From contig CM060990.1 in the NCBI GenBank assembly GCA_030765065.1, forward strand, positions 415,719,198-415,783,197: DNA of 64,000 nt, given 5' to 3'. Of this stretch, positions 1 to 64,000 are shown in pieces; positions within the stretch are counted from its first letter, which is position 1, and each line of letters starts with the position of its first letter. The position numbers and the translations under genes are program-made. Below the pieces are notes generated by a model. That model was not told the origin of the DNA. It made no database searches and was given only the letters and a program-made list of their open reading frames with translations. The DNA comes from Deroplatys truncata (taxonomy: Eukaryota > Arthropoda > Insecta > Mantodea > Mantidae).

Positions 1-1170
1 TAGCTTATAAACTGCGGGTTGCATAGTTACGAATACCTAGTGTTAGTTGACTCGCCTGGTATATTAAATTTGTAGGTCTACCATTCACTCAAATAGTATA
101 AAACGTGTTCTTCAAGCGCACATAGCACCTGAAACCTCAAATGGTAGCATTGTCTTAAGTTTCAAACTTTCTTCTTTTAGAGTGTAACTTCGTCAGTCAG
201 AATGTAAATGTAATGTGAGAATAGTCGATCACTACCCTTGTTAGAACAAGGAATCCATACCGCTTGTAGAACTGCAGTTACTAATTCAGGTTCATTATAG
301 ACATTTCACAATGCCAACATTCCTGATAGAAAATTGCAAGATGACTGCATCCTGAAGTTATTTTGTAGGTTTAAAAAAATTTCAATGTACTGATTACTGC
401 ACTCCAGAAACAGAAGTTGACACAGTGTTTTCAACACTTACGCTCACAGAATTTCCTAAAATGTTCTTAGGTTTAAATGAGTTGTTAAGCAGTGCAAACA
501 CAGGCTTTGATGGATAAAAACTCAAAGATTCTGAGTGTTTGTTATGATGCCTACTGCTATCACAGAATGCCTAACTTCTCCACGAGGTAGCTGGTTAACA
601 ACTGTCTAAAAGGTTCCTTGTTTCACTTTCAAAAATATCCGGCTGATCAACTTGAAACTTTGGCGTTTATTATAGCACTTACACATTGAGTCGAATCTGC
701 TCCCTATAAAAGTTGCACATGCAACGAAAATCTTAGAAGTGTATCAGTGTCAATTATTTTTAATAAAATTGCGAAGACACAGCGTCCGCTCTTGTTAGTT
801 TTCTCATCTGTCACGTTTTTGTTCAGCTATTGTTCTTTATGCAATTCAGCCCCTCCTCTTGCAAAGTTGGACTATACTTCTCCGATATTATCTTGATGCA
901 GGAAATGGCACGTACTACTGAAATTGAATTAACAACCGAATGGTAGATATTTCCTAATAAATAACCTTATAAGACCCAGCACAATCCTGCGCACGATGGT
1001 GTAATTAGAATGACATTTTCCATGAATTCATTCAGCCACTCACATAGACCCTTATAATCCAACTCGCTTTATGAGACGCTAAGCTTTATTAAAATTCGTA
1101 CTCTTCTCTGGACCAGATAATCGCTATCACTCTTCCTTATTTAGCGATTTAAAAACTCGTACTTTAACCG
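1..1170. other. Unassigned AT-rich sequence
   Basis: No credible reading frame, repeat array or recognisable element was seen on either strand. Confidence 0.4.
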
Positions 1171-1720
1171 TTAATATGCTTCACTCCGTAGGGGAGCGGT
1201 TCCAACCCCTTCAGCTGTCGTGGTGCGGGCGCCGCGGACCCTTAGCTCTCGTGGTGCTTCTGACCTTACTAGAAGTAAGTCGGACGGAACGTTCGAGCCC
1301 CTTCCGTTCGGGAGCCGTTCGGATTGGGTAGGTCTCGACGGGGCAGTGTTTCCCGATACTGTTGGGAGATTGGTTACGACTGTATGGTTTTCCATGCAGC
1401 CGGGGTTGTGAGGCGCCTCAATGTCCTCCGGTACCGTCCTGGAGAGCCGGTAGGAGGTATGCTAGATTGCTGTCGGCCCCACCGAGGTTATCGGTAGTCG
1501 CCCTTCGGGAGTAACGCGCGTAAGTGGCGTATCCACTTCCATCTCCGCGTAAGCGGGGGGGGAGGTGCCTTTATATCCTCTAGAAATTGGTCTCATGGGA
1601 AACCCCCACGGTTTGGAGAGTCACTCGGTTGGCGCTGGACCCTGGGTGTAGAAGGGGAAGTTGGGCTCCGGCTCTTGTCTGGTATACCTTTGCTCAACAT
1701 TATGTTAATGTGCTTCAGTA
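1171..1720. other. GC-rich island of unknown origin
   Basis: About 550 bp that is markedly richer in G+C than the surrounding AT-rich DNA. Overlapping short frames on both strands (for example 1220-1411 plus and 1171-1395 minus) look like by-products of the base composition. I do not recognise rRNA, tRNA or a known element. It could be the 5' part of a truncated retroelement or a CpG-rich regulatory stretch; neither is supported beyond composition. Confidence 0.4.
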
Positions 1721-4440
1721 TTGCGTCTCGGCGGTGCTACGTGACTCGCAATAACAGCATTTACAAAATGGCGTTGATTTGTGCAAAGAATATAGCCTTC
1801 TGACACAAATTTCCGAGTTCTTTCAACAGTACTTACCGATGTTTTGGCAATATTCTGTTTGCAGCAAAAGGAGATTCTAAAGTGAATTTGCGCAATTATT
1901 GAGAAAGTATGTCCTCAAACAGAAACGAATATATGCACATAAAAGTATTAAAGAATAAAGAAATATGCAACAGGAGTAAAACAGCAAAACAAAAATGATG
2001 GCTACAGTATCCTGACGACACCTTCGGCGCCTTCAGCAGATGTGACGAGCTGAAGGGCAAATCAGATTTCATGGGAGCAGGTTAAGTTTGGCGGAGAGAT
2101 ACAGGAAAGAAAAGTGGTGATGAGAAGAAACGCTAGCTTGTAACTCCGGTTTCAAGATTTACCATAATTTAGCTAGTATGTTACACTCCATGACTTAGCA
2201 TATAATTATTTGGCTGCTCCAGACAGCTAGAATTATCTGGTTGGTTGCGGAGTAGGTCCGGCGAACCATCTATCTTCTATCTTCATCTATCAAAGTTGAA
2301 AATAGCAAAAAATAATTTAAAGGTCCGAGTGACACAGAGTACTGCTAGGCACGTGATAGGCAGAGAGAGAGAGAGAGAGAGATCGACGTCAAAAATCCTA
2401 ACTTTAAATACAACCGGGGTATTTTGAGTCTGTGCTTCCTTCAATGCTGTGATATGTGGAGTGAACATGATGTGCATGTTTCAAACATGTGTCAGTACTC
2501 TCGCGAATATTCGGCAATAGTTTCCTTTAAAATTACCCGATACACTCCTGTTGATGTAAGCATCAGGGAAATGCTTGCCAGAATTTCTAAACCTAATTCC
2601 TATGTACCTCTTAACAATTTCTGTCATAAAAATCCCTAGGATATAAAACTATAGCTGTCAAAAATTCTAAATATATAAGCTTCACAAGATTCACTTCCGA
2701 TACACCATCACTTTCGCGTAAACTCCCAGAACAAAATGTAAGAAATAAAAGTTGCGCTGCCTAGAAAAAGAAGGTGTGGAAAGAGTGGCTGAAAGGCATA
2801 TACAGAGGGGGGCTCTAGTTGAGTATATAATTTGCAGTAAAGCCATTCCGAGAAGGAGCCAAAAACAAAAATATCAGCAGCAGCTGGTGACCTGTCACGT
2901 GACAAAGATTGCACAGCTCACTGCGCTCTTAGGAACTGAAGCAGTAGTACTGAAAGAGAGAGAGGGTGTGAGCAATAGCAACATCCAGGTACGTACAGAC
3001 ATGTGGGCGAAGCTCGTTGTGAACTGCCTTGATTACCAAGAATCCAAATGAGATACGTTCACGAAACTGTTCAAATTAACATATTTTCACCCAGACCCGA
3101 TCAGCATTGCGCGAACACTGGAGCACTCCGGTAATTCAGGAAGTGACGCACGGAAAGCAGCATGCTCTAATCACGTTCAGAGGTGTGGGAAATGTAGCCG
3201 AACACACCCTTTATGTAGCAAAGGAAAACCGACCAGAAGTGGATCAAGGTTAACACCTTTCCGTACACTGCCATTGTTTGCAGGTGCTAAGACCAGACAC
3301 AAATCACACTGCAGGGTTCCGTGAAAAGAACAATCAATAAAGTTCGCGGCAGTGTTCGGCTCGCATGTATGTTTTAAGCTTTGTGCGATCGTAAACTCGT
3401 GAGAATCATTGACTCAGTGTCTTTCACACAGGAATCATTAGACTACTGGGTCATAAACCTGGATCTCTGACCCTCTTCATGTCCACGACTTTAGTAGAAT
3501 AATTAAGCTTAAAACGAATCTAAAGACTGCTATAAAAGTCACTAATCGTATTTTATAAAATTTGTGACTCAGAGTGATTCAAAATACCTTAGCGCTACAT
3601 CGCTAAATCGGTAGCATTGACTCCATGTGAAATGTTTTCACCAATAAGAAAATTGAGTACCGAATTACCCACAATTGGATGTCACAAGATAGGATACTTC
3701 TGAACATATACATTAATCTGCTGGAAAGTATTTTATTACCATGTGCATAGTTTATACAACGAAGGGGCACTGCGTCCTACTTAGATCTATTGCAGCTATC
3801 ACCCCCAGCAGGGAGGGATGAACTGAAGGGTCCACAAGATGATACATGCCGCAGCCAGAAATGTCGCAAAATCGCATGGATGCCCCTAAAAGTTATAGGC
3901 TCTAAGTCCCGTAATGCTGCTGGAGCTGCCTAGAAAGAGCGATGAACGACCCTTCGACCTAAGCCACCCTCTAGTGTTAATGGGGAAACCTCTTCCCTTT
4001 GATAAGCGTCCCCGCCATATGTCCGTTACTGCAATATGCCGCGAAACCTAGAAGTGCATCTGAAAGTTGAGAAGGAAACGGAAAAAGGGGAAAAGCTAGA
4101 AAGTAAATCGTGGTGGTGGTGGTGATGATGATGGTAACTGAATGGCCTCTTAAAGAGGCCATGCACGCAGGATCTTGAACGCATTGTGCCTCATATTTTT
4201 AGGCATTACTCATGTTCGATGGTCAATATAAAACGGACCACGTCCTTGATATCTGCGCCTCTTATCTTCTCAGGTTCCAAAAAGGAGAATCCTAAGGATA
4301 CATAATTATGCCGTGCAAAACCTTCACATTTGCATAGTATATGCTGTGTGTATCAAAGCCCTCATTACACATTTCCGACATATCCTTGTGTAAGACCCAT
4401 TGTGTATAGATGTCGGCGCAGAGTGTTGTGGCCCCTAAGA
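1721..4440. other. Unassigned stretch with short microsatellites
   Basis: No gene recognised. It contains a short (GA)n run at 2362-2382 and a GGT/GAT run at about 4110-4134. The small frames here (60-99 codons) show no recognisable domain. Confidence 0.4.
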
Positions 4441-4449
4441 TAGCCCACA

Positions 4450-7420
4450 ACCTCTCTAAGCTTAATTCTGGTGAAATTCAAGATAAACTTACTCACTTTC
4501 GGGTAGGCACTGATCTCAAAGTATGGGCTTGCCTGACAATGGTTTACTTACTCCAGATCTCAAGATGAACCCTCGCCGTGGGTTGGGTTATCTCATACTT
4601 GAAGTTCCTAGCCGACACTCCACAGAAGGGCTCAGGCCCAAAAATGGAGCCCCAATCCCCTCTTTGCAAGACTGTCTGCCCATCTTACTTCCTCTAATAC
4701 CAGCATGCCTAGCAACCCTAAGAAGTGTAACCGGGCAGTTGGTACCTAATCTATCCAATATCTTCTGGCATTGCCACACCAATCGAGATGTGATTTTAAA
4801 CGCCCTAAGGGGTTTCAAAACCGCACATCCGCTCGTTACATGGAATAGTGTAAATATGCATAGCGCAGGTTAATATCACATATTATTCAGTAACGGAAGC
4901 CGTTGTAACTAGATAATGGGGGATGATGGGCCTAACTCTAATGCCCCAGATCCCAGCCATCGTCCTGTCCACAAGACTGGAGCCGTCCATGAACCACGTC
5001 CTATCGCCTGCCTTCGGGAGAGACCGAGTCTCTTGGTGCCAATCCACCCAGGAAGATATTACCACGGTATAGGATGTACTTAGGTTATACCTAGTACCCA
5101 TCAAATGGGTTATAGCACACTTCACCTGTAACCCAGAAAGAATCAGTGAGTGCCCTTTGTGTGGTAGTTTAAAAAACCCCATAATCCACAGGCAGTGAAC
5201 ACTCATCCTGTCTACCGCCTCCACAGACATGTGCAAAGAAGGAAGGTCAACCGGAATATCTAAGCCGGACTGAGAAATCGTCGGCAACGCGCCTGTCATC
5301 GCCATACATGTCAAACTTTGCAACGAATCCAGCTTGACAGCCACTACCTTCACATGAGAGGCAGGGCACAAAATCAGTGCCGCATAAGATATTGACACTC
5401 TTATAACCGAGGTGTATAGGCATTTGACCATCTTGAGTCTCAGGTTCCAGCTCAGTCATATTGAATTTTGGCAGAAACACAAAACATTTTGGCATGTAAT
5501 CAACATGCTTTTTCCAGCTCAGCCACATATACCGAATGACTCTTAGATAATTGGTCGCTCCGAAATGCTTCCACTTCTTCCCAAACAGGTGGGGCTCTAC
5601 CAAAACGGGCAGCCTCCTCCTCCTTGTAAAGATCACCATTTCAGTCATGTACGGGTAAACGGATAAACTTACCCGGCTTAGGAATAAACCCCAATATGAC
5701 CTACCTCCAGAGGAGAAAAACATGCCTCATAGCCAGACAGGCCCTTAATGTTCTCACTAAGTGGGATAAAATGATCTCCCAGTCCTCCTGTCGGAAACCG
5801 GGTAGACCCCATCCACGCCTGCGCTTTTATATGGCTCAAAAGCGTAAATAGACTATTTAAGTTTTTTAAAAGTAATAATCTCGGTGACCACAGCCCAGCC
5901 TTCTCGCTAACAGTCATCCTCCGTTGTGTAGTGATTACCATGCTAGCCTCTAGGTCCCGAGGTCGCGGGTTCAAACCCGACGGAGGGCGATGAATTTCCA
6001 TTTACATGACTTCCTTCGGAAGCGAAGTAAAGCCGATGGTCCTGTGTCGTAAATTTACAGCACATAAAAGAACCTCAAGTCTGATAAAGAGACCTCTGAG
6101 CAAAATTACCCGTTTTTCACACCCAATATAGATTGGGACGCTAAGGACCACAGCAGTTAAAGTGCGTCCATAAATAAAATTCAATTGAATTTTTCTCGCC
6201 CTACCCGAGTTTGGTTCTTGATTTATAATGCAAGTTTCCGGAAAGTGGATGTCAAGCAGCAGCCTCAGAGTCTCCCTCTCCAACTGTCATAGCATCATAG
6301 GTGTCCTCTAATGAGGCCAACCTGGCCCTAGATTTCGAGATCAACAGTTTCTGCAAGCGAGCTTCCCTTCACTGCTTCTGTACTTTATCACAAAGGCACC
6401 TCCAAAATCCCTTGCAGGCCTTCCTGATTTCCTTCTTATAATTTCTTTTAGACTCTTTATAAGAGGTCCAAATTTGCTGTCATTTGTTAGCTCTATACGC
6501 ATTGTATACCTTCGTGTCTTTTCCTATGGATCTTAAAAAATGCATCTGAATTTATCTTTAGACCGAACCTCGTGTACGACGGGGCTGTTCCTTTCGTAGG
6601 AGGATTTCAGGGTGTTCTTGAAAAACCCCACGTAACCCTGTAGATTCGCCGCATTTCTTAGCTTGATCTGGGACCATTCCACAGCCCGCCTTCCATGTTC
6701 CTTCTAAAGGAGCCCCAATTGATCCTTCTAGGATTTCTTATACAGGCGGTCGTTCACTTTTCCCTCAAGACCAAAGCGTGTATGTCTATGGTGGAACATG
6801 GACATGGTTCCAAGCAAACCCTCCAATCTTTAACCGCCTCTAGTATCCCAGAGGACAATAATGACAAGTCTGGGATCTACTTTCTTGATAACTTACAAAA
6901 GTCGGCACGTCCCTTTGGTTCGCAATCTCTAGGTCTGTAGAAGTCAGATGCTCGAGCAGCTTCTCTCCTCTCCCACTGATGTCCGTGCTACCTTAAAGCG
7001 ATTTTGTGGGCGTTGAGGTCACAGCCAATAAGTATTTTGAGGTTTCCAACTTTGCAAGAAGTCACAAGGTCTTTGTGCTTCTGAGGAGATTGTGATTCCT
7101 CGGAGTCATGGAAAATAAACTGAGCACACTACCACCTGACGTGGCACTCCGCCCTCCTCATACATCATTAAGCTTCTGCCAAATCTTTGGTAAGAAATGC
7201 CGGCAAGTCCTAGGTATTGCTGAGTCTTGTAAGCACACATGCTTTTGGTTTTACTTCAGGCAAAGCGCTGAAGATAGTAAAACCTTTTTATTTAGACCCA
7301 TGGTAATACCCTGCCGAAGCCGGGGTGCTTGCGTCATGGCGACATCTGTTTCATACCTCATTACGTTACTCGAGAGAACTCACGGGATGTTAGTACTGTG
7401 TTGCAGGTTAGCCAGAATGA
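4450..7420 (-). pseudogene. Decayed I-group (R1/LOA/I-like) LINE, ORF2 remnant
   Basis: A non-LTR retrotransposon ORF2 read right to left in several frames. Endonuclease pieces lie at about 7,400-6,800, including CDLNAH and a LLEHLTSTDLEIAN-like stretch near 6,960-6,990. The endonuclease-RT linker is at 6,700-6,300. The start of RT, with SAGVDG and FIPKPGK, is at 5,860-5,660. The RT thumb (TEMVIFTRRR) runs from 5,650, followed by the C-terminal region to 5,010. An RNase H domain (WFMDGSS near 5,000, HAGIRG near 4,700) closes the series. RNase H places it in the I group rather than CR1/Jockey. The RT catalytic core is missing: FIPKPGK is followed almost directly by TEMVIFTRR. A SINE sits at 5,923-6,195. 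It cannot be functional. Confidence 0.8.
5923..6195 (+). repeat. tRNA-derived SINE, copy A (inside the LINE)
   Basis: The tRNA-like head at 5,923-5,990 has an A-box-like TAGTGATTACC and a B box GGGTTCAAACCC. A central palindromic block CTTCCTTCGGAAG follows near 6,010, then a 3' body ending in a TAAATAAAATTCAATT-like tail. Three other copies occur at 10.4, 11.8 and 54.1 kb, which defines the family by internal comparison. Confidence 0.85.
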
Positions 7421-10409
7421 ATGAAATTACCATAGCTTAACCTGTCCCAATTGAACCTCGAGGTTTACAAAAGGACCAGCCCCGGCCCAGTTGTGACTTC
7501 TCTATAGTCCCTATTTCTAGGTATATCAGCTTCTTCCGCGATCTGGCCAGCAGCCCAATCCCCCCCTGCTTCTTTGTGTACAGGTCTGCTTCGCCACATC
7601 TACAGGAGTTGTAGTTCCTGTCCCTTTACTTTAGTTTTGGTAAAAGGGACCCTTTCTGAGGTCCCAGACACCTCAAATTCAGTTTTAAATCCCTCAGGGT
7701 CCCTTGATAAGGAGCTGCCTCGGTATAGTAGAACTTGTAACTGCTATTGGTCCCACGATGAGCTGGGGTTAACTCAGGTGCGTCCAGACAGAACCCCGCA
7801 TATATGGGTAAGACTGTATACTCTGAGAGGTCGTCAGGTATTTCAGAGGCTCCGTTTGCGTCACATCTCCCATGTGTCGTGCTCTACATCGGCACGGAAA
7901 CGCATGACACAAGCTTTGGCTAAAGGTAAGCCGCTTCTTCGTCGGGCATCTTCCCTGTGGCAACCCGGGTTTGATTAACTCTTACAGTACAACCACAGAA
8001 TCGCAGATACACGAGATATACTTCCTACTCCCACGAGATTCAAGGTCCTGAGGTTTCTAGGGAAGAAGAAGACCGTGTTAGAGGAAAACTGTGCCAGCAT
8101 TAGCCTAAAGATAAGAGAAAAAAGGAAAAACCACGATAAAACCACGGTTAGACTGGACGACCAACGGAGATCGAAACTGACCTCTGGAATGCGAGCCTCA
8201 CACGCATCTCGTTCGGTATTTTTGGCGTTATGTTAGCGTAAAACTTGAATTCATAGCTTGTAAAACGGCTAAAAAGAACAAAATTGCACCGCCTTTTATA
8301 GAATGGAGGTCATTATCGTTAGAAAATAAAAATATATGAAATTTCTTCTAAGAACCCGAAGTTTTGCACTATTTCGCGACTTAATGTCAGCAAATTCCGA
8401 CGTATCGACAGCACAAAGCGTATTCTCACTAAAGTTTTGTCATTTTAAACCTTTTGCGGTATTATAGCTTAACCAACCATGTCCATGACCCTAACCATAG
8501 CAATATTGATAGTCTTAGTTTCAGAATGGAGCTTGCAACAATTTAGTTCATTACTCATATACTAGGTTTTGAAAGCGATGTGAGAAATAAGCGAAATGGC
8601 AATATCCTTCCCATCAGGTTAGGGCCCAAATTAAAGTTAGCTCAAATGCCGGAAAAAACTAATACGGCACTCAAGTTTGCTTGTTCACGAGAATGTTTTC
8701 CGCTATAAAGCTTTATATGTTTATTCAAAGTCTCTTCAACAACCAACATATCAACACCTGCTAAAACTGTTTGAAAATTTATCTGATGTAGGTTCGTACT
8801 CTATGCAAGTGGAGAAGAGGTACTGTAATAGTCTGATGCCAAACACAATTTAACCTTTACATTTTACCACATCATGAAAAAGAAGTAAGGCAAGGTTTCG
8901 TCCTATTAAAACATGGCACACAGCACAAAGTCGGTGCTATTTATCTAGGACCGTCCTATGTTAATGTACCAACACATTTAATTAGAAATAATGCAAAATA
9001 TTGTACTTTGCATACAAGGTAATTTAAACTTAAGACATAAATACGATTGTTACGTAAACATTGATATAGTTTATAACGAATTTAAATAATTGTGTAAAAC
9101 TCCAAGTAGAGCTGAAGAGTCAAGACCATTTGTTGTAATAGTTGCGGAGTTTCTCTTGAACAAAGGGTGTTATAGAATCGGATTCCATGTGTATATCAAG
9201 GTGATGACGTTGGTCATTCGTAGCTAGCCATTAGTATCGTTAGGTTAAATTTGTAGAGATCAGCATCTCCAAAAGGACTATTAATGGATATATTATAAAC
9301 AGATATAATGAATGAAGCTATCGCTTTAATAAGAAGAATTGCATTCTTCAAGTTCCTGAAAAAGGTAATGATGCATCCACTAAAAGCTATATTGATAAAA
9401 TTACATATATCATTGTGAAACCCATGCATGTGTTTTCACGTCAACGTATAGGTGAAATTAGAGTTATTCTTGGACGGAAAGCTAAGATCTGGTTGAAAGT
9501 TTGATAGCAAAATTTATTGTAAAGAGAATCCTGACAATAACGCTCTAATTGGTAAATATAGAATTAAAAGGATAATTAGATTCTATACTCGATCACGATG
9601 TACCGAAAAGAAGCTTCATCACCGAGAACCTCAATCTCGAACTCATTCCGTGGTTGCTGCTGGAAACCCCAGATTCTTACAAATACAAGTGACAAGATTC
9701 GTAGACACGCTCGATGATATGGATGCTACCCATAAAGTATATGTTACAAGAGATTTCAAATAAACTGAATGAATACAAGCAGCGACTGAAAATGCATAGT
9801 GTTAAACTTATCCACTGGATTTTGTTCGCAATGTCAGGTTTCTCAATAAAGGTGCACAGATACTTGATTCACTGGCTGATATGAATTGTGTAAGTAAAAG
9901 GCATATTACAAATTATCCTCTGAATAGATTTAAGGAAAAGCGTTCAACTTTATACAGATACAAATATGTGATAACTAAGGGGATTGATACTCTAATAATA
10001 CGCAATATTGTACCGTTCGAAAAATAAACCTTTAATGTTTTGTAAATCTATTTAATAATCTCTACAATGCAAATAATCGACTAAAGACTTTAATGAGAGG
10101 TCCCATGTAGAACCCAAGTATGCATCAATGAGTTTGTCATACCTCTGAGAATGTGTAAACCTTAGATGGCAACGCTCATATGCTGTTAGAAGCTCGAAAA
10201 GATCCCAACATTCATCTATTAGGTCTACATGCGTTCTCATCTCATAAGGAAACCGGTAATGGAAAACGTATAAATAATATCTCTGTAATACAGAATGAGA
10301 AACAGGAGACTTTAGATGTTAATGTATATACAACGAATAATGCCAACAAGGAACACAAAAGTTACCTCAAAAACTTAGAACGGACAACCCACAAAGTAAA
10401 CAACGATTT
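7421..10409. other. Unassigned stretch; possible LINE ORF1 remnant at its start
   Basis: 7,440-7,980 lies immediately upstream (on the minus strand) of the LINE endonuclease and may be decayed ORF1, but no zinc knuckle or other diagnostic motif was seen. From 8,000 to 10,409 the DNA is AT-rich with frames no longer than about 71 codons and nothing recognisable. Confidence 0.3.
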
Positions 10410-10714
10410 AAATAAAATGAGTTTTACTTATGGACGTTCTTTAACTGCTGTGGTCCTCAGAGTCCCGTTGTATATTAGGCATGAAACACCGGTAATTTTG
10501 CTCGGAGGCCTCTTTATTAGTGTTGACGTTCTTTCACCGTAAATTGACCTTTGCCGTAAATCTACGACACGGGACTACTGATTTTACTTCCCTCCGAAGG
10601 AAGCTTTGCTAAGGATTTTTACGCACGAAAAAATTCCATCGCCTCAGCCGGGTTTGAACCCGCGACCTTTGGAACTAGAGGCTATTCTGGTAATCACTAC
10701 ACCACGGAGGACGA
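10410..10714 (-). repeat. tRNA-derived SINE, copy B
   Basis: Same family as the copy at 5.9 kb, in the opposite orientation. The B box reads GGGTTTGAACCC on the plus strand near 10,650 and the tRNA-like head ends at about 10,714. The central CTTCC..GGAAG palindrome is near 10,590, and the 3' end with the TTAACTGCTGTGGTCC block lies near 10,440. Confidence 0.85.
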
Positions 10715-11829
10715 GGACGACAACAACTTAAATGCCCTCTCTCACAGACTTAGGAGTCAAATGAATGACGTGGATACATTGTACGGGAAACATCATTGCG
10801 TTTACACATTGCCAATGCCATGGATACTTTGAGATATAAGCTTACATTATAGGAGGGAGGCTTATCATTTAACTTCAGTCATACCTAATCAGTCCAGGTG
10901 ATGTTTCACATAAACTCTCACCTGACTTTAACACTATACATACTCATTAGACGGCAGAATATTTATATGCTTTATCATAACACCGAAAATAGTGCTTGCG
11001 AAAGTTGAAGGGGCAACCACCCAGAATATAAGTGATACTAGAGTAATTATAAAGGGCAATTTTGTTGAGAATTATCCAGGTCGTATAAGAAAAGTAAACG
11101 CATAGCATTCGCTGCTCTCGCGCATCGCGGATCCGTTGAACACACTATAAGCATAGAGCTAGTGTAAAACATACATTTCTATCTTCAACTCTACCATACA
11201 TTAATTGAGACACTTATTTTGTATTCACTTCAAGATGGATAGCTAATGTATACAGCTAAAGGAAAACGTCGCTCAGCATACCAGGCTATAGAGAAAGCTT
11301 ACGTTACCTAAATGACAGCAAGTTCAATTCTCAGTGTATTATGTCTGAATATCTCCAGCCATTAACTACACCACTGAATGATGTATTGAATACCAGAACA
11401 AATCAATATAGAGGATTAAGAGAACTCTACTGACAATTTACTTCGCTATATCAGTTCGCACAAGGGACAAAAATCGAGTGGATGCCATATATAGTCTGTG
11501 CTTTGAAGATGACGGTTAGATGTTAGGGAATGGAGTAATAAGGTTAAAGAATATACGTATTCAACTAGTTGACGAATTATAAAATGCAGTTATCTCTGGA
11601 CGTTATGGATTAACCTTGAAAAACACATCGCAAATGTTTTCATGAAACGAAGAATGCACTTATGTGCACATTATGAGAAAACTCTTCTTCATAAATCAGC
11701 TACAGTAATAAAGGAAAAGTGAAATGAAATAAACGGTAGAGATATAAGAAAATAATATGCCTTTCGTCCGCCCACATATAGGTCTAGGTCTCAAATGGAA
11801 GCGACGCGTCGACACACACACCTGTGAAG
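10715..11829. other. Unassigned AT-rich stretch
   Basis: No frame with a recognisable domain and no repeat was seen. It lies between two SINE copies and upstream of an integrase fossil, so it may be further decayed Polinton sequence, but nothing in it shows this. Confidence 0.3.
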
Positions 11830-12128
11830 AAGACGTACGTCGTCCTCCGTATACTAGGGGTTCCATGCTAGCGTCTAGTTCCCTAGGTCGCGTGTTCAAA
11901 CCCGACGTAGGGCGATGGATTTGTTGGGCGTAAGAATCCTTGGTATGACTTCCTTCGGAAGGACAGTAGAGTCGGTGGTTTCGTGTCCTTGATTTACGGC
12001 ACATTAAAGAACCTCAAGCCTGATAAAGAAGTTTCTCAGCAAAATTCCTAGCCTTTCACGCCCAATATACAATGAGACGCTAAGATTCAGAATAGTTAAA
12101 GAGCGTCCATAAATAAAACGCAATTTAA
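11830..12128 (+). repeat. tRNA-derived SINE, copy C
   Basis: Plus-strand copy of the same family. The tRNA-like head starts near 11,838, the B-box-like GTGTTCAAACCC is near 11,893, the CTTCCTTCGGAAG block is near 11,950, and the CAAAATTCC..CGCCCAATATA and AAATAAAACGCAA tail blocks follow. Confidence 0.85.
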
Positions 12129-12439
12129 TTTAACGTTTGAAAGGGACGTGATCCTTATGCGGAGCTTTACTACGTTTTTTGGAGAAATCCAATGCATTAG
12201 TCAATCGCTTAAGATTTCTTATTGCATTGCAAGAGGCTGGTAATAATATTCAATTGTTAGGGTTTGAAGAAAGTATAAATATCAGCGAGTTAAGTACTTC
12301 AAGAATTATTGCATAATTAGATGCGTTATTACAAAGAAACTGCACGCATCGGCAAGAAGGAACTTCTATAAAAGCATGAGTAAAGTACAGTGTGACTTCA
12401 CTCTATTGAATTGTTCACTATGCAAAAGAAAATAAACGT

Positions 12440-13010
12440 TACGAATATATTTTGATTACAACCAATTTGCAATCTAAAATAGTTTATTCAAGACCATTGT
12501 TGGACAAAGCTGATATCCATATAACGGAAGCCATGTAGAGTATACTGAGCAAACTGAAAATGCCGCCTAGGAACAGCCTTATAGCGTTAAAGAGTTTTAT
12601 AATGGATGCTTTAAAAGTTAGTGCTCAAATACAGCATTAACAACAATCAATTAGGCACTGAAAAGGTTGCTGCTGTTAAATGTTTGATAAAAATATTGAA
12701 GAACATGGTGTGTCGTTTATTTTGTTCTTTAGGATCACATACATATATAGCTAAATCTCTTACCGTCATCTTCCCTAAATTAAATGATACCTCTCCACCG
12801 TTCACATGAAGCCTATGGATGTTACCAAAAATGATTTATTTTCCAAAGTATACTGCTACAATCATTATAGGATACAGAAAATGAGTACAAGAACCCCTCA
12901 AATTGGTGATTATGCAAGCACCTTTAAGTGTATCAGACATTTTGAAACAGCATTCACACCAACTCTACATCAGAAACTTTTGAAGTTGCTCATGTGAGGA
13001 ACACACTACC
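12440..13010 (+). pseudogene. Fossil Polinton/Maverick-type integrase, C-terminal half
   Basis: Frame-shifted plus-strand translation follows the layout of Polinton retroviral-like integrases. A region matching the family's IxEAM..ILxKxKxPP stretch is at 12,510-12,570. Next come YSINNNQ, TEKVAAVKC and LIKILKN at 12,625-12,715, where the family has YGINHYST, KASIVER and FNRTLKN. Then STVHMKPMDVTKND at 12,795-12,835 matches the HxTIxMKPxDV signature, and TPQIGDYA at 12,893-12,920 matches the chromo-like KVGDYVR. The position expected to hold the catalytic glutamate reads Lys-Cys. With several frame changes and a stop between blocks it is clearly dead. Recognition is from memory of the family pattern, not an alignment. 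Confidence 0.65.
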
Positions 13011-16000
13011 GCGTATGTATGTAATAAAGAATGAAGTTTAAGCAACATTCTTACAGTTTTTTATGGACACGAATTATCAGGTAGTATCTAATATTAAATC
13101 CACATTGTCACCGCTATCCCTATAGCAAAAGTGGTGGTGTGCTGCCGAATTGACTCCAAGTGTAATTACCACGTGTGAGCCAGGGCGGGCGCTGCTGCCT
13201 GAACTCTTGGGTTTTTGTGGGTAAGGGGGCTACTCGCTGAGAACCAGGATCCATAGTATAGTGACGGCTGTCTGCTAGCATGCCCTCTGCCCTTGGCGCT
13301 GATGAGGAAATAGCAAGGTGTTCAGAGAGAAATTCGAAAAGGGAAACAACATACGGGGACGCTTACCCTATTGGAATGTTGCAGGACAGGGATGCAGGTA
13401 TGACCGGGGACCCAGACTAAAGCATGCTAAGTCTCAGTGCTAAGATGTGAGAAAGAGTGTATTAATAAACTTGACTCCGAGCCAATGGGAGTTACAAATT
13501 AATTAATTGATGTAAGAACTTACCTGGACTGCAGGAATGGAGCAGTATGGTGATTGGCGAGTATCACTGATAAAATGAAACTTTTTAACACGTGGTGTTT
13601 CAAGAAACCAAGCGATTCAGGCTCCCGCCGCAACACGGGATAGAAGCCACCGAGTGAAGAAACCGAGGGTTTTTAAAGCCGAATCCCACCACTCAGACAA
13701 TACGTCACCCGATATGTTTGGCATATTGACCGCAACTCAGCGATCTTCAATCATCACCCTAAGTCTGACACAGCGACTTCCGTGTCTCGCCACTTCACTA
13801 CCGTATGGTAGCCCATGTTTAACAATTTAGTATTATATGGCCAAAACTTAACATTAACCTTGCTACCTCCAAATGCGCTCTGACGTCATTCTCCCGCCAG
13901 GAAAATCAGCCGTCCACGGCTGAAACCATGCAATACAAGAACATGTCACAAACACAAAACTAGTGAACCAGTTAAAAAGCCAATGCGGATGTACACAATA
14001 GTAAGATAGCCAGTCGGGGTTGGAGGCCAAGGCTATGTTCAAATAAGCTCTATACAGCATAGGCGTGGCTGATAGTTCAGCTACATAAGGTACAGAAAGA
14101 AAGGGAAAGGAAGCAACCCCACTGGGGAGGGGTGTGGGAATATAGCTAAGGAAGGAGAGATGAAGACTTTAAGAGAAGGAGGAAGGAGAGAAAAGGAGAG
14201 AGCACCCGAAGGGAGAGGAAAGCGACGAAAATGGAGACGGGCCGAAGGAAAGGAACACCAACAAAGACAAGAAGGAGAGAAGACGGCGCACACAAATCCA
14301 TCCAACACACCCTGTATATGAATAGGGGTGAGCAAGGTTGTTCAGCGTGTCCGTGGCCCTATCAGACGTGGAATGCACCTAACGGGCGGAAGCACATTAA
14401 TAGGCACCCAGTAAACACCCACCCGAAGGTAATGATGACACGGGTGATCCACAAGGCCGAGGAACCACAAAAGGATCTATCCAGAATTAGGTCGACGCAC
14501 ATAAGGCCACCCAAACAAAGGGTTGCGCGACCAATGGGATATTTCCCATCAGTCAGTGCAGTTGGAACTCCGCCATCAAGATAGCTTGGAAAGTTACCTG
14601 GATACACAAACGTTGATTCATGCTACAGACATCATAACCAAGGCAGAAACTAGTATGTGTATGCTGAGCAACCGTAGACGAGCCTGAGCTGTGACGTTGG
14701 TGTAGGAAACCGGGACGACAGACAAACATACTGGTAGGAATAAAATAAATCGACGTGAAAGGAGAGAGTACCGGAACATAATAAGGAATTAGAATACGCT
14801 GGACGGAGGTGTGGTGTACGGGGTAATTGTCGGGCACCGAATTGTCGGGATGGTCACAGGGAAAAGATGGGCAGAAGAGGAGGTATAGACACAAGAGAAG
14901 AAAGAAGAAAAGAATCCAGAGCAATGCTAGCAAGAACTGCTGAATGAGAGGCTGGCATTGTTGCGCAGCTCTCATACTCACACCGGCGACCTTGCAATGT
15001 AGCCATCGTAAGTATGTGACAAGGGTGGCTTTCCACTGGTATTGCGGACACAGATGCTTAGTTAGTAAACTGCACATACTTAACACATGCACTATATTGT
15101 GCCGTAGGCAACTCGTGGGACGGGAAACCACACCAATAACACACTCCAATCTCAGGAGCGAGAAAGGGAACAAAAAAGGTATAGAAGATAAGCACTTAAA
15201 ATACAGATCAACAGGAACTTACAAAAACCATGAGCACGATACAACCAAATCATGTAAAGTTAAAACGTATCTCATCTACAATGAGAATAGCTTAACTGAA
15301 ACAATACTCGCCCTCCGTTCCAGGCTGCTGTGCATGTGCGAAGACATCAGAGAGACCAAATCCATACATCATACATAAATAAATAACTTTCAAGGGCCCT
15401 TATAATTACTTTCCCATCACAAAACGTGACGGCTCAAATGACCTCAATGCACTGCCCAGACTGTGAGGTATATGGGAGGCAGCACAGTGCATATTATACC
15501 ATTTATAGGATTACTTTAGTGGTACAGCTTAAATAAACATACTAAGAACAACTTGTACGCACACCACAACTGACATCTGAGATCTTGGATTTGCAACTCA
15601 GTGTCCCATCAAAATTGGTACTTGCTACCACCCGTACACGTTTACGCACTATTCGTGAGGCATTAAACGTGCGACCATAAAATGCACAAAACAACATACA
15701 TTGGTGGTTCTGATGGGTCATATCCTAAAACTATAAATCAATATTCAACCATTTCACCACTGCTGCCGCATATAAAATAACACAAACAGGGATGGCTTTC
15801 CTATAGGCTTACTCTTTGTTGCATAATCATAGAACAAGACTACAGTCTAACTTGTGTAATCTGAATCGAGTGAACGGGAGTGCGAGGTATTAAGAAAAGC
15901 AAAATAGCGCGTGTCTCAGTTTTACCTGAACACATGCACGAGTCATAGAGATTGAAATTAAAATATGCTAACCAGAAAGAGTGCTAATTCTTAACAAGTG

Positions 16001-17619
16001 TGTGAGAAGGTGGAATACGATATTCATAAAATAGCCTACAGATAACTGAAACTGTGTATCACATATAATAAAACCTTAAATTTCATATTTATTGAGTAGT
16101 TATTTTGCTATGTCTGATTCTATTCGAAACTGGAAGAGAACCTTCTCATCCACTGGTGTTAGTGGACACTGGTGTGATCCGAGGCTGGATTTCGTTTGGG
16201 GTTGCGCTGGCGTTTCGAAGGCTCATGTCACCAATATTACTGTTCTCTGATGTACTGACGGCGCTCCCCTAGCTGAGCATTCGGACGTTGCGCCGTAGCC
16301 GGTAAATTAGTAAACCGAACCTAAATAACTTCTAAAAAACGGCTCCAGCAACATACAGAAAAAATGAAACGAATATATTTATGGAAACCTGTAGGAATTC
16401 CATATGGGCCGAATAATAAGCGGACATACCTGGGACACGCGTGACCATTACGAACTCCGGCCGACCCATTGTTGAACAAATAGCAAGCAATAATGTACCA
16501 ATCCTGATATGTCATTCTGACTCGTCTCCAGTTACTTCTTCCTATTACTTTAATATATTTTTTTATTTTATGGTCTCAATCTTTCCACCAGAGGTCTTCC
16601 ATTACACGGTTCTGCTATTTAGATCTCTCAGATGATTTTGTTCTATTCCTTAGGCAGTATGGTAGATTACTCTAAAAAGAAGAAGAGGAAAAACCGGCGA
16701 TGCAGAAAGAAGTTCAACATCCCCCTTAAAATGATGCTGACCTTCTTTATGTCACCATTTTTTTCATACCTTCCTTGTTACACACCACCGAATGTACTTC
16801 TGCTTGGCTGAAATCCGCTCAGTGTTATCTGAGATGGCACGCGTATAGCTCTGCTGCCACTTATGTTCTCTATTGTGTTTTTCTTTGTGCACCTCCTTAT
16901 AAACGTTTTCCTGTTACTTCTATTAACTCCGAATGCCCCCCTTAAAAGCAAAAAACTGTATCAATTGAAACAGTGGGTTAAAATCATTATTGATCCTAAT
17001 TTGTGCCTGTTTAGTTTAAGCACTCGAATAATCTTTTACTCGCCTTTAATTTTGTCCTTGGACCTGCTTGCCACATACATTTTAGTCCACTTTTACTTCT
17101 ATGTTTTAGTGTACTCCTATTCATTACTCACTAGTATTTACGTTATATGTTGTTTACCTTTAATCACTAATAACCTCATTAACTAATCTGTTAATAAAGA
17201 AGAGAGCACCAAGGGAGTATCAGTTTTACTTGACTATATTAATCTTTGGGCTTCTGCATGACCACATGAAATCATGGATATCCACCAATTCCATTTTTAC
17301 CTTGTTTCTTAATTAATAAGAGCAGTTAATTTTCTTTTATGGTCCTCGAGGCTCGCACGAGTCTTGCGCGTGTCACTAAACTATAAAATGCTTTACAAAC
17401 CTACAATACCTATGCACTTGCACTGATCTCCCTACCGAATAGGTAAAACTAATGTTTGTTCTTATCTTCCCAGCATAGGAGCCGTGACTATATGCGTCAA
17501 CTGAAGGGGCTAAAGTGAATGTGAATGGGGAATTATTATTAGAATGTATTCGTACTTGGAATGAAGCGTAAGAGGAGATGAAAAACAAACTATGTGTCCG
17601 CTTAGGGCGCGATTATTCA
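13011..17619. other. Unassigned stretch with a purine-rich tract
   Basis: No recognisable gene. 14,090-14,290 is a purine-rich low-complexity tract. Frames up to about 206 codons between 14,550 and 15,380 show no domain and most do not start at ATG. The left LTR of the Gypsy element to the right should end somewhere near 17.3-17.6 kb but I could not define it. Confidence 0.35.
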
Positions 17620-20600
17620 CTACCTAATACACGTGTGGACTTTGCTTTGCCTTTTTCCGCTGCAGGAAACTGGCGTACCTTTCTGTTACAACACAATATT
17701 CTACAAGGTTTGCTATTTTGCTTCTGCTAGTAGAGTCAATCTTTCCGACATGGTACGCGTACATTCTCCTAACGTGCACAACTCGTTCAGATGCTTTCCG
17801 AACATACGGGTCATTTGTTAAATAGTTAACCGAGGACTGACCTTTTACTACAACAAATCGACCGTAGTAATTATGCAGGAGCGTCGTGGAGAAGCCTTTC
17901 TTTCTTCTCGGAGTGTAAACTCTTACCAACGTTCCGGGCGCGTAGTTGCTGCTCGATGTTTGCTATTAAACACGCTTTTGCTTTCTCTGCACGGCTCCAA
18001 TATTACTGAGTGCCACCTTGCGTGCTTGTATGGTACATTGTTGCGTGTGCTTCGCAAATAGGTTATTCATTGTGTATTTTAGTTGTACTTTTTCGGAAAG
18101 ACAGGATGTCTCCCGTATATCAAGAAGTAAGCTGGGTAGCCTGTTGACTCCTGCAAGGCCAAATTTTAGGTCCATGTTAAGTGTGGAAGGAAGACGTCCC
18201 AGTCGTCTTACTTCGTACTGACATGATGACTCAGAATATTGATATAGTCTGGTTACAATTTCAACCAGGACGTTACAAGCAGGATTTCATACCGCCGTTA
18301 AGTTGTGCTTAACTTCCATGAGTTTTAAAAGCTCTTCCACTGTTTCACACATTAAGACAGTTCTCTTATCAGGTAATAAGTTTGCTGGCGCACCAAAGGG
18401 ACATAAAGCATTATCCAGAAGAAATTGGGTTACCTGGGATGCGGACGTGTTGGTTAAGGCTCGGGTTTCCGTATATTTACTAAATGAGTCCGTCGCTACT
18501 ATTATAACGGTATTGCCACGCTTTCTCTTGTGTATTGGAAATACCTAATCAATGATAAAACCCTTCCACCTCATGGTCAACGGGAATAGGCTGCAATAAC
18601 CTCGCCGGCTTCATATCACTAGTACCCTTTCGGGATTGACACGACGGACATCGTTTGACAAATTTGCGCACATCATTTCTTATTCCTAGCTAATAGAAAC
18701 GCGCTGCTAGTTTTCCAAAGATTTACGCGAAACCCAGGTACCCCGACATGGGATTATAATGGTGGATTTTAAGGAGTTCGTTTTTAAGTGCCTCTGGGTA
18801 GACCAGTTAAAACAGATCACCCGACGCTCCTGCATTTTACTACAAAGGACGACCGACTTAAGCGTGTAACATGATGCCTGACGTCGCAAATTTGGCGAAG
18901 CGTCCTCCGGTTGTTTTAATGCTTAAATTATCCTTTGCAACTCCGGGTCTTTTCCCTGTTCTGCGATTATCTCCGTCGGCTGCAGGAGGTATCTAGGGAT
19001 CTCCTCCAACTGATCGTCATGGTGGAGCTTAGGGGCGGACACGGGGAAATGTGATAGGCAATCGGCGTTCTTGCGCAGTTTATCTGCCTTGTACTTTATA
19101 GCGACGTCATATTTCTGAAACTTTAATGCCCGCCAGTCTAACATGGCCGTTACTTCCTTCATTGTGTGGAGGTAGTATTGCGCGTGGTGGTTATTGACGA
19201 CATGGACGGGATATCCGAATATAAATGTGCGGACGTGTGTTACCGCGTAAACCAAACTCAGGAGTTCCAACTCCGTGACACTATAACGCTGCTTATTCTT
19301 ATCCACTGAGCGGGACACATTGGAGGAGGGGTGCAACATATTGGCCCCTCTGTGGTACAAAATTGCTCCTAATGCCTATCTTAGAGCTGTCCACATGTAT
19401 CTTTGTGTATGCTCCCGGTTTATAGCGGGCTAAACTTACCTTAGAAGTAAGCAACGACTTCAGTTGCTCAAATGCTTCTTTCTACGGCTCCGACCATACA
19501 AAGTGTTGGCCCTTCCTTGTAAGGATATGCAAGGGGTGAGAAATCGCCGCAAAGCTACGGATAAACCGTTTATAGAAGCTAAACGTTCCCAACGCTTTAC
19601 TAAGATCTCAAACGGACTTAGGGGCTGGTAATTCCTTAATTGCTATAACTGTCCGCATCCAGATCTATCCCGTAATGTACGACCTGAAAACTGAGCAGTT
19701 TAACTGCTTGAATTACGAAATAGCACTTCGAGGGTTTCAGCTTGAAATTAAAAATGTTCAACAGATGAAACACCGCTGTTAGGTTATCTACCATCTCTTG
19801 CTATAATGCAAGTTAAAATCCAAGTATGTCATGGAGATAAATGATGGCCTTCTTCTGTATATGGTACCCTAATAGTTTATCTGCTATTCCAGAAAAGTGC
19901 CTAGGGGCAATTATTGACCCAAACTGAGTGTCTCGAATTCGAACTGTCCGTTCGACGTAACGAAAATCGTTAATTTCTTGCTTTTTTCTGCCAGTGGGAC
20001 TTGAAAGTAGGCACTAAGAAGATCTATGGTACAAAACCATTTCTCGTCATCTAATTATCCTAACAAATCATCAATTAGTGGTAACGGAAAGCAGAATGTT
20101 TCTGTTACAGCATATAACTTTCTATAATCAACACAAAATCATGAAGCTTAACTAGAAAAACTGGCACAGCCCACAGGCTCGTGGATTCTCTGATTATGCC
20201 AGCTTGTAGCATTTCCTCCACCTGTGCATTTATGGCCTTACGCTGTTTCTGTGATGCTCTATGGATACTTTGCTGAATGTGTTTAATGTTCGTGATTTCT
20301 ATGTGGAATTCGTCTACTAAAGGCTTTCTCAGCTGTTTTAAGCTTGTTGCAAAGGTGTGCAAGAGTTTTTCAACTTTATTTTATCAGCAATTGCTGCTGA
20401 ACTGATAGGTTGGTGTGGCAATGCCAGAGGATGTTGGATATATTACGCACCAGCTGCCAGGTTACACTTCTTAGGGTTGGTGGTCATACTGGTATTAGAG
20501 GAAATAGGATGGCATGCACTTTTGCAAAGAGGTGTTTTGGGCTCGATTTTTAGTGCCTGAGTTCTTCTGCGGATTGTCGGCTAGGAACGTCAAGTATGAG

Positions 20601-21450
20601 ATAACCCAGCTGACGGCGAGGACCCATCTTGAAATCTGCAGTAATCAAACGCCCTCTATCGTCACTGTAATGACATTTCCTGGGGAGACGCTCGAAGACT
20701 GCACTAACTCTACCTCATGCACATGAGCTAGAGTCGCTCCCGCAAATAACTTTTTTACTTCATCCATGCTGTTTCTAACCGGTAGTGTGGCTTTACCCGT
20801 AACAAGGCAAAACATAGGGGAATATGGATTGATTTTTCTGCATTATGGCCTCCAATGTTTCGAGTAATATTTCTTTCGGACCTGATGCTTTATATTGTAC
20901 TTATACATTTGTAACACTACATGATGGAAACCTTATGTCCGAGGTGCATGTAAACTTACTGGGGGGAGTGCTGTCCCCTAACGTGTCAATTAAAATTTGT
21001 TTTAAGAGCGAGCATGGCCGCTCTCCACACGTAATTACAGGCGAGCTTTCTTCCCTTGACTATAGGGAAATTTCCCTCCTTACCAAGTCTAGTACTGCAT
21101 TGTTTTTTGTCAGGAAGTCCACCCCAACAATAGTTGACGGCCTAAGCGTGAGGCTACAATTAGTTTCTCTACAAATGGAATTCTGTGAAGGCAAAATTTA
21201 CACTCTGCATAGCAGGCTGCATCTAGTAGACGATCGTGTGCTTTTCAGAGCATTAACGCTTCTGTTAACGGTTCTTTGTGCGAGGAAGCTAGAGCCTCGT
21301 TAATAATACTTACGGCACTCCCTGTGTCTACAAATACCGTAATCGGCAGTTTATCTGGTTCATTGTTCACCGATAATACATTTGCGAGTAATGACTGGTG
21401 CCGGGTTTTAAGGCTAGCCACGGGTTCCATGCCCATGGAGGCTACCTGCG
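17620..21450 (-). pseudogene. Gypsy A pol remnant (PR-RT-RH-IN)
   Basis: Protease active site VDTGSAVSII is near 21,340. The RT N-terminus (AGIIRESTSLWAVPVFLVK) is at 20,220-20,150. The connection region with FYKRFIRSFAAISHPL is at 19,590-19,540, with FEQLKSLL near 19,460. RNase H (QRYSVTELELLSLVYAV) is at 19,290-19,250 and a DCLSHFP-like end near 19,050. The integrase CX2C-like CPSC is near 18,650, a degenerate integrase core lies at 18,540-18,300, and the C-terminal GTLVRVYTPRRKKGF module at 17,935-17,880. Many stops and frameshifts; not functional. The integrase is better preserved at its C-terminus than in its core. Confidence 0.8.
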
Positions 21451-21479
21451 GTTTCTTAAATTATTTACTCTCCGGAAGC

Positions 21480-22400
21480 AGTTCATGGCTATGTGCCCTT
21501 TCTTTCCGCAATTAAAGAAAATTGTGCTCCGTCCGTAGTACGGTCCTCTATCGGGAATCGCCAATCGTCCTCCATGTCTCCACCACGTGTGAGTTCCAGT
21601 GTGACTTTTGCCTTTTGGCATTTTGCGGCTGTTTTCTAATCCTTTGGGGATTGTTATCCCGTGTGGGAGCGCCTATCTTTAACTTGCTCAGCTGCTGTTT
21701 AAGACACTGCAGCTGGCTAGCCATATCAGCTAATTGCTGATTCACTTGGGCATTCGTGACCAATGCTACTATTACATTCCTCGGGGTTGGTAATAAACAA
21801 CCCTTCTGCCCGCAAGGTACCTTGCCGTTTCTATGCGTTTTTCTAGATCCAGGAGTGGTACTACTGATTGTGGATTGGCTGCCAACACCTGCTCTAACAG
21901 CGAGGGTTTAACTCCTATCATTATAGGTCGAGTTTTCTTGCCCTCCTGCATTTGGGGTTCACTTGGTCGCACAGCGCCAGCACTTCGTATGCATATACTG
22001 GCTAGGCTCTGTTGTGTCCTGGATCCGCTAGCGTTGCCTATATTCAAGGACATCAACCTGCGCCATGGGTGTGAAGGCATCTTTCAAAGCACCCCTTAAT
22101 CGTGGTCATTTAAAATCTGGTTGCCTATGGGCAAACGTGGCACAACCACGTGGCTGTCACCCCTTGGAGATGGCACGACAAAAATTGCCCTTCATGTAGT
22201 TCCGCCCAGCCATTAGCTGACGCTACTAGATCAAAGTTATATAGGAATGTCCTCACATCCTCTCCTGTTTACCCACAAATTTTCCATGGACTATTAAGGA
22301 GAGTGAGAACGGGGTTGCGGGAGATTTTGGGTTGCCATACTCGCGAGTTGCTCTGCCGCTAGTGTAGTTACCGGTGATTCAGTGGAAGACAATGTTCGTC
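21480..22400 (-). pseudogene. Gypsy A gag remnant
   Basis: The capsid-like stretch at 22,370-22,100 contains FLYNFDLVASANGWAE, as expected for the structural Gag domain. More Gag follows at 22,080-21,550, and a zinc knuckle lies near 21,500 reading NCGKKGHIAMNC, where the usual first cysteine of CX2C is replaced by phenylalanine. Several stops interrupt the frame. The role of an intact version would be particle assembly and RNA binding. Confidence 0.7.
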
Positions 22401-22536
22401 TAACCGGAGTGGGGTTAGAGGTAACTCCTGAAACTTATCTGATGTGGATTAATTTATTAAAACAATTTCTTCCTGTATTAATTCTGCTTGGGGATCAAAA
22501 CCTTCCCTGATCGCAACTGTACATGGAACATGTAAT

Positions 22537-22897
22537 TATACAGTGTGGACCATTTAAGTTGAGACTGTAAAATATCTCCAAAACTAAATGTTGTGGAAAG
22601 GAATGTCTTGAATAAACGTTGCTTGATACTATGGTGGAAAATAAATGTCATTAGCTCTGTTCTATATTGAGGATGTTATGATGGTCATTTTAGGGTCATT
22701 TTAATTTGACCTTAATTGCAGGTTCACATTTAAAAGCATTAAATTTACCCTATCAAAGCTTCCTCCAAACAAAACACGACTAATTGCTATTACTTTCCCT
22801 CATAATATCGAGCAGAGTTTATTAAAGACATTTCTTACTAGAACGCTTAGTTTTGGAGATATTGCACAGTCTCAGCACAAATGGTCCACCCTGTATA
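22537..22897. mobile_element. Short TIR element (MITE) sharing ends with the giant palindrome
   Basis: About 353 bp between 22,541 and 22,893, flanked on each side by TATA. Ends are imperfect inverted repeats beginning CAGTGTGGACCATTT (left) and, read inward from the right, CAGGGTGGACCATTT. The inverted similarity continues inward (CTCCAAAACTAA blocks) for roughly half the element on each side, so it is nearly a palindrome with no coding capacity. The same terminal blocks bound the 22-kb palindrome at 28.7 and 50.8 kb. It is most simply a deletion derivative of, or a parasite cross-mobilised with, that element. Confidence 0.8.
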
Positions 22898-23139
22898 TAA
22901 TATTTACAACATATATCAAACAGACTACTGTAGAGTCTAGTATAATTACTATGCTTTTTTCAGTTATTTAAACATCCTCATCAGATTGTGGAGTAGGCTC
23001 CATCTATCAACCTTCTCTTGTCATCCTTTAAAAATCTGCTGGTTTATTTGTTCCTATTGTTTTAATTTTGTATTTATTATTCTAAAATTAGCTTTATTTT
23101 GTATAATATATTGTACAATATGTATCCATTACACAGTCA
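22898..23139. other. Short unassigned spacer
   Basis: AT-rich spacer between the MITE and the PolB fossil; nothing recognised. Confidence 0.3.
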
Positions 23140-26100
23140 ACATCTAAAGAAGGCAAAGAGATCTGCTAATGCCCTTAGCCCTCATGATAGTTCGACATTC
23201 ATATCTGTAGATGTGTAGCATGGATCTCAGACCGATATATCCTGCATAAGCGTTCCGCAAGACTCATCTTTGTATAAGCCTATCATCTTCTTATTGGCCA
23301 GCGGCATTCAATATGAATTATCTTTTTATAAATTGATATGTCGAAACTATGTGGGTTGCATTTAGTGAAATTAGAAGCATCTATAGTGGTTTCGAAAATG
23401 AAGGTGTATCTATTCATATAATTTACAATTAGTGTTAAATTCCTGAAATTCGACTTTATTACTTGAAAAGAAAGTATAACACATTAGAAAATTGCAAATG
23501 TCTAAAATTGCCTAGCTAGTATAGATAGACCTTTTTATAAACACTTCTATCTAGCCATCTCTATGTCTACAGGGTACTCATTGAATATTATACTTCAGAC
23601 GAAGGCCCACTCGGCCATCAGTTTACGGAATTGCTCCCACTTGGGGACAATCCTGAAATCATTGCATTTCCTGACATTCTCTATAAATTTACCATAAATG
23701 GAGAAGTTCAATTTCTTTCAGAGATTTTACGCACATTTCGATTCATCTCTGGCTCCCTTCTGAGCATTCATATCAATTTAGGGCCTAATCATTTAGACTT
23801 GTCGTAGACACCGCTCTAAGAATATTTCTCACAATAAGCCTAATTTAACGCACTGTTGTATGTTTCTGTAATGCAAGGCAAATTTGCTCTTGTTCTCAAG
23901 AGTTGCGAGCAGCTTCTTGAATCGACCGTTACGTGATATCACACTATGCGGACAAATTGGACCGTCGTTATGAACCTCATGAATACGTTCGGGGTATTCC
24001 AGGTTCACTCCCAAGACATATACAGATTTTGAATCTTCTATGATAGGGATAAATTCTCTGGAATATGTTTCTTTCCCAACCAATCTTATGAGCTTTCCAT
24101 GGGAAGTATGAGAAAGGATGCTTTCCAGGTAGAAGCTTTTACTGCTCCAACAAAAGAGATTATTGACAGCTGCATTCTGATCATTTATGCGTGTACCTGT
24201 AGTTGGCATTAAATTACAGCTTACCACAGTGCACAAGCCACCTCGAATGTCACACTCGAAGAATTCAGTCATGGCCATGTCCAATATTAAAGTAAGTTTC
24301 GCGTTTTTTGTCTTCAACATGGCATCGGATATGAACTATGATAAATATAAAACCATGTTGGATAAATATTATACATTTTTAACAAGAGATCTCTAACGTT
24401 ATCAAAAATATCGACAAGCAGCAATGTATCGGTCTTTAGGTAGAGGTCACAGTATTAGCCGAGATTTCCTATAAACGACAAAAGTAAAAGATTTCAAATA
24501 ATGGTTGCCATATTTTAACAATACGACTGTGCTGCTTCTCGGTTATATCACCGAATTCATCAATGGCGGGAAGTGATTCTTCTTTCAGCTTCTAAGCATT
24601 GTACAGATAGATACATAGGAATATTCCCTTATTGGTCATCAGATTGTAATGTTCAGGGTTGGTATACCTCTCTCCAGTGTTCTTGAAATCCTGATTCGTC
24701 ATCATGTCTGTAAGACTAGATAGTCTATCATCCAGGAGTTTACACTGCTCAGGAAAACAAAAAATAAATGTTCTATACACTTTGCTAAATGCTATATAGC
24801 TTTTATAAGAATGTGGAGCACAATATATTGGTTAATTGTTTTAATTTAAACGTCGCTCCAGAAAGTGACTGATAAAAATACAATGGAAGAAATTCGGAAT
24901 AAAATCGACAATTGCCCTTTAAAATTGGATTTTAATTGTGCATCAGCTAAATACTGAACTAAAATATGGCAATGAATTGTGACCTTAATATCACTTGTGT
25001 CAAATCCCCTTCTGCATATTTGACAATGAGCAGCATTCCCGAAGTCCTCCACATTCTCGGCAGTAATATGAAATTCATCAATATTTAAGTATATCCCAAT
25101 AACCTCATCAGAAATTGCCCTTAATTGTGTGAAGAAGTAATTAATTCCTCTTGGCCCTCTAAAGAGCATGCATTTGCATATTGATGGATCGTGTCTAAAT
25201 ACAAACTTTAAGGATATGAATATGGCCTATATGGTTGTATAGCTCGTTTCCAATCCTGTATGCTCGAGAGCTCACAGAACTGAATCTTTGCTACCATATA
25301 TTCAGTATCTCCATATATTAGAAACTATATAGGTACATTTTTTAAAGAAACACCGAATTCAATGAGATCACCGTCACTGGGTATTTTAAGACCTATCATT
25401 TCTTAAATTTCAACTGCTATGCATACATGCTTTGCATAACCAAATTTTCACCTAGTATTTAATCACTTGATCTCTTATAAGCCGTGATATGTTTGTAATT
25501 GGATCGTAGTGAGTTTGCGATCCTTTTTCAGTGAATAAGAAATTCACATGGCGTTCATTTTACCCACAGGTTTGGTATAATGGCACTATGGAGTGATTAC
25601 CGCCTAGCGTAAGACTGTAATTATGTTTCTTGGTTTTACTATTCAGTCTTTAGTTTCATGAAGTCACATAGGGAATTGAATATTCTCACAATTGAAGTCT
25701 TGGAAAGCATTGAAAACTAGCATGAGCCTCTTTGGTTAATGCAATTCTTTGCCGGCTCTATGGAGGCCAGCATAAACCGTTTAAAAGTGCAGTCTTCTCT
25801 GACTTATGTTTATGACAGCTAAAATTTTGCGGATTTCTTCCGGTATTATAATATATGCTCCAGCGTGCTGTGTTTCATATCAGGAGGTACTATTCGTCGT
25901 GCCATGGACTGAAAACAAGGATTTTTAATACCAGCTGTCCTTCAAATTTAGAAATATCTTCCAAAATGCCATCTACTAATTCATGAAGAAGTTATTAAGA
26001 TTGGTGCTCTGAAGACTGAGTCTGCTCTTGCAATTAAAGCAAGTTGTGACTATCTGTTCGTTTTGAGATGTTTGGATTAGGTATGACGCTTCCAGAGAGC

Positions 26101-26290
26101 AGTTCACTTTTAATTCAGAATTATTTCTTTGTCTCATAGTTACGTTAATTACAAGATCTCTACAACATTTTAAGAACTCGAGGACACCAGGTATGTGCAA
26201 CGTGTGTTCGAACTTGGTATTAAAAGTACGACCCTTCATTGCAGAGTCGATAATTTCACATTCTAAATCGGAACGAACTTCATTGACACT
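23140..26290 (-). pseudogene. Fossil protein-primed-type DNA polymerase B (Polinton-like)
   Basis: Read right to left in several frames. An N-terminal segment with EQIVTTCFNCKSR lies at 26,240-25,980. An EndoVII-like finger (CQICRRGFD...) is at about 25,040-24,980. IRGGL is at 24,245. A degenerate motif A (VNNLFCWS) is near 24,160. The YVLGVNLEYPERIHEVHND stretch is at 24,010-23,960, parallel to TLEVDIEYPAELHDLHND in the palindrome polymerases. Motif B (FSIYGKFIENVRK) is at about 23,700-23,650. Downstream similarity (GLYKDESCG, AKGISRS) extends to about 23,170. Motif C was not seen. It is clearly diverged from the PolB copies at 32-47 kb, so it is an independent, older element, with stops and frameshifts throughout. 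Confidence 0.7.
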
Positions 26291-28681
26291 AACCTTTAGT
26301 TTGTTTGTTTGTTGTTTTTCTGTTTCGCTTCAGTGCTGCTGTCGCCTGTTCGGGTCTACATAGTGTCTGCAGCTGCCACCCTGGTCGGTCAAGTGTCTAG
26401 GAGCTAGTGATTGTAAGTGCAAACTGACAAAGTAATGTTGACAACCAGCGGAACAGGCTGTTTGACCATTAAGTCTAAGGTTTCTTCCTGAATATTTGGA
26501 GAAATATCTTTACAACACAGAGCTATATCTAGTTTGTTATTACAACATTCTTTATAAGCTTCCTTAAACAGTCACCTATTAACGTAAGATAACTGTAGAT
26601 TGGAACATCCACTGTGCCATTTGAGGCACTAGCTGTCCTTATAAATTCTGATGAAGTTCCCAGGGTAGCAACATGCTGTAGTCTGTTGCAGATACCTTGT
26701 GCTTCACTGGGCGGTATAACCTTTGGTCATTGCAAACTTGCAGAGGAAACATGCTATCCCGAGTAGCGTATTGTTTGATTGTTAAGTCCAGAGGTCGTTC
26801 TATTGTTAAATTCAAAGGCTCCTAATGTCAAGGGTAAAAAATTAAAACGCGCACGAAATGTACAGATTGATTGTTTTGGTACAAAATAATTTCTAAATAG
26901 CGCAGAGTTTTGCGCCTTTTAAATGGAAAGCCGAGACTTGATTTTATTGACCCTCGCTTAACAGAATACATTAAGTTGCTAGGCTTTTTATCTAGCCGCT
27001 TGTCGTAAAATGCAGGTAAGGCTGAAAAGAGAGATGTTCGTCAGGTAGGGCGCAAATATCTCCAATACCAATTACTGGTATAAGCCGTGGAGGAAGCATC
27101 ATACAATAGTAGAGGGTGAGGATCTTGATAATCAGCCGAGCAAGATTCTTCAGTCCTTGCACGGCGGCCAGTCAGTTGAGAAACAATGCTAAATAAATGC
27201 ATTTCACAACTGCCTTCGGATTGCTAATTAACAATTTTTGATTCACGTATATGAGTTATGCATGATGAGCGTAGAAGAAAATTTAAATACAAATATATAT
27301 TGAAGGAAATACCGCTGGTGTATATTCTGCGAACATCCCGAGTACTGCATACGTCTTGTAATTCTATGATCTGAAATGAAAAGTATTACTTCAGTTTAAT
27401 TACACAAACATGTAAAAGCCATCAGCCTATTTACGTAATACATGTGCTAATAATGATAGACTAATGACACTTTCGAACATATTCGCCTCCACATCGTAAC
27501 CGCAGCCAAATTTATAAACGATACTATCTTTGAGTCAAAGCATGCAATTTGTTTGCACACGTTGAATCCATCTCGCGCTATCCCTTATCTTGATATGAGG
27601 AGATGCAAATCCACTAAACTTTTAATCTTGATGACGAAATATCGCAGAACTGTGTTCCTATAGAAATTGTAACACATTTTAACATACTAAAGTAAACCTT
27701 ATTTGATTTTTTAAAATATTTAAATGAACTAAATTAATCAAACATAATGCCGACCTGTATTTCTATAAGAATTTCAATGCATCTTTATATGCGAATGTGC
27801 ATTTTATTACAATTTTTTAATGTGAAAGTTAATTTTGTGAATTAAATTATATTCCTTTGGAGAGATATCGCAAATATAATTATGCTTATGAATTCCTGAC
27901 AGAAATAAATTGCGAGACCAATTATACCGTACCTATATTTCTTTAATATGCTAAAGTTTTCAAAAAATGCATATTAATCAAAATATGAAACTCGGGTCTC
28001 GAAGCCAGTCTTTGCACTGATTCAGTCAACGATTTCCTTGGAATGATGGCGGAGGCTTCCTTGGACATGCAACTTACAATGGGCGGCTACCTAACGTATT
28101 AGAATCGAGGGGAGAGTGCAAAAGCATGTATAGAAGTTGTCCACGCTTAAAACATAACTGAGAAAACATATAGACAAAAAAAAACAGAGTTCCGGAAGGG
28201 AGAAGTACATCATTGGACTATCAAAACAAAAGAGGGGGTTGGGAAGGGACTGTGGAAGCGGCGGAGCATCCAAATTAGATCATACACAGGAAAACGCAAA
28301 CAAGCGATATTTAGTTTATTTCCTTAATTCTATACTACTGAGGATAGAAGCAACCGAATGGATAGTTTAATGAAAAGCTCCATATCCGTTCCAAGACAAC
28401 CATTGCGAGATACAACTGCGTATCAACAACACTTTAAAAGGATGAAGTAATGAAGAGTTCAAGGCTTTAATAACGTATATCTCGGAAATAGCCGAACCCA
28501 CAAAAGATGGAAATACGATGTGCGTTTTAAGAAGCTCTGCATTTTCTGTACACTAAGCTTGGCTACTTCTTACGGTTTACGGGCTATAAAGAGTTACACA
28601 CAATTCCTTCAAATGAGGAGGTCCTCACAGACTACTCCCAGAAAATTCAATATATACGCTTTATTTGTTATGCAAATAGCT
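26291..28681. other. Unassigned AT-rich stretch
   Basis: No recognisable gene or repeat array. Because it lies upstream of a PolB fossil it may include further decayed Polinton DNA, but no motif supports this. Confidence 0.3.
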
Positions 28682-28685
28682 TATA

Positions 28686-29085
28686 CAGGATGGGCCATTT
28701 ATCTAAGTTGTAACTGTACAATACCTCCAAAACTAAGCGTCATAGAAATAACTGTCTTGAATAAAAGTTGCTTGATATTATGTCGGAAAGTAAATGCCGC
28801 TGGTCGCGTTTTATTTGGAGGACATTGTGATGGCCATTTTAGGGTCAATTTAATTTTTTTAAATGGGAACCTACCATTTTTGTGTGGTTTTCTCACTCCT
28901 CATAAAAAACTAAGCAACGTTTGTATAAAGAACTTTACAATTGTTCTTACACCAACATAAATAACAACGAAAATTCTTCATACGAAGAGCACAATGAATG
29001 GTTGGACCATCCATGGATGGTCATTTGAGGGTCAAGTTACGTTTCATAATTGCGAACCAAAATTTTTTATTTTATTTCCTTATTG
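28686..29085 (+). repeat. Left terminal module of the palindrome
   Basis: Begins CAGGATGGGCCATTTAT, followed by a CCTCCAAAACTAA block, GTCTTGAATAAAAGTTGCTTGA and TTTTAGGGTCAATTTAA, the same blocks in the same order as in the MITE half at 22,541-22,715. A second GGTCATTT.GAGGGTCAA..TT block near 29,017-29,040 suggests an internal duplication that the right end lacks. Confidence 0.8.
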
Positions 29086-30115
29086 CTCATCAGTAGGTTA
29101 TTTAGGAGAGAGCTGAGACACTTTTTTGGGCATATATGGGAAAGGATAGGGAAAACGAGGCTAGATGGGACGGTTCAAGGAGGAAAATGGGTTTATATGG
29201 GAGAGATAGGGATTACGACGACCGATACTATGCTAGAGAGGGTTGAAGGAGGGAAATACGTTTATATGGAAGAAATAGTAGAGAGGTGTTAGGCTAGACA
29301 GAGGTCGAGGAGTAGAGCATGGTTTATATGAAAGGTATAGGAAAACGAGGAGGGGTGTTAGGCTAGACAGAGTTGAAGGGTAGAGTATGTCTTTTATATG
29401 AGAGAGGTTGGGAACAGGAGGAGGGGTGTTAGGCTAGACAGAGGTTGAGGAGTACAGTATGGTTTATATGAGAGATATAGGAAAACGAGGAGAGGTGTTA
29501 GGCTAGGAGGGTTTAAGTATGCGTTTATAAGGAGAGACGAGAAAACGGAGAGAGATCCTATGTTAGGATACACAGGTGTTTAAAGCTAGAATGTGTTTTA
29601 TATAGGCTAGATAGGAAACCAAAGAGATACTCAGCTAGACAGGGGACAGGAGAGGAATGCGCTTTATGAGAGGTAGAGGATACGGGGAGTGGTGTTAGGC
29701 TAGACAGAGGTTGAGAGTAGAGAATGCGTTTATATGTATGAGAAGTATAGGAACAGGAAGAGGGGTGCTAGGCTAGACAGAGGTTGAGGAGTAGAGTATA
29801 GTTTATATGAGAGGTATAGGAAAACGAGGGGAGGTGTTAGGCTAGACAGAGGTTGAAAATAGAGTATGGTTTGTATGAGTGGTATAGGAAAACGAGGAGA
29901 GGAGTTAGACTAGACAGAGGTCGAGGAGCAGAGTATGGTTTATGTGAGAGTCATAGGTAAAGGCGAGAGGCGTTAGGCTAGACAGAGCTAGAGGAGTAGA
30001 GTATGGTTTATATGAGAGGTATAGGAACAGGAGGAGAGGTGTTAGGCTAGACAGATACTAAAGGAGTAGCAATAAGGGTTTATATACAGGAGAGATAGGG
30101 AATAGGAGGTGCTAG
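29086..30115 (+). repeat. ~69-bp tandem array, left arm
   Basis: About fourteen imperfect units built on GGCTAGACAGAGGTTGAGG, AGAGTATGGTTTATATGAGAG and TATAGGAAAACGAGG, with unit lengths around 65-70 bp. No coding frame persists across units. It lies between the terminal module and the 21-bp array and is mirrored in the right arm. Confidence 0.85.
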
Positions 30116-30204
30116 ACTTGAAAGCGACTTTAGAGGTGAACTTAGTGGAAAACTGTTTCATGTCAATGTTAGAACGCTAATTCTAGACATTCCCATCACG
30201 TAAC

Positions 30205-30520
30205 CTATTCAGGGAAAAGGTGACTCGTTCAGGGGAAAAAGGTGACTGCTCAGGGAAAAAGGTGGCCCACAAAGGGAAAAAGTTGACAAGCAAAGGGAAA
30301 AACGTGACCAGCAAAGGGAAAAAGGTGACCAGCAAAGGGAAAAATGTGACCAGCAAAGGGAAAAAGGTGACCAGCAAAGGGAAAAAGGTGACCTGCAATG
30401 GGAAAAAGGTGACCAGTAAAGGGAAAAATGTGACCAGCAAAGGGAAAAAGGCTACCACCAAAGGGAAAAAGGTGAGCCATAAAGGGAAAAAGGTGACCTG
30501 CAACGGAAAAAGCTAACCCA
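30205..30520 (+). repeat. 21-bp tandem array, left arm
   Basis: About fourteen units of a 21-bp motif, GTGACCAGCAAAGGGAAAAAG with small variants. Because 21 is a multiple of three, every frame stays open on both strands (for example GKKVTSK on plus and TFFPLLV on minus). These frames start at GTG or TTG rather than ATG, so coding is not supported. Confidence 0.9.
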
Positions 30521-30524
30521 CTAA

Positions 30525-31900
30525 CACTAACAGGTAAGTAATTCAGCTAGTATTGCAGGAAGGTGACTGGATCATAGCAGTGTATGATTTCACAGGTAAT
30601 TCAGCTAGTATCGTATGTATTTAGGCTAATTCATCTAGTAACTCAGGATAGATTCCAGATGTTAACTGCAACATGGCTCTGCATGATTTCACAGGTAATT
30701 CAGCTAGTATCGTAGGTATTTAGGCTAATTCAGGTAGTATCACAAGAGGATAGATTCTAGGGTTGGGTATAGCTTAGTGTCGTATTTCACAGGTAATTCA
30801 GAGAGCATCGTAGGTATTTAGGTTAATTCAAGTATCACAGACGTTTAGAGTAATTCAGCTAACATTACAGGAGAGTAGGTTCCAGGGGTTGGTTATAACG
30901 TAGTTTCGTATTTTACAGATAGTTCAGGTAATATCGTAAGTATTTGAGGTAATCGACATAGCTTCACAGATATTATTGATAATTTCGATCAGAGATTTGT
31001 ATCAGCTATTTAAGGTAAATGCAGGTGATTCAGGTTGTATCAATGGTATTTGAGTCATTTTAACAGGTAATTCATCTAGTATCATTGTTATTTAAGGCAA
31101 ACCAGATAGTATCACAGGTGCTCGTGCTAATTTAGAGCAGGAATTCGTATCAGAGCTAGTTAAGGTAATTTCACATGATTCGGGTAGTATCACAGATATT
31201 TAAGTCATTTTCACAGACAATTCAGCTAGTATCGTGAGCATTTAAGCTAATTCATCTAGTATCACAAGAGGCTAGATTCCAGAGGCTAACTGCATCATAG
31301 CTATGCATGATTTCACAGCTAATTCAGCTAGTATCGTAGGTATTTAGGCTAATTCAGCTAGTATCACAGGAGGCTAGATTCCAGGGTTGGGTATAGCATA
31401 GTTTCACATTTCACAGGTAATTCAGAGGGTATCGTAGGTATTTAGGATAATTCAAGTAACATAGGTGTTTAGAGTAATTAAGCAAGCATTACAGGAGGGT
31501 AGGTTCCAGGGGTTGATTATAACGTAGTTTCGTATTTTACAGATAGTTCAGGTAATATCGTAAGTATTTGAGTAATCAGCATAGTTTCACAGATGCTCGT
31601 AATAATTTCGATCAGAGAATTGTATCACAGCTATTTAAGGTAAATGCAGGTGATTCAGGTTGGATCAATGGTATTTGTGTCATTTTAACAGGTATTTCAG
31701 ATAGTGTCTAGGTATTTGGGCGATTCAAGCATCATAGGTGTTTGGAGTAACTCAGCTGGTATAACAGGAGGCTAGATTCAATGATCAGGGTTTCGTATCA
31801 GAGCTATTTAATGTAATTTCACTTGATTTGAGTAGTATCACAGGTTTTTAAGTCATTTTAACAGGTAATTCAGATAGTATCACAGGTTCTCATGGTAATA
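30525..31900 (+). repeat. ~30-bp array with ~620-bp higher-order repeat, left arm
   Basis: Units of about 30 bp built on AATTCAGCTAGTATC and GTAGGTATTTAGGCT. A longer pattern of about 620 bp repeats: the GATTCCAGA..TTAACTGCA block near 30,650 recurs near 31,270, and the following GGTTGGGTATAGC and GTTATAACGTAGTTTCG blocks recur too. No coding frame. Confidence 0.8.
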
Positions 31901-32274
31901 TAGAGAGTAATTAGATTATAAACATTTAGCATCCAACGTTACAGCACTTTATATACTTTTTCTAAATCTTACAAAGCTTTTATATGTTAAACAGTTAGTG
32001 GACGAGGCTGAGAGGGATAAACTGCCTGTGGGTTTACAAAATGAAAATCCATGCATCAACATACCTTAATTTAGTCCGTCGTACGTGCCTTTCCCCTTTT
32101 ATCTAGCTTGAGACTAGCACTAGGATTGCTCCTAATGGCAGGGTTAACACCTCCCCTTCCATCTTCTTCTTTCTTCATCGGACGGCTGCTAGTTGCATAC
32201 ACAGCACGTGAGTAAACTTAATTTTCTAAGATTGTAGACTCACGAGAAAATCTTTATCTTTAACTTCCATTCTC
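31901..32274. other. Unique spacer between arrays and PolB, left arm
   Basis: Non-repetitive sequence downstream of PolB with no clear reading frame; mirrored at 47,413-47,790. No unambiguous AATAAA was seen right after the stop codon. Confidence 0.5.
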
Positions 32275-35200
32275 TTAAGCACTGTTTGTAATACTGTAAT
32301 GTCCATACGCATAGGTAGTTACTCCATCCTCGGCAATAACTCTTTTATCATCAAAGGGATTCAATGTAATTTTATTCACTTGTACTGTGGTAATAGCGTG
32401 CTTTCGCGATAGGATTAGATTCATGGGCGTTCTTATGATTTCACAGGTTTTAAGACAGTCTGTATAGCTGTCAAACGAAATGTACTGCTTAATAGCGCTA
32501 CGTTTTATACCTTTAATCTTTTTTATCATTGATCTTTGAATATCTAAGGCATACATCTTAGGACGTAGTCCAACAAAGCGTAGGATGATTTTGCTATTAG
32601 GCTCATCTTTAAATTTTTCCAATACCTTCTTGTTCTGAGTAGAGTGGCATATATGATTGACAGGGTAATCAGATGTATCGAGATGCTCAAGAAAACGTAG
32701 CTTGTCCTGGTACACATCTTCAGTTGTTACACGATGAATGAATGAATCAGTGTCCATATACATAAGCTTCAGGTTTTCAGCTCCATAATAAGGCAACAAC
32801 ACGTCGTAATGATAGTTATACATTAATGTCTTGGAGATGTCCAACACACTCATACCAATGTATATTGGCTTGTTGAATACAATCTGACGAGAGGCCATAT
32901 GTACAGCAGCTAGATTAGCAGCATATATCGTCCTGTCGATAAACGTAGGCTTGGCGATCAGCTTCTCTAGAGTTTTTCATTGGTCACCAGTCGTATATCC
33001 ACACGGTTACGCAGGTTCTCCTTGGTTTTTCCAAACATGGCGTTGTTAAAGATTTTGTAGAGATCCTTCTCGAAATCATTTGCAGCTTGTTGTCGTAGCC
33101 TGTTGTTAAATTCCACATAAGGTTTCAACCACCGAGACTGTAGGAATTGTAGCACACGATGGATTTTTGTTAGTCGTAGTCCATGACTAAGAGCTTGCTT
33201 CAAAGCCATGTAATGCACTACATACTTCTTTCGAGGTCCAAGATGGGGTATCAGTTTCTTTGTAGACGCTTCCAATGGTTTCATACACTCTGGCAGGAAA
33301 GGTAGATCGTTGTGTAGATCGTGAAGTTCTGCAGGATACTCGATGTCGACTTCTAATGTGTACCCATGAGGATCATCTTCTTGTAGTGTTTCTAAGATGA
33401 TTTCTTCAGGCAAAACCCACTGAAATCCACCAAAAGGAAGGGCGTGACACATTGCCCACCCATATTGGTTATTAGCGTCCTCGTATGTGATAAATTGGGT
33501 TGGTCTCGACGGATCAAACTTCTCCATATAAGTGTTATTAGCCTCGGCATACCGATGAGAAACTTGGCATAAACCTCCTCTTATACCTGATTCCACCGTG
33601 AGTAGTTGATCATAATCTTGTAACAGCTCTAACTTAATTCCAGTATACAGTAACATAGCGTCCCATGTAAGTCCTGGAGAGGTAAAATAATGGGCAGGGT
33701 CAACTTTATGTGTTTTGAGGGTTTGCTCTCTGAACGTCTCAAAGACGTCAGCTAGAAGAAGTACATCCGAAGTTAAGTAGAGATCGCTGTACTCTCCCAG
33801 GTTTCTCACATTAAATAGCTCCCTTACATTTTTAGCATGATCGTAGTCAGTATCAGTAAGTTCTTCTTCATTTAATCTATTGTAGAAGGAGTCCTTAGTA
33901 GGCAAGCAGGTTTCGTTCAGGGCATCCCCTGACGTAACAAAGTCATATGGAAATACGCCCTTACGTGTCATCAACTTCAAATTGTCTTCTCCAAAGTACT
34001 TTAGTGTTTCTGGATATGAGGTTAGATTTTTTACCAACTTATCCAAGCTTGTACTGAGGAATCGGAAGCTATCCACAAATCGAAGCTTTATATCTCCTAC
34101 ATACTTGGTGAATGAGATATAGCTTTCTTCAGAGTTAGGAATTACCTCCACACGTTCACTTGTACAACCCAGCTCCTTGACAATGAAATGAGAGTCATAT
34201 CCGCTAAGCTTATGCGTGAGGACTGGTATATATTTAGGTGTTTTACAGGCTAAATTGCATTCATTATGAAGACTTCCACGATATTCACCGCTGATGTGAT
34301 CATGGTCGCGTACTTTATAGTTCTCTTCTGTAAAGCCTTTTCCACACAAGTAGCATGTCGTAGAAGACTCAAAATCCTTTTGCTGTTGATCCGTAAGTTT
34401 CAGAGGCTTGGCAGATTTGTATATGTCATCAATCATTTTTGCAAGGGATGTCAGGTACAGCATAAACTTCTGAGCAGCATCAGCACCACGATATACATGA
34501 GGTTGCTTAGGAAGACCAGTTTCAATATGTTCAACACTGGATGTAGGCTTCACGTAAACACAGAAGCTCATTGGTGTGTGCTCTTGATAAGGGGTTGTAT
34601 AGGAAGTTTCAGGATTGGGTATACACGTATGGCATGGAGTGAGAATACTCTCAAAATCAGCATAGATGACATAAGGTACTTTCAGCATCCTCTCAACATT
34701 TTTAAACTGTACAATTGATTTCTCCTTGGTAGGCATAACTACCCTTGCAACACCATGTTGATTACAAGTAGCTGCATGTTCTTGTAGTTTTTCCTGTCCA
34801 CTTCGGCCGCTCTGGTCATCAAAATGTGTAAAGCAGCGCTTACAAGTATAAACCCGTCCATTGTGGTTAGTTTTCTGGCGTCGAACGAGTTTCTCAAAAT
34901 TCTTTATATACACGTAGTGATGTTTTCCACTGCTGTCATTCAATAGTAGCAGGTCGCGATGTTCAGGTAGTTCAATATCAGCAACCTTTATCGGATACAC
35001 TTCGTGCTTCTCATCCAGCCCGAAAACGTTAATAGACATATTGTTAAGCTTCTCAAATTTAGGTATTTGAGAAAGTGGAGTAGGGTAGGAAACACAGCTG
35101 AAGTCGTACTTGTCTTGAAGTTGTTTGGATTTGTTCACACGCTGTGCATTCTTCTCTATGAATTTAGCTAATATAGAGTACATGAACCATTTCTCGTCGG

Positions 35201-35822
35201 TAAAGTTCTGAATGTTTATACACGCTTCTTTAGCTCCGACAGATGACGGTAGTGGTATGTAGCTACTTCCTCGTAACGGGTTGTACTTGTTGATACGAAG
35301 TCGAACTCCTTCCACAGCAAGCAAAGCCCAGCTGCTACCCTTAAGCTGAGACTCCTCCATTTCAGTCACCAATTTCTTGAATTTCACTTCCATCGTTGAC
35401 TCCAGATCAGTTTCCAGGAAAACAGCTTGATTCCGTGTTTTAAATGTTTTGTCACAGGTTTCTCCAATACTGTTAACAAATCGACACTCAACCAGCAGAT
35501 TAATTTTAACACTCTTATGAATGCTAAGCTCTTTATGCACAGCCTGGATTATACGTAGTTTTGCCTCTTGCAGATACATATTCAGGTCCTTAGGTGACTC
35601 GCATCGTATAAAATACGATTTTAATCGTCCTTCGAATGAAGTTTCGTATTCTTTCATATCACAGTCCTCCATTGTTGACAGCAACTGATTTTTAGTTGGC
35701 TCAAATCTTCTTTTCTTCTGAGGGCTGCTTATTTCACATATATCTTCGTGTCGCTGCCCCTTACAACCATCTTTGAAGGTTACATTACAATGTTTACATT
35801 TGAAGAGCTTCTTGCAGCTCAT
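32275..35822 (-). pseudogene. PolB with embedded EndoVII-like finger, left copy (one frameshift)
   Basis: A family B DNA polymerase of the Polinton/bidnavirus type. From ATG at 35,822 the frame runs 951 codons, then breaks in a run of five A (minus strand, 32,973-32,977) where the right copy has six, and continues at 32,898-32,275. Residue numbers are from this ATG. An N-terminal finger CKHC..H is at 9-25. Exo I (DFES) is near 388. A CYLCGKGF...DHDH..GEYRGSLHNEC module, the pattern of phage-type recombination endonuclease VII fingers, is at about 489-525. Exo II (GYDSHF) is near 540 and Exo III (YLTSD) near 681. Polymerase motif A (DANNQYGW) is near 782. Motif B (NNAMFGK) is near 925 and motif C (YMDTDS) near 1,022. 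Such enzymes replicate linear DNA from protein-primed ends. The total would be about 1,180 codons. Confidence 0.9.
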
Positions 35823-36086
35823 CTCGTGTCTTCTCTTGTCATAACCTCGGAGGAACTTCTTCCCACATTTTCCGCATGCATATCAAGTAGCGCTTGGAAT
35901 AATATCCTTATACGCTGAGTTATTCATCTTTATTCTTGATGTAATAACGTATTAATCACTGATCAATGAAATGTAGACCTCTTCACCTTGATACCACTTT
36001 AGAAAGCTGATTATTCTTGGAGAGAACACTATGTTAACACCTCAAGACTAATTAGCACAATGAAGTGCAATGCCCTAGATCACCAT

Positions 36087-36240
36087 ATTTATAGAGGGAG
36101 CACGAACCTTTTAGATCAATCATAAACTCGTTCCATAACCAGCTGTATATGATCGCTCAACGTGTATTAACCTCCCAGCCATATAACCTCAAGACCAGAG
36201 ACAGGATGTTTATGACGTCACACCCAGAGACAGGATGTCT
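36087..36240 (-). promoter_or_regulatory. PolB promoter region, left arm
   Basis: Mirror of the right-arm promoter: TATA-like element at about 36,087-36,096 and TGACGTCA at 36,213-36,220 between two copies of the same 14-bp repeat. The LTR element begins about 190 bp further upstream, so the promoter itself is intact. Confidence 0.55.
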
Positions 36241-36284
36241 GGCATCATCAAACACGTTTAAACTCGTCTCATAACTACCTGCTT

Positions 36285-36427
36285 ATGCTGTCTCACCAGC
36301 AAGAGAAGTATTCCCACACGGTCATTCAGACATGTATTTCAAATTCAAGCCTACCACCACTACCACCACCATCACCACCTATTGTACCAAGGTTAATTCA
36401 AGCTGTATTATCACAATACTTAAAAGT
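36285..36427 (-). repeat. ~280-bp tandem copy, left arm, split by the LTR element
   Basis: Counterpart of the outer right-arm copy, with a CCACCA run at about 36,350-36,380. It is interrupted at 36,427 by the LTR retrotransposon and resumes at 40,577 after the 4-bp duplication AAGT; the second tandem copy follows to about 40,960. Confidence 0.8.
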
Positions 36428-37403
36428 TGAGAGTGAAATAGTGTTGTATTTTTGTGTTTGTGTCCACACCACGTTGTGGATAATGTTTCTCACGTAATGT
36501 TGTTTACATTACGCGTGTAGCCATCTTGTGTGACGTCATACGTTGGTTGGTTCATTTGTTGTTTGTAGATTCCTCTGACGTAGCAATTGGTATCAGTTTT
36601 AGGTTATGTATATTGTCTTCCGGCTAGCTATTTAGGTAGACATTTAACTCTTGCAGGGTGTGAAGCGGAAAAGGAATCTTTTATCCAAAAATTACTAGTG
36701 AAGAAATGTATTTTATAATGTTTTATTGTCGAGCACGTGCACTAACACTTTCACAGATTTTGTCTAGATAATCGCCATACTGAAACTGTTTGTAATAACT
36801 TCTCACTTTTAACTCATGTACTTCAATTTTTGTATATAAGTGACTTTGTAATATTTTAGATCTTTAATGATTTTCACTGCGCGTAACTTGACGAACTGAG
36901 CGGCCAACGTGTAATGTGCGGACGATGTGTAATGCTTCGTGAATCCTGCCGAACTGGAGGACGATGTGTACTGTGTCGAGAATCTTGCCGAACTGGAGGA
37001 CGCTCTCTTTGAATCTACACTATTTATAGACTTGCCTCAAGCTACACCTAAAGATTATAAATGAATTACCATTGGCCAACAAAACGCGCCAACATTAGCG
37101 TCTATTTTACTATCCAATGAAAACCACTAATACATATTACTTTTATAGAATATTCTGGAAGCTTTCTTTACTGAAAAGGCGCGAAACATTACGTAACTTC
37201 CTGGTTCTCGGTAACGATAAACAACTCAATCCCTTTCTGCTTTATTGCGTTATTGTTGACAGTTTCAGTAGAGCCGTATATTATTATTTACCAATACTAT
37301 TTACAATTAATAAACCTCTGAAATCAATGTTACATAAAAATACATATTCATATTAAAATAATTATTCAAATTTGAGTAATTTGTGATACAAATTACCGTA
37401 TCA
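36428..37403 (-). repeat. 3' LTR of the gag-only element
   Basis: 976 bp, TG...CA ends. Internal flank on the plus strand is ATGCCCCACTAG, whose complement is a weak polypurine tract (CTAGTGGGGCAT) abutting the LTR. Confidence 0.95.
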
Positions 37404-38146
37404 TATGCCCCACTAGAAACATAATTATAAACATTTATAACTTGTTTGGAAATTTTATAATTTTGTTTTTAGTCTCCTAAATCTTGTAACACACGCTATT
37501 CACTTTCACTTAACACTTCACACGCGTTTAACACACGACATATGTTTTATCTCGCCACTACTTACTGGTTCTGGTTTAATTAATTTAGATATTAATCTGA
37601 TATCACAAAATTTTTTTTATAGCGAATATTTTACCCTAAATTATTTAATCACTGCTACCAAATTGTTTACTTTCTTAAGTTGTTGACAAAATTTATACAT
37701 TTAAGATTTTTTGTCATTGTTTAACATTTTTACCAAAGTATTCACCCTCTACTCAAATATTTACATCTCTTAAATCTAGACAATATTTCACCTTTTCTGT
37801 TTGCTACATAAGTATTTGTTTTATTTATTTTTACCAATTTTTGTTATTCTGAATTTTATAACAATACTCTTGGAATGGTATTTATGTACTTTACTTTAAT
37901 ATAACATCTTAAGTTTCAATCTTTGCATTCTTAATTTTTCAAATGTTGTTACAGTTACTAAAAATTTATTTATTTATTTATTTATTTATTTTTTTTTTTT
38001 TAAACATTTCTCTCTTTTTTTTTTTTATTTTATAATTTATTTCTCTTTTCAAATGATATATATATAATTAACCCTCTTACGTTCCAATACATTTCTCTGC
38101 AAGTCGTCTTTAACTATCCAGCATTTACTTTACATCTCATTGCTAT
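37404..38146. other. Non-coding AT-rich 3' part of the gag-only element
   Basis: About 740 bp of T-rich plus-strand sequence with (ATTT)n near 37,968-38,000 and homopolymer T runs. It occupies the position where pol would lie, and no pol homology was seen. Confidence 0.7.
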
Positions 38147-39265
38147 TTACCCTCCTGGATCAAATTGTGTGTGGCTAAACATTACTCGTAGCCGTAACCT
38201 AACCTTCAAATTTTTGTTCATGAACAACCTATTGTATTCATTTGAAATTTCATCTCCTGATAACATTTGGAAACAATCTACAGTTTCTTGAACAATACAT
38301 CTTTTAACAACTTTCATTTTCAACTCTTCTGCAATCTTTTTAACTTGAGAGTACTCTGACAAATCTGTACTAAACTGTACTGGACTGGAGTTTTCAATTT
38401 GAACATCTTGGTACAATTTACTTCTTTGCATTACTGACTCATTCTGTATTTCTGATATCTCCCCTCTGAAATTAACTTGCGCCTCATTTACATTTACATT
38501 CCTAACCTCTTTTATCTCTCTTATCTCCCTTGAAATACTACTCATTTGACTTCCTAACTCTGTGCATTCTACATTAACCTCACTTTTAGTATTAACCTCA
38601 CTTTCTTTGTTACCTATTTCCATGCTCCTGTCTAGCATTTTCTTTGAAATTTCTCCTATCTCACTTGCTATTACTTCTTCATTTTCATCTCTCATTTCTG
38701 GCATACTACCATCTAGCTTCGTAACTTTCTTTTCACTTTCTTCACTGCTTTGATCTACTTTTTGCTCTAATATATCATTACTCCTACCAATATTTTCAAT
38801 TGATTTCCTGTTTTGTTCAAAGCTTTTACCAATATCTCCCCTCAATTTCTCATTATTCTGAGTTAGTTTTTGTTCTAAACTCCTATCAATATCTTCCCTA
38901 TTTTGATCTATTTTCTTTTCTAATTTCTCATTATTCTTACAAATTTCTTCCCTTATACTCTGAGTTAATTTTTGTTCTAATTTCTCACTAGTCTTACTAC
39001 TATCTTCCCTTAATTCTTCCCTCAATTCCCTCTTCATATTTCTCAGCATTTCCATCATCACAATAGTATCAAGATTAACATTTCCTGCTATTCTACTCTC
39101 ACTTTCTGCACTAACATTTTCATCTTCAAACCCCAAAAAATCTGGGCTATTCCCTGTACTTTGTACTGGATCACAGCTAACTGTTACACTATCTCCCTCC
39201 ATAATTATTTCTTCTGTATTATTGGTAGCCATTGTTTTTATTATCCTACCGCTCCTCATTAACAT
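38147..39265 (-). CDS. Gag-like coiled-coil protein of the gag-only element
   Basis: Uninterrupted 372-codon frame from ATG 39,265, about 335 bp from the 5' LTR. The middle (about residues 75-240) is a long charged coiled-coil region with repeated EQKLTQ, NNEKL and EISKK-type heptads. The C-terminal third is less charged and ends FSHTQFDPGG. I see no zinc knuckle, protease or RT. Its placement after the primer site makes it the gag of the element; sequence alone does not identify it firmly. It may supply particles while RT and integrase come from a relative. An ATG slightly downstream (MATNNTEE, about 39,232) is an alternative start. Confidence 0.75.
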   Translation of the reverse strand: MLMRSGRIIKTMATNNTEEIIMEGDSVTVSCDPVQSTGNSPDFLGFEDENVSAESESRIAGNVNLDTIVMMEMLRNMKRELREELREDSSKTSEKLEQKLTQSIREEICKNNEKLEKKIDQNREDIDRSLEQKLTQNNEKLRGDIGKSFEQNRKSIENIGRSNDILEQKVDQSSEESEKKVTKLDGSMPEMRDENEEVIASEIGEISKKMLDRSMEIGNKESEVNTKSEVNVECTELGSQMSSISREIREIKEVRNVNVNEAQVNFRGEISEIQNESVMQRSKLYQDVQIENSSPVQFSTDLSEYSQVKKIAEELKMKVVKRCIVQETVDCFQMLSGDEISNEYNRLFMNKNLKVRLRLRVMFSHTQFDPGG

Positions 39266-39576
39266 TTATTTACCTTTTTGATGCTGTCTGATGCTGTAGT
39301 TTTGATGTCCAGCGTTCTGCCCCATTCTCCTAGGTTTGTATGTCGCTTCTGCGTTGTATCGTGATGAATCTACGTCGTTTCGATGTTTTCTTATAGCTGA
39401 ATTACCCTTCTGTCTTGGAATCTGCGTCTTGTAGGTCGTTTCACTGCTGCTTTCGCCTCTTCCTGATTATTCTTGTTCCTTTCCTAGTCGTCTAGCCTTC
39501 CTTTCCTAGTTGTCGCTCCACGTTGATGCGCCAATTTGAAGTGGTATAGTTGTATTTAACATATTTGTATTTGTTT

Positions 39577-39597
39577 CGAGCCCCACGTTGGGCGCCA
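39577..39597 (-). promoter_or_regulatory. Primer binding site, tRNA-Lys(CUU)
   Basis: The 21 plus-strand bases equal the 3' end of animal tRNA-Lys(CUU) including CCA, as I remember that tRNA. The minus strand reads TGGCGCCCAACGTGGGG. Three bases separate it from the 5' LTR, the normal arrangement. Confidence 0.9.
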
Positions 39598-39600
39598 ATT

Positions 39601-40576
39601 TGAGAGTGAAATAGTGTTGTATTTTTGTGTTTGTGTCCACACCACGTTGTGGATAATGTTTCTCACGTAATGTTGTTTACATTACGCGTGTAGCCATCTT
39701 GTGTGACGTCATACGTTGGTTGGTTCATTTGTTGTTTGTAGATTCCTCTGACGTAGCAATTGGTATCAGTTTTAGGTTATGTATATTGTCTTCCGGCTAG
39801 CTATTTAGGTAGACATTTAACTCTTGCAGGGTGTGAAGCGGAAAAGGAATCTTTTATCCAAAAATTACTAGTGAAGAAATGTATTTTATAATGTTTTATT
39901 GTCGAGCACGTGCACTAACACTTTCACAGATTTTGTCTAGATAATCGCCATACTGAAACTGTTTGTAATAACTTCTCACTTTTAACTCATGTACTTCAAT
40001 TTTTGTATATAAGTGACTTTGTAATATTTTAGATCTTTAATGATTTTCACTGCGCGTAACTTGACGAACTGAGCGGCCAACGTGTAATGTGCGGACGATG
40101 TGTAATGCTTCGTGAATCCTGCCGAACTGGAGGACGATGTGTACTGTGTCGAGAATCTTGCCGAACTGGAGGACGCTCTCTTTGAATCTACACTATTTAT
40201 AGACTTGCCTCAAGCTACACCTAAAGATTATAAATGAATTACCATTGGCCAACAAAACGCGCCAACATTAGCGTCTATTTTACTATCCAATGAAAACCAC
40301 TAATACATATTACTTTTATAGAATATTCTGGAAGCTTTCTTTACTGAAAAGGCGCGAAACATTACGTAACTTCCTGGTTCTCGGTAACGATAAACAACTC
40401 AATCCCTTTCTGCTTTATTGCGTTATTGTTGACAGTTTCAGTAGAGCCGTATATTATTATTTACCAATACTATTTACAATTAATAAACCTCTGAAATCAA
40501 TGTTACATAAAAATACATATTCATATTAAAATAATTATTCAAATTTGAGTAATTTGTGATACAAATTACCGTATCA
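39601..40576 (-). repeat. 5' LTR of the gag-only element
   Basis: 976 bp, same sequence as the other LTR as far as I could compare. It would carry the promoter for leftward transcription of the gag-like frame. Confidence 0.95.
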
Positions 40577-40979
40577 AAGTAAAAGCTTAAAAGGAAACCT
40601 AGAAGATTTTCCCCCTTATTTACTTAATTATTTCATGTTTTCATTCCCTTTTCAATTCTTCCTTTCCATCTTCCCACAGAAAGACCATTACATTTCACTG
40701 CAATCACGAGAAAAGCAAACGCTCATTCAGGCATATATTTCAAATTCAAAGCCTACCACCACCACCACCACCATCACCTATTGTGCCAAGGTTAATTCCA
40801 GCTGTATTATCACAATTCTTAAAGTAAAAGCTTAAAAGGTGACGTAGAAGATTTTCCCCCTTATTTACTTAATTATTTCATGTTTTTATTCCCTTTTCAA
40901 TTCTTCCTTTCCATCTTCTCACAGAAAGACCATTACATTTCACTAGAATCATGAGAAAAGCAATTTTTCCAGAGTTACA

Positions 40980-42835
40980 CAGATTCTAAGCTTCTAAATC
41001 GAACCCGGTAATACTTTTAATAAATGTATTTTAGCTCCCCAATATCAGTATCCACCATTTAATCTTTACTCGAACCTGATATGATCCATAAGCTTGAAGA
41101 TATATGAAATCACCCCTTCGGGATTCGATCTGAGTACTTTAAAGTAATATTTGTCATGATAACGATATTTAAGGACTAGATACTCTGTTTACGTTTACCT
41201 TGACATGTCTATCTAAATTAAATTACGAGTTATTAAATTTTTGCAAGTAAATTTCATTGAATCGGTATTCGAACCCAGAACATCAGGAACAAAATAATTT
41301 ATAATATTAGTCTGACATGTTAAACAAAGCTGTATGCAGTTACATCATCGATCTAAGTGATATATTCTAGTGTGCAGAGGAAAATGAAGGAAGTCATTAA
41401 AAGATGGGGAATCGAACCAAGCACAACTGATCGACAATTATATACAACATTAATCACTTAGTACAGGATCTATCAATCATGCTTTGGTGCACTCCTCTAC
41501 CTCACTTAGTTCCCGAGATAATGAAATTTCAAAAATTAAGGATCGAACCCAGGACGTCAGGTATCTAGTTATACATCCACAAGAAACTACCTAATGACGT
41601 ACTTGCAATAAAGTTTATTTGACGTCTTTATCTTAATTAATTTAGGAGTTATTAAATTTATAATTAAATTACATTTTATCGGTATTCGAACCCAGAACAC
41701 CAGAAACAAAATTATTTACAATATTAGTTTAATATGTTAAAAAGAGCTGTATACAGTTACAGCATCAATCTAAGTGATATATTCTAGTGTACAGAGAAAA
41801 ATTAAGGAAGTCATTAAAACTCGGGATTCGAACTAGGGACAACGATCCTTAATTTTTAAATCGCCATTATCTCGGAAACTAAGAAAGGTAGAGGAATGGA
41901 CCAAAGCATATTTGATAGCTGTTATAATGTGTAATTAATACTGTATATAATTTTCAATCAGTTATTCCTAGTTCGAATCCCGATTTTTAATGACTTCCTT
42001 AATTTTTCTCTGTACACTAGAATATATCACTTAGATTGATGCTGTAAGTGTATACAGCCCTTTGAAAATATCAAACTAATATTGCAAATAATTTTGTTCC
42101 TGGTGTTCTGGGTTCGAATACCGATAAAAGGTAATTTAATTTTAAATTTAATAACTCCCAAACTAATTAAGATAAAGACGTCAAATAAACTTTATTGCAT
42201 GTATGTCATTAGGTAGTTTCTTGCGGATGTGTAACTAGATACCTGACGTCCTGGGTTCGATCCTTAATTTTTAAACTTACATTATCTCGGGAACTAAGTG
42301 AGGTAGAGGAGTGCACCAAAGCATGATTGATAGGTTCTGTACTAAGCGATTAATGTTGTATATAATTATCGATCAGTTGTGCTTGGTTCGATTCCCCATC
42401 TTTTAATGACTTCCTTAATTTTCCTCTGTACACTAGAATATATCACTTAGATCGATGATGTAACTGCATACAGCTTTGTTTAACATGTAAGACTAATATT
42501 ATAAATTATTTTGTTCCTGGTGTTCTGGGTTCGAATACCGATTCAATGAAATTTACTTGCAAAAATTTAATAACTCGTAATTTAATTTAGATAGAGATGT
42601 CAAGGTAAACGTAAACAGAGTATCTAGTCCTTAAATAGCGTTATCATGACAAATATTACTTTAAAGTACTCAGATCGAATCCCGAAGGTGTGATTTCATA
42701 TATCTTCAAGCTTATGGATCATATCAGGTTCGAGTAAAGATTAAATGGTGGATGCTGATATTGGGGAGCTAAAATACATTTATTAAAAGTATTACCGGGT
42801 TCGATTTAGAAGCTTAGAATCTGTGTAACTCTGGA
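40980..42835. repeat. Palindrome core: ~140-bp modules ending in B-box-like motifs
   Basis: Sixteen GGTTCGA-type motifs occur, eight per arm, all oriented away from the axis. Right arm: near 41,970, 42,110, 42,254, 42,386, 42,525, 42,674, 42,729 and 42,799. Left arm mirrors: near 41,824, 41,682, 41,552, 41,407, 41,270, 41,120, 41,070 and 41,009. Spacing of the inner eleven is 130-149 bp. Three module types repeat in order, giving a ~420-bp higher-order unit. Several modules have an A-box-like TAGGTAGTTTC or AAGTGAGGTAGAGG upstream. None folds as an intact tRNA by eye. Confidence 0.75.
41839..41966 (+). other. Asymmetric central loop of the palindrome
   Basis: About 127 bp at the axis that is not self-complementary. 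It resembles the module at about 42,263-42,395 in direct orientation, so it behaves as one extra right-arm module and leaves the arms separated by a normal loop rather than joined perfectly. Confidence 0.8.
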
Positions 42836-42847
42836 AAAATTGCTTTT

Positions 42848-43370
42848 CTCATGATTGTAGTGAAATGTAATGGTCTTTCTGTGAGAAGATGGAAAGGAAG
42901 AATTGAAAAGGGAATAAAAACATGAAATAATTAAGTAAATAAGGGGGAAAATCTTCTACGTCACCTTTTAAGCTTTTACTTTAAGAATTGTGATAATACA
43001 GCTGGAATTAACCTTGGCACAATAGGTGATGGTGGTGGTGGTGGTGGTGGTGGTGGTGGTGGTGGTGGTGGTGGTGGTGGTGGTAGGCTTTGAATTTGAA
43101 ATATATGCCTGAATGAGCGTTTGCTTTTCTCGTGATTGCAGTGAAATGTAATGGTCTTTCTGTGGGAAGATGGAAAGGAAGAATTGAAAAGGGAATGAAA
43201 ACGTGAAATAATTCAGTAAATAAAGGGGAAAATCTTCTAGGTTTCCTTTTAAGCTTTTACTTTTAAGTATTGTGATAATACAGCTTGAATTAACCTTGGT
43301 ACAATAGGTGGTGATGGTGGTGGTAGTGGTGGTAGGCTTGAATTTGAAATACATGTCTGAATGTCCGTGT
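42848..43370 (+). repeat. Two ~280-bp tandem copies with (GGT)n tract, right arm
   Basis: A block starting CTCATGATTGTAGTGAAATG at 42,851 recurs from about 43,130. Each copy contains a TGTGATAATACAGCT..AATTAACCTTGG stretch followed by a GGT run. The first run (about 43,024-43,085) is about 20 triplets, far longer than its left-arm counterpart near 40,755-40,780. The second copy holds the empty site of the left-arm LTR insertion at 43,259-43,262. Confidence 0.8.
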
Positions 43371-43448
43371 GGGAATACTTCTCTTGCTGGTGTGACAGCA
43401 TAAGCAGGTAGTTATGAGACGAGTTTAAACATGTTTGATGATGCCAGA

Positions 43449-43600
43449 CATCCTGTCTCTGGGTGTGACGTCATAAACATCCTGTCTCTGGTCTTGAGGT
43501 TATATGGCTGGGGGGTTAATACACGTTGAGCGATCATATACAGCTGGTTATGGAACGAGTTTATGATTGAACTAAAAGGTTCGTGCTCCCTCTATAAATA
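43449..43600 (+). promoter_or_regulatory. PolB promoter region, right arm
   Basis: A TATA-like CTATAAATA lies at 43,592-43,600, about 160 bp before the upstream ATG. Some 120 bp further up, the palindrome TGACGTCA (CRE/ATF-type site) at 43,466-43,473 sits between two direct copies of CATCCTGTCTCTGG (43,449-43,462 and 43,478-43,491). All parts are conserved in the left arm. Function is inferred from motif and position only. Confidence 0.55.
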
Positions 43601-43758
43601 TGGTGATCTAGGGCATTGCACTTCATTGTGCTAATTAGTCTTGAGGTGTTAACATAGTGTTCTCTCCAAGAATAATCAGCTTTCTAAAGTGGTATCAAGG
43701 TGAAGAGGTCTACATTTCATTGATCAGTGATTAATACGTTATTACATCAGGAATAAAG

Positions 43759-43863
43759 ATGAATAACTCAGCGAATAATGATATTATTCCAAGCGCTACT
43801 TGATATGCATGCGGAAAATGTGGGAAGAAGTTCCTCCGAGGTTATGACAAGAGAAGACACGAG
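43759..43863 (+). other. Short upstream frame ending in TGA, in frame with PolB
   Basis: ATG at 43,759 opens 14 codons that stop at TGA 43,801-43,803. The 20 codons between that stop and the PolB ATG at 43,864 are in frame and encode a CGKCGKKF..H finger directly adjoining the PolB finger. The left arm has the same TGA near 35,882. The ancestral start was probably upstream, and the stop predates or was shared during arm homogenisation. An intron or readthrough is possible but not shown. Confidence 0.6.
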
Positions 43864-46800
43864 ATGAGCTGTAAGAAGCTCTTCAAATGTAAACATTGTA
43901 ATGTAACCTTCAAAGAAGGTTGTAAGGAGCAGCGACACGAAGATATACGTGAAATAAGCAGCCCTCAGAAGAAAAGAAGATTTGAGCCAACTAAAAATCA
44001 GTTGCTGTCAACAATAGAGGACTGTGATATGAAAGAATACGAAACTTCATTCAAAGGACGATTAAAATCGTATTTTATACGATGCGAGTCCCTAAGGACC
44101 TGAATATGTATCTGCAAGAGGCAAAACAACGTATAATCCAGGCTGTGCATAAAGAGCTTAGCATTCATAAGAGTGTTAAAATTAATCTGCTGGTTGAGTG
44201 TCGATTTGTTAACAGTATTGGAGAAACCTGTGACAAAACATTTAAAACACGGAATCAAGCTGTTTTCCTGGAAACTGATCTGGAGTCAACGATGGAAGTG
44301 AAATTCAAGAAATTGGTGACTGAAATGGAGGAGCCTCAGCTTAAGGGTAGCAGCTGGGCTTTGCTTGCTGTGGAAGGAGTTCGACTTCATATCAACAAGT
44401 ACAACCCGTTACGAGGAAGTAGCTACATACCACTACCGTCATCTGTCGGAGCTAAAGAAGCGTGTATAAACATTCAGAACTTTACCGACGAGAAATGGTT
44501 CATGTACTCTATATTAGCTAAATTCATAGGGAAGAATGCACAGCGTGTGAACAAATACAAACAACTTCAAGACAAGTACGACTTCAGCTGTGTTTCCTAC
44601 CCTACTCCACTTTCTCAAATACCTAAATTTGAGAAGCTTAACAATATGTCTATTAACGTTTTCGGGCTGGATGAGAAGCACGAAGTGTATCCGATAAAGA
44701 TTGCTGATATTGAACTACCTGAACATCGCGACCTGCTACTATTGAATGACAGCAGTGGAAAACATCACTACGTGTATATAAAGAATTTTGAGGAACTCGT
44801 TCGACGCCAGAAAACTAACCACAATGGACGGGTTTATACTTGTAAGCGCTGCTTTACACATTTTGATGACCAGAGCGGCCGAAGTGGACAGGAAAAGCTA
44901 CAAGAACATGCAGCTACTTGTAATCAACATGGTGTTGCAAGGGTAGTTATGCCTACCAAGGAGAAATCAATTGTACAGTTTAAAAATGTTGAGAGGATGC
45001 TGAAAGTACCTTATGTCATCTATGCTGATTTTGAGAGTATTCTCACTCCATGCCATACGTGTATACCCAATCCTGAAACTTCCTATACAACCCCTTATCA
45101 AGAGCACACACCAATGAGCTTCTGTGTTTACGTGAAGCCTACATCCAGTGTTGAACATATTGAAACTGGTCTTCCTAAGCAACCTCATGTATATCGTGGT
45201 GCTGATGCTGCTCAGAAGTTTATGCTGTACCTGACATCCCTTGCAAAAATGATTGATGACATATACAAATCTGCTAAGCCTCTGAAACTTACGGATCAAC
45301 AGCAAAAGGATTTTGAGTCTTGTACGACATGCTACTTGTGTGGAAAAGGCTTTACAGAAGAGAACTATAAAGTACGCGACCATGATCACATCAGCGGTGA
45401 ATATCGTGGAAGTCTTCATAATGAATGCAATTTAGCCTGTAAAACACCTAAATATATACCAGTCCTCACGCATAACCTTAGCGGATATGACTCTCATTTC
45501 ATTGTCAAGGAGCTGGGTTGTACAAGTGAACGTGTGGAGGTAATTCCTAACTCTGAAGAAAGCTATATCTCATTCACCAAGTATGTAGGAGATATAAAGC
45601 TTCGATTTGTGGATAGCTTCCGATTCCTCAGTACAAGCTTGGATAAGTTGGTAAAAAAATCTAACCTCATATCCAGAAACACTAAAGTACTTCGGAGAAG
45701 ACAATTTGAAGTTGATGACACGTAAGGGCGTAATTCCATGTGACTTTGTTACGTCATGGGATGCCCTGAACGAGACCTGCTTGCCTCCTAAGGACTCCTT
45801 CTACAATAGATTAAACGAAGAAGAACTTACTGATACTGACTACGATCATGCTAGAAATGTAAGGGAGCTGTTTAATGTGAGAAACCTGGGAGAGTACAGC
45901 GATCTCAACTTAACTTCGGATGTACTTCTTCTAGCCGACGTCTTTAAGACGTTCAGAGAGCAAACCCTCAAAACACATAAAGTTGATCCTGCCCATTATT
46001 TTACCTCTCCAGGACTTACATGGGACGCTATGTTACTGTATACTGGAATTAAGTTAGAGCTGTTACAAGATTATGATCAACTACTCATGGTGGAATCAGG
46101 TATAAGAGGAGGTTTATGCCAAGTTTCTAATCGGTATGCCGAGGCTAATAACACTTATATGGAGAAGTTTGATTTGTCGAGACCAACCCAATTTATCACA
46201 TACGAGGACGCTAATAACCAATATGGGTGGGCAATGTGTCACGCCCTTCCTTTTGGTGGATTTCAGTGGGTTTTGCCTGAAAAAATCAACTTAGAAACAC
46301 TACAAGAAGATGATCCTCATGGGTACACATTAGAAGTCGACATCGAGTATCCTGCAGAACTTCACGATCTACACAACGATCTACCTTTCCTGCCAGAGTG
46401 TATGAAACCATTGGAAGCGTCTACAAAGAAACTGATACCCCATCTTGGACCTCGAAAGAAGTATGTAGTGCATTACATGGCTTTGAAGCAAGCTCTTAGT
46501 TATGGACTACGACTAACAAAAATCCATCGTGTGCTACAATTCCTACAGTCTCGGTGGTTGAAACCTTATGTGGAATTTAACAACAGGCTACGACAACAAG
46601 CTGCAAATGATTTCGAGAAGGATCTCTACAAAATCTTTAACAACGCCATGTTTGGAAAAACCACGGAGAACCTGCGTAACCGTGTGGATATACGACTGGT
46701 GACCAATGAAAAAACTCTAGAGAAGCTGATCGCCAAGCCTACGTTTATCGACAGGACGATATATGCTGCTAATCTAGCTGCTGTACATATGGCCTCTCGT

Positions 46801-47412
46801 CAGATTGTATTCAACAAGCCTATATACATTGGTATGAGTGTGTTGGACATCTCCAAGACATTAATGTATAACTATCATTACGACGTGTTGTTGCCTTATT
46901 ATGGAGCTGAAAACCTGAAGCTTATGTATATGGACACTGATTCATTCATTCATCGTGTAACAACTGAAGATGTGTACCAGGACAAGCTACGTTTTCTTGA
47001 GCATCTCGATACATCTGATTACCCTGTCAATCATATATGCCACTCTACTCAGAACAAGAAGGTATTGGGAAAATTTAAAGATGAGCCTAATAGCAAAATC
47101 ATCCTACGCTTTGTTGGACTACGTCCTAAGATGTATGCCTTAGATATTCAAAGATCAATGATAAAAAAGATTAAAGGTATAAAACGTAGCGCTATTAAGC
47201 AGTACATTTCGTTTGACAGCTATACAGACTGTCTTAAAACCTGTGAAATCATAAGAACGCCCATGAATCTAATCCTATCGCGAAAGCACGCTATTACCAC
47301 AGTACAAGTGAATAAAATTACATTGAATCCCTTTGATGATAAAAGAGTAATTGCCGAGGATAGAGTAACTACCTATGCGTATGGACATTACAGTATTACA
47401 AACAGTGCTTAA
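43864..47412 (+). pseudogene. PolB with embedded EndoVII-like finger, right copy (two frameshifts)
   Basis: Mirror copy of the left polymerase with the same domain order. It breaks at two places different from the left copy: one base is missing at about 44,090, and a run of seven A at 45,653-45,659 replaces six. The left copy is in frame at both sites. This copy is in frame where the left one is broken (46,709-46,714). Motif A, motif B (NNAMFGKT) and motif C (YMDTDS) are present. The Exo III tyrosine of the left copy (DLYLTSD) is asparagine here (DLNLTSD). The remaining differences are scattered single residues. As it stands it would give truncated products. Confidence 0.9.
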
Positions 47413-47794
47413 GAGAATGGAAGTTAAAGATAAAGATTTTCTCGTGAGTCTACAATCTTAGAAAATTAAGTTTACTCACGTGCTGTGTATGCAACTAGCA
47501 GCCGTCCGATGAAGAAAGAAGAAGATGGAAGGGGAGGTGTTAACCCTGCCATTAGGAGCAATCCTAGTGCTAGTCTCAAGCTAGATAAAAGGGGAAAGGC
47601 ACGTACGACGGACTAAATTAATGTATGTTGATGCATGGCTTTTCATTTTGTAAACCCACAGGCAGTTTATCCCTCTCAGCCTCATCCACTAACTGTTTAA
47701 CATATAAAAGGTTTGTAAGATTTAGAAAAAAGTATATAAAGTGCTGTAACGTTGGATGATAAATGTTTATAATCTAATTACTCTCTATATTACC

Positions 47795-49165
47795 ATGAGT
47801 ACGTGTGATACTATCTGAATTACCTGTTAAAATGACTTAAATACCTGTGATGCAACTCGAATCAAGTGAAATTACATTAAATAGCTCTGATACGAAACCC
47901 TGATCATTGAATCTAGCCTCCTGTGATACTAGTTGAGTTACTCTAAACACCTATGATGATTGAATCGCCCAAATACCTAGACACTATCTGAATTACCTCT
48001 TAAAATGACACAAATACCATTGATACAATCTGAATCACCTGCATTTACCTTAAATAGCTGTGATTCAAAACTCTGATCGAAATTATTACGAGCATCTGTG
48101 AAACTATGCTGATTACTCAAATACTTACGATATTACCTGAACTATCTGTAAAATACGAAACTACGTTATAACCAACCCCTGGAACCTACCCTCCTGTAAT
48201 GCTTGCTTAATTACTCTAAACACCTATGTTACTTGAATTATCCTAAATACCTACGATACCCTCTGAATTACCTGTGAAATATGAAACTATGCTATACCCA
48301 ACCCTGGAATCTAGCCTCCTGTGATACTAGCTGAATTAGCCTAAATACCTACGATACTAGCTGAATTAGCTGTGAAATCATGCATAGCTATGATGCAGTT
48401 AGCCTCTGGAATCTAGCCTCCTGTGATACTAGATGAATTAGCTTAAATGCTCACGATACTAGCTGAATTGCCTGTGAAAATGACTTGAATACCTGTGATA
48501 CTACCCGAATCATGTAAAATTACCTTAACTAGCGCTGATACGAATTCCTGCTCTAAATTAGCACGAGCACCTGTGATACTATCTGGTTTGCCTTAAATAC
48601 CAATGATATTAGATGAATTACCTGTTAAAATGTCTCAAATACCATTGATACAATCTGAATCACCTGCATTTACCTTAAATAGCTGTGATACAAATCTCTG
48701 ATCGAAATTATCAATAATATCTGTGAAGCTATGTCGATTACCTCAAATACTTACGATATTACCTGAACTATCTGTAAAATACGAAACTATGTTATAACCA
48801 ACCCCTGGAACCTACCCTCCTGTAATGCTAGCTGAATTACTCTAAACGTCTGTGATACTTGAATTAACCTAAACACCTACGATACTCTCTGAATTACCTG
48901 TGAAATACGACACTAAGCTATACCCAACCCTAGAATCTATCCTCTTGTGATACTAGCTGAATTAGCCTAAATACCTACGATACTAGCTGAATTACCTGTG
49001 AAATCATGCAGAGCCATGTTGCAGTTAGCATCTGGAATCTTTCCTGTGTTACTAGATGAATTAGCCTAAATACATACGATACTAGCTGAATTACCTGTGA
49101 AATCATACACTGCTATGATCCAGTCACCTTCCTGCAATACTAGCTGAATTACTTACCTGTTAGTG
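47795..49165 (-). repeat. ~30-bp array with ~620-bp higher-order repeat, right arm
   Basis: Reverse-complement counterpart of the left array, with the same higher-order organisation. Confidence 0.8.
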
Positions 49166-49174
49166 TTAGTGGGT

Positions 49175-49485
49175 TAGCTTTTCCCGTTGCAGGTCACCTT
49201 TTTCCCTTTATGGCTCACCTTTTTCCCTTTGGTGGTAGCCTTTTTCCCTTTGCTTGTCACATTTTTCCCTTTACTGGTCACCTTTTTCCCGTTGCAGGTC
49301 ACCTTTTTCCCTTTGCTGGTCACCTTTTTCCCTTTGCTGGTCACATTTTTCCCTTTGCTGGTCACCTTTTTCCCTTTGCTGGTCACGTTTTTCACTTTGC
49401 TAGTCAACTTTTTCCCTTTGTGGGCCACCTTTTTCCCGGAGCAGTCACCTTTTTCCCCTGAACGAGTCACCTTTTCCCTGAATAG
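49175..49485 (-). repeat. 21-bp tandem array, right arm
   Basis: Mirror of the left 21-bp array with the same unit order and only a few substitutions, for example near 49,390-49,400. Confidence 0.9.
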
Positions 49486-49559
49486 GTTACGTGATGGGAA
49501 TGTCTAGAATTAGCGTTCTAACATTGACATGAAATAGTTTTCCACTAAGTTCACGTCTA

Positions 49560-50589
49560 AAGTCGCTTTCAAGTCTAGCACCTCCTATTCCCTATCTCTC
49601 CTGTATATAAACCCATATTGCCACTCCTTTAGTATCTGTCTAGCCTAACACCTCTCCTCCTGTTCCTATACCTCTCATATAAACCATACTCTACTCCTCT
49701 AGCTCTGTCTAGCCTAACGCCTCTCTCGTTTACCTATGACTCTCACATAAACCATACTCTGCTCCTCGACCTCTGTCTAGTCTAACTCCTCTCCTCGTTT
49801 TCCTATACCACTCATATAAACGATACTCTATTTTCAATATCTGTCTAGCCTAACACCTCCCCTCGTTTTCCTATACCTCTCATATAAACTATACTCTACT
49901 CCTTATCCTCTGTCTAGCCTAGCACCCCTCTTCCTGTTCCTATACTTCTCATACATATAAACGCATTCTCTACTCTCAACCTCTGTCTAGCCTAACACCA
50001 CTCCCCGTATCCTCTACCTCTCATAAAGCGCATTCCTCTCCTGTCCCCTGTCTAGCTGAGTATCTCTTTGGTTTCCTATCTAGCCTATATAAAACACATT
50101 CTAGCTTTAAACACCTGTGTATCCTAACATAGGATCTCTCTCCGTTTTCTCGTCTCTCCTTTTAAACGCATACTTAAACCCTCCTAGCCTAACACCTCTC
50201 CTCGTTTTCCTATATCTCTCATATAAACCATACTCTACTCCTCAACCTCTGTCTAGCCTAACACCCCTCCTCCTGTTCCCAACCTCTCTCATATAAAAGA
50301 CATACTCTACCCTTCAACTCTGTCTAGCCTAACACCCCTCCTCGTTTTCCTATACCTTTCATATAAACCATGCTCTACTCCTCGACCTCTGTCTAGCCTA
50401 ACACCTCTCTACTATTTCTTCCATATAAACGTATTTCCCTCCTTCAACCCTCTCTAGCATAGTATCGGTCGTCGTATTCCCTATCTCTCCCATATAAACC
50501 CATTTTCCTCCTTGAACCGTCCCATCTAGCCTCGTTTTCCCTATCCTTTCCCATATATGCCCAAAAATTGGCCCAGCTCTCTCCTAAAT
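49560..50589 (-). repeat. ~69-bp tandem array, right arm
   Basis: Reverse-complement counterpart of the left array, same unit order, with scattered single-base differences. Confidence 0.85.
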
Positions 50590-50843
50590 AACCTACTCTC
50601 ATCACAACATAAACAGCTTTTTACAAACCATTTTCTAACGACAAAATAACATACAGAATGTTGGTTTCCATTTAAAAAAATTAAATTGACACTAAAATTA
50701 CCATAATAACGTCCTACAATCAAAACACGACTAATCACATTTTGTTTCCCCCATAACACCAAAAAACTTTTATTAAGGACGTCCTTTCTACTAGGTTTAG
50801 TTTTGGAGACATTCTACAGTATCAACTTAAATGGTCCATCCTG
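50590..50843 (-). repeat. Right terminal module of the palindrome
   Basis: Read inward it starts CAGGATGGACCATTTAAG and carries the CTCCAAAACTAA, TTAATAAAAGTT, GATTAGTCGTGTTTTG and GTCAATTTAATTTTTTTAAA blocks. It is shorter than the left end by roughly 130 bp and visibly more diverged from it than the arm interiors are from each other. Confidence 0.8.
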
Positions 50844-50859
50844 TATATGGGATTTTAAT

Positions 50860-51700
50860 CGAAATCCGTAGAGGTATTTTTGAAAAAATAAAACATGCAA
50901 AACCTTACATGTAAATCGTGGTTTGATGTTGCGGAACTTTCTTGAAACTTTTTTGCCGAATCTTTGATGATACAGAACTTGAATACCAAGTTTGGTATTT
51001 CTCCAGCATTTCGGTTTCGAGTTATACTTTTCTCAGATACATACAGTCACACTTATGCACGTTTTTCTAATAATGATTTCCTTTAGGATTCACGTGGGCT
51101 AAAACAGGTATTTCCGGTGAAATTTCGCTATCGAGCTTTTGGGTGGAGTGCAATATTTCCTCTACTTACTATAGGTAATTTGTAGAAGAAGTAATGAATG
51201 ACATAACCTACTCTTTCCACTGTTGCTGATTTTTATAATATAACGTACGCAAACCTTTACTATGAGAGCTTATTTTTCTGTCTACTTCATGTTAATTGAG
51301 ATAGACGTTTGTACAAATGGTTTCATTACACATTTCGATTTAGGTATGTATAAGGAGGTGGAAGAAACCGAACCGATAGTCAAATGTTGTGAATCGTATC
51401 ACTTTAAGCTGGTCTACAAATTCTATACTCTTATGTTTTAAAATAATTTTTAATACCCGTTCTTACTGCATACCACACCACAAGCAGTGGACACCGATGA
51501 TACATGAAAGGAAATAATTGGGAAAGCACACTAGGGAAGGAAACTCCCAGGCCTTAAATTTTAGTATATCTCACCGGCATTTGCCAGTTATGATGGCTGA
51601 GGAAATCCTTGAAAGACGAAGCTGTGAGAGAGGTTGCTCCAGACGTGGTTAGGCCCATAAACTTCCCATTCACGAGACCGTATGTTAACGACCTCGGCCA
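50860..51700 (+). repeat. Diverged repeat of unknown type, copy 1
   Basis: Shares ordered blocks with 52,030-52,620: GAAAAAATAAAA..CATGTAAA, TCGAGTTATAC..TACA, TTTCCGGTGAAATTT, TGGAGTGCAATATTTCCTCT, and CACCACAAGCAGTGGACACCGATGA. No coding content recognised. Confidence 0.6.
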
Positions 51701-52029
51701 ATCGTGTCGGTCCCATACTCTTCCATGACATCGCGAGAAACAAAGAATAGCGACAGCACTATTAAGAAAGACAAGGTATTGAAAAATTCAAACCAATAGT
51801 AATGGGCATCTCTGAATTGGCTGATGCCACCAAACAGTTATTTGATATAATTTGTGTATTATAAATATCTCTACATTTTCTGTGGTAGGTTTTCACCTAT
51901 ATCTTTTTATTTACTTGTTATTCTGTGTTATGCAAAATTCCATCGGAATACAGAGGACTACGGAGGCTATGCCCAGGAAATTCAAGTTATGCTTTTTAAC
52001 TGTTCTATAAAGGTTTTAAATATATGTTA

Positions 52030-52620
52030 TTAAATGGTTAGAGCCATTTTTGAGAAAATAAAAAGGTGTCGAGATTTTTTCCATGTAAAGAACAGTTCGA
52101 GGTTGGGGGCTTTTCCTGAAAGTCTTCGGGTTGCATCTTTGGAAGATGCGGAACCAAGTTTTGTATTTATCCGACTTTTCGTTATTGAGTTATGCTGCTT
52201 GTACACACGCATACACACAGTACACACGCTATATTTATAATACCTTTTTTATTTATTTAAGCAGCCTCAAAACAATATTTTCAGTGAAATTTAGAAATCC
52301 AGTTTTTAAGTGGAATGCAACACTTTCTCTACTTACTACGATGTAGGTGGTAGAGAAAGTAAAAACAACTGAAAATTTGATTAATAGAGTCAACTCTTAT
52401 TTTTAATCTTTTTAGTAGCGTGTAACACCCTGCTAAATATAGCACCACAGGCGGTGAATACTGATGACACATGCAGTGAAACGAAATTTGACAAAGAAGT
52501 GTGTAAGGACTGAGGAAAACCTGGAAGAATCCTCAGTCAGGGAGGGCAGTCCTGGAGGAATTTGAACCACGGAACACCTGTTCATGAATCCGTGTCTTAA
52601 ACACTTTAGCTACTCGTGTC
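52030..52620 (+). repeat. Diverged repeat of unknown type, copy 2
   Basis: Second copy with TTTTCAGTGAAATTT, TGGAATGCAACACTTTCTCT and CACCACAGGCGGTGAATACTGATGA in the same order, about 1.1 kb downstream of the first. Low identity indicates an old pair. Confidence 0.6.
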
Positions 52621-52721
52621 GATAAGGTGCATGTGGAACATATTGGCAGTGAAAGCGAAGGAGGTATAGGTGGCAAATGCCTGACCTGGAAGAATGCTAT
52701 AAAGTGACAAAATGTGAAATA

Positions 52722-54007
52722 TACGAGGGTGGATTGATAAGTCAATGACTTTTTAAATAAAATAACAATCTTTTCCACAGCATGAATTTTATCTCTCAGC
52801 ATAGTCTACTTTCAATTCAATAGACGTTGTCCAACGTTTCTCCAATTCTTTAACCCTTCCAAAAGTACGATTTTTCAAAGTCTGCAAAATATGAGGTTGT
52901 TTCTGCCATGATGTGTTCACTGGACGTGAATTTCTTCCCAGCGAGCCAATTTTTCAGGTTTGCAAAGAGGAAGAAGTAGCTCGGAGCCAAATCTGGAGAA
53001 TATGGTGGGTGAGGTAGCAGTTTGTAGCCCAATTCCAGAAATTTTGCAGTGGCAATGGCTGACTTGTTTGCGGGTGCATTATCCTGGTGAAAGAGAACCT
53101 TTTTCTTCACCAAATGGGATCTTTTCATCAGCAATTCCTTGTGAAACTGATCCAGTCTTGCGGCATAATATGAACCTGTGATCGTCTTACCCTATTCCAG
53201 GTAGTGGATGTCTATCACCCCCTGTGAATCCTAAAAGACTCCTGCCATGGTTTTTCCTGCCGACGGAATGGTTTTCGCTTTCTTTGGAGCAGGTTCGCCG
53301 AAGGAAATCCACTGCTTTGATTTTTGTTTGTTTTCAGGTTGACAGTAATGGACACAAGGTTCATCAACTGAGATATAACGCCGCAAAAACTCACTTGGGT
53401 TGCGCTGGGACATGTTTAAACCATTCCTTTGAAATGGTCACACGATTCCGTTTGTTGTCAACTTGAGCAGTCGCGGCACGCATCCTGCCGACAGCTTTCT
53501 CATACCCAAACGTTCGTGTAGAATGTTATACACCCGTTCATTCGATATGATTACTGACTTTGCTATCTCACGGATTTCCACTCGGCGGTCTTCCAACACA
53601 ATATCGTGAACTTCGTTCACCATTTCTTCCGTTGTGACCTCAACCGGCCGTCCTGTGCGCACGGCATCTCTTGTGCTCGAACGACCACATCGAAATTCTT
53701 TGAACCATGCCATGTGATGGAGCAGAATCCCCATAATATTCGTTGAGCATTTCTTCCGTTTCCTTCAGCGTCTTACTACGCAAAAAGTAGTTCTTTATCA
53801 GAACACGAAATTCACTTTTGTCCATTTTCTACGAAGCAACACATATCTGCTTAATTTATACGCCCTCAACAATGTACTAAGAAACAAATGACGACGAATT
53901 TCTGCGATTATATACAGAATAAATGTAAGACTTGGGTGCAAACAGGAAATCTGTGATTAGAACTCTATCTCTCGTCAAAGTCACGGACTTATCAATACGC
54001 CCTCGTA
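52722..54007 (-). mobile_element. Inactive mariner transposon
   Basis: 1,286 bp including TA at both ends. Terminal inverted repeats read CGAGGGTGGATTGATAAGT (left) and, inward from the right, CGAGGGCGTATTGATAAGT. The interior encodes a fragmented mariner transposase on the minus strand. Length, TA duplication and transposase together are diagnostic. Confidence 0.95.
52850..53825 (-). pseudogene. Mariner transposase, broken
   Basis: Four frame segments: 53,825-53,640 (N-terminal helix-turn-helix region), 53,734-53,438 (GRPVEVTTEEMV linker), 53,413-53,231 (ISVDEPCVHYCQPE, the first-aspartate region), and 53,134-52,850 (FHQDNAPA and YSPDLAP). In the DD34D family the third aspartate follows YSPDLAPS. 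Here it is tyrosine (TAC, about 52,976-52,978), one substitution from an aspartate codon. The frameshifts and the lost catalytic residue make it dead. Confidence 0.9.
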
Positions 54008-54019
54008 CAATGAAAAGCA

Positions 54020-54081
54020 TAAAATGATAATAATAATAATAATAACAACAATAATAATAATTATTATTATAATTATTATTA
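54020..54081. repeat. (AAT)n/(ATT)n microsatellite
   Basis: AAT triplets followed by ATT triplets with a few interruptions, forming an imperfect palindrome. Confidence 0.9.
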
Positions 54082-54139
54082 GAGAAAATTGTGTAAGTGT
54101 GGGATATGACTCTAATATGGGATGCCAGTGGTTACCTCT

Positions 54140-54445
54140 CTTCTAAGTTAAAAAAATTGAGTTTTGCTTATCGACGCTCTTTAACTGCTATGGTCCTGAC
54201 TGTTTCATTATATATTGGGCGTGCAAGACCGGTAATTTTGCTCAGAGGCCTCTTTATCAGGCTTGAGGTTCTTTTACGTGACGTAAATATACGACATGGG
54301 AACACCAGCTTTACTTCCCTTCCGAAGGAAGCCATGCTAAGGATTTTTACGCCCGAAAGAATCCATCACGCTCCGCCGGGTTTGAACACGCGACCTCGGG
54401 AACTAGAAGTTAGTATGGTATTCACTACACTACGGAGGACAACTC
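54140..54445 (-). repeat. tRNA-derived SINE, copy D
   Basis: Minus-strand copy. The head is near 54,445-54,370 with the B box reading GGGTTTGAACAC on the plus strand. The central CTTCCGAAGGAAG block is near 54,320, and the TTTAACTGCTATGGTCC 3' block near 54,180. Confidence 0.85.
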
Positions 54446-54698
54446 TCCTTGTAAGTGCTGCACTCTACCATAATTAACGTAAATTCTCGTACATGTTTAA
54501 ACTTCCCTCCCGTTATAGCGAGAGCTTTTGTCTTGAGTGTTAGTGCGTACAGTTAGTGAAACATCATTTCCGCCTTTTCAATTCGTTTTCAAGGTACGTA
54601 AATATGATTCTATATCGTTTCACCTGCAATAATTTTCGGTATATTAAAAGCTTTCTGTTTTTGCTACTTAACAACCTTGTTTGTCTTTGATGTGAGCG

Positions 54699-55532
54699 TG
54701 TGACCGTACATTCTACCCGCACTTTAAAATAACATCTGGTCGGTCCATCGTAAACAACAAGCAGGTAGTTTTCCCCATTCCATTAACAAGCCGGCCACTT
54801 TCTTTGTAACATATCCCTACGTGCTCAAGACAATATGTACATGGTTTAGCTCGGGTTCGAAGCCTGTGTGCCTTATCTTACATCTCAGACACCAGCGTGG
54901 GAAACCTAAACATCTGTGTGTGTATAATAAAATATATAAACTGACCCACCAAGAAAAATATAATAATTTTGAAGAGCGAATAACTGCAAAGAAATAACAT
55001 CACGTGACTTGAGAAAGCAAAATCAGGAACGAGAGAAGAGGATAATCGTGCCATGGCGATTTTGGGTTTTTCTGGTTAAGAACGGTCTACCAAAATACCT
55101 TCGCGAACCAGGACGTCGCACCAGGACACTCTACGTAAATACTTTCGCGAACTAAGACATCGCACCAAGGGACTCCACCAAAATACCTTCGCGAACCAGA
55201 ACGTCGCACCAGAACATTCTACTAAATACTTTCGCGAATTGAGACGTCGCATCAGGGGAGCTCATTACCATAGCCAAACCATTTTCATCACATCACGCGG
55301 TGGCGAGTGTTACGGCAGATAAAGAACAAATCTTATGATACAAAGGAACTACAGTGCATTCATGTAACTGAGCAGCCAACCATAGCCAGGGTACCCACTC
55401 CTGAGACCAACAAAGAGAAACCTCATGCAAAACCCAGAAAACCTCCCACACCAAGGAACCTGTCGTAACCTCCTACCCCTCCGGCGTACCATTAACAACC
55501 ATAAATTGTGAGACGACGAATGCACCGCCACA
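54699..55532 (+). repeat. 5' LTR of Gypsy B
   Basis: 834 bp with two 88-bp repeat units (near 55,087-55,262). Substitutions relative to the 3' LTR are scattered throughout, so the insertion is not very recent. Confidence 0.9.
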
Positions 55533-55537
55533 TAAAA

Positions 55538-55555
55538 TGGCACCAACGTGGTTGA
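55538..55555 (+). promoter_or_regulatory. Probable primer binding site of Gypsy B
   Basis: TGGCACCAACGTGG starts five bases after the 5' LTR. It equals the tRNA-Lys(CUU) primer site TGGCGCCCAACGTGG with one substitution and one missing C, so a decayed Lys site is likely. A CATAAAATGGCAAC-like copy lies 48 bp downstream (55,579), a local duplication. Confidence 0.5.
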
Positions 55556-56207
55556 TCACGAATACCTGGTGGCTGCCTCATAAAATGGCAACCAACAACG
55601 CCTGAACGACGGATTTCCACCAACTCTTGGACATCACAAATGTCCACCTGAAGGATTTTGCAGCAACGACTTCCTGGACGCCACAGCAGGACGACTGGCA
55701 TGTTCTCCGACGAGTTCCTGGATGGCACTGCATGAACGAGATACGATCACGAGCAACGCAACCGAGCAACGAACCAGATCGTCACCATCAACGAAGATCC
55801 ACTACAACGGGGACTACCACCGCGACCTCCACAAGACAACATTAGCCCCCCTGTGTTAGTGAAGTGCAAACCCTACCCTGGATTAAACAAACCACAGCAA
55901 TGAGTAAGTGCCCGAACCACTGCTTAGATGTATATGTGGATAGCCTATAGTATAGAATTGTATACATGCATGATTGGACGGGCGCTGCCTACAACAATAA
56001 CTTAAAAAAAGAGGGGGGTAATCCAAATCCGTGAATGTTACTCAGAAGTAATAAGGTAATAGGCGTGTGTGGAACCATGGCAAATAATATAAATGTAGGT
56101 AGGGAGATGGGTGAAAACATAAACTATCTCTGGCAGTAGTTGAGATTAGGCAGTCCGATCAATCCCCTCCAACTGAAAACTCAGAACTGGCGGGCGCGAC
56201 ACACATT

Positions 56208-57638
56208 ATGCAACAAATATTGGGACAGGTGACCCAGCTACGGCAACAAACCGTTGAAATGGCAGCTCAAATAACCGCACAATTGGAAGCAAAGATTTTA
56301 TCTCAAGGGGAAACAATGGCCGTCGAGGTAACGAAACAATTAGAGACTAAATTGTCCTCACAGGAGGAGAAATTGAGCCAGCAACTCAACCAGCAGGAGC
56401 GAGTATTTGCTGAGAAACAATATGAGTTTTGTCAGCAGCTCGAAACACAGCTCAATAGTGTCATGAGCGAGGTTAAGCAGACTCAAAGTGCTCTGCAAAA
56501 TGACACACGTACAGTGCAGAATGAACTTAGATCCACTCAGGCAGAAGTAGGGCAGATTAGTAGTCGATAAGATATGAGAAGAGACGAGATCCGCTTGTGT
56601 CACGCTCGAAGCAAAACAGCGCTCATTTGAGGTAGGTACGAGCGCCAAGCTCGATGATATAAATGAAATTATGGGGGAAGCACGAATCTCTCAAACATGC
56701 GAAGTTAGTAGATTAAGGGATGAATTGACACAAGTGGTTGCCGTCCAAAGTGACAAGCTCCAAGCAAAGGCAAGAGAAATTGCAATTGCCGAGGTACGGG
56801 AAGCAATTGAGCACATCCGCATAGGCAATACACAAGGCCACGCCCCCACACTTCCCGTTGCCTCAGGTAGTGGAGTAAGCATGGAGGGAAGGACGAGTGA
56901 CCGCGTGAGCGCTCCCTCGTCGTCCCCTCACGTAAACTATAATTCACTGAGTAACCTGAGACACAGCCGCAATTGTCAGTTCCGACACAATTTTTGAATG
57001 AACTCCCTATACCAAGGTTCGACAGTGAGCGTGACAATGCGAAGCAATTTATAAATGATATAGAGCCTTAATTTAGTTTAAGAGGAATACCCAACACCTA
57101 TAAAATGGTCCTAATTCAAAGGAGTCTTGTAGGTTCTGCCTTAAGCTGGTTCAGGCTAACATTAGGCGACCTGGCACAGTACGAACACTTTTGGGCGGCA
57201 TTCCTGCAAAAGCATTGGAGTGGAAGCGCTCAATACAATGCTGGAAGTCAAATCAATAATGAGAGATATCAGAGAGGAAACCGCGAGCCAATGACCGACT
57301 ATTTCTTATGCCTAGGGCAGCTAAGCAAATTACTGGAACCACCTATGCCGGAACAGGAGTTCATAGCGTTAATGGTACGACATTACCCAGACGTAATACC
57401 CCATCACTTGGTGGTAGCCCGACCACAAACCCTGAGCGAGGCAACAGAGTTGCTTGCAGCCCTGCAGGGTCACGGACCACAAGCTGCTGAACAAACCGCG
57501 TGGGAGAGGGCAGATAACCATCCCCAGACGCAACACAGAAATGATGGGATGAGGACACAAGGACCTCAAAACAGACACGTAGTCGCGAGCCGACCGAGAT
57601 ATAACCGACCATATGACCGAAATCCGGAAACGACATAG
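56208..57638 (+). pseudogene. Gypsy B gag, interrupted
   Basis: ATG 56,208 opens a 120-codon Gln-rich coiled coil (QQTVEMAAQITAQLE, TKLSSQEEKLSQQLNQ). Further segments are at 56,671-56,997 and 57,105-57,638. The last has capsid features: LVGSALSWFR, YEHFWAAFLQKHW, MTDYFLCLGQLSKLLEPPMPE. This pattern is typical of Gag from insect Gypsy elements. Stops and frame changes near 56,571 and 57,000 break it. Basic, Arg/Asn-rich sequence continues at 57,704-58,186, possibly the nucleic-acid-binding end, without a clear zinc knuckle. Confidence 0.75.
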
Positions 57639-58189
57639 GTCATATACACGAACGAAACGTTCAGAATCCTAATCGGATATACCGGGAATATCCCATACAA
57701 CTCATGAACTTTGACAGACGAGGCAACACGGGTAGAAATAACCTGCGCAGAAATAACCAAAATTCGTGGGGTAGACCCAACAACAGACATCGAAGCCCCC
57801 ACGAGGAAATGTACACTATAGCGAATGGTCTGACAGACAAAATGGCGCTAGGAGCCCCATACCACGTGCACGTGAACACGCACGGCCCCCTTCACCTAAT
57901 AACACAAATGCAGAACAAGGACGTGGGAGCCCCGGCCCCAACATTAATCAAATTACTCAACAGACACGAGCGAGAAACTAGATCCAGGAAGGGCGACGTT
58001 CCCGCATGCCTTCCGGAAAGACGCGTTTCAGACCCCACAATCCTCCGGGGACGCAAAAGACAACGGCGACGAGACAATCAGCGCGGCATCAAAAATCCAA
58101 ATTATCAGGTTCAACGATACAACGGTAGCTTAGGAGATGATGGAAGCTCCTTAGATAACAGGCAAAATTGGAGGGAAAAACTTTAATAT

Positions 58190-59100
58190 GATTTTAGATA
58201 GCGGATCGATGCTAACGGTTTGCAGCGAAGGCCTATAGAACCGATTACAACACATGAACTTGCAACTGCGGATTCTTCCCGTGAGAAATGCCGTCTGCAG
58301 TGGTGCGATTGGAAAAACAAAGCAGAAAAGTTCTCAACAGGTACTAATTACGGCGAATGTACATGGCTGCGAACTGGAATTTGTATTTTTTGTCGTGAAA
58401 AATCTCGTTACAGATCTCATTATAGGGAGTGACCTATTGAACGCCCTAGGGGCAGTGATTTATTATGAAAAGTCACAGGTAGCCTTCAATACATCTGGTT
58501 CAATTACAGTTGTTCCCTTCAATTACGTGGTGCCGAATCAGAGCATAAAACTATCAGAAGCAGAAATGATATTACAGGATGAGGAATCCTTTGTTGAAAT
58601 TTTAAATATGAAAGATTGCGCTGCAGTAGTTAGACTTATCTCACAACACCCACTAAGCACAGGCAAGTACAATGACCCCTATGACGAACCAGCTGATGCA
58701 TGTATGAAAGTAAACACAGCCGCCAGCCACCGCATTTGTATAGGAAGAGAGACAGAGAAAAAAATGCCAAACCGGTGTACCGCAGCCTACCTGAAGGAAA
58801 ATGTGGGTCATTCATTAATGGGGTGAGGGAAAATATTTCACAGCTGACGCATCTGAACGATCCACAAAAGGAAAGGATGTTTCAAATATTAGTAAAACAC
58901 AGGGAAGTATTCACAAGAAGAACGGGAATATGCAACGTATTCCAATACACCTTTCAAATAGCAAATGTGCCGATAATACGCCATAAATGTCGTATGGTAC
59001 CGTTAGACTTAAATGATGCGGTAACCGACAAAATCCAAGAATTTCTTTCCGACGGAAAAATAGAGGTATCCGATACCCTACATTCAGCCCCTCTGTATCG
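58190..59100 (+). pseudogene. Gypsy B protease and RT N-terminus, interrupted
   Basis: MILDSGSMLTVC at about 58,189-58,224 is the aspartic protease active site. Frame 58,254-58,826 continues with DLIIGSDLLNALGAVIYY, the second protease motif. Frame 58,700-59,137 carries the RT N-terminal region (RHKCRMVPLDLNDAVTDKIQEFL, DGKIEVSDTLHSAPLY). A frameshift just before 59,100 separates it from the rest of RT. Confidence 0.8.
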
Positions 59101-61565
59101 TGCGAAAGAAAAATGGAACCGTAAGATTGGCAATTGATGCACGTAAACTAAATCAATATATAACTCCGGATAATGTACGTACGGAGAATATAGAACAAAT
59201 TCTCGCTGGGATTAGCAGACAGCGATGGTTCTTGTCACTAGACTTGACAAACTCATACCTCCAAGTAGAATTAGACCCACTCCTACACAAATGCATGGGT
59301 TTCGTTCACTCGGGTCAAGTGTATACCTTTTGCCGTTGTCCCTTTGGTGTCAGCGTGTCAAACAGTGGATTTTTACGTGTAACGCATGCCGTGTTACGCA
59401 CTCAAACAAATGAATACGTTTCTCAATACGTCGACGGTCTATTGATTCACGACCTTGAAATAGATGAACACCCAGACCATATCGACGCAGTTTTAGGACC
59501 ATTACGGGAATGCGGCATGACCCTAAACTGGGATAAATGTACATTTTTTGCAACCTCCGTAAAATTTTTAGAATACGTAATTTCAGGTAAAAATATCTTA
59601 TCAGATAATGAGCGCATTAAAGCAGTACTACGGATCCCGCGTCCCAAGTATACTAAGCAGGTAAAGAAATTTTTAGGCGTTCTGGGTTACCAAAGTCGTT
59701 TTTTGTTAAATTACGCTAAAGAAACTGCACCGCTAAGGGCTTTGTTAGTCAAAAATACAAGATGGCGATGGTCGGAAGTTGAGGAGCACGCCTTCCAGCA
59801 TCTAAAACATCTGTTTAGCATCTCGATACTATTGACACGTCCAAGAATGGAATTGCCATTTCTAATTTACACAGACGCATCAATGGTAGCCTATGGATGC
59901 GTACTGGCCCGAACATTCCAAGATGGCGAACTGCGCATGATAGCGACCGCATCAAGATCACTCAATAAAGTGGAGCGCATCTCTAATGTAACAGAGCAGG
60001 AAATTGGAGCAATCTTCTTCGCAATACAGAAGTTCAGGCATTTTATATACAATAAGCCAATAATAATGTTTACTGATCATGTGAGTTTGCCCTTTATAAA
60101 AAATTGCAAACTGACGAGCGCCAAGCTGTCCAGATACATTCATGAAATAATGTCATATAACGCAGAAATCAAGCACATCCCAGGCAGCAGTAACATTTTT
60201 AGTGACCTATTATCGAGAGTAAAAGTAGGAGAAAACATTCCTGAGACGATAGGGAACACGCAGAGAGAAATTAGCGTATTGAAACTGGATTTAAGCCTAA
60301 ACAGCCACGTGGCTAACAAAATAAAACAACTGCAAAAGTATCAACGAAAAGATACCAAGTTGGCCGAAATATTGAGAAATGCACCACCGATTAGCTCCGA
60401 CAATAAGAGAAAGTATGGCAAACTGGACGGCAAACACGCCCCAGCCTGGAAAGCATACATACCCGCATCACTCGAGAAATTGATCATTCAGGCCTACCAT
60501 AGCGCACTCATACACGCAGGTGTGGAAAGAACAAGCCTAGTTATATCAGAACATCTGTATATCCCGAAGCTTAGACGAAAAGTAAGAACGTTCGTGGCCA
60601 CATGCCAAATATGCCAGAAGGCAAAGCCCCTACATTTTCACTTTGATCGGCCACCACTGGCTATATTAAGAGAAGCGCCTTTGCAATTGGTTGTAGCCGA
60701 CAGCCATGGTCCACTTTCAATGACACGGACAGGCCTGCAATACATTTTCGTAATGGTTGACATAATGTCTAAATTTGTAACCCTATATCCACTTAAAAGG
60801 CTTACCAGTGCCTCTTGTGCAAACAAAATCGCTGCAGAACACATATCAAAATATGGCCCAATCACAACACTGCTGGTTGATAATGCTTCTATCCATCACG
60901 GCCGAAAGTTTGTTGATAACCTCCGGGAGGCAGGAGTAAAACTATATCACACTAGCAATTACCATCCACAGGGAAACCCATGCGAAAGGACTATGCGAGA
61001 CCTGAATTCATATCTCCGGATCCTTACGCACGTAAAGCACACAAAATGGCCCGAATACCTATCTTATATACAGTGGGTCATAAATCACGCCATCAATCCC
61101 AATCATGGCTACTCCCCAACTCAGCTGTTGACAGGAAAACCACACGACCACATAATAGACGGAATTCCTACTGCGTTACCTATAATAAGCGAAACAGACT
61201 CGGAGAGGATACAAAGAGCATTTTTGAAACTTAAAAACAAAGCCAAGAACAGGAATGCAAAGCAGAAAAGACATCTACACACCTGGAATCCACAAATAAA
61301 CGACAAGGTACTAGTAAGAAACTTTAACAGGTCTTCGTTGTTAAAACGAGAATATAGAGGAATGAACCTTCTGTGGAAAGGTCCCTTCAGAATCATGACC
61401 CAATTCGGGGATCGAACGTACAAGCTCCGGGACATAAGGACAGGGAAAATATTAGGAAACTACAACATAATGTCAGTACGCCCATTTAAAGAGGCAGTGA
61501 GACCTAGAGGTACCGACACAAATGTTACGCCTTGTCCGCTAACCATCGCACCCTCCCCTGTCTGA
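59100..61565 (+). pseudogene. Gypsy B RT-RNase H-integrase, RT active site altered
   Basis: An 821-codon open stretch beginning inside RT; its first codon is GTG, so it is not a true start. RT: VRLAIDARKLN, FLSLDLTNSYLQVEL, then YVDG at 59,427-59,438 where active enzymes have YVDD; one A-to-G change explains it. RNase H starts at YTDASMVAYG near 59,868. Integrase: a HX3H-like HSALIHAG near 60,500 with CQIC near 60,609, the catalytic triad VADSHGP (60,697), VDNAS (60,878) and CERTMRD (60,982), and a C-terminal LLWKGPF module near 61,370. The integrase looks intact; the RT cannot be active. Confidence 0.9.
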
Positions 61566-61664
61566 CTAAACAATGTAGTAGTAATATTGTATTTTAAGAC
61601 AGTGTTCCCCTTACAAAAAAGGACACGTGATAACTATAGAAGTGAAGTCAGAAACACCAGTGTA

Positions 61665-61955
61665 ATAACATGATACAATGGTTGTATTATAAGCTGTGTG
61701 TTTCAAAGTTTATGTATTATGTATTATTTAGGATAACAGCGACTTCAAAGAGACATATCAGAACAATAATGTGATAGAATGGTTGTATTATAAGCTGTAT
61801 GTTTAAAAGTTTATGTATTATGTATTATTTAGGATAACAGCGACTTCAAAGAGACATATCAGAACAATAACATGTTGGAATTGTTGTATTATAAGCTGTG
61901 TGTTTGAAAGCTTATGTATCAGTTAGGATAATAGCGATTTCAATGAGAAAGAGCG
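61665..61955 (+). repeat. ~101-bp tandem repeat, three copies
   Basis: Units start near 61,665, 61,765 and 61,866. Each contains GGTTGTATTATAAGCTGT and TAGGATAACAGCGACTTCAA. Confidence 0.9.
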
Positions 61956-62297
61956 GAGAAAGGGTGGAAGGAATACAATTTAACACCATAATGAAGCTCA
62001 TCACAATGATCTGTGTTTGTATTACTTAATTACAGAGTAAAACAAGACAGAGAGGGCCAGCAAGCTTCTAATATGCAAAGGAGACCTGGTGGTAAAATCA
62101 AGGTAATTATTATGCTAATTATATCCATTTTTGTTGAAATAACTGTACCTGTATTAACGCACTCGCCATTCACATTTTCATAATCATCCCCCACCAAAAA
62201 GAGGGAAGTAAGTCAGGGTATCACGTATCCAAGTTCAAAAGGAGAAGACATACATTTAAAAATGATTCGTAGGTTCATTAACTCGATGGGATTTCAT

Positions 62298-62343
62298 GAG
62301 AAATTTATCGTCGGCTTCTTAGATCCGCCGATAAATTTCCCAT
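62298..62343. repeat. Perfect-stem hairpin before the 3' LTR
   Basis: GAGAAATTTATCG..CGG and CCG..CGATAAATTTCCC form a stem of about 15 bp around a CTTCTTAGAT loop, directly ahead of the 3' LTR. Confidence 0.7.
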
Positions 62344-62354
62344 GATGGCATATA

Positions 62355-63887
62355 TGTGACCATACATTCTACCCGCACTTTAAAACAACATCTGGTCAGT
62401 CCATCGTAAACTACAAGCAGGTAGTTTTCCCCATTCCATTAACTAGACGGCCACTTTCTTTTGTAACATATCCCTACATGCTCAAGACAATATATACATG
62501 GTTTAGCTCGGGTTTGAAACCTGCGTGCCTTATCTTACATCTCAGACACCAGCGTGGAAAACCTAAGCATCTGTGTGTATAATAAAATATAAATTGACCA
62601 ACAAAGAAAAATATAATAATTTTGAAGAGCGAATAAATGCACAGAAATAACATCACGTGACTTGAGAAATCAAAATCAGGAACGAGAGAAGGGGAAAATC
62701 GTGTCATGGCGATTTTAGGTTTTTCTTGTTAAGAACGGTCCACCAAAATACCTTCGTGAAGCAGGACGTCGCACCAGGACACTCTAAGTAAATACTTTCG
62801 CGAACTAAGACATCGCACCAAGGGACTCCACCAAAATGCCTTTGTGAACCAGGACGTCGCACCAGAACACTACGTAAATACTTTCGCGAACTAAGACATC
62901 GCACCAAGGGACTCCACCAAAATACCTTCGCGAACCAGGACGTCGCACCAGAACACTCTACGTAAATACCTTCGCGAACTAAGACATCGCACCAAGGGAA
63001 TCCACCAAAATACCTTCGCGAACCAGGACGTCGCACCAGAACACTCTACGTAAATACTTTCGCGAACTAAGACATCGCACCAAGGGACTCCACCAAAATA
63101 CCTTCGCGAACCAGGACGTCGCACCAGAACATTCTACGTAAATACTTTCGCGAACTAAGACATCGCACCAAGGGACTCCACCAAAATACCTTCGCGAACC
63201 AGGACGACGCACCGGAACATTCTACGTAAATACTTTCGCGAACTAAGACATCGCACCAAGGGACTCCACCAAAATACCTTCGCGAAACAGGACGTCGCAC
63301 CAGAACACTCTACGTAAATACTTTCGCGAACTAAGACATCGCACCAAGGGACTCCACCAAAATAAATTCGCGAACCAAGACTTCGCACCAGAACACTCTA
63401 CGTAAATACTTTCGCGAACTAAGACATCGCACCAAGGGACTCCACCAAAATACCTTTGCGAACCAGGACGTCGCACCAGAACACTCTATGTAAATACTTT
63501 CGCGAACTAAGACATCGCACCAAGGGACTCCACCAAAATACCTTCGCGAACCAGGACGTCGCACCAGAACATTCTACTAAATACTTTCGCGAACTGAGAC
63601 GTCGCATCAGGGGAGCTCATTACCATAGCCAAACCATTTTCATCACATCACGTGGTGGCGAGTGTTACGGCAGATAAAGAACAAATCTTATGATACGAAG
63701 GAACTACAGTGCATTCATGTAACTGAGCAGCCAACCATAGCCAGGGTACCCACTCCTGAGACCAACAAAGAGAAACCTCATGCAAAACCCAGAAAACCTC
63801 CCACACCAAGGAACCTGTCGTAACCTCCTACCCCTCCCGCGTACAATTAACAACCATAAATTGTGAGACGACGAATGCACCGCCTCA
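62355..63887 (+). repeat. 3' LTR of Gypsy B
   Basis: 1,533 bp with ten 88-bp repeat units. Both flanks of the repeat region align with the 5' LTR. Confidence 0.9.
62740..63620 (+). repeat. 88-bp minisatellite inside the 3' LTR
   Basis: Ten units starting CCACCAAAATACCTTCGCGAA, the first at 62,740 and the last at 63,530. Each unit is itself two 44-bp halves that share TTCGCGAAC and TCGCACCA. Ladder-like frames of 77 codons on the minus strand are a by-product of the 88-bp period. Confidence 0.95.
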
Positions 63888-64000
63888 AGCGGTACATCAT
63901 CATAGGTATGAAATTTGCAGTCTTTTTAATATTGGATACTCACTGTTGCTTACTATACCATATTTGCAGCATATTTATTTTAGTAACACAGACGATCAAA

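Follow-up and report, generated by a model that had tools for sequence, protein, structure and literature searches.

A high-copy palindromic element with mirrored PolB genes and Polinton-type ends in the genome of Deroplatys truncata

The 64,000-nucleotide stretch of Deroplatys truncata DNA analysed here (the window) carries an integrated palindrome that belongs to a high-copy family. We consider it probable that the family consists of PolB-only elements derived from Polintons, which would replicate via a self-complementary hairpin and, as we infer, borrow the integrase of ordinary Polintons. The window copy is 21,506 bp long, of which 4,149 bp are a later insert. It has the termini AGTAGG...CCTACT and lies between two perfectly matching 6-bp target-site duplications. 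An earlier note on this DNA had described a unit from 28682 to 50847; the palindromic core of that unit stands, but its outer limits have to be moved inwards, since parts of a MITE lie outside the true ends:

28682-29091: left part of the MITE, outside the element (MITE copies elsewhere lack the element)
29086-29091: left target-site duplication, CTCATC (empty site in MITE paralogues)
29092-50597: palindromic element, window copy (arms end exactly at both coordinates, with the 6-bp duplication outside)
50598-50603: right target-site duplication, CTCATC (empty site in MITE paralogues)
50598-50847: right part of the MITE, starting with the second copy of the duplication (MITE copies elsewhere lack the element)
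22537-22897: 361-bp palindromic sequence, a short relative of the MITE that was split (self-comparison of the window)

The interrupted MITE is abundant genome-wide, with 12588 first-look candidates, 40 of which were scored. The 39 scored copies from outside the window end at query positions 489-494, the first base of the element being 493. Conversely, 38 of 40 scored genome matches to the end of the element, the window's own two counted, start at the equivalent of base 29092. The unoccupied insertion site was seen in all three MITE copies fetched, whose alignments (84-85%) run ungapped across the junction. The "terminal module" that had been counted as part of the unit was thus rejected as the element's own ends: it is an unrelated MITE, occurring elsewhere without the element, and its copies stop near the junction. 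The module is 77% similar between the arms because the MITE itself is palindromic.

Self-comparison of the window gave the following anatomy inside these limits:

29092-36426, plus strand: left arm, outer part (inverted match to 43259-50597)
29224-30109, plus strand: array zone 1, units of about 68 bp (mirror at about 49581-50504)
30208-30512, plus strand: array zone 2, 21-bp units (mirror at 49179-49482)
30537-31887, plus strand: array zone 3, units of about 100-150 bp (mirror at about 47807-49153)
36427-40575: LTR-flanked foreign insert, 4.15 kb, left arm only (borders read by eye)
40576-41846, plus strand: left arm, inner part, with the duplicated block and the B-box-like core
41265-42538: core with 12 B-box-like GGTTCGANYCC matches (at most one mismatch), about 140 bp apart
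41847-41956: central spacer, window copy
41957-50597, minus strand: right arm, uninterrupted, also a model of the left arm free of the LTR insert

The giant palindrome proposed in the note is borne out by these data. The outer inverted arms (29092-36427 and 43259-50597) are 98.3% identical, with 118 substitutions and 7 gap columns over 7341 aligned columns, and the inner ones (40755-41846 and 41957-43048) are 96.7% identical; without the insert an arm measures about 8.6 kb. The inverted arms flank a short centre only, so that the terminal repeat is indeed essentially the whole element, and an inverted dimer of a linear replicon of about 9 kb is still a fair description of the anatomy. Of the ordered set said to occur in each arm, the three array zones, the PolB with its EndoVII finger, the duplicated block and the B-box-like core were recovered, but the terminal module drops out. 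The foreign insert has direct repeats of about 976-980 bp that are alike at 979 of 980 bases and is flanked by the 4-bp duplication AAAG (36423-36426 and 40576-40579); its one open reading frame of 372 aa had no Pfam match. Long palindromes are a recognised class of assembly error, which would favour an assembly artefact or a local inverted duplication. However, the 118 substitutions and the LTR insert with its own target-site duplication separate the two arms, the insertion within the MITE is clean, and other copies have the same ends and duplications; we regard this explanation as extremely improbable.

B-box-like matches number 22 in the window, where shuffling predicts 3.6 window-wide; among them are the 12 of the core, most of which lie in mirror orientation around the centre. 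Scanning 28000-51500 for tRNAs and Rfam families returned no matches. A candidate TATA-like stretch lies near 43593. The window copy is without the central loop that is present in seven of nine other fetched inter-PolB stretches; where the centre was read fully, in four copies, it holds a related loop of 70-115 nt. Among small frames, Pfam gave sub-threshold matches of repeat type only, namely PAAR in a frame of the 21-bp array and Dicty_REP/DUF3439 in a frame of a GGT run.

Each arm carries a PolB gene, and both window copies are frame-broken:

32967-35822, minus strand: left PolB, N-terminal 951 codons, with EndoVII finger, exonuclease motifs and polymerase motifs A and B
32275-32898, minus strand: left PolB, separate C-terminal piece in another frame, with motif C YMDTDS
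44082-45725, plus strand: right PolB, first frame piece, 547 aa (open reading frame and Pfam)
45706-47412, plus strand: right PolB, second frame piece, 568 aa (open reading frame and Pfam)

Pfam assigns the protein to DNA_pol_B_2, the polymerase motifs are present, and a C2H2-like finger was recognised by eye in the N-terminal piece of the left copy. Its best fold matches in the PDB are phi29 polymerase, and the best viral folds are PolBs of densovirus/bidnavirus, adintovirus and adenovirus origin, among them two of the three groups with which the earlier note had suggested a comparison. A PDB sequence search returned nothing. Judged from its sequence and fold matches, PolB is of the protein-primed type. 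Genome-wide, a 1225-codon open frame with no stop within the match is kept in 41 of the 48 best PolB matches, a best-scoring set whose selection favours intact copies. The pN/pS ratio is 0.147 (321 pairs), and the gene is under purifying selection. An EndoVII match was found in all five relatives scanned and exceeded the curated cut-off in two. Homologues exist in Rhodnius, Halyomorpha, Macrosteles, Ischnura and aphids. Outside the host, a phage search gave only short EndoVII-finger matches in three Vibrio phage records, and a first scan of viral contigs with a single query sequence led nowhere. One IMG/VR viral contig (L081) encodes a PolB that is 37% identical and adjoins an rve integrase and an A32-like ATPase; a long inverted repeat is absent from the 11.5 of its 17.4 kb that were examined. 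For a second viral relative, three scanned proteins contained no integrase or ATPase match.

The element is one of many. The exact 20-bp end motif occurs 627 times in the 4.29-Gb host assembly (306 on the plus and 321 on the minus strand), whereas the reversed motif, used as a control, occurs on neither strand. Among the first 100 ends listed, 35 plus ends are followed by a minus end within 25 kb, and the opposite order was never seen within 100 kb. These 35 exact-ended pairs span 1.65-20.1 kb with a median of 16.2 kb; the native size of 22 kb given earlier is not supported, the window copy including its insert. Perfect 6-bp duplications flank all 11 two-ended copies that were read, window included, one of them after a 2-base shift of the end position, and positions 3-5 of the 11 sites are mostly C-A-T. 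In addition, 26 of the 48 best-scoring PolB matches form 13 diverging, outward-facing pairs; the remaining 22, one of which is the window copy, lack a partner among the matches listed. In the element at 162 Mb of C1, the two PolB matches lie 4203 and 4204 bp from their respective ends. One copy of 9.4 kb (L080) lacks an inverted repeat within the central 2 kb and seems to be rearranged internally. Overall, the same-ended copies, their duplications and the mirrored pairs support the idea of a mobile unit with two mirrored PolB genes, and further copies with these ends, whose absence would have refuted the note, were found. The first PF03175 matches were discarded as relatives: BLAST detected no resemblance between the eight fetched copies and the window PolB, and the single copy traced further was an ordinary Polinton. 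Titles and abstract openings returned by full-text literature searches describe no palindromic PolB-only Polinton.

Two arms belonging to the same element hardly differ, in contrast to separate elements. Within seven elements, the two arms differ at 0-7 of 2850 PolB sites, compared with a median of 44 differences when all 29 copies are paired (406 pairs), and none of 20000 shuffles was as low as the observed within-element differences. In one of the seven pairs an arm (L020) is nearer to another copy (L021, one difference) than to its own partner (four differences), and the pair L040/L041 is identical to L042 as well. Gene conversion after insertion, comparable to that in Y-chromosome palindromes, could keep the arms of such a family alike without any hairpin intermediate. 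The clumping of the arm differences in the window (index of dispersion 4.0, 13 bins) speaks for it, and arm conversion is known from human Y palindromes (PMC3723533). Still, conversion leaves the common ends, the target-site duplication and the central loop of the copies unexplained, and the window arms already differ by 1.6%, with the LTR insert not copied to the other arm; we therefore hold it to be unlikely.

Replication through a hairpin is our preferred reading, and the arm statistics fit its prediction. The ancestor would have been of Polinton/adintovirus type, and the high-copy palindromic family would have retained nothing of it but PolB and the integration ends. Protein priming by PolB would start DNA synthesis at the AGTAGG ends, and the displaced strand would fold on itself into a hairpin with a stem of about 8.6 kb, the open end of which would remake the double-stranded origin, an adenovirus-like panhandle at its limit. 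Copying round the loop would yield the full palindrome again and would therefore erase arm differences in each cycle. The integrase of ordinary resident Polintons would insert the linear copy, after which each arm would decay by itself, as seen in the window copy.

The use of an integrase in trans, which we infer, rests on the shared AGTAG, the length of the duplication and co-residence. The genome harbours an ordinary Polinton with the ends AGTAGTATATACC, the duplication GTTAAC and an rve+Chromo integrase, described from the one Polinton read at both ends; its AGTAGT and the AGTAGG of the element have AGTAG in common and diverge after 5 bp. Many copies of the rve integrase with open frames exist in the host genome. 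By comparison, no integrase was found with Pfam in 23 frames of the window element, PolB pieces and insert frame included, and no packaging ATPase, protease, capsid or superfamily 3 helicase gene was recognised in it, so that PolB as the sole recognised enzyme, as first noted, holds for the window element. The 48 PolB matches have none of 113 integrase matches within 100 kb. This search was narrow, since only 24 of 76 PF03175 PolB sites have any of the 113 within 15 kb, and it would therefore miss an integrase encoded by the element itself if that were divergent. The single recognised gene, the EndoVII match in every relative scanned and the lack of integrase matches near PolB in this narrow search would all agree with an element that integrates by itself, with PolB, the EndoVII-like finger or an unrecognised gene processing the ends, resolving the hairpin and integrating without a borrowed integrase. 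We find this quite unlikely: a 6-bp duplication together with AGTAG ends is the hallmark of the rve integrase of Polintons, which the host genome carries, and an EndoVII-type match is also present in the PolB of ordinary, integrase-bearing Mavericks (PMC5803895). A related, speculative reading, which we also hold to be unlikely, is a new class of self-synthesising transposon, a wholly self-complementary hairpin replicon with a single gene, in which one protein and a palindrome do the work of a whole Polinton: PolB would copy by protein priming, its EndoVII-like finger would act at the conserved loop to resolve the hairpin or cruciform there, and insertion would be due to PolB or the borrowed integrase.

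Ends, duplication and PolB are all of Polinton type, and the distance from Polintons implied by the earlier note is thus not supported. Like Polintons/Mavericks, the element combines a PolB of protein-primed type with AGT-type ends, a 6-bp duplication and a similar size. Vertebrate Mavericks have the end motifs (AGT)2//(ACT)2 and perfect 6-bp duplications, and the terminal repeats of intact ones measure 46-1447 bp, with a mean of 402 (PMC8097293). In contrast, the terminal repeat of the element is the whole element, PolB is doubled in mirror image, and integrase, ATPase, protease and capsid were not recognised in the window copy scanned. Adintoviruses, which have virion and integrase genes, share the PolB fold, whereas capsid and integrase were not recognised in the window element. 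The top structural matches of the element's PolB are densovirus/bidnavirus PolBs; Bidnaviridae are ssDNA viruses with inverted terminal repeats, a PolB of polintovirus origin, and capsid and superfamily 3 helicase genes (PMC4061559). Unlike them, the element is integrated with a target-site duplication, and capsid and helicase were not recognised in the window copy. Foldback transposons and palindromic MITEs likewise consist almost entirely of inverted repeat around a short loop and occur in several copies with target-site duplications, but the element is far longer, has a 6-bp duplication and AGTAGG ends, and encodes a replicative polymerase of its own in both arms. To our knowledge, Foldback elements and palindromic MITEs are without PolB.

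Polintons are considered a link between DNA viruses, plasmids and transposons. For them, a single-stranded and protein-primed mode of replication has been proposed, which the element would make testable: a palindrome predicts that a hairpin intermediate forms and that one arm corrects the other. In one genome, such ends persist at hundreds of loci, and the loci open to checking have mirrored arms. In conclusion, an abundant element reduced to PolB and ends, whose terminal repeat has come to span its entire length, would demonstrate that different elements can divide replication and integration between them.

The palindromic PolB unit in the window occupies 29092-50597, beginning with AGTAGG and ending with CCTACT. 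The earlier note had included a terminal module (28682-29091 and 50598-50847) as part of the unit, which has to be rejected, as the genome copies of this module stop around the element's first base. When 28600-29300 was compared with the host assembly (best 40 of 12588 candidates scored), the 39 copies outside the window started at query position 26-102 and stopped at 489-494, query 493 being window position 29092. In the same list of 40, 33 second, mirrored matches lie nearby, so the module is a palindromic MITE of ~650 bp. The two window flanks joined with a single CTCATC (654 nt) aligned full-length to three MITE copies fetched from the 39, at 84-85% and gap-free within 20 bases of the junction. 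Thus, the element inserted cleanly into the MITE, with a 6-bp target-site duplication (TSD).

Two further features of the window
22537-22897, shorter relative of the MITE
36427-40575, LTR-flanked insert of 4,149 bp that interrupts the left arm (borders by eye)

The proposal of a mobile unit held when further copies were sought in the host assembly (4.29 Gb, 818 contigs), where the same ends occur in many copies. With the outermost 209 bp as query, 38 of the 40 best places (3240 candidates) start at the element's first base, and both ends are present among these 40 for 11 elements including that of the window, with lengths of 9.4-21.5 kb. All ten others have a perfect 6-bp TSD (60 bases read per end; one after a 2-base end shift). 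C, A and T are commonest at positions 3-5 of the 11 TSDs (7, 8 and 9 of 11), a possible insertion-site preference. A 20-base end motif was found 306 times forward and 321 times in reverse (reversed control 0/0). Among the first 100 of these 627 places, all on contigs C1-C4, 70 ends make up 35 neighbouring pairs in the order "forward then reverse", no more than 25 kb apart, and the opposite order does not occur within 100 kb; 30 ends are without such a partner, one of them 2.7 kb before another forward end. Extrapolation from 65 loci per 100 ends gives a rough estimate of some 400 loci in the genome. Two very short units with the same exact ends (C1:254124214-254125865, 1.65 kb; C4:17114026-17118163, 4.1 kb) are possibly internally deleted derivatives.

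Self-comparison of the window confirmed the mirrored arms (29092-36427 against 43259-50597, 98.3% over 7341 columns) and revealed a second inverted stretch in the inner arms (40576-41846 against 41957-43263). Direct repeats of ~976 bp (979 of 980 bases alike in the reported match) border the insert in the left arm, with a 4-bp duplication (AAAG) around it; at the matching site of the right arm there is no insert. The insert holds one 372-aa ORF and no recognised enzymes, and is probably a young non-autonomous LTR element. By coordinate subtraction, the element measured ~17.35 kb before this insertion, with arms of ~8.6 kb. From the outside inwards, each arm begins with a short end, followed by arrays (units of ~68, 21 and ~100 bp), an outward-pointing PolB, a putative TATA-like stretch and a duplicated block; its core carries B-box-like boxes spaced ~140 bp. 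These boxes are mirrored across 41265-42538 in numbers far above chance and may act as binding sites or as internal Pol III signals. A (GGT)20 run at 43025-43084 in the right arm has a shorter counterpart near 40755 in the left, a slippage difference. Beyond the element lies a Gypsy-type retrotransposon (54699-63884; RT, RNase H and integrase in 59100-61565), whose flanking direct repeats contain a tandem array (88 bp, 2 x 44) that runs to about 10 units in one copy but is short in the other.

The mirrored arrangement recurs in the genome. Among the best 48 of 25857 candidates scored with the window PolB, 26 matches form 13 pairs, in every case a minus match followed by a plus match across a gap of 2.1-5.3 kb, and 22 (the window copy and 21 others) have no listed partner. 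At C1:162.19-162.21 Mb, where both ends and both PolBs were located, the distances from end to PolB match are 4203 and 4204 bp. Over a 2850-nt PolB stretch, the arms of seven pairs differ at 1, 7, 5, 2, 0, 0 and 4 sites, against a median of 44 sites when 29 copies are compared in all 406 pairs; the within-element sum of 19 compares with a shuffle mean of 416, and none of 20000 shuffles was as low. Arms are homogenised element by element. Two exceptions exist: copy L020 has 1 difference from L021 but 4 from its own partner, and L042 is identical to both members of the pair L040/L041. The window element's own arms are 118 substitutions apart, which indicates that arms drift after insertion; their differences are clumped, leaving room for some gene conversion.

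We fetched nine stretches between mirrored PolBs (L047-L055), and seven share a loop motif. In L048, L049, L050 and L052 the two arms agree at 99.6-100% along the full 243-265 nt available in the stretch, as far as a 70-115-nt spacer that contains GCCGGCAT...ATGTCGGC, forming a small stem. Both orientations of the loop occur, which would follow from a palindrome being able to insert either way round. The motif is present in L047, though in an asymmetric centre; it was not found in L054 (fetched off-centre), L055 (centred between its PolBs) or the window copy. Its absence from the window copy would be explained by central deletions of long palindromes.

Pfam identified Endonuclease_7 and DNA_pol_B_2 in the window PolB. 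What we take to be the exonuclease motifs are conserved in an alignment of 51 proteins (the window's and 50 chosen from 120 listed homologues), as are those assigned to polymerase motifs A, B and C, the last of which sits in a separate frame piece in the window copy. A 1225-codon frame is present in 42 of the 48 genomic matches (the best-scoring ones), one of them with an internal stop, and pN/pS is 0.147 among 29 copies (321 pairs with >25 differences), so PolB is under selection for function. Among solved structures, the best match of the AlphaFold model of a 950-aa piece (pLDDT 85.7) is phi29 polymerase with terminal protein, at 11% identity (E 1e-8; TM-score by target 0.45). As to the comparison with adintovirus and bidnavirus polymerases raised in the earlier note, both are among the viral-model matches of the predicted fold (densovirus/bidnavirus, adintovirus and adenovirus). 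The 120 homologues listed from 984 matches share 38-56% identity and include Halyomorpha, Rhodnius, Ischnura, Macrosteles, aphids, two spiders and a fly. The EndoVII finger is no peculiarity of the element, because the PolB of Spodoptera Mavericks gives weak matches too (E 0.02 and 0.32; PMC5803895).

The genome also has PolBs of a different type, eight fetched copies of which had no similarity to the window PolB by BLAST; besides the window's, there are at least two PolB-bearing types, mutually without DNA similarity. One such locus proved to be an ordinary Polinton, which encodes an rve+Chromo integrase together with a dUTPase and has AGTAGT ends and a 6-bp TSD (GTTAAC). Integrase genes of the Polinton type with open frames are numerous (e.g. 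C3:71460895-71478142; L009, L010 and L076) and group at about 76-100%, 66-69% and 65-66% identity to one query. Pfam gave no rve match in the window element across the PolB pieces, the insert ORF and 18 further left-arm and centre frames, one of which repeats the PolB C-terminal piece. No window-type PolB among the 48 has one of the best 113 of 11715 integrase candidates within 100 kb, a narrow search, as only 24 of 76 PolB sites of the first genome PolB search had a listed integrase match within 15 kb. On viral contig L081 genes for rve integrase and A32-type ATPase adjoin a window-type PolB; neither was found in the scanned portion of viral contig L082.

In vertebrate Mavericks, TIRs measure 46-1447 bp and TSDs 6 bp (PMC8097293). 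Repeated end motifs have been proposed to aid jumping-back during protein-primed replication (PMC8097293). Full-text literature searching, seen as listings, returned no description of a palindromic PolB-only Polinton. We file the window element as a Polinton-derived variant rather than a Polinton, because integrase and virion genes were sought in it and not found. In the protein-primed replication of adenovirus, the displaced strand pairs its terminal repeats. In a palindromic element, the whole displaced strand would pair with itself into a hairpin, the open end of which would be the origin again. Such self-pairing predicts arm identity at each insertion, in agreement with the observed arms. 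We infer that the window element descended from a Polinton-like ancestor that lost all but PolB, kept its ends in a form usable by a resident integrase and expanded its terminal repeat to the whole molecule.
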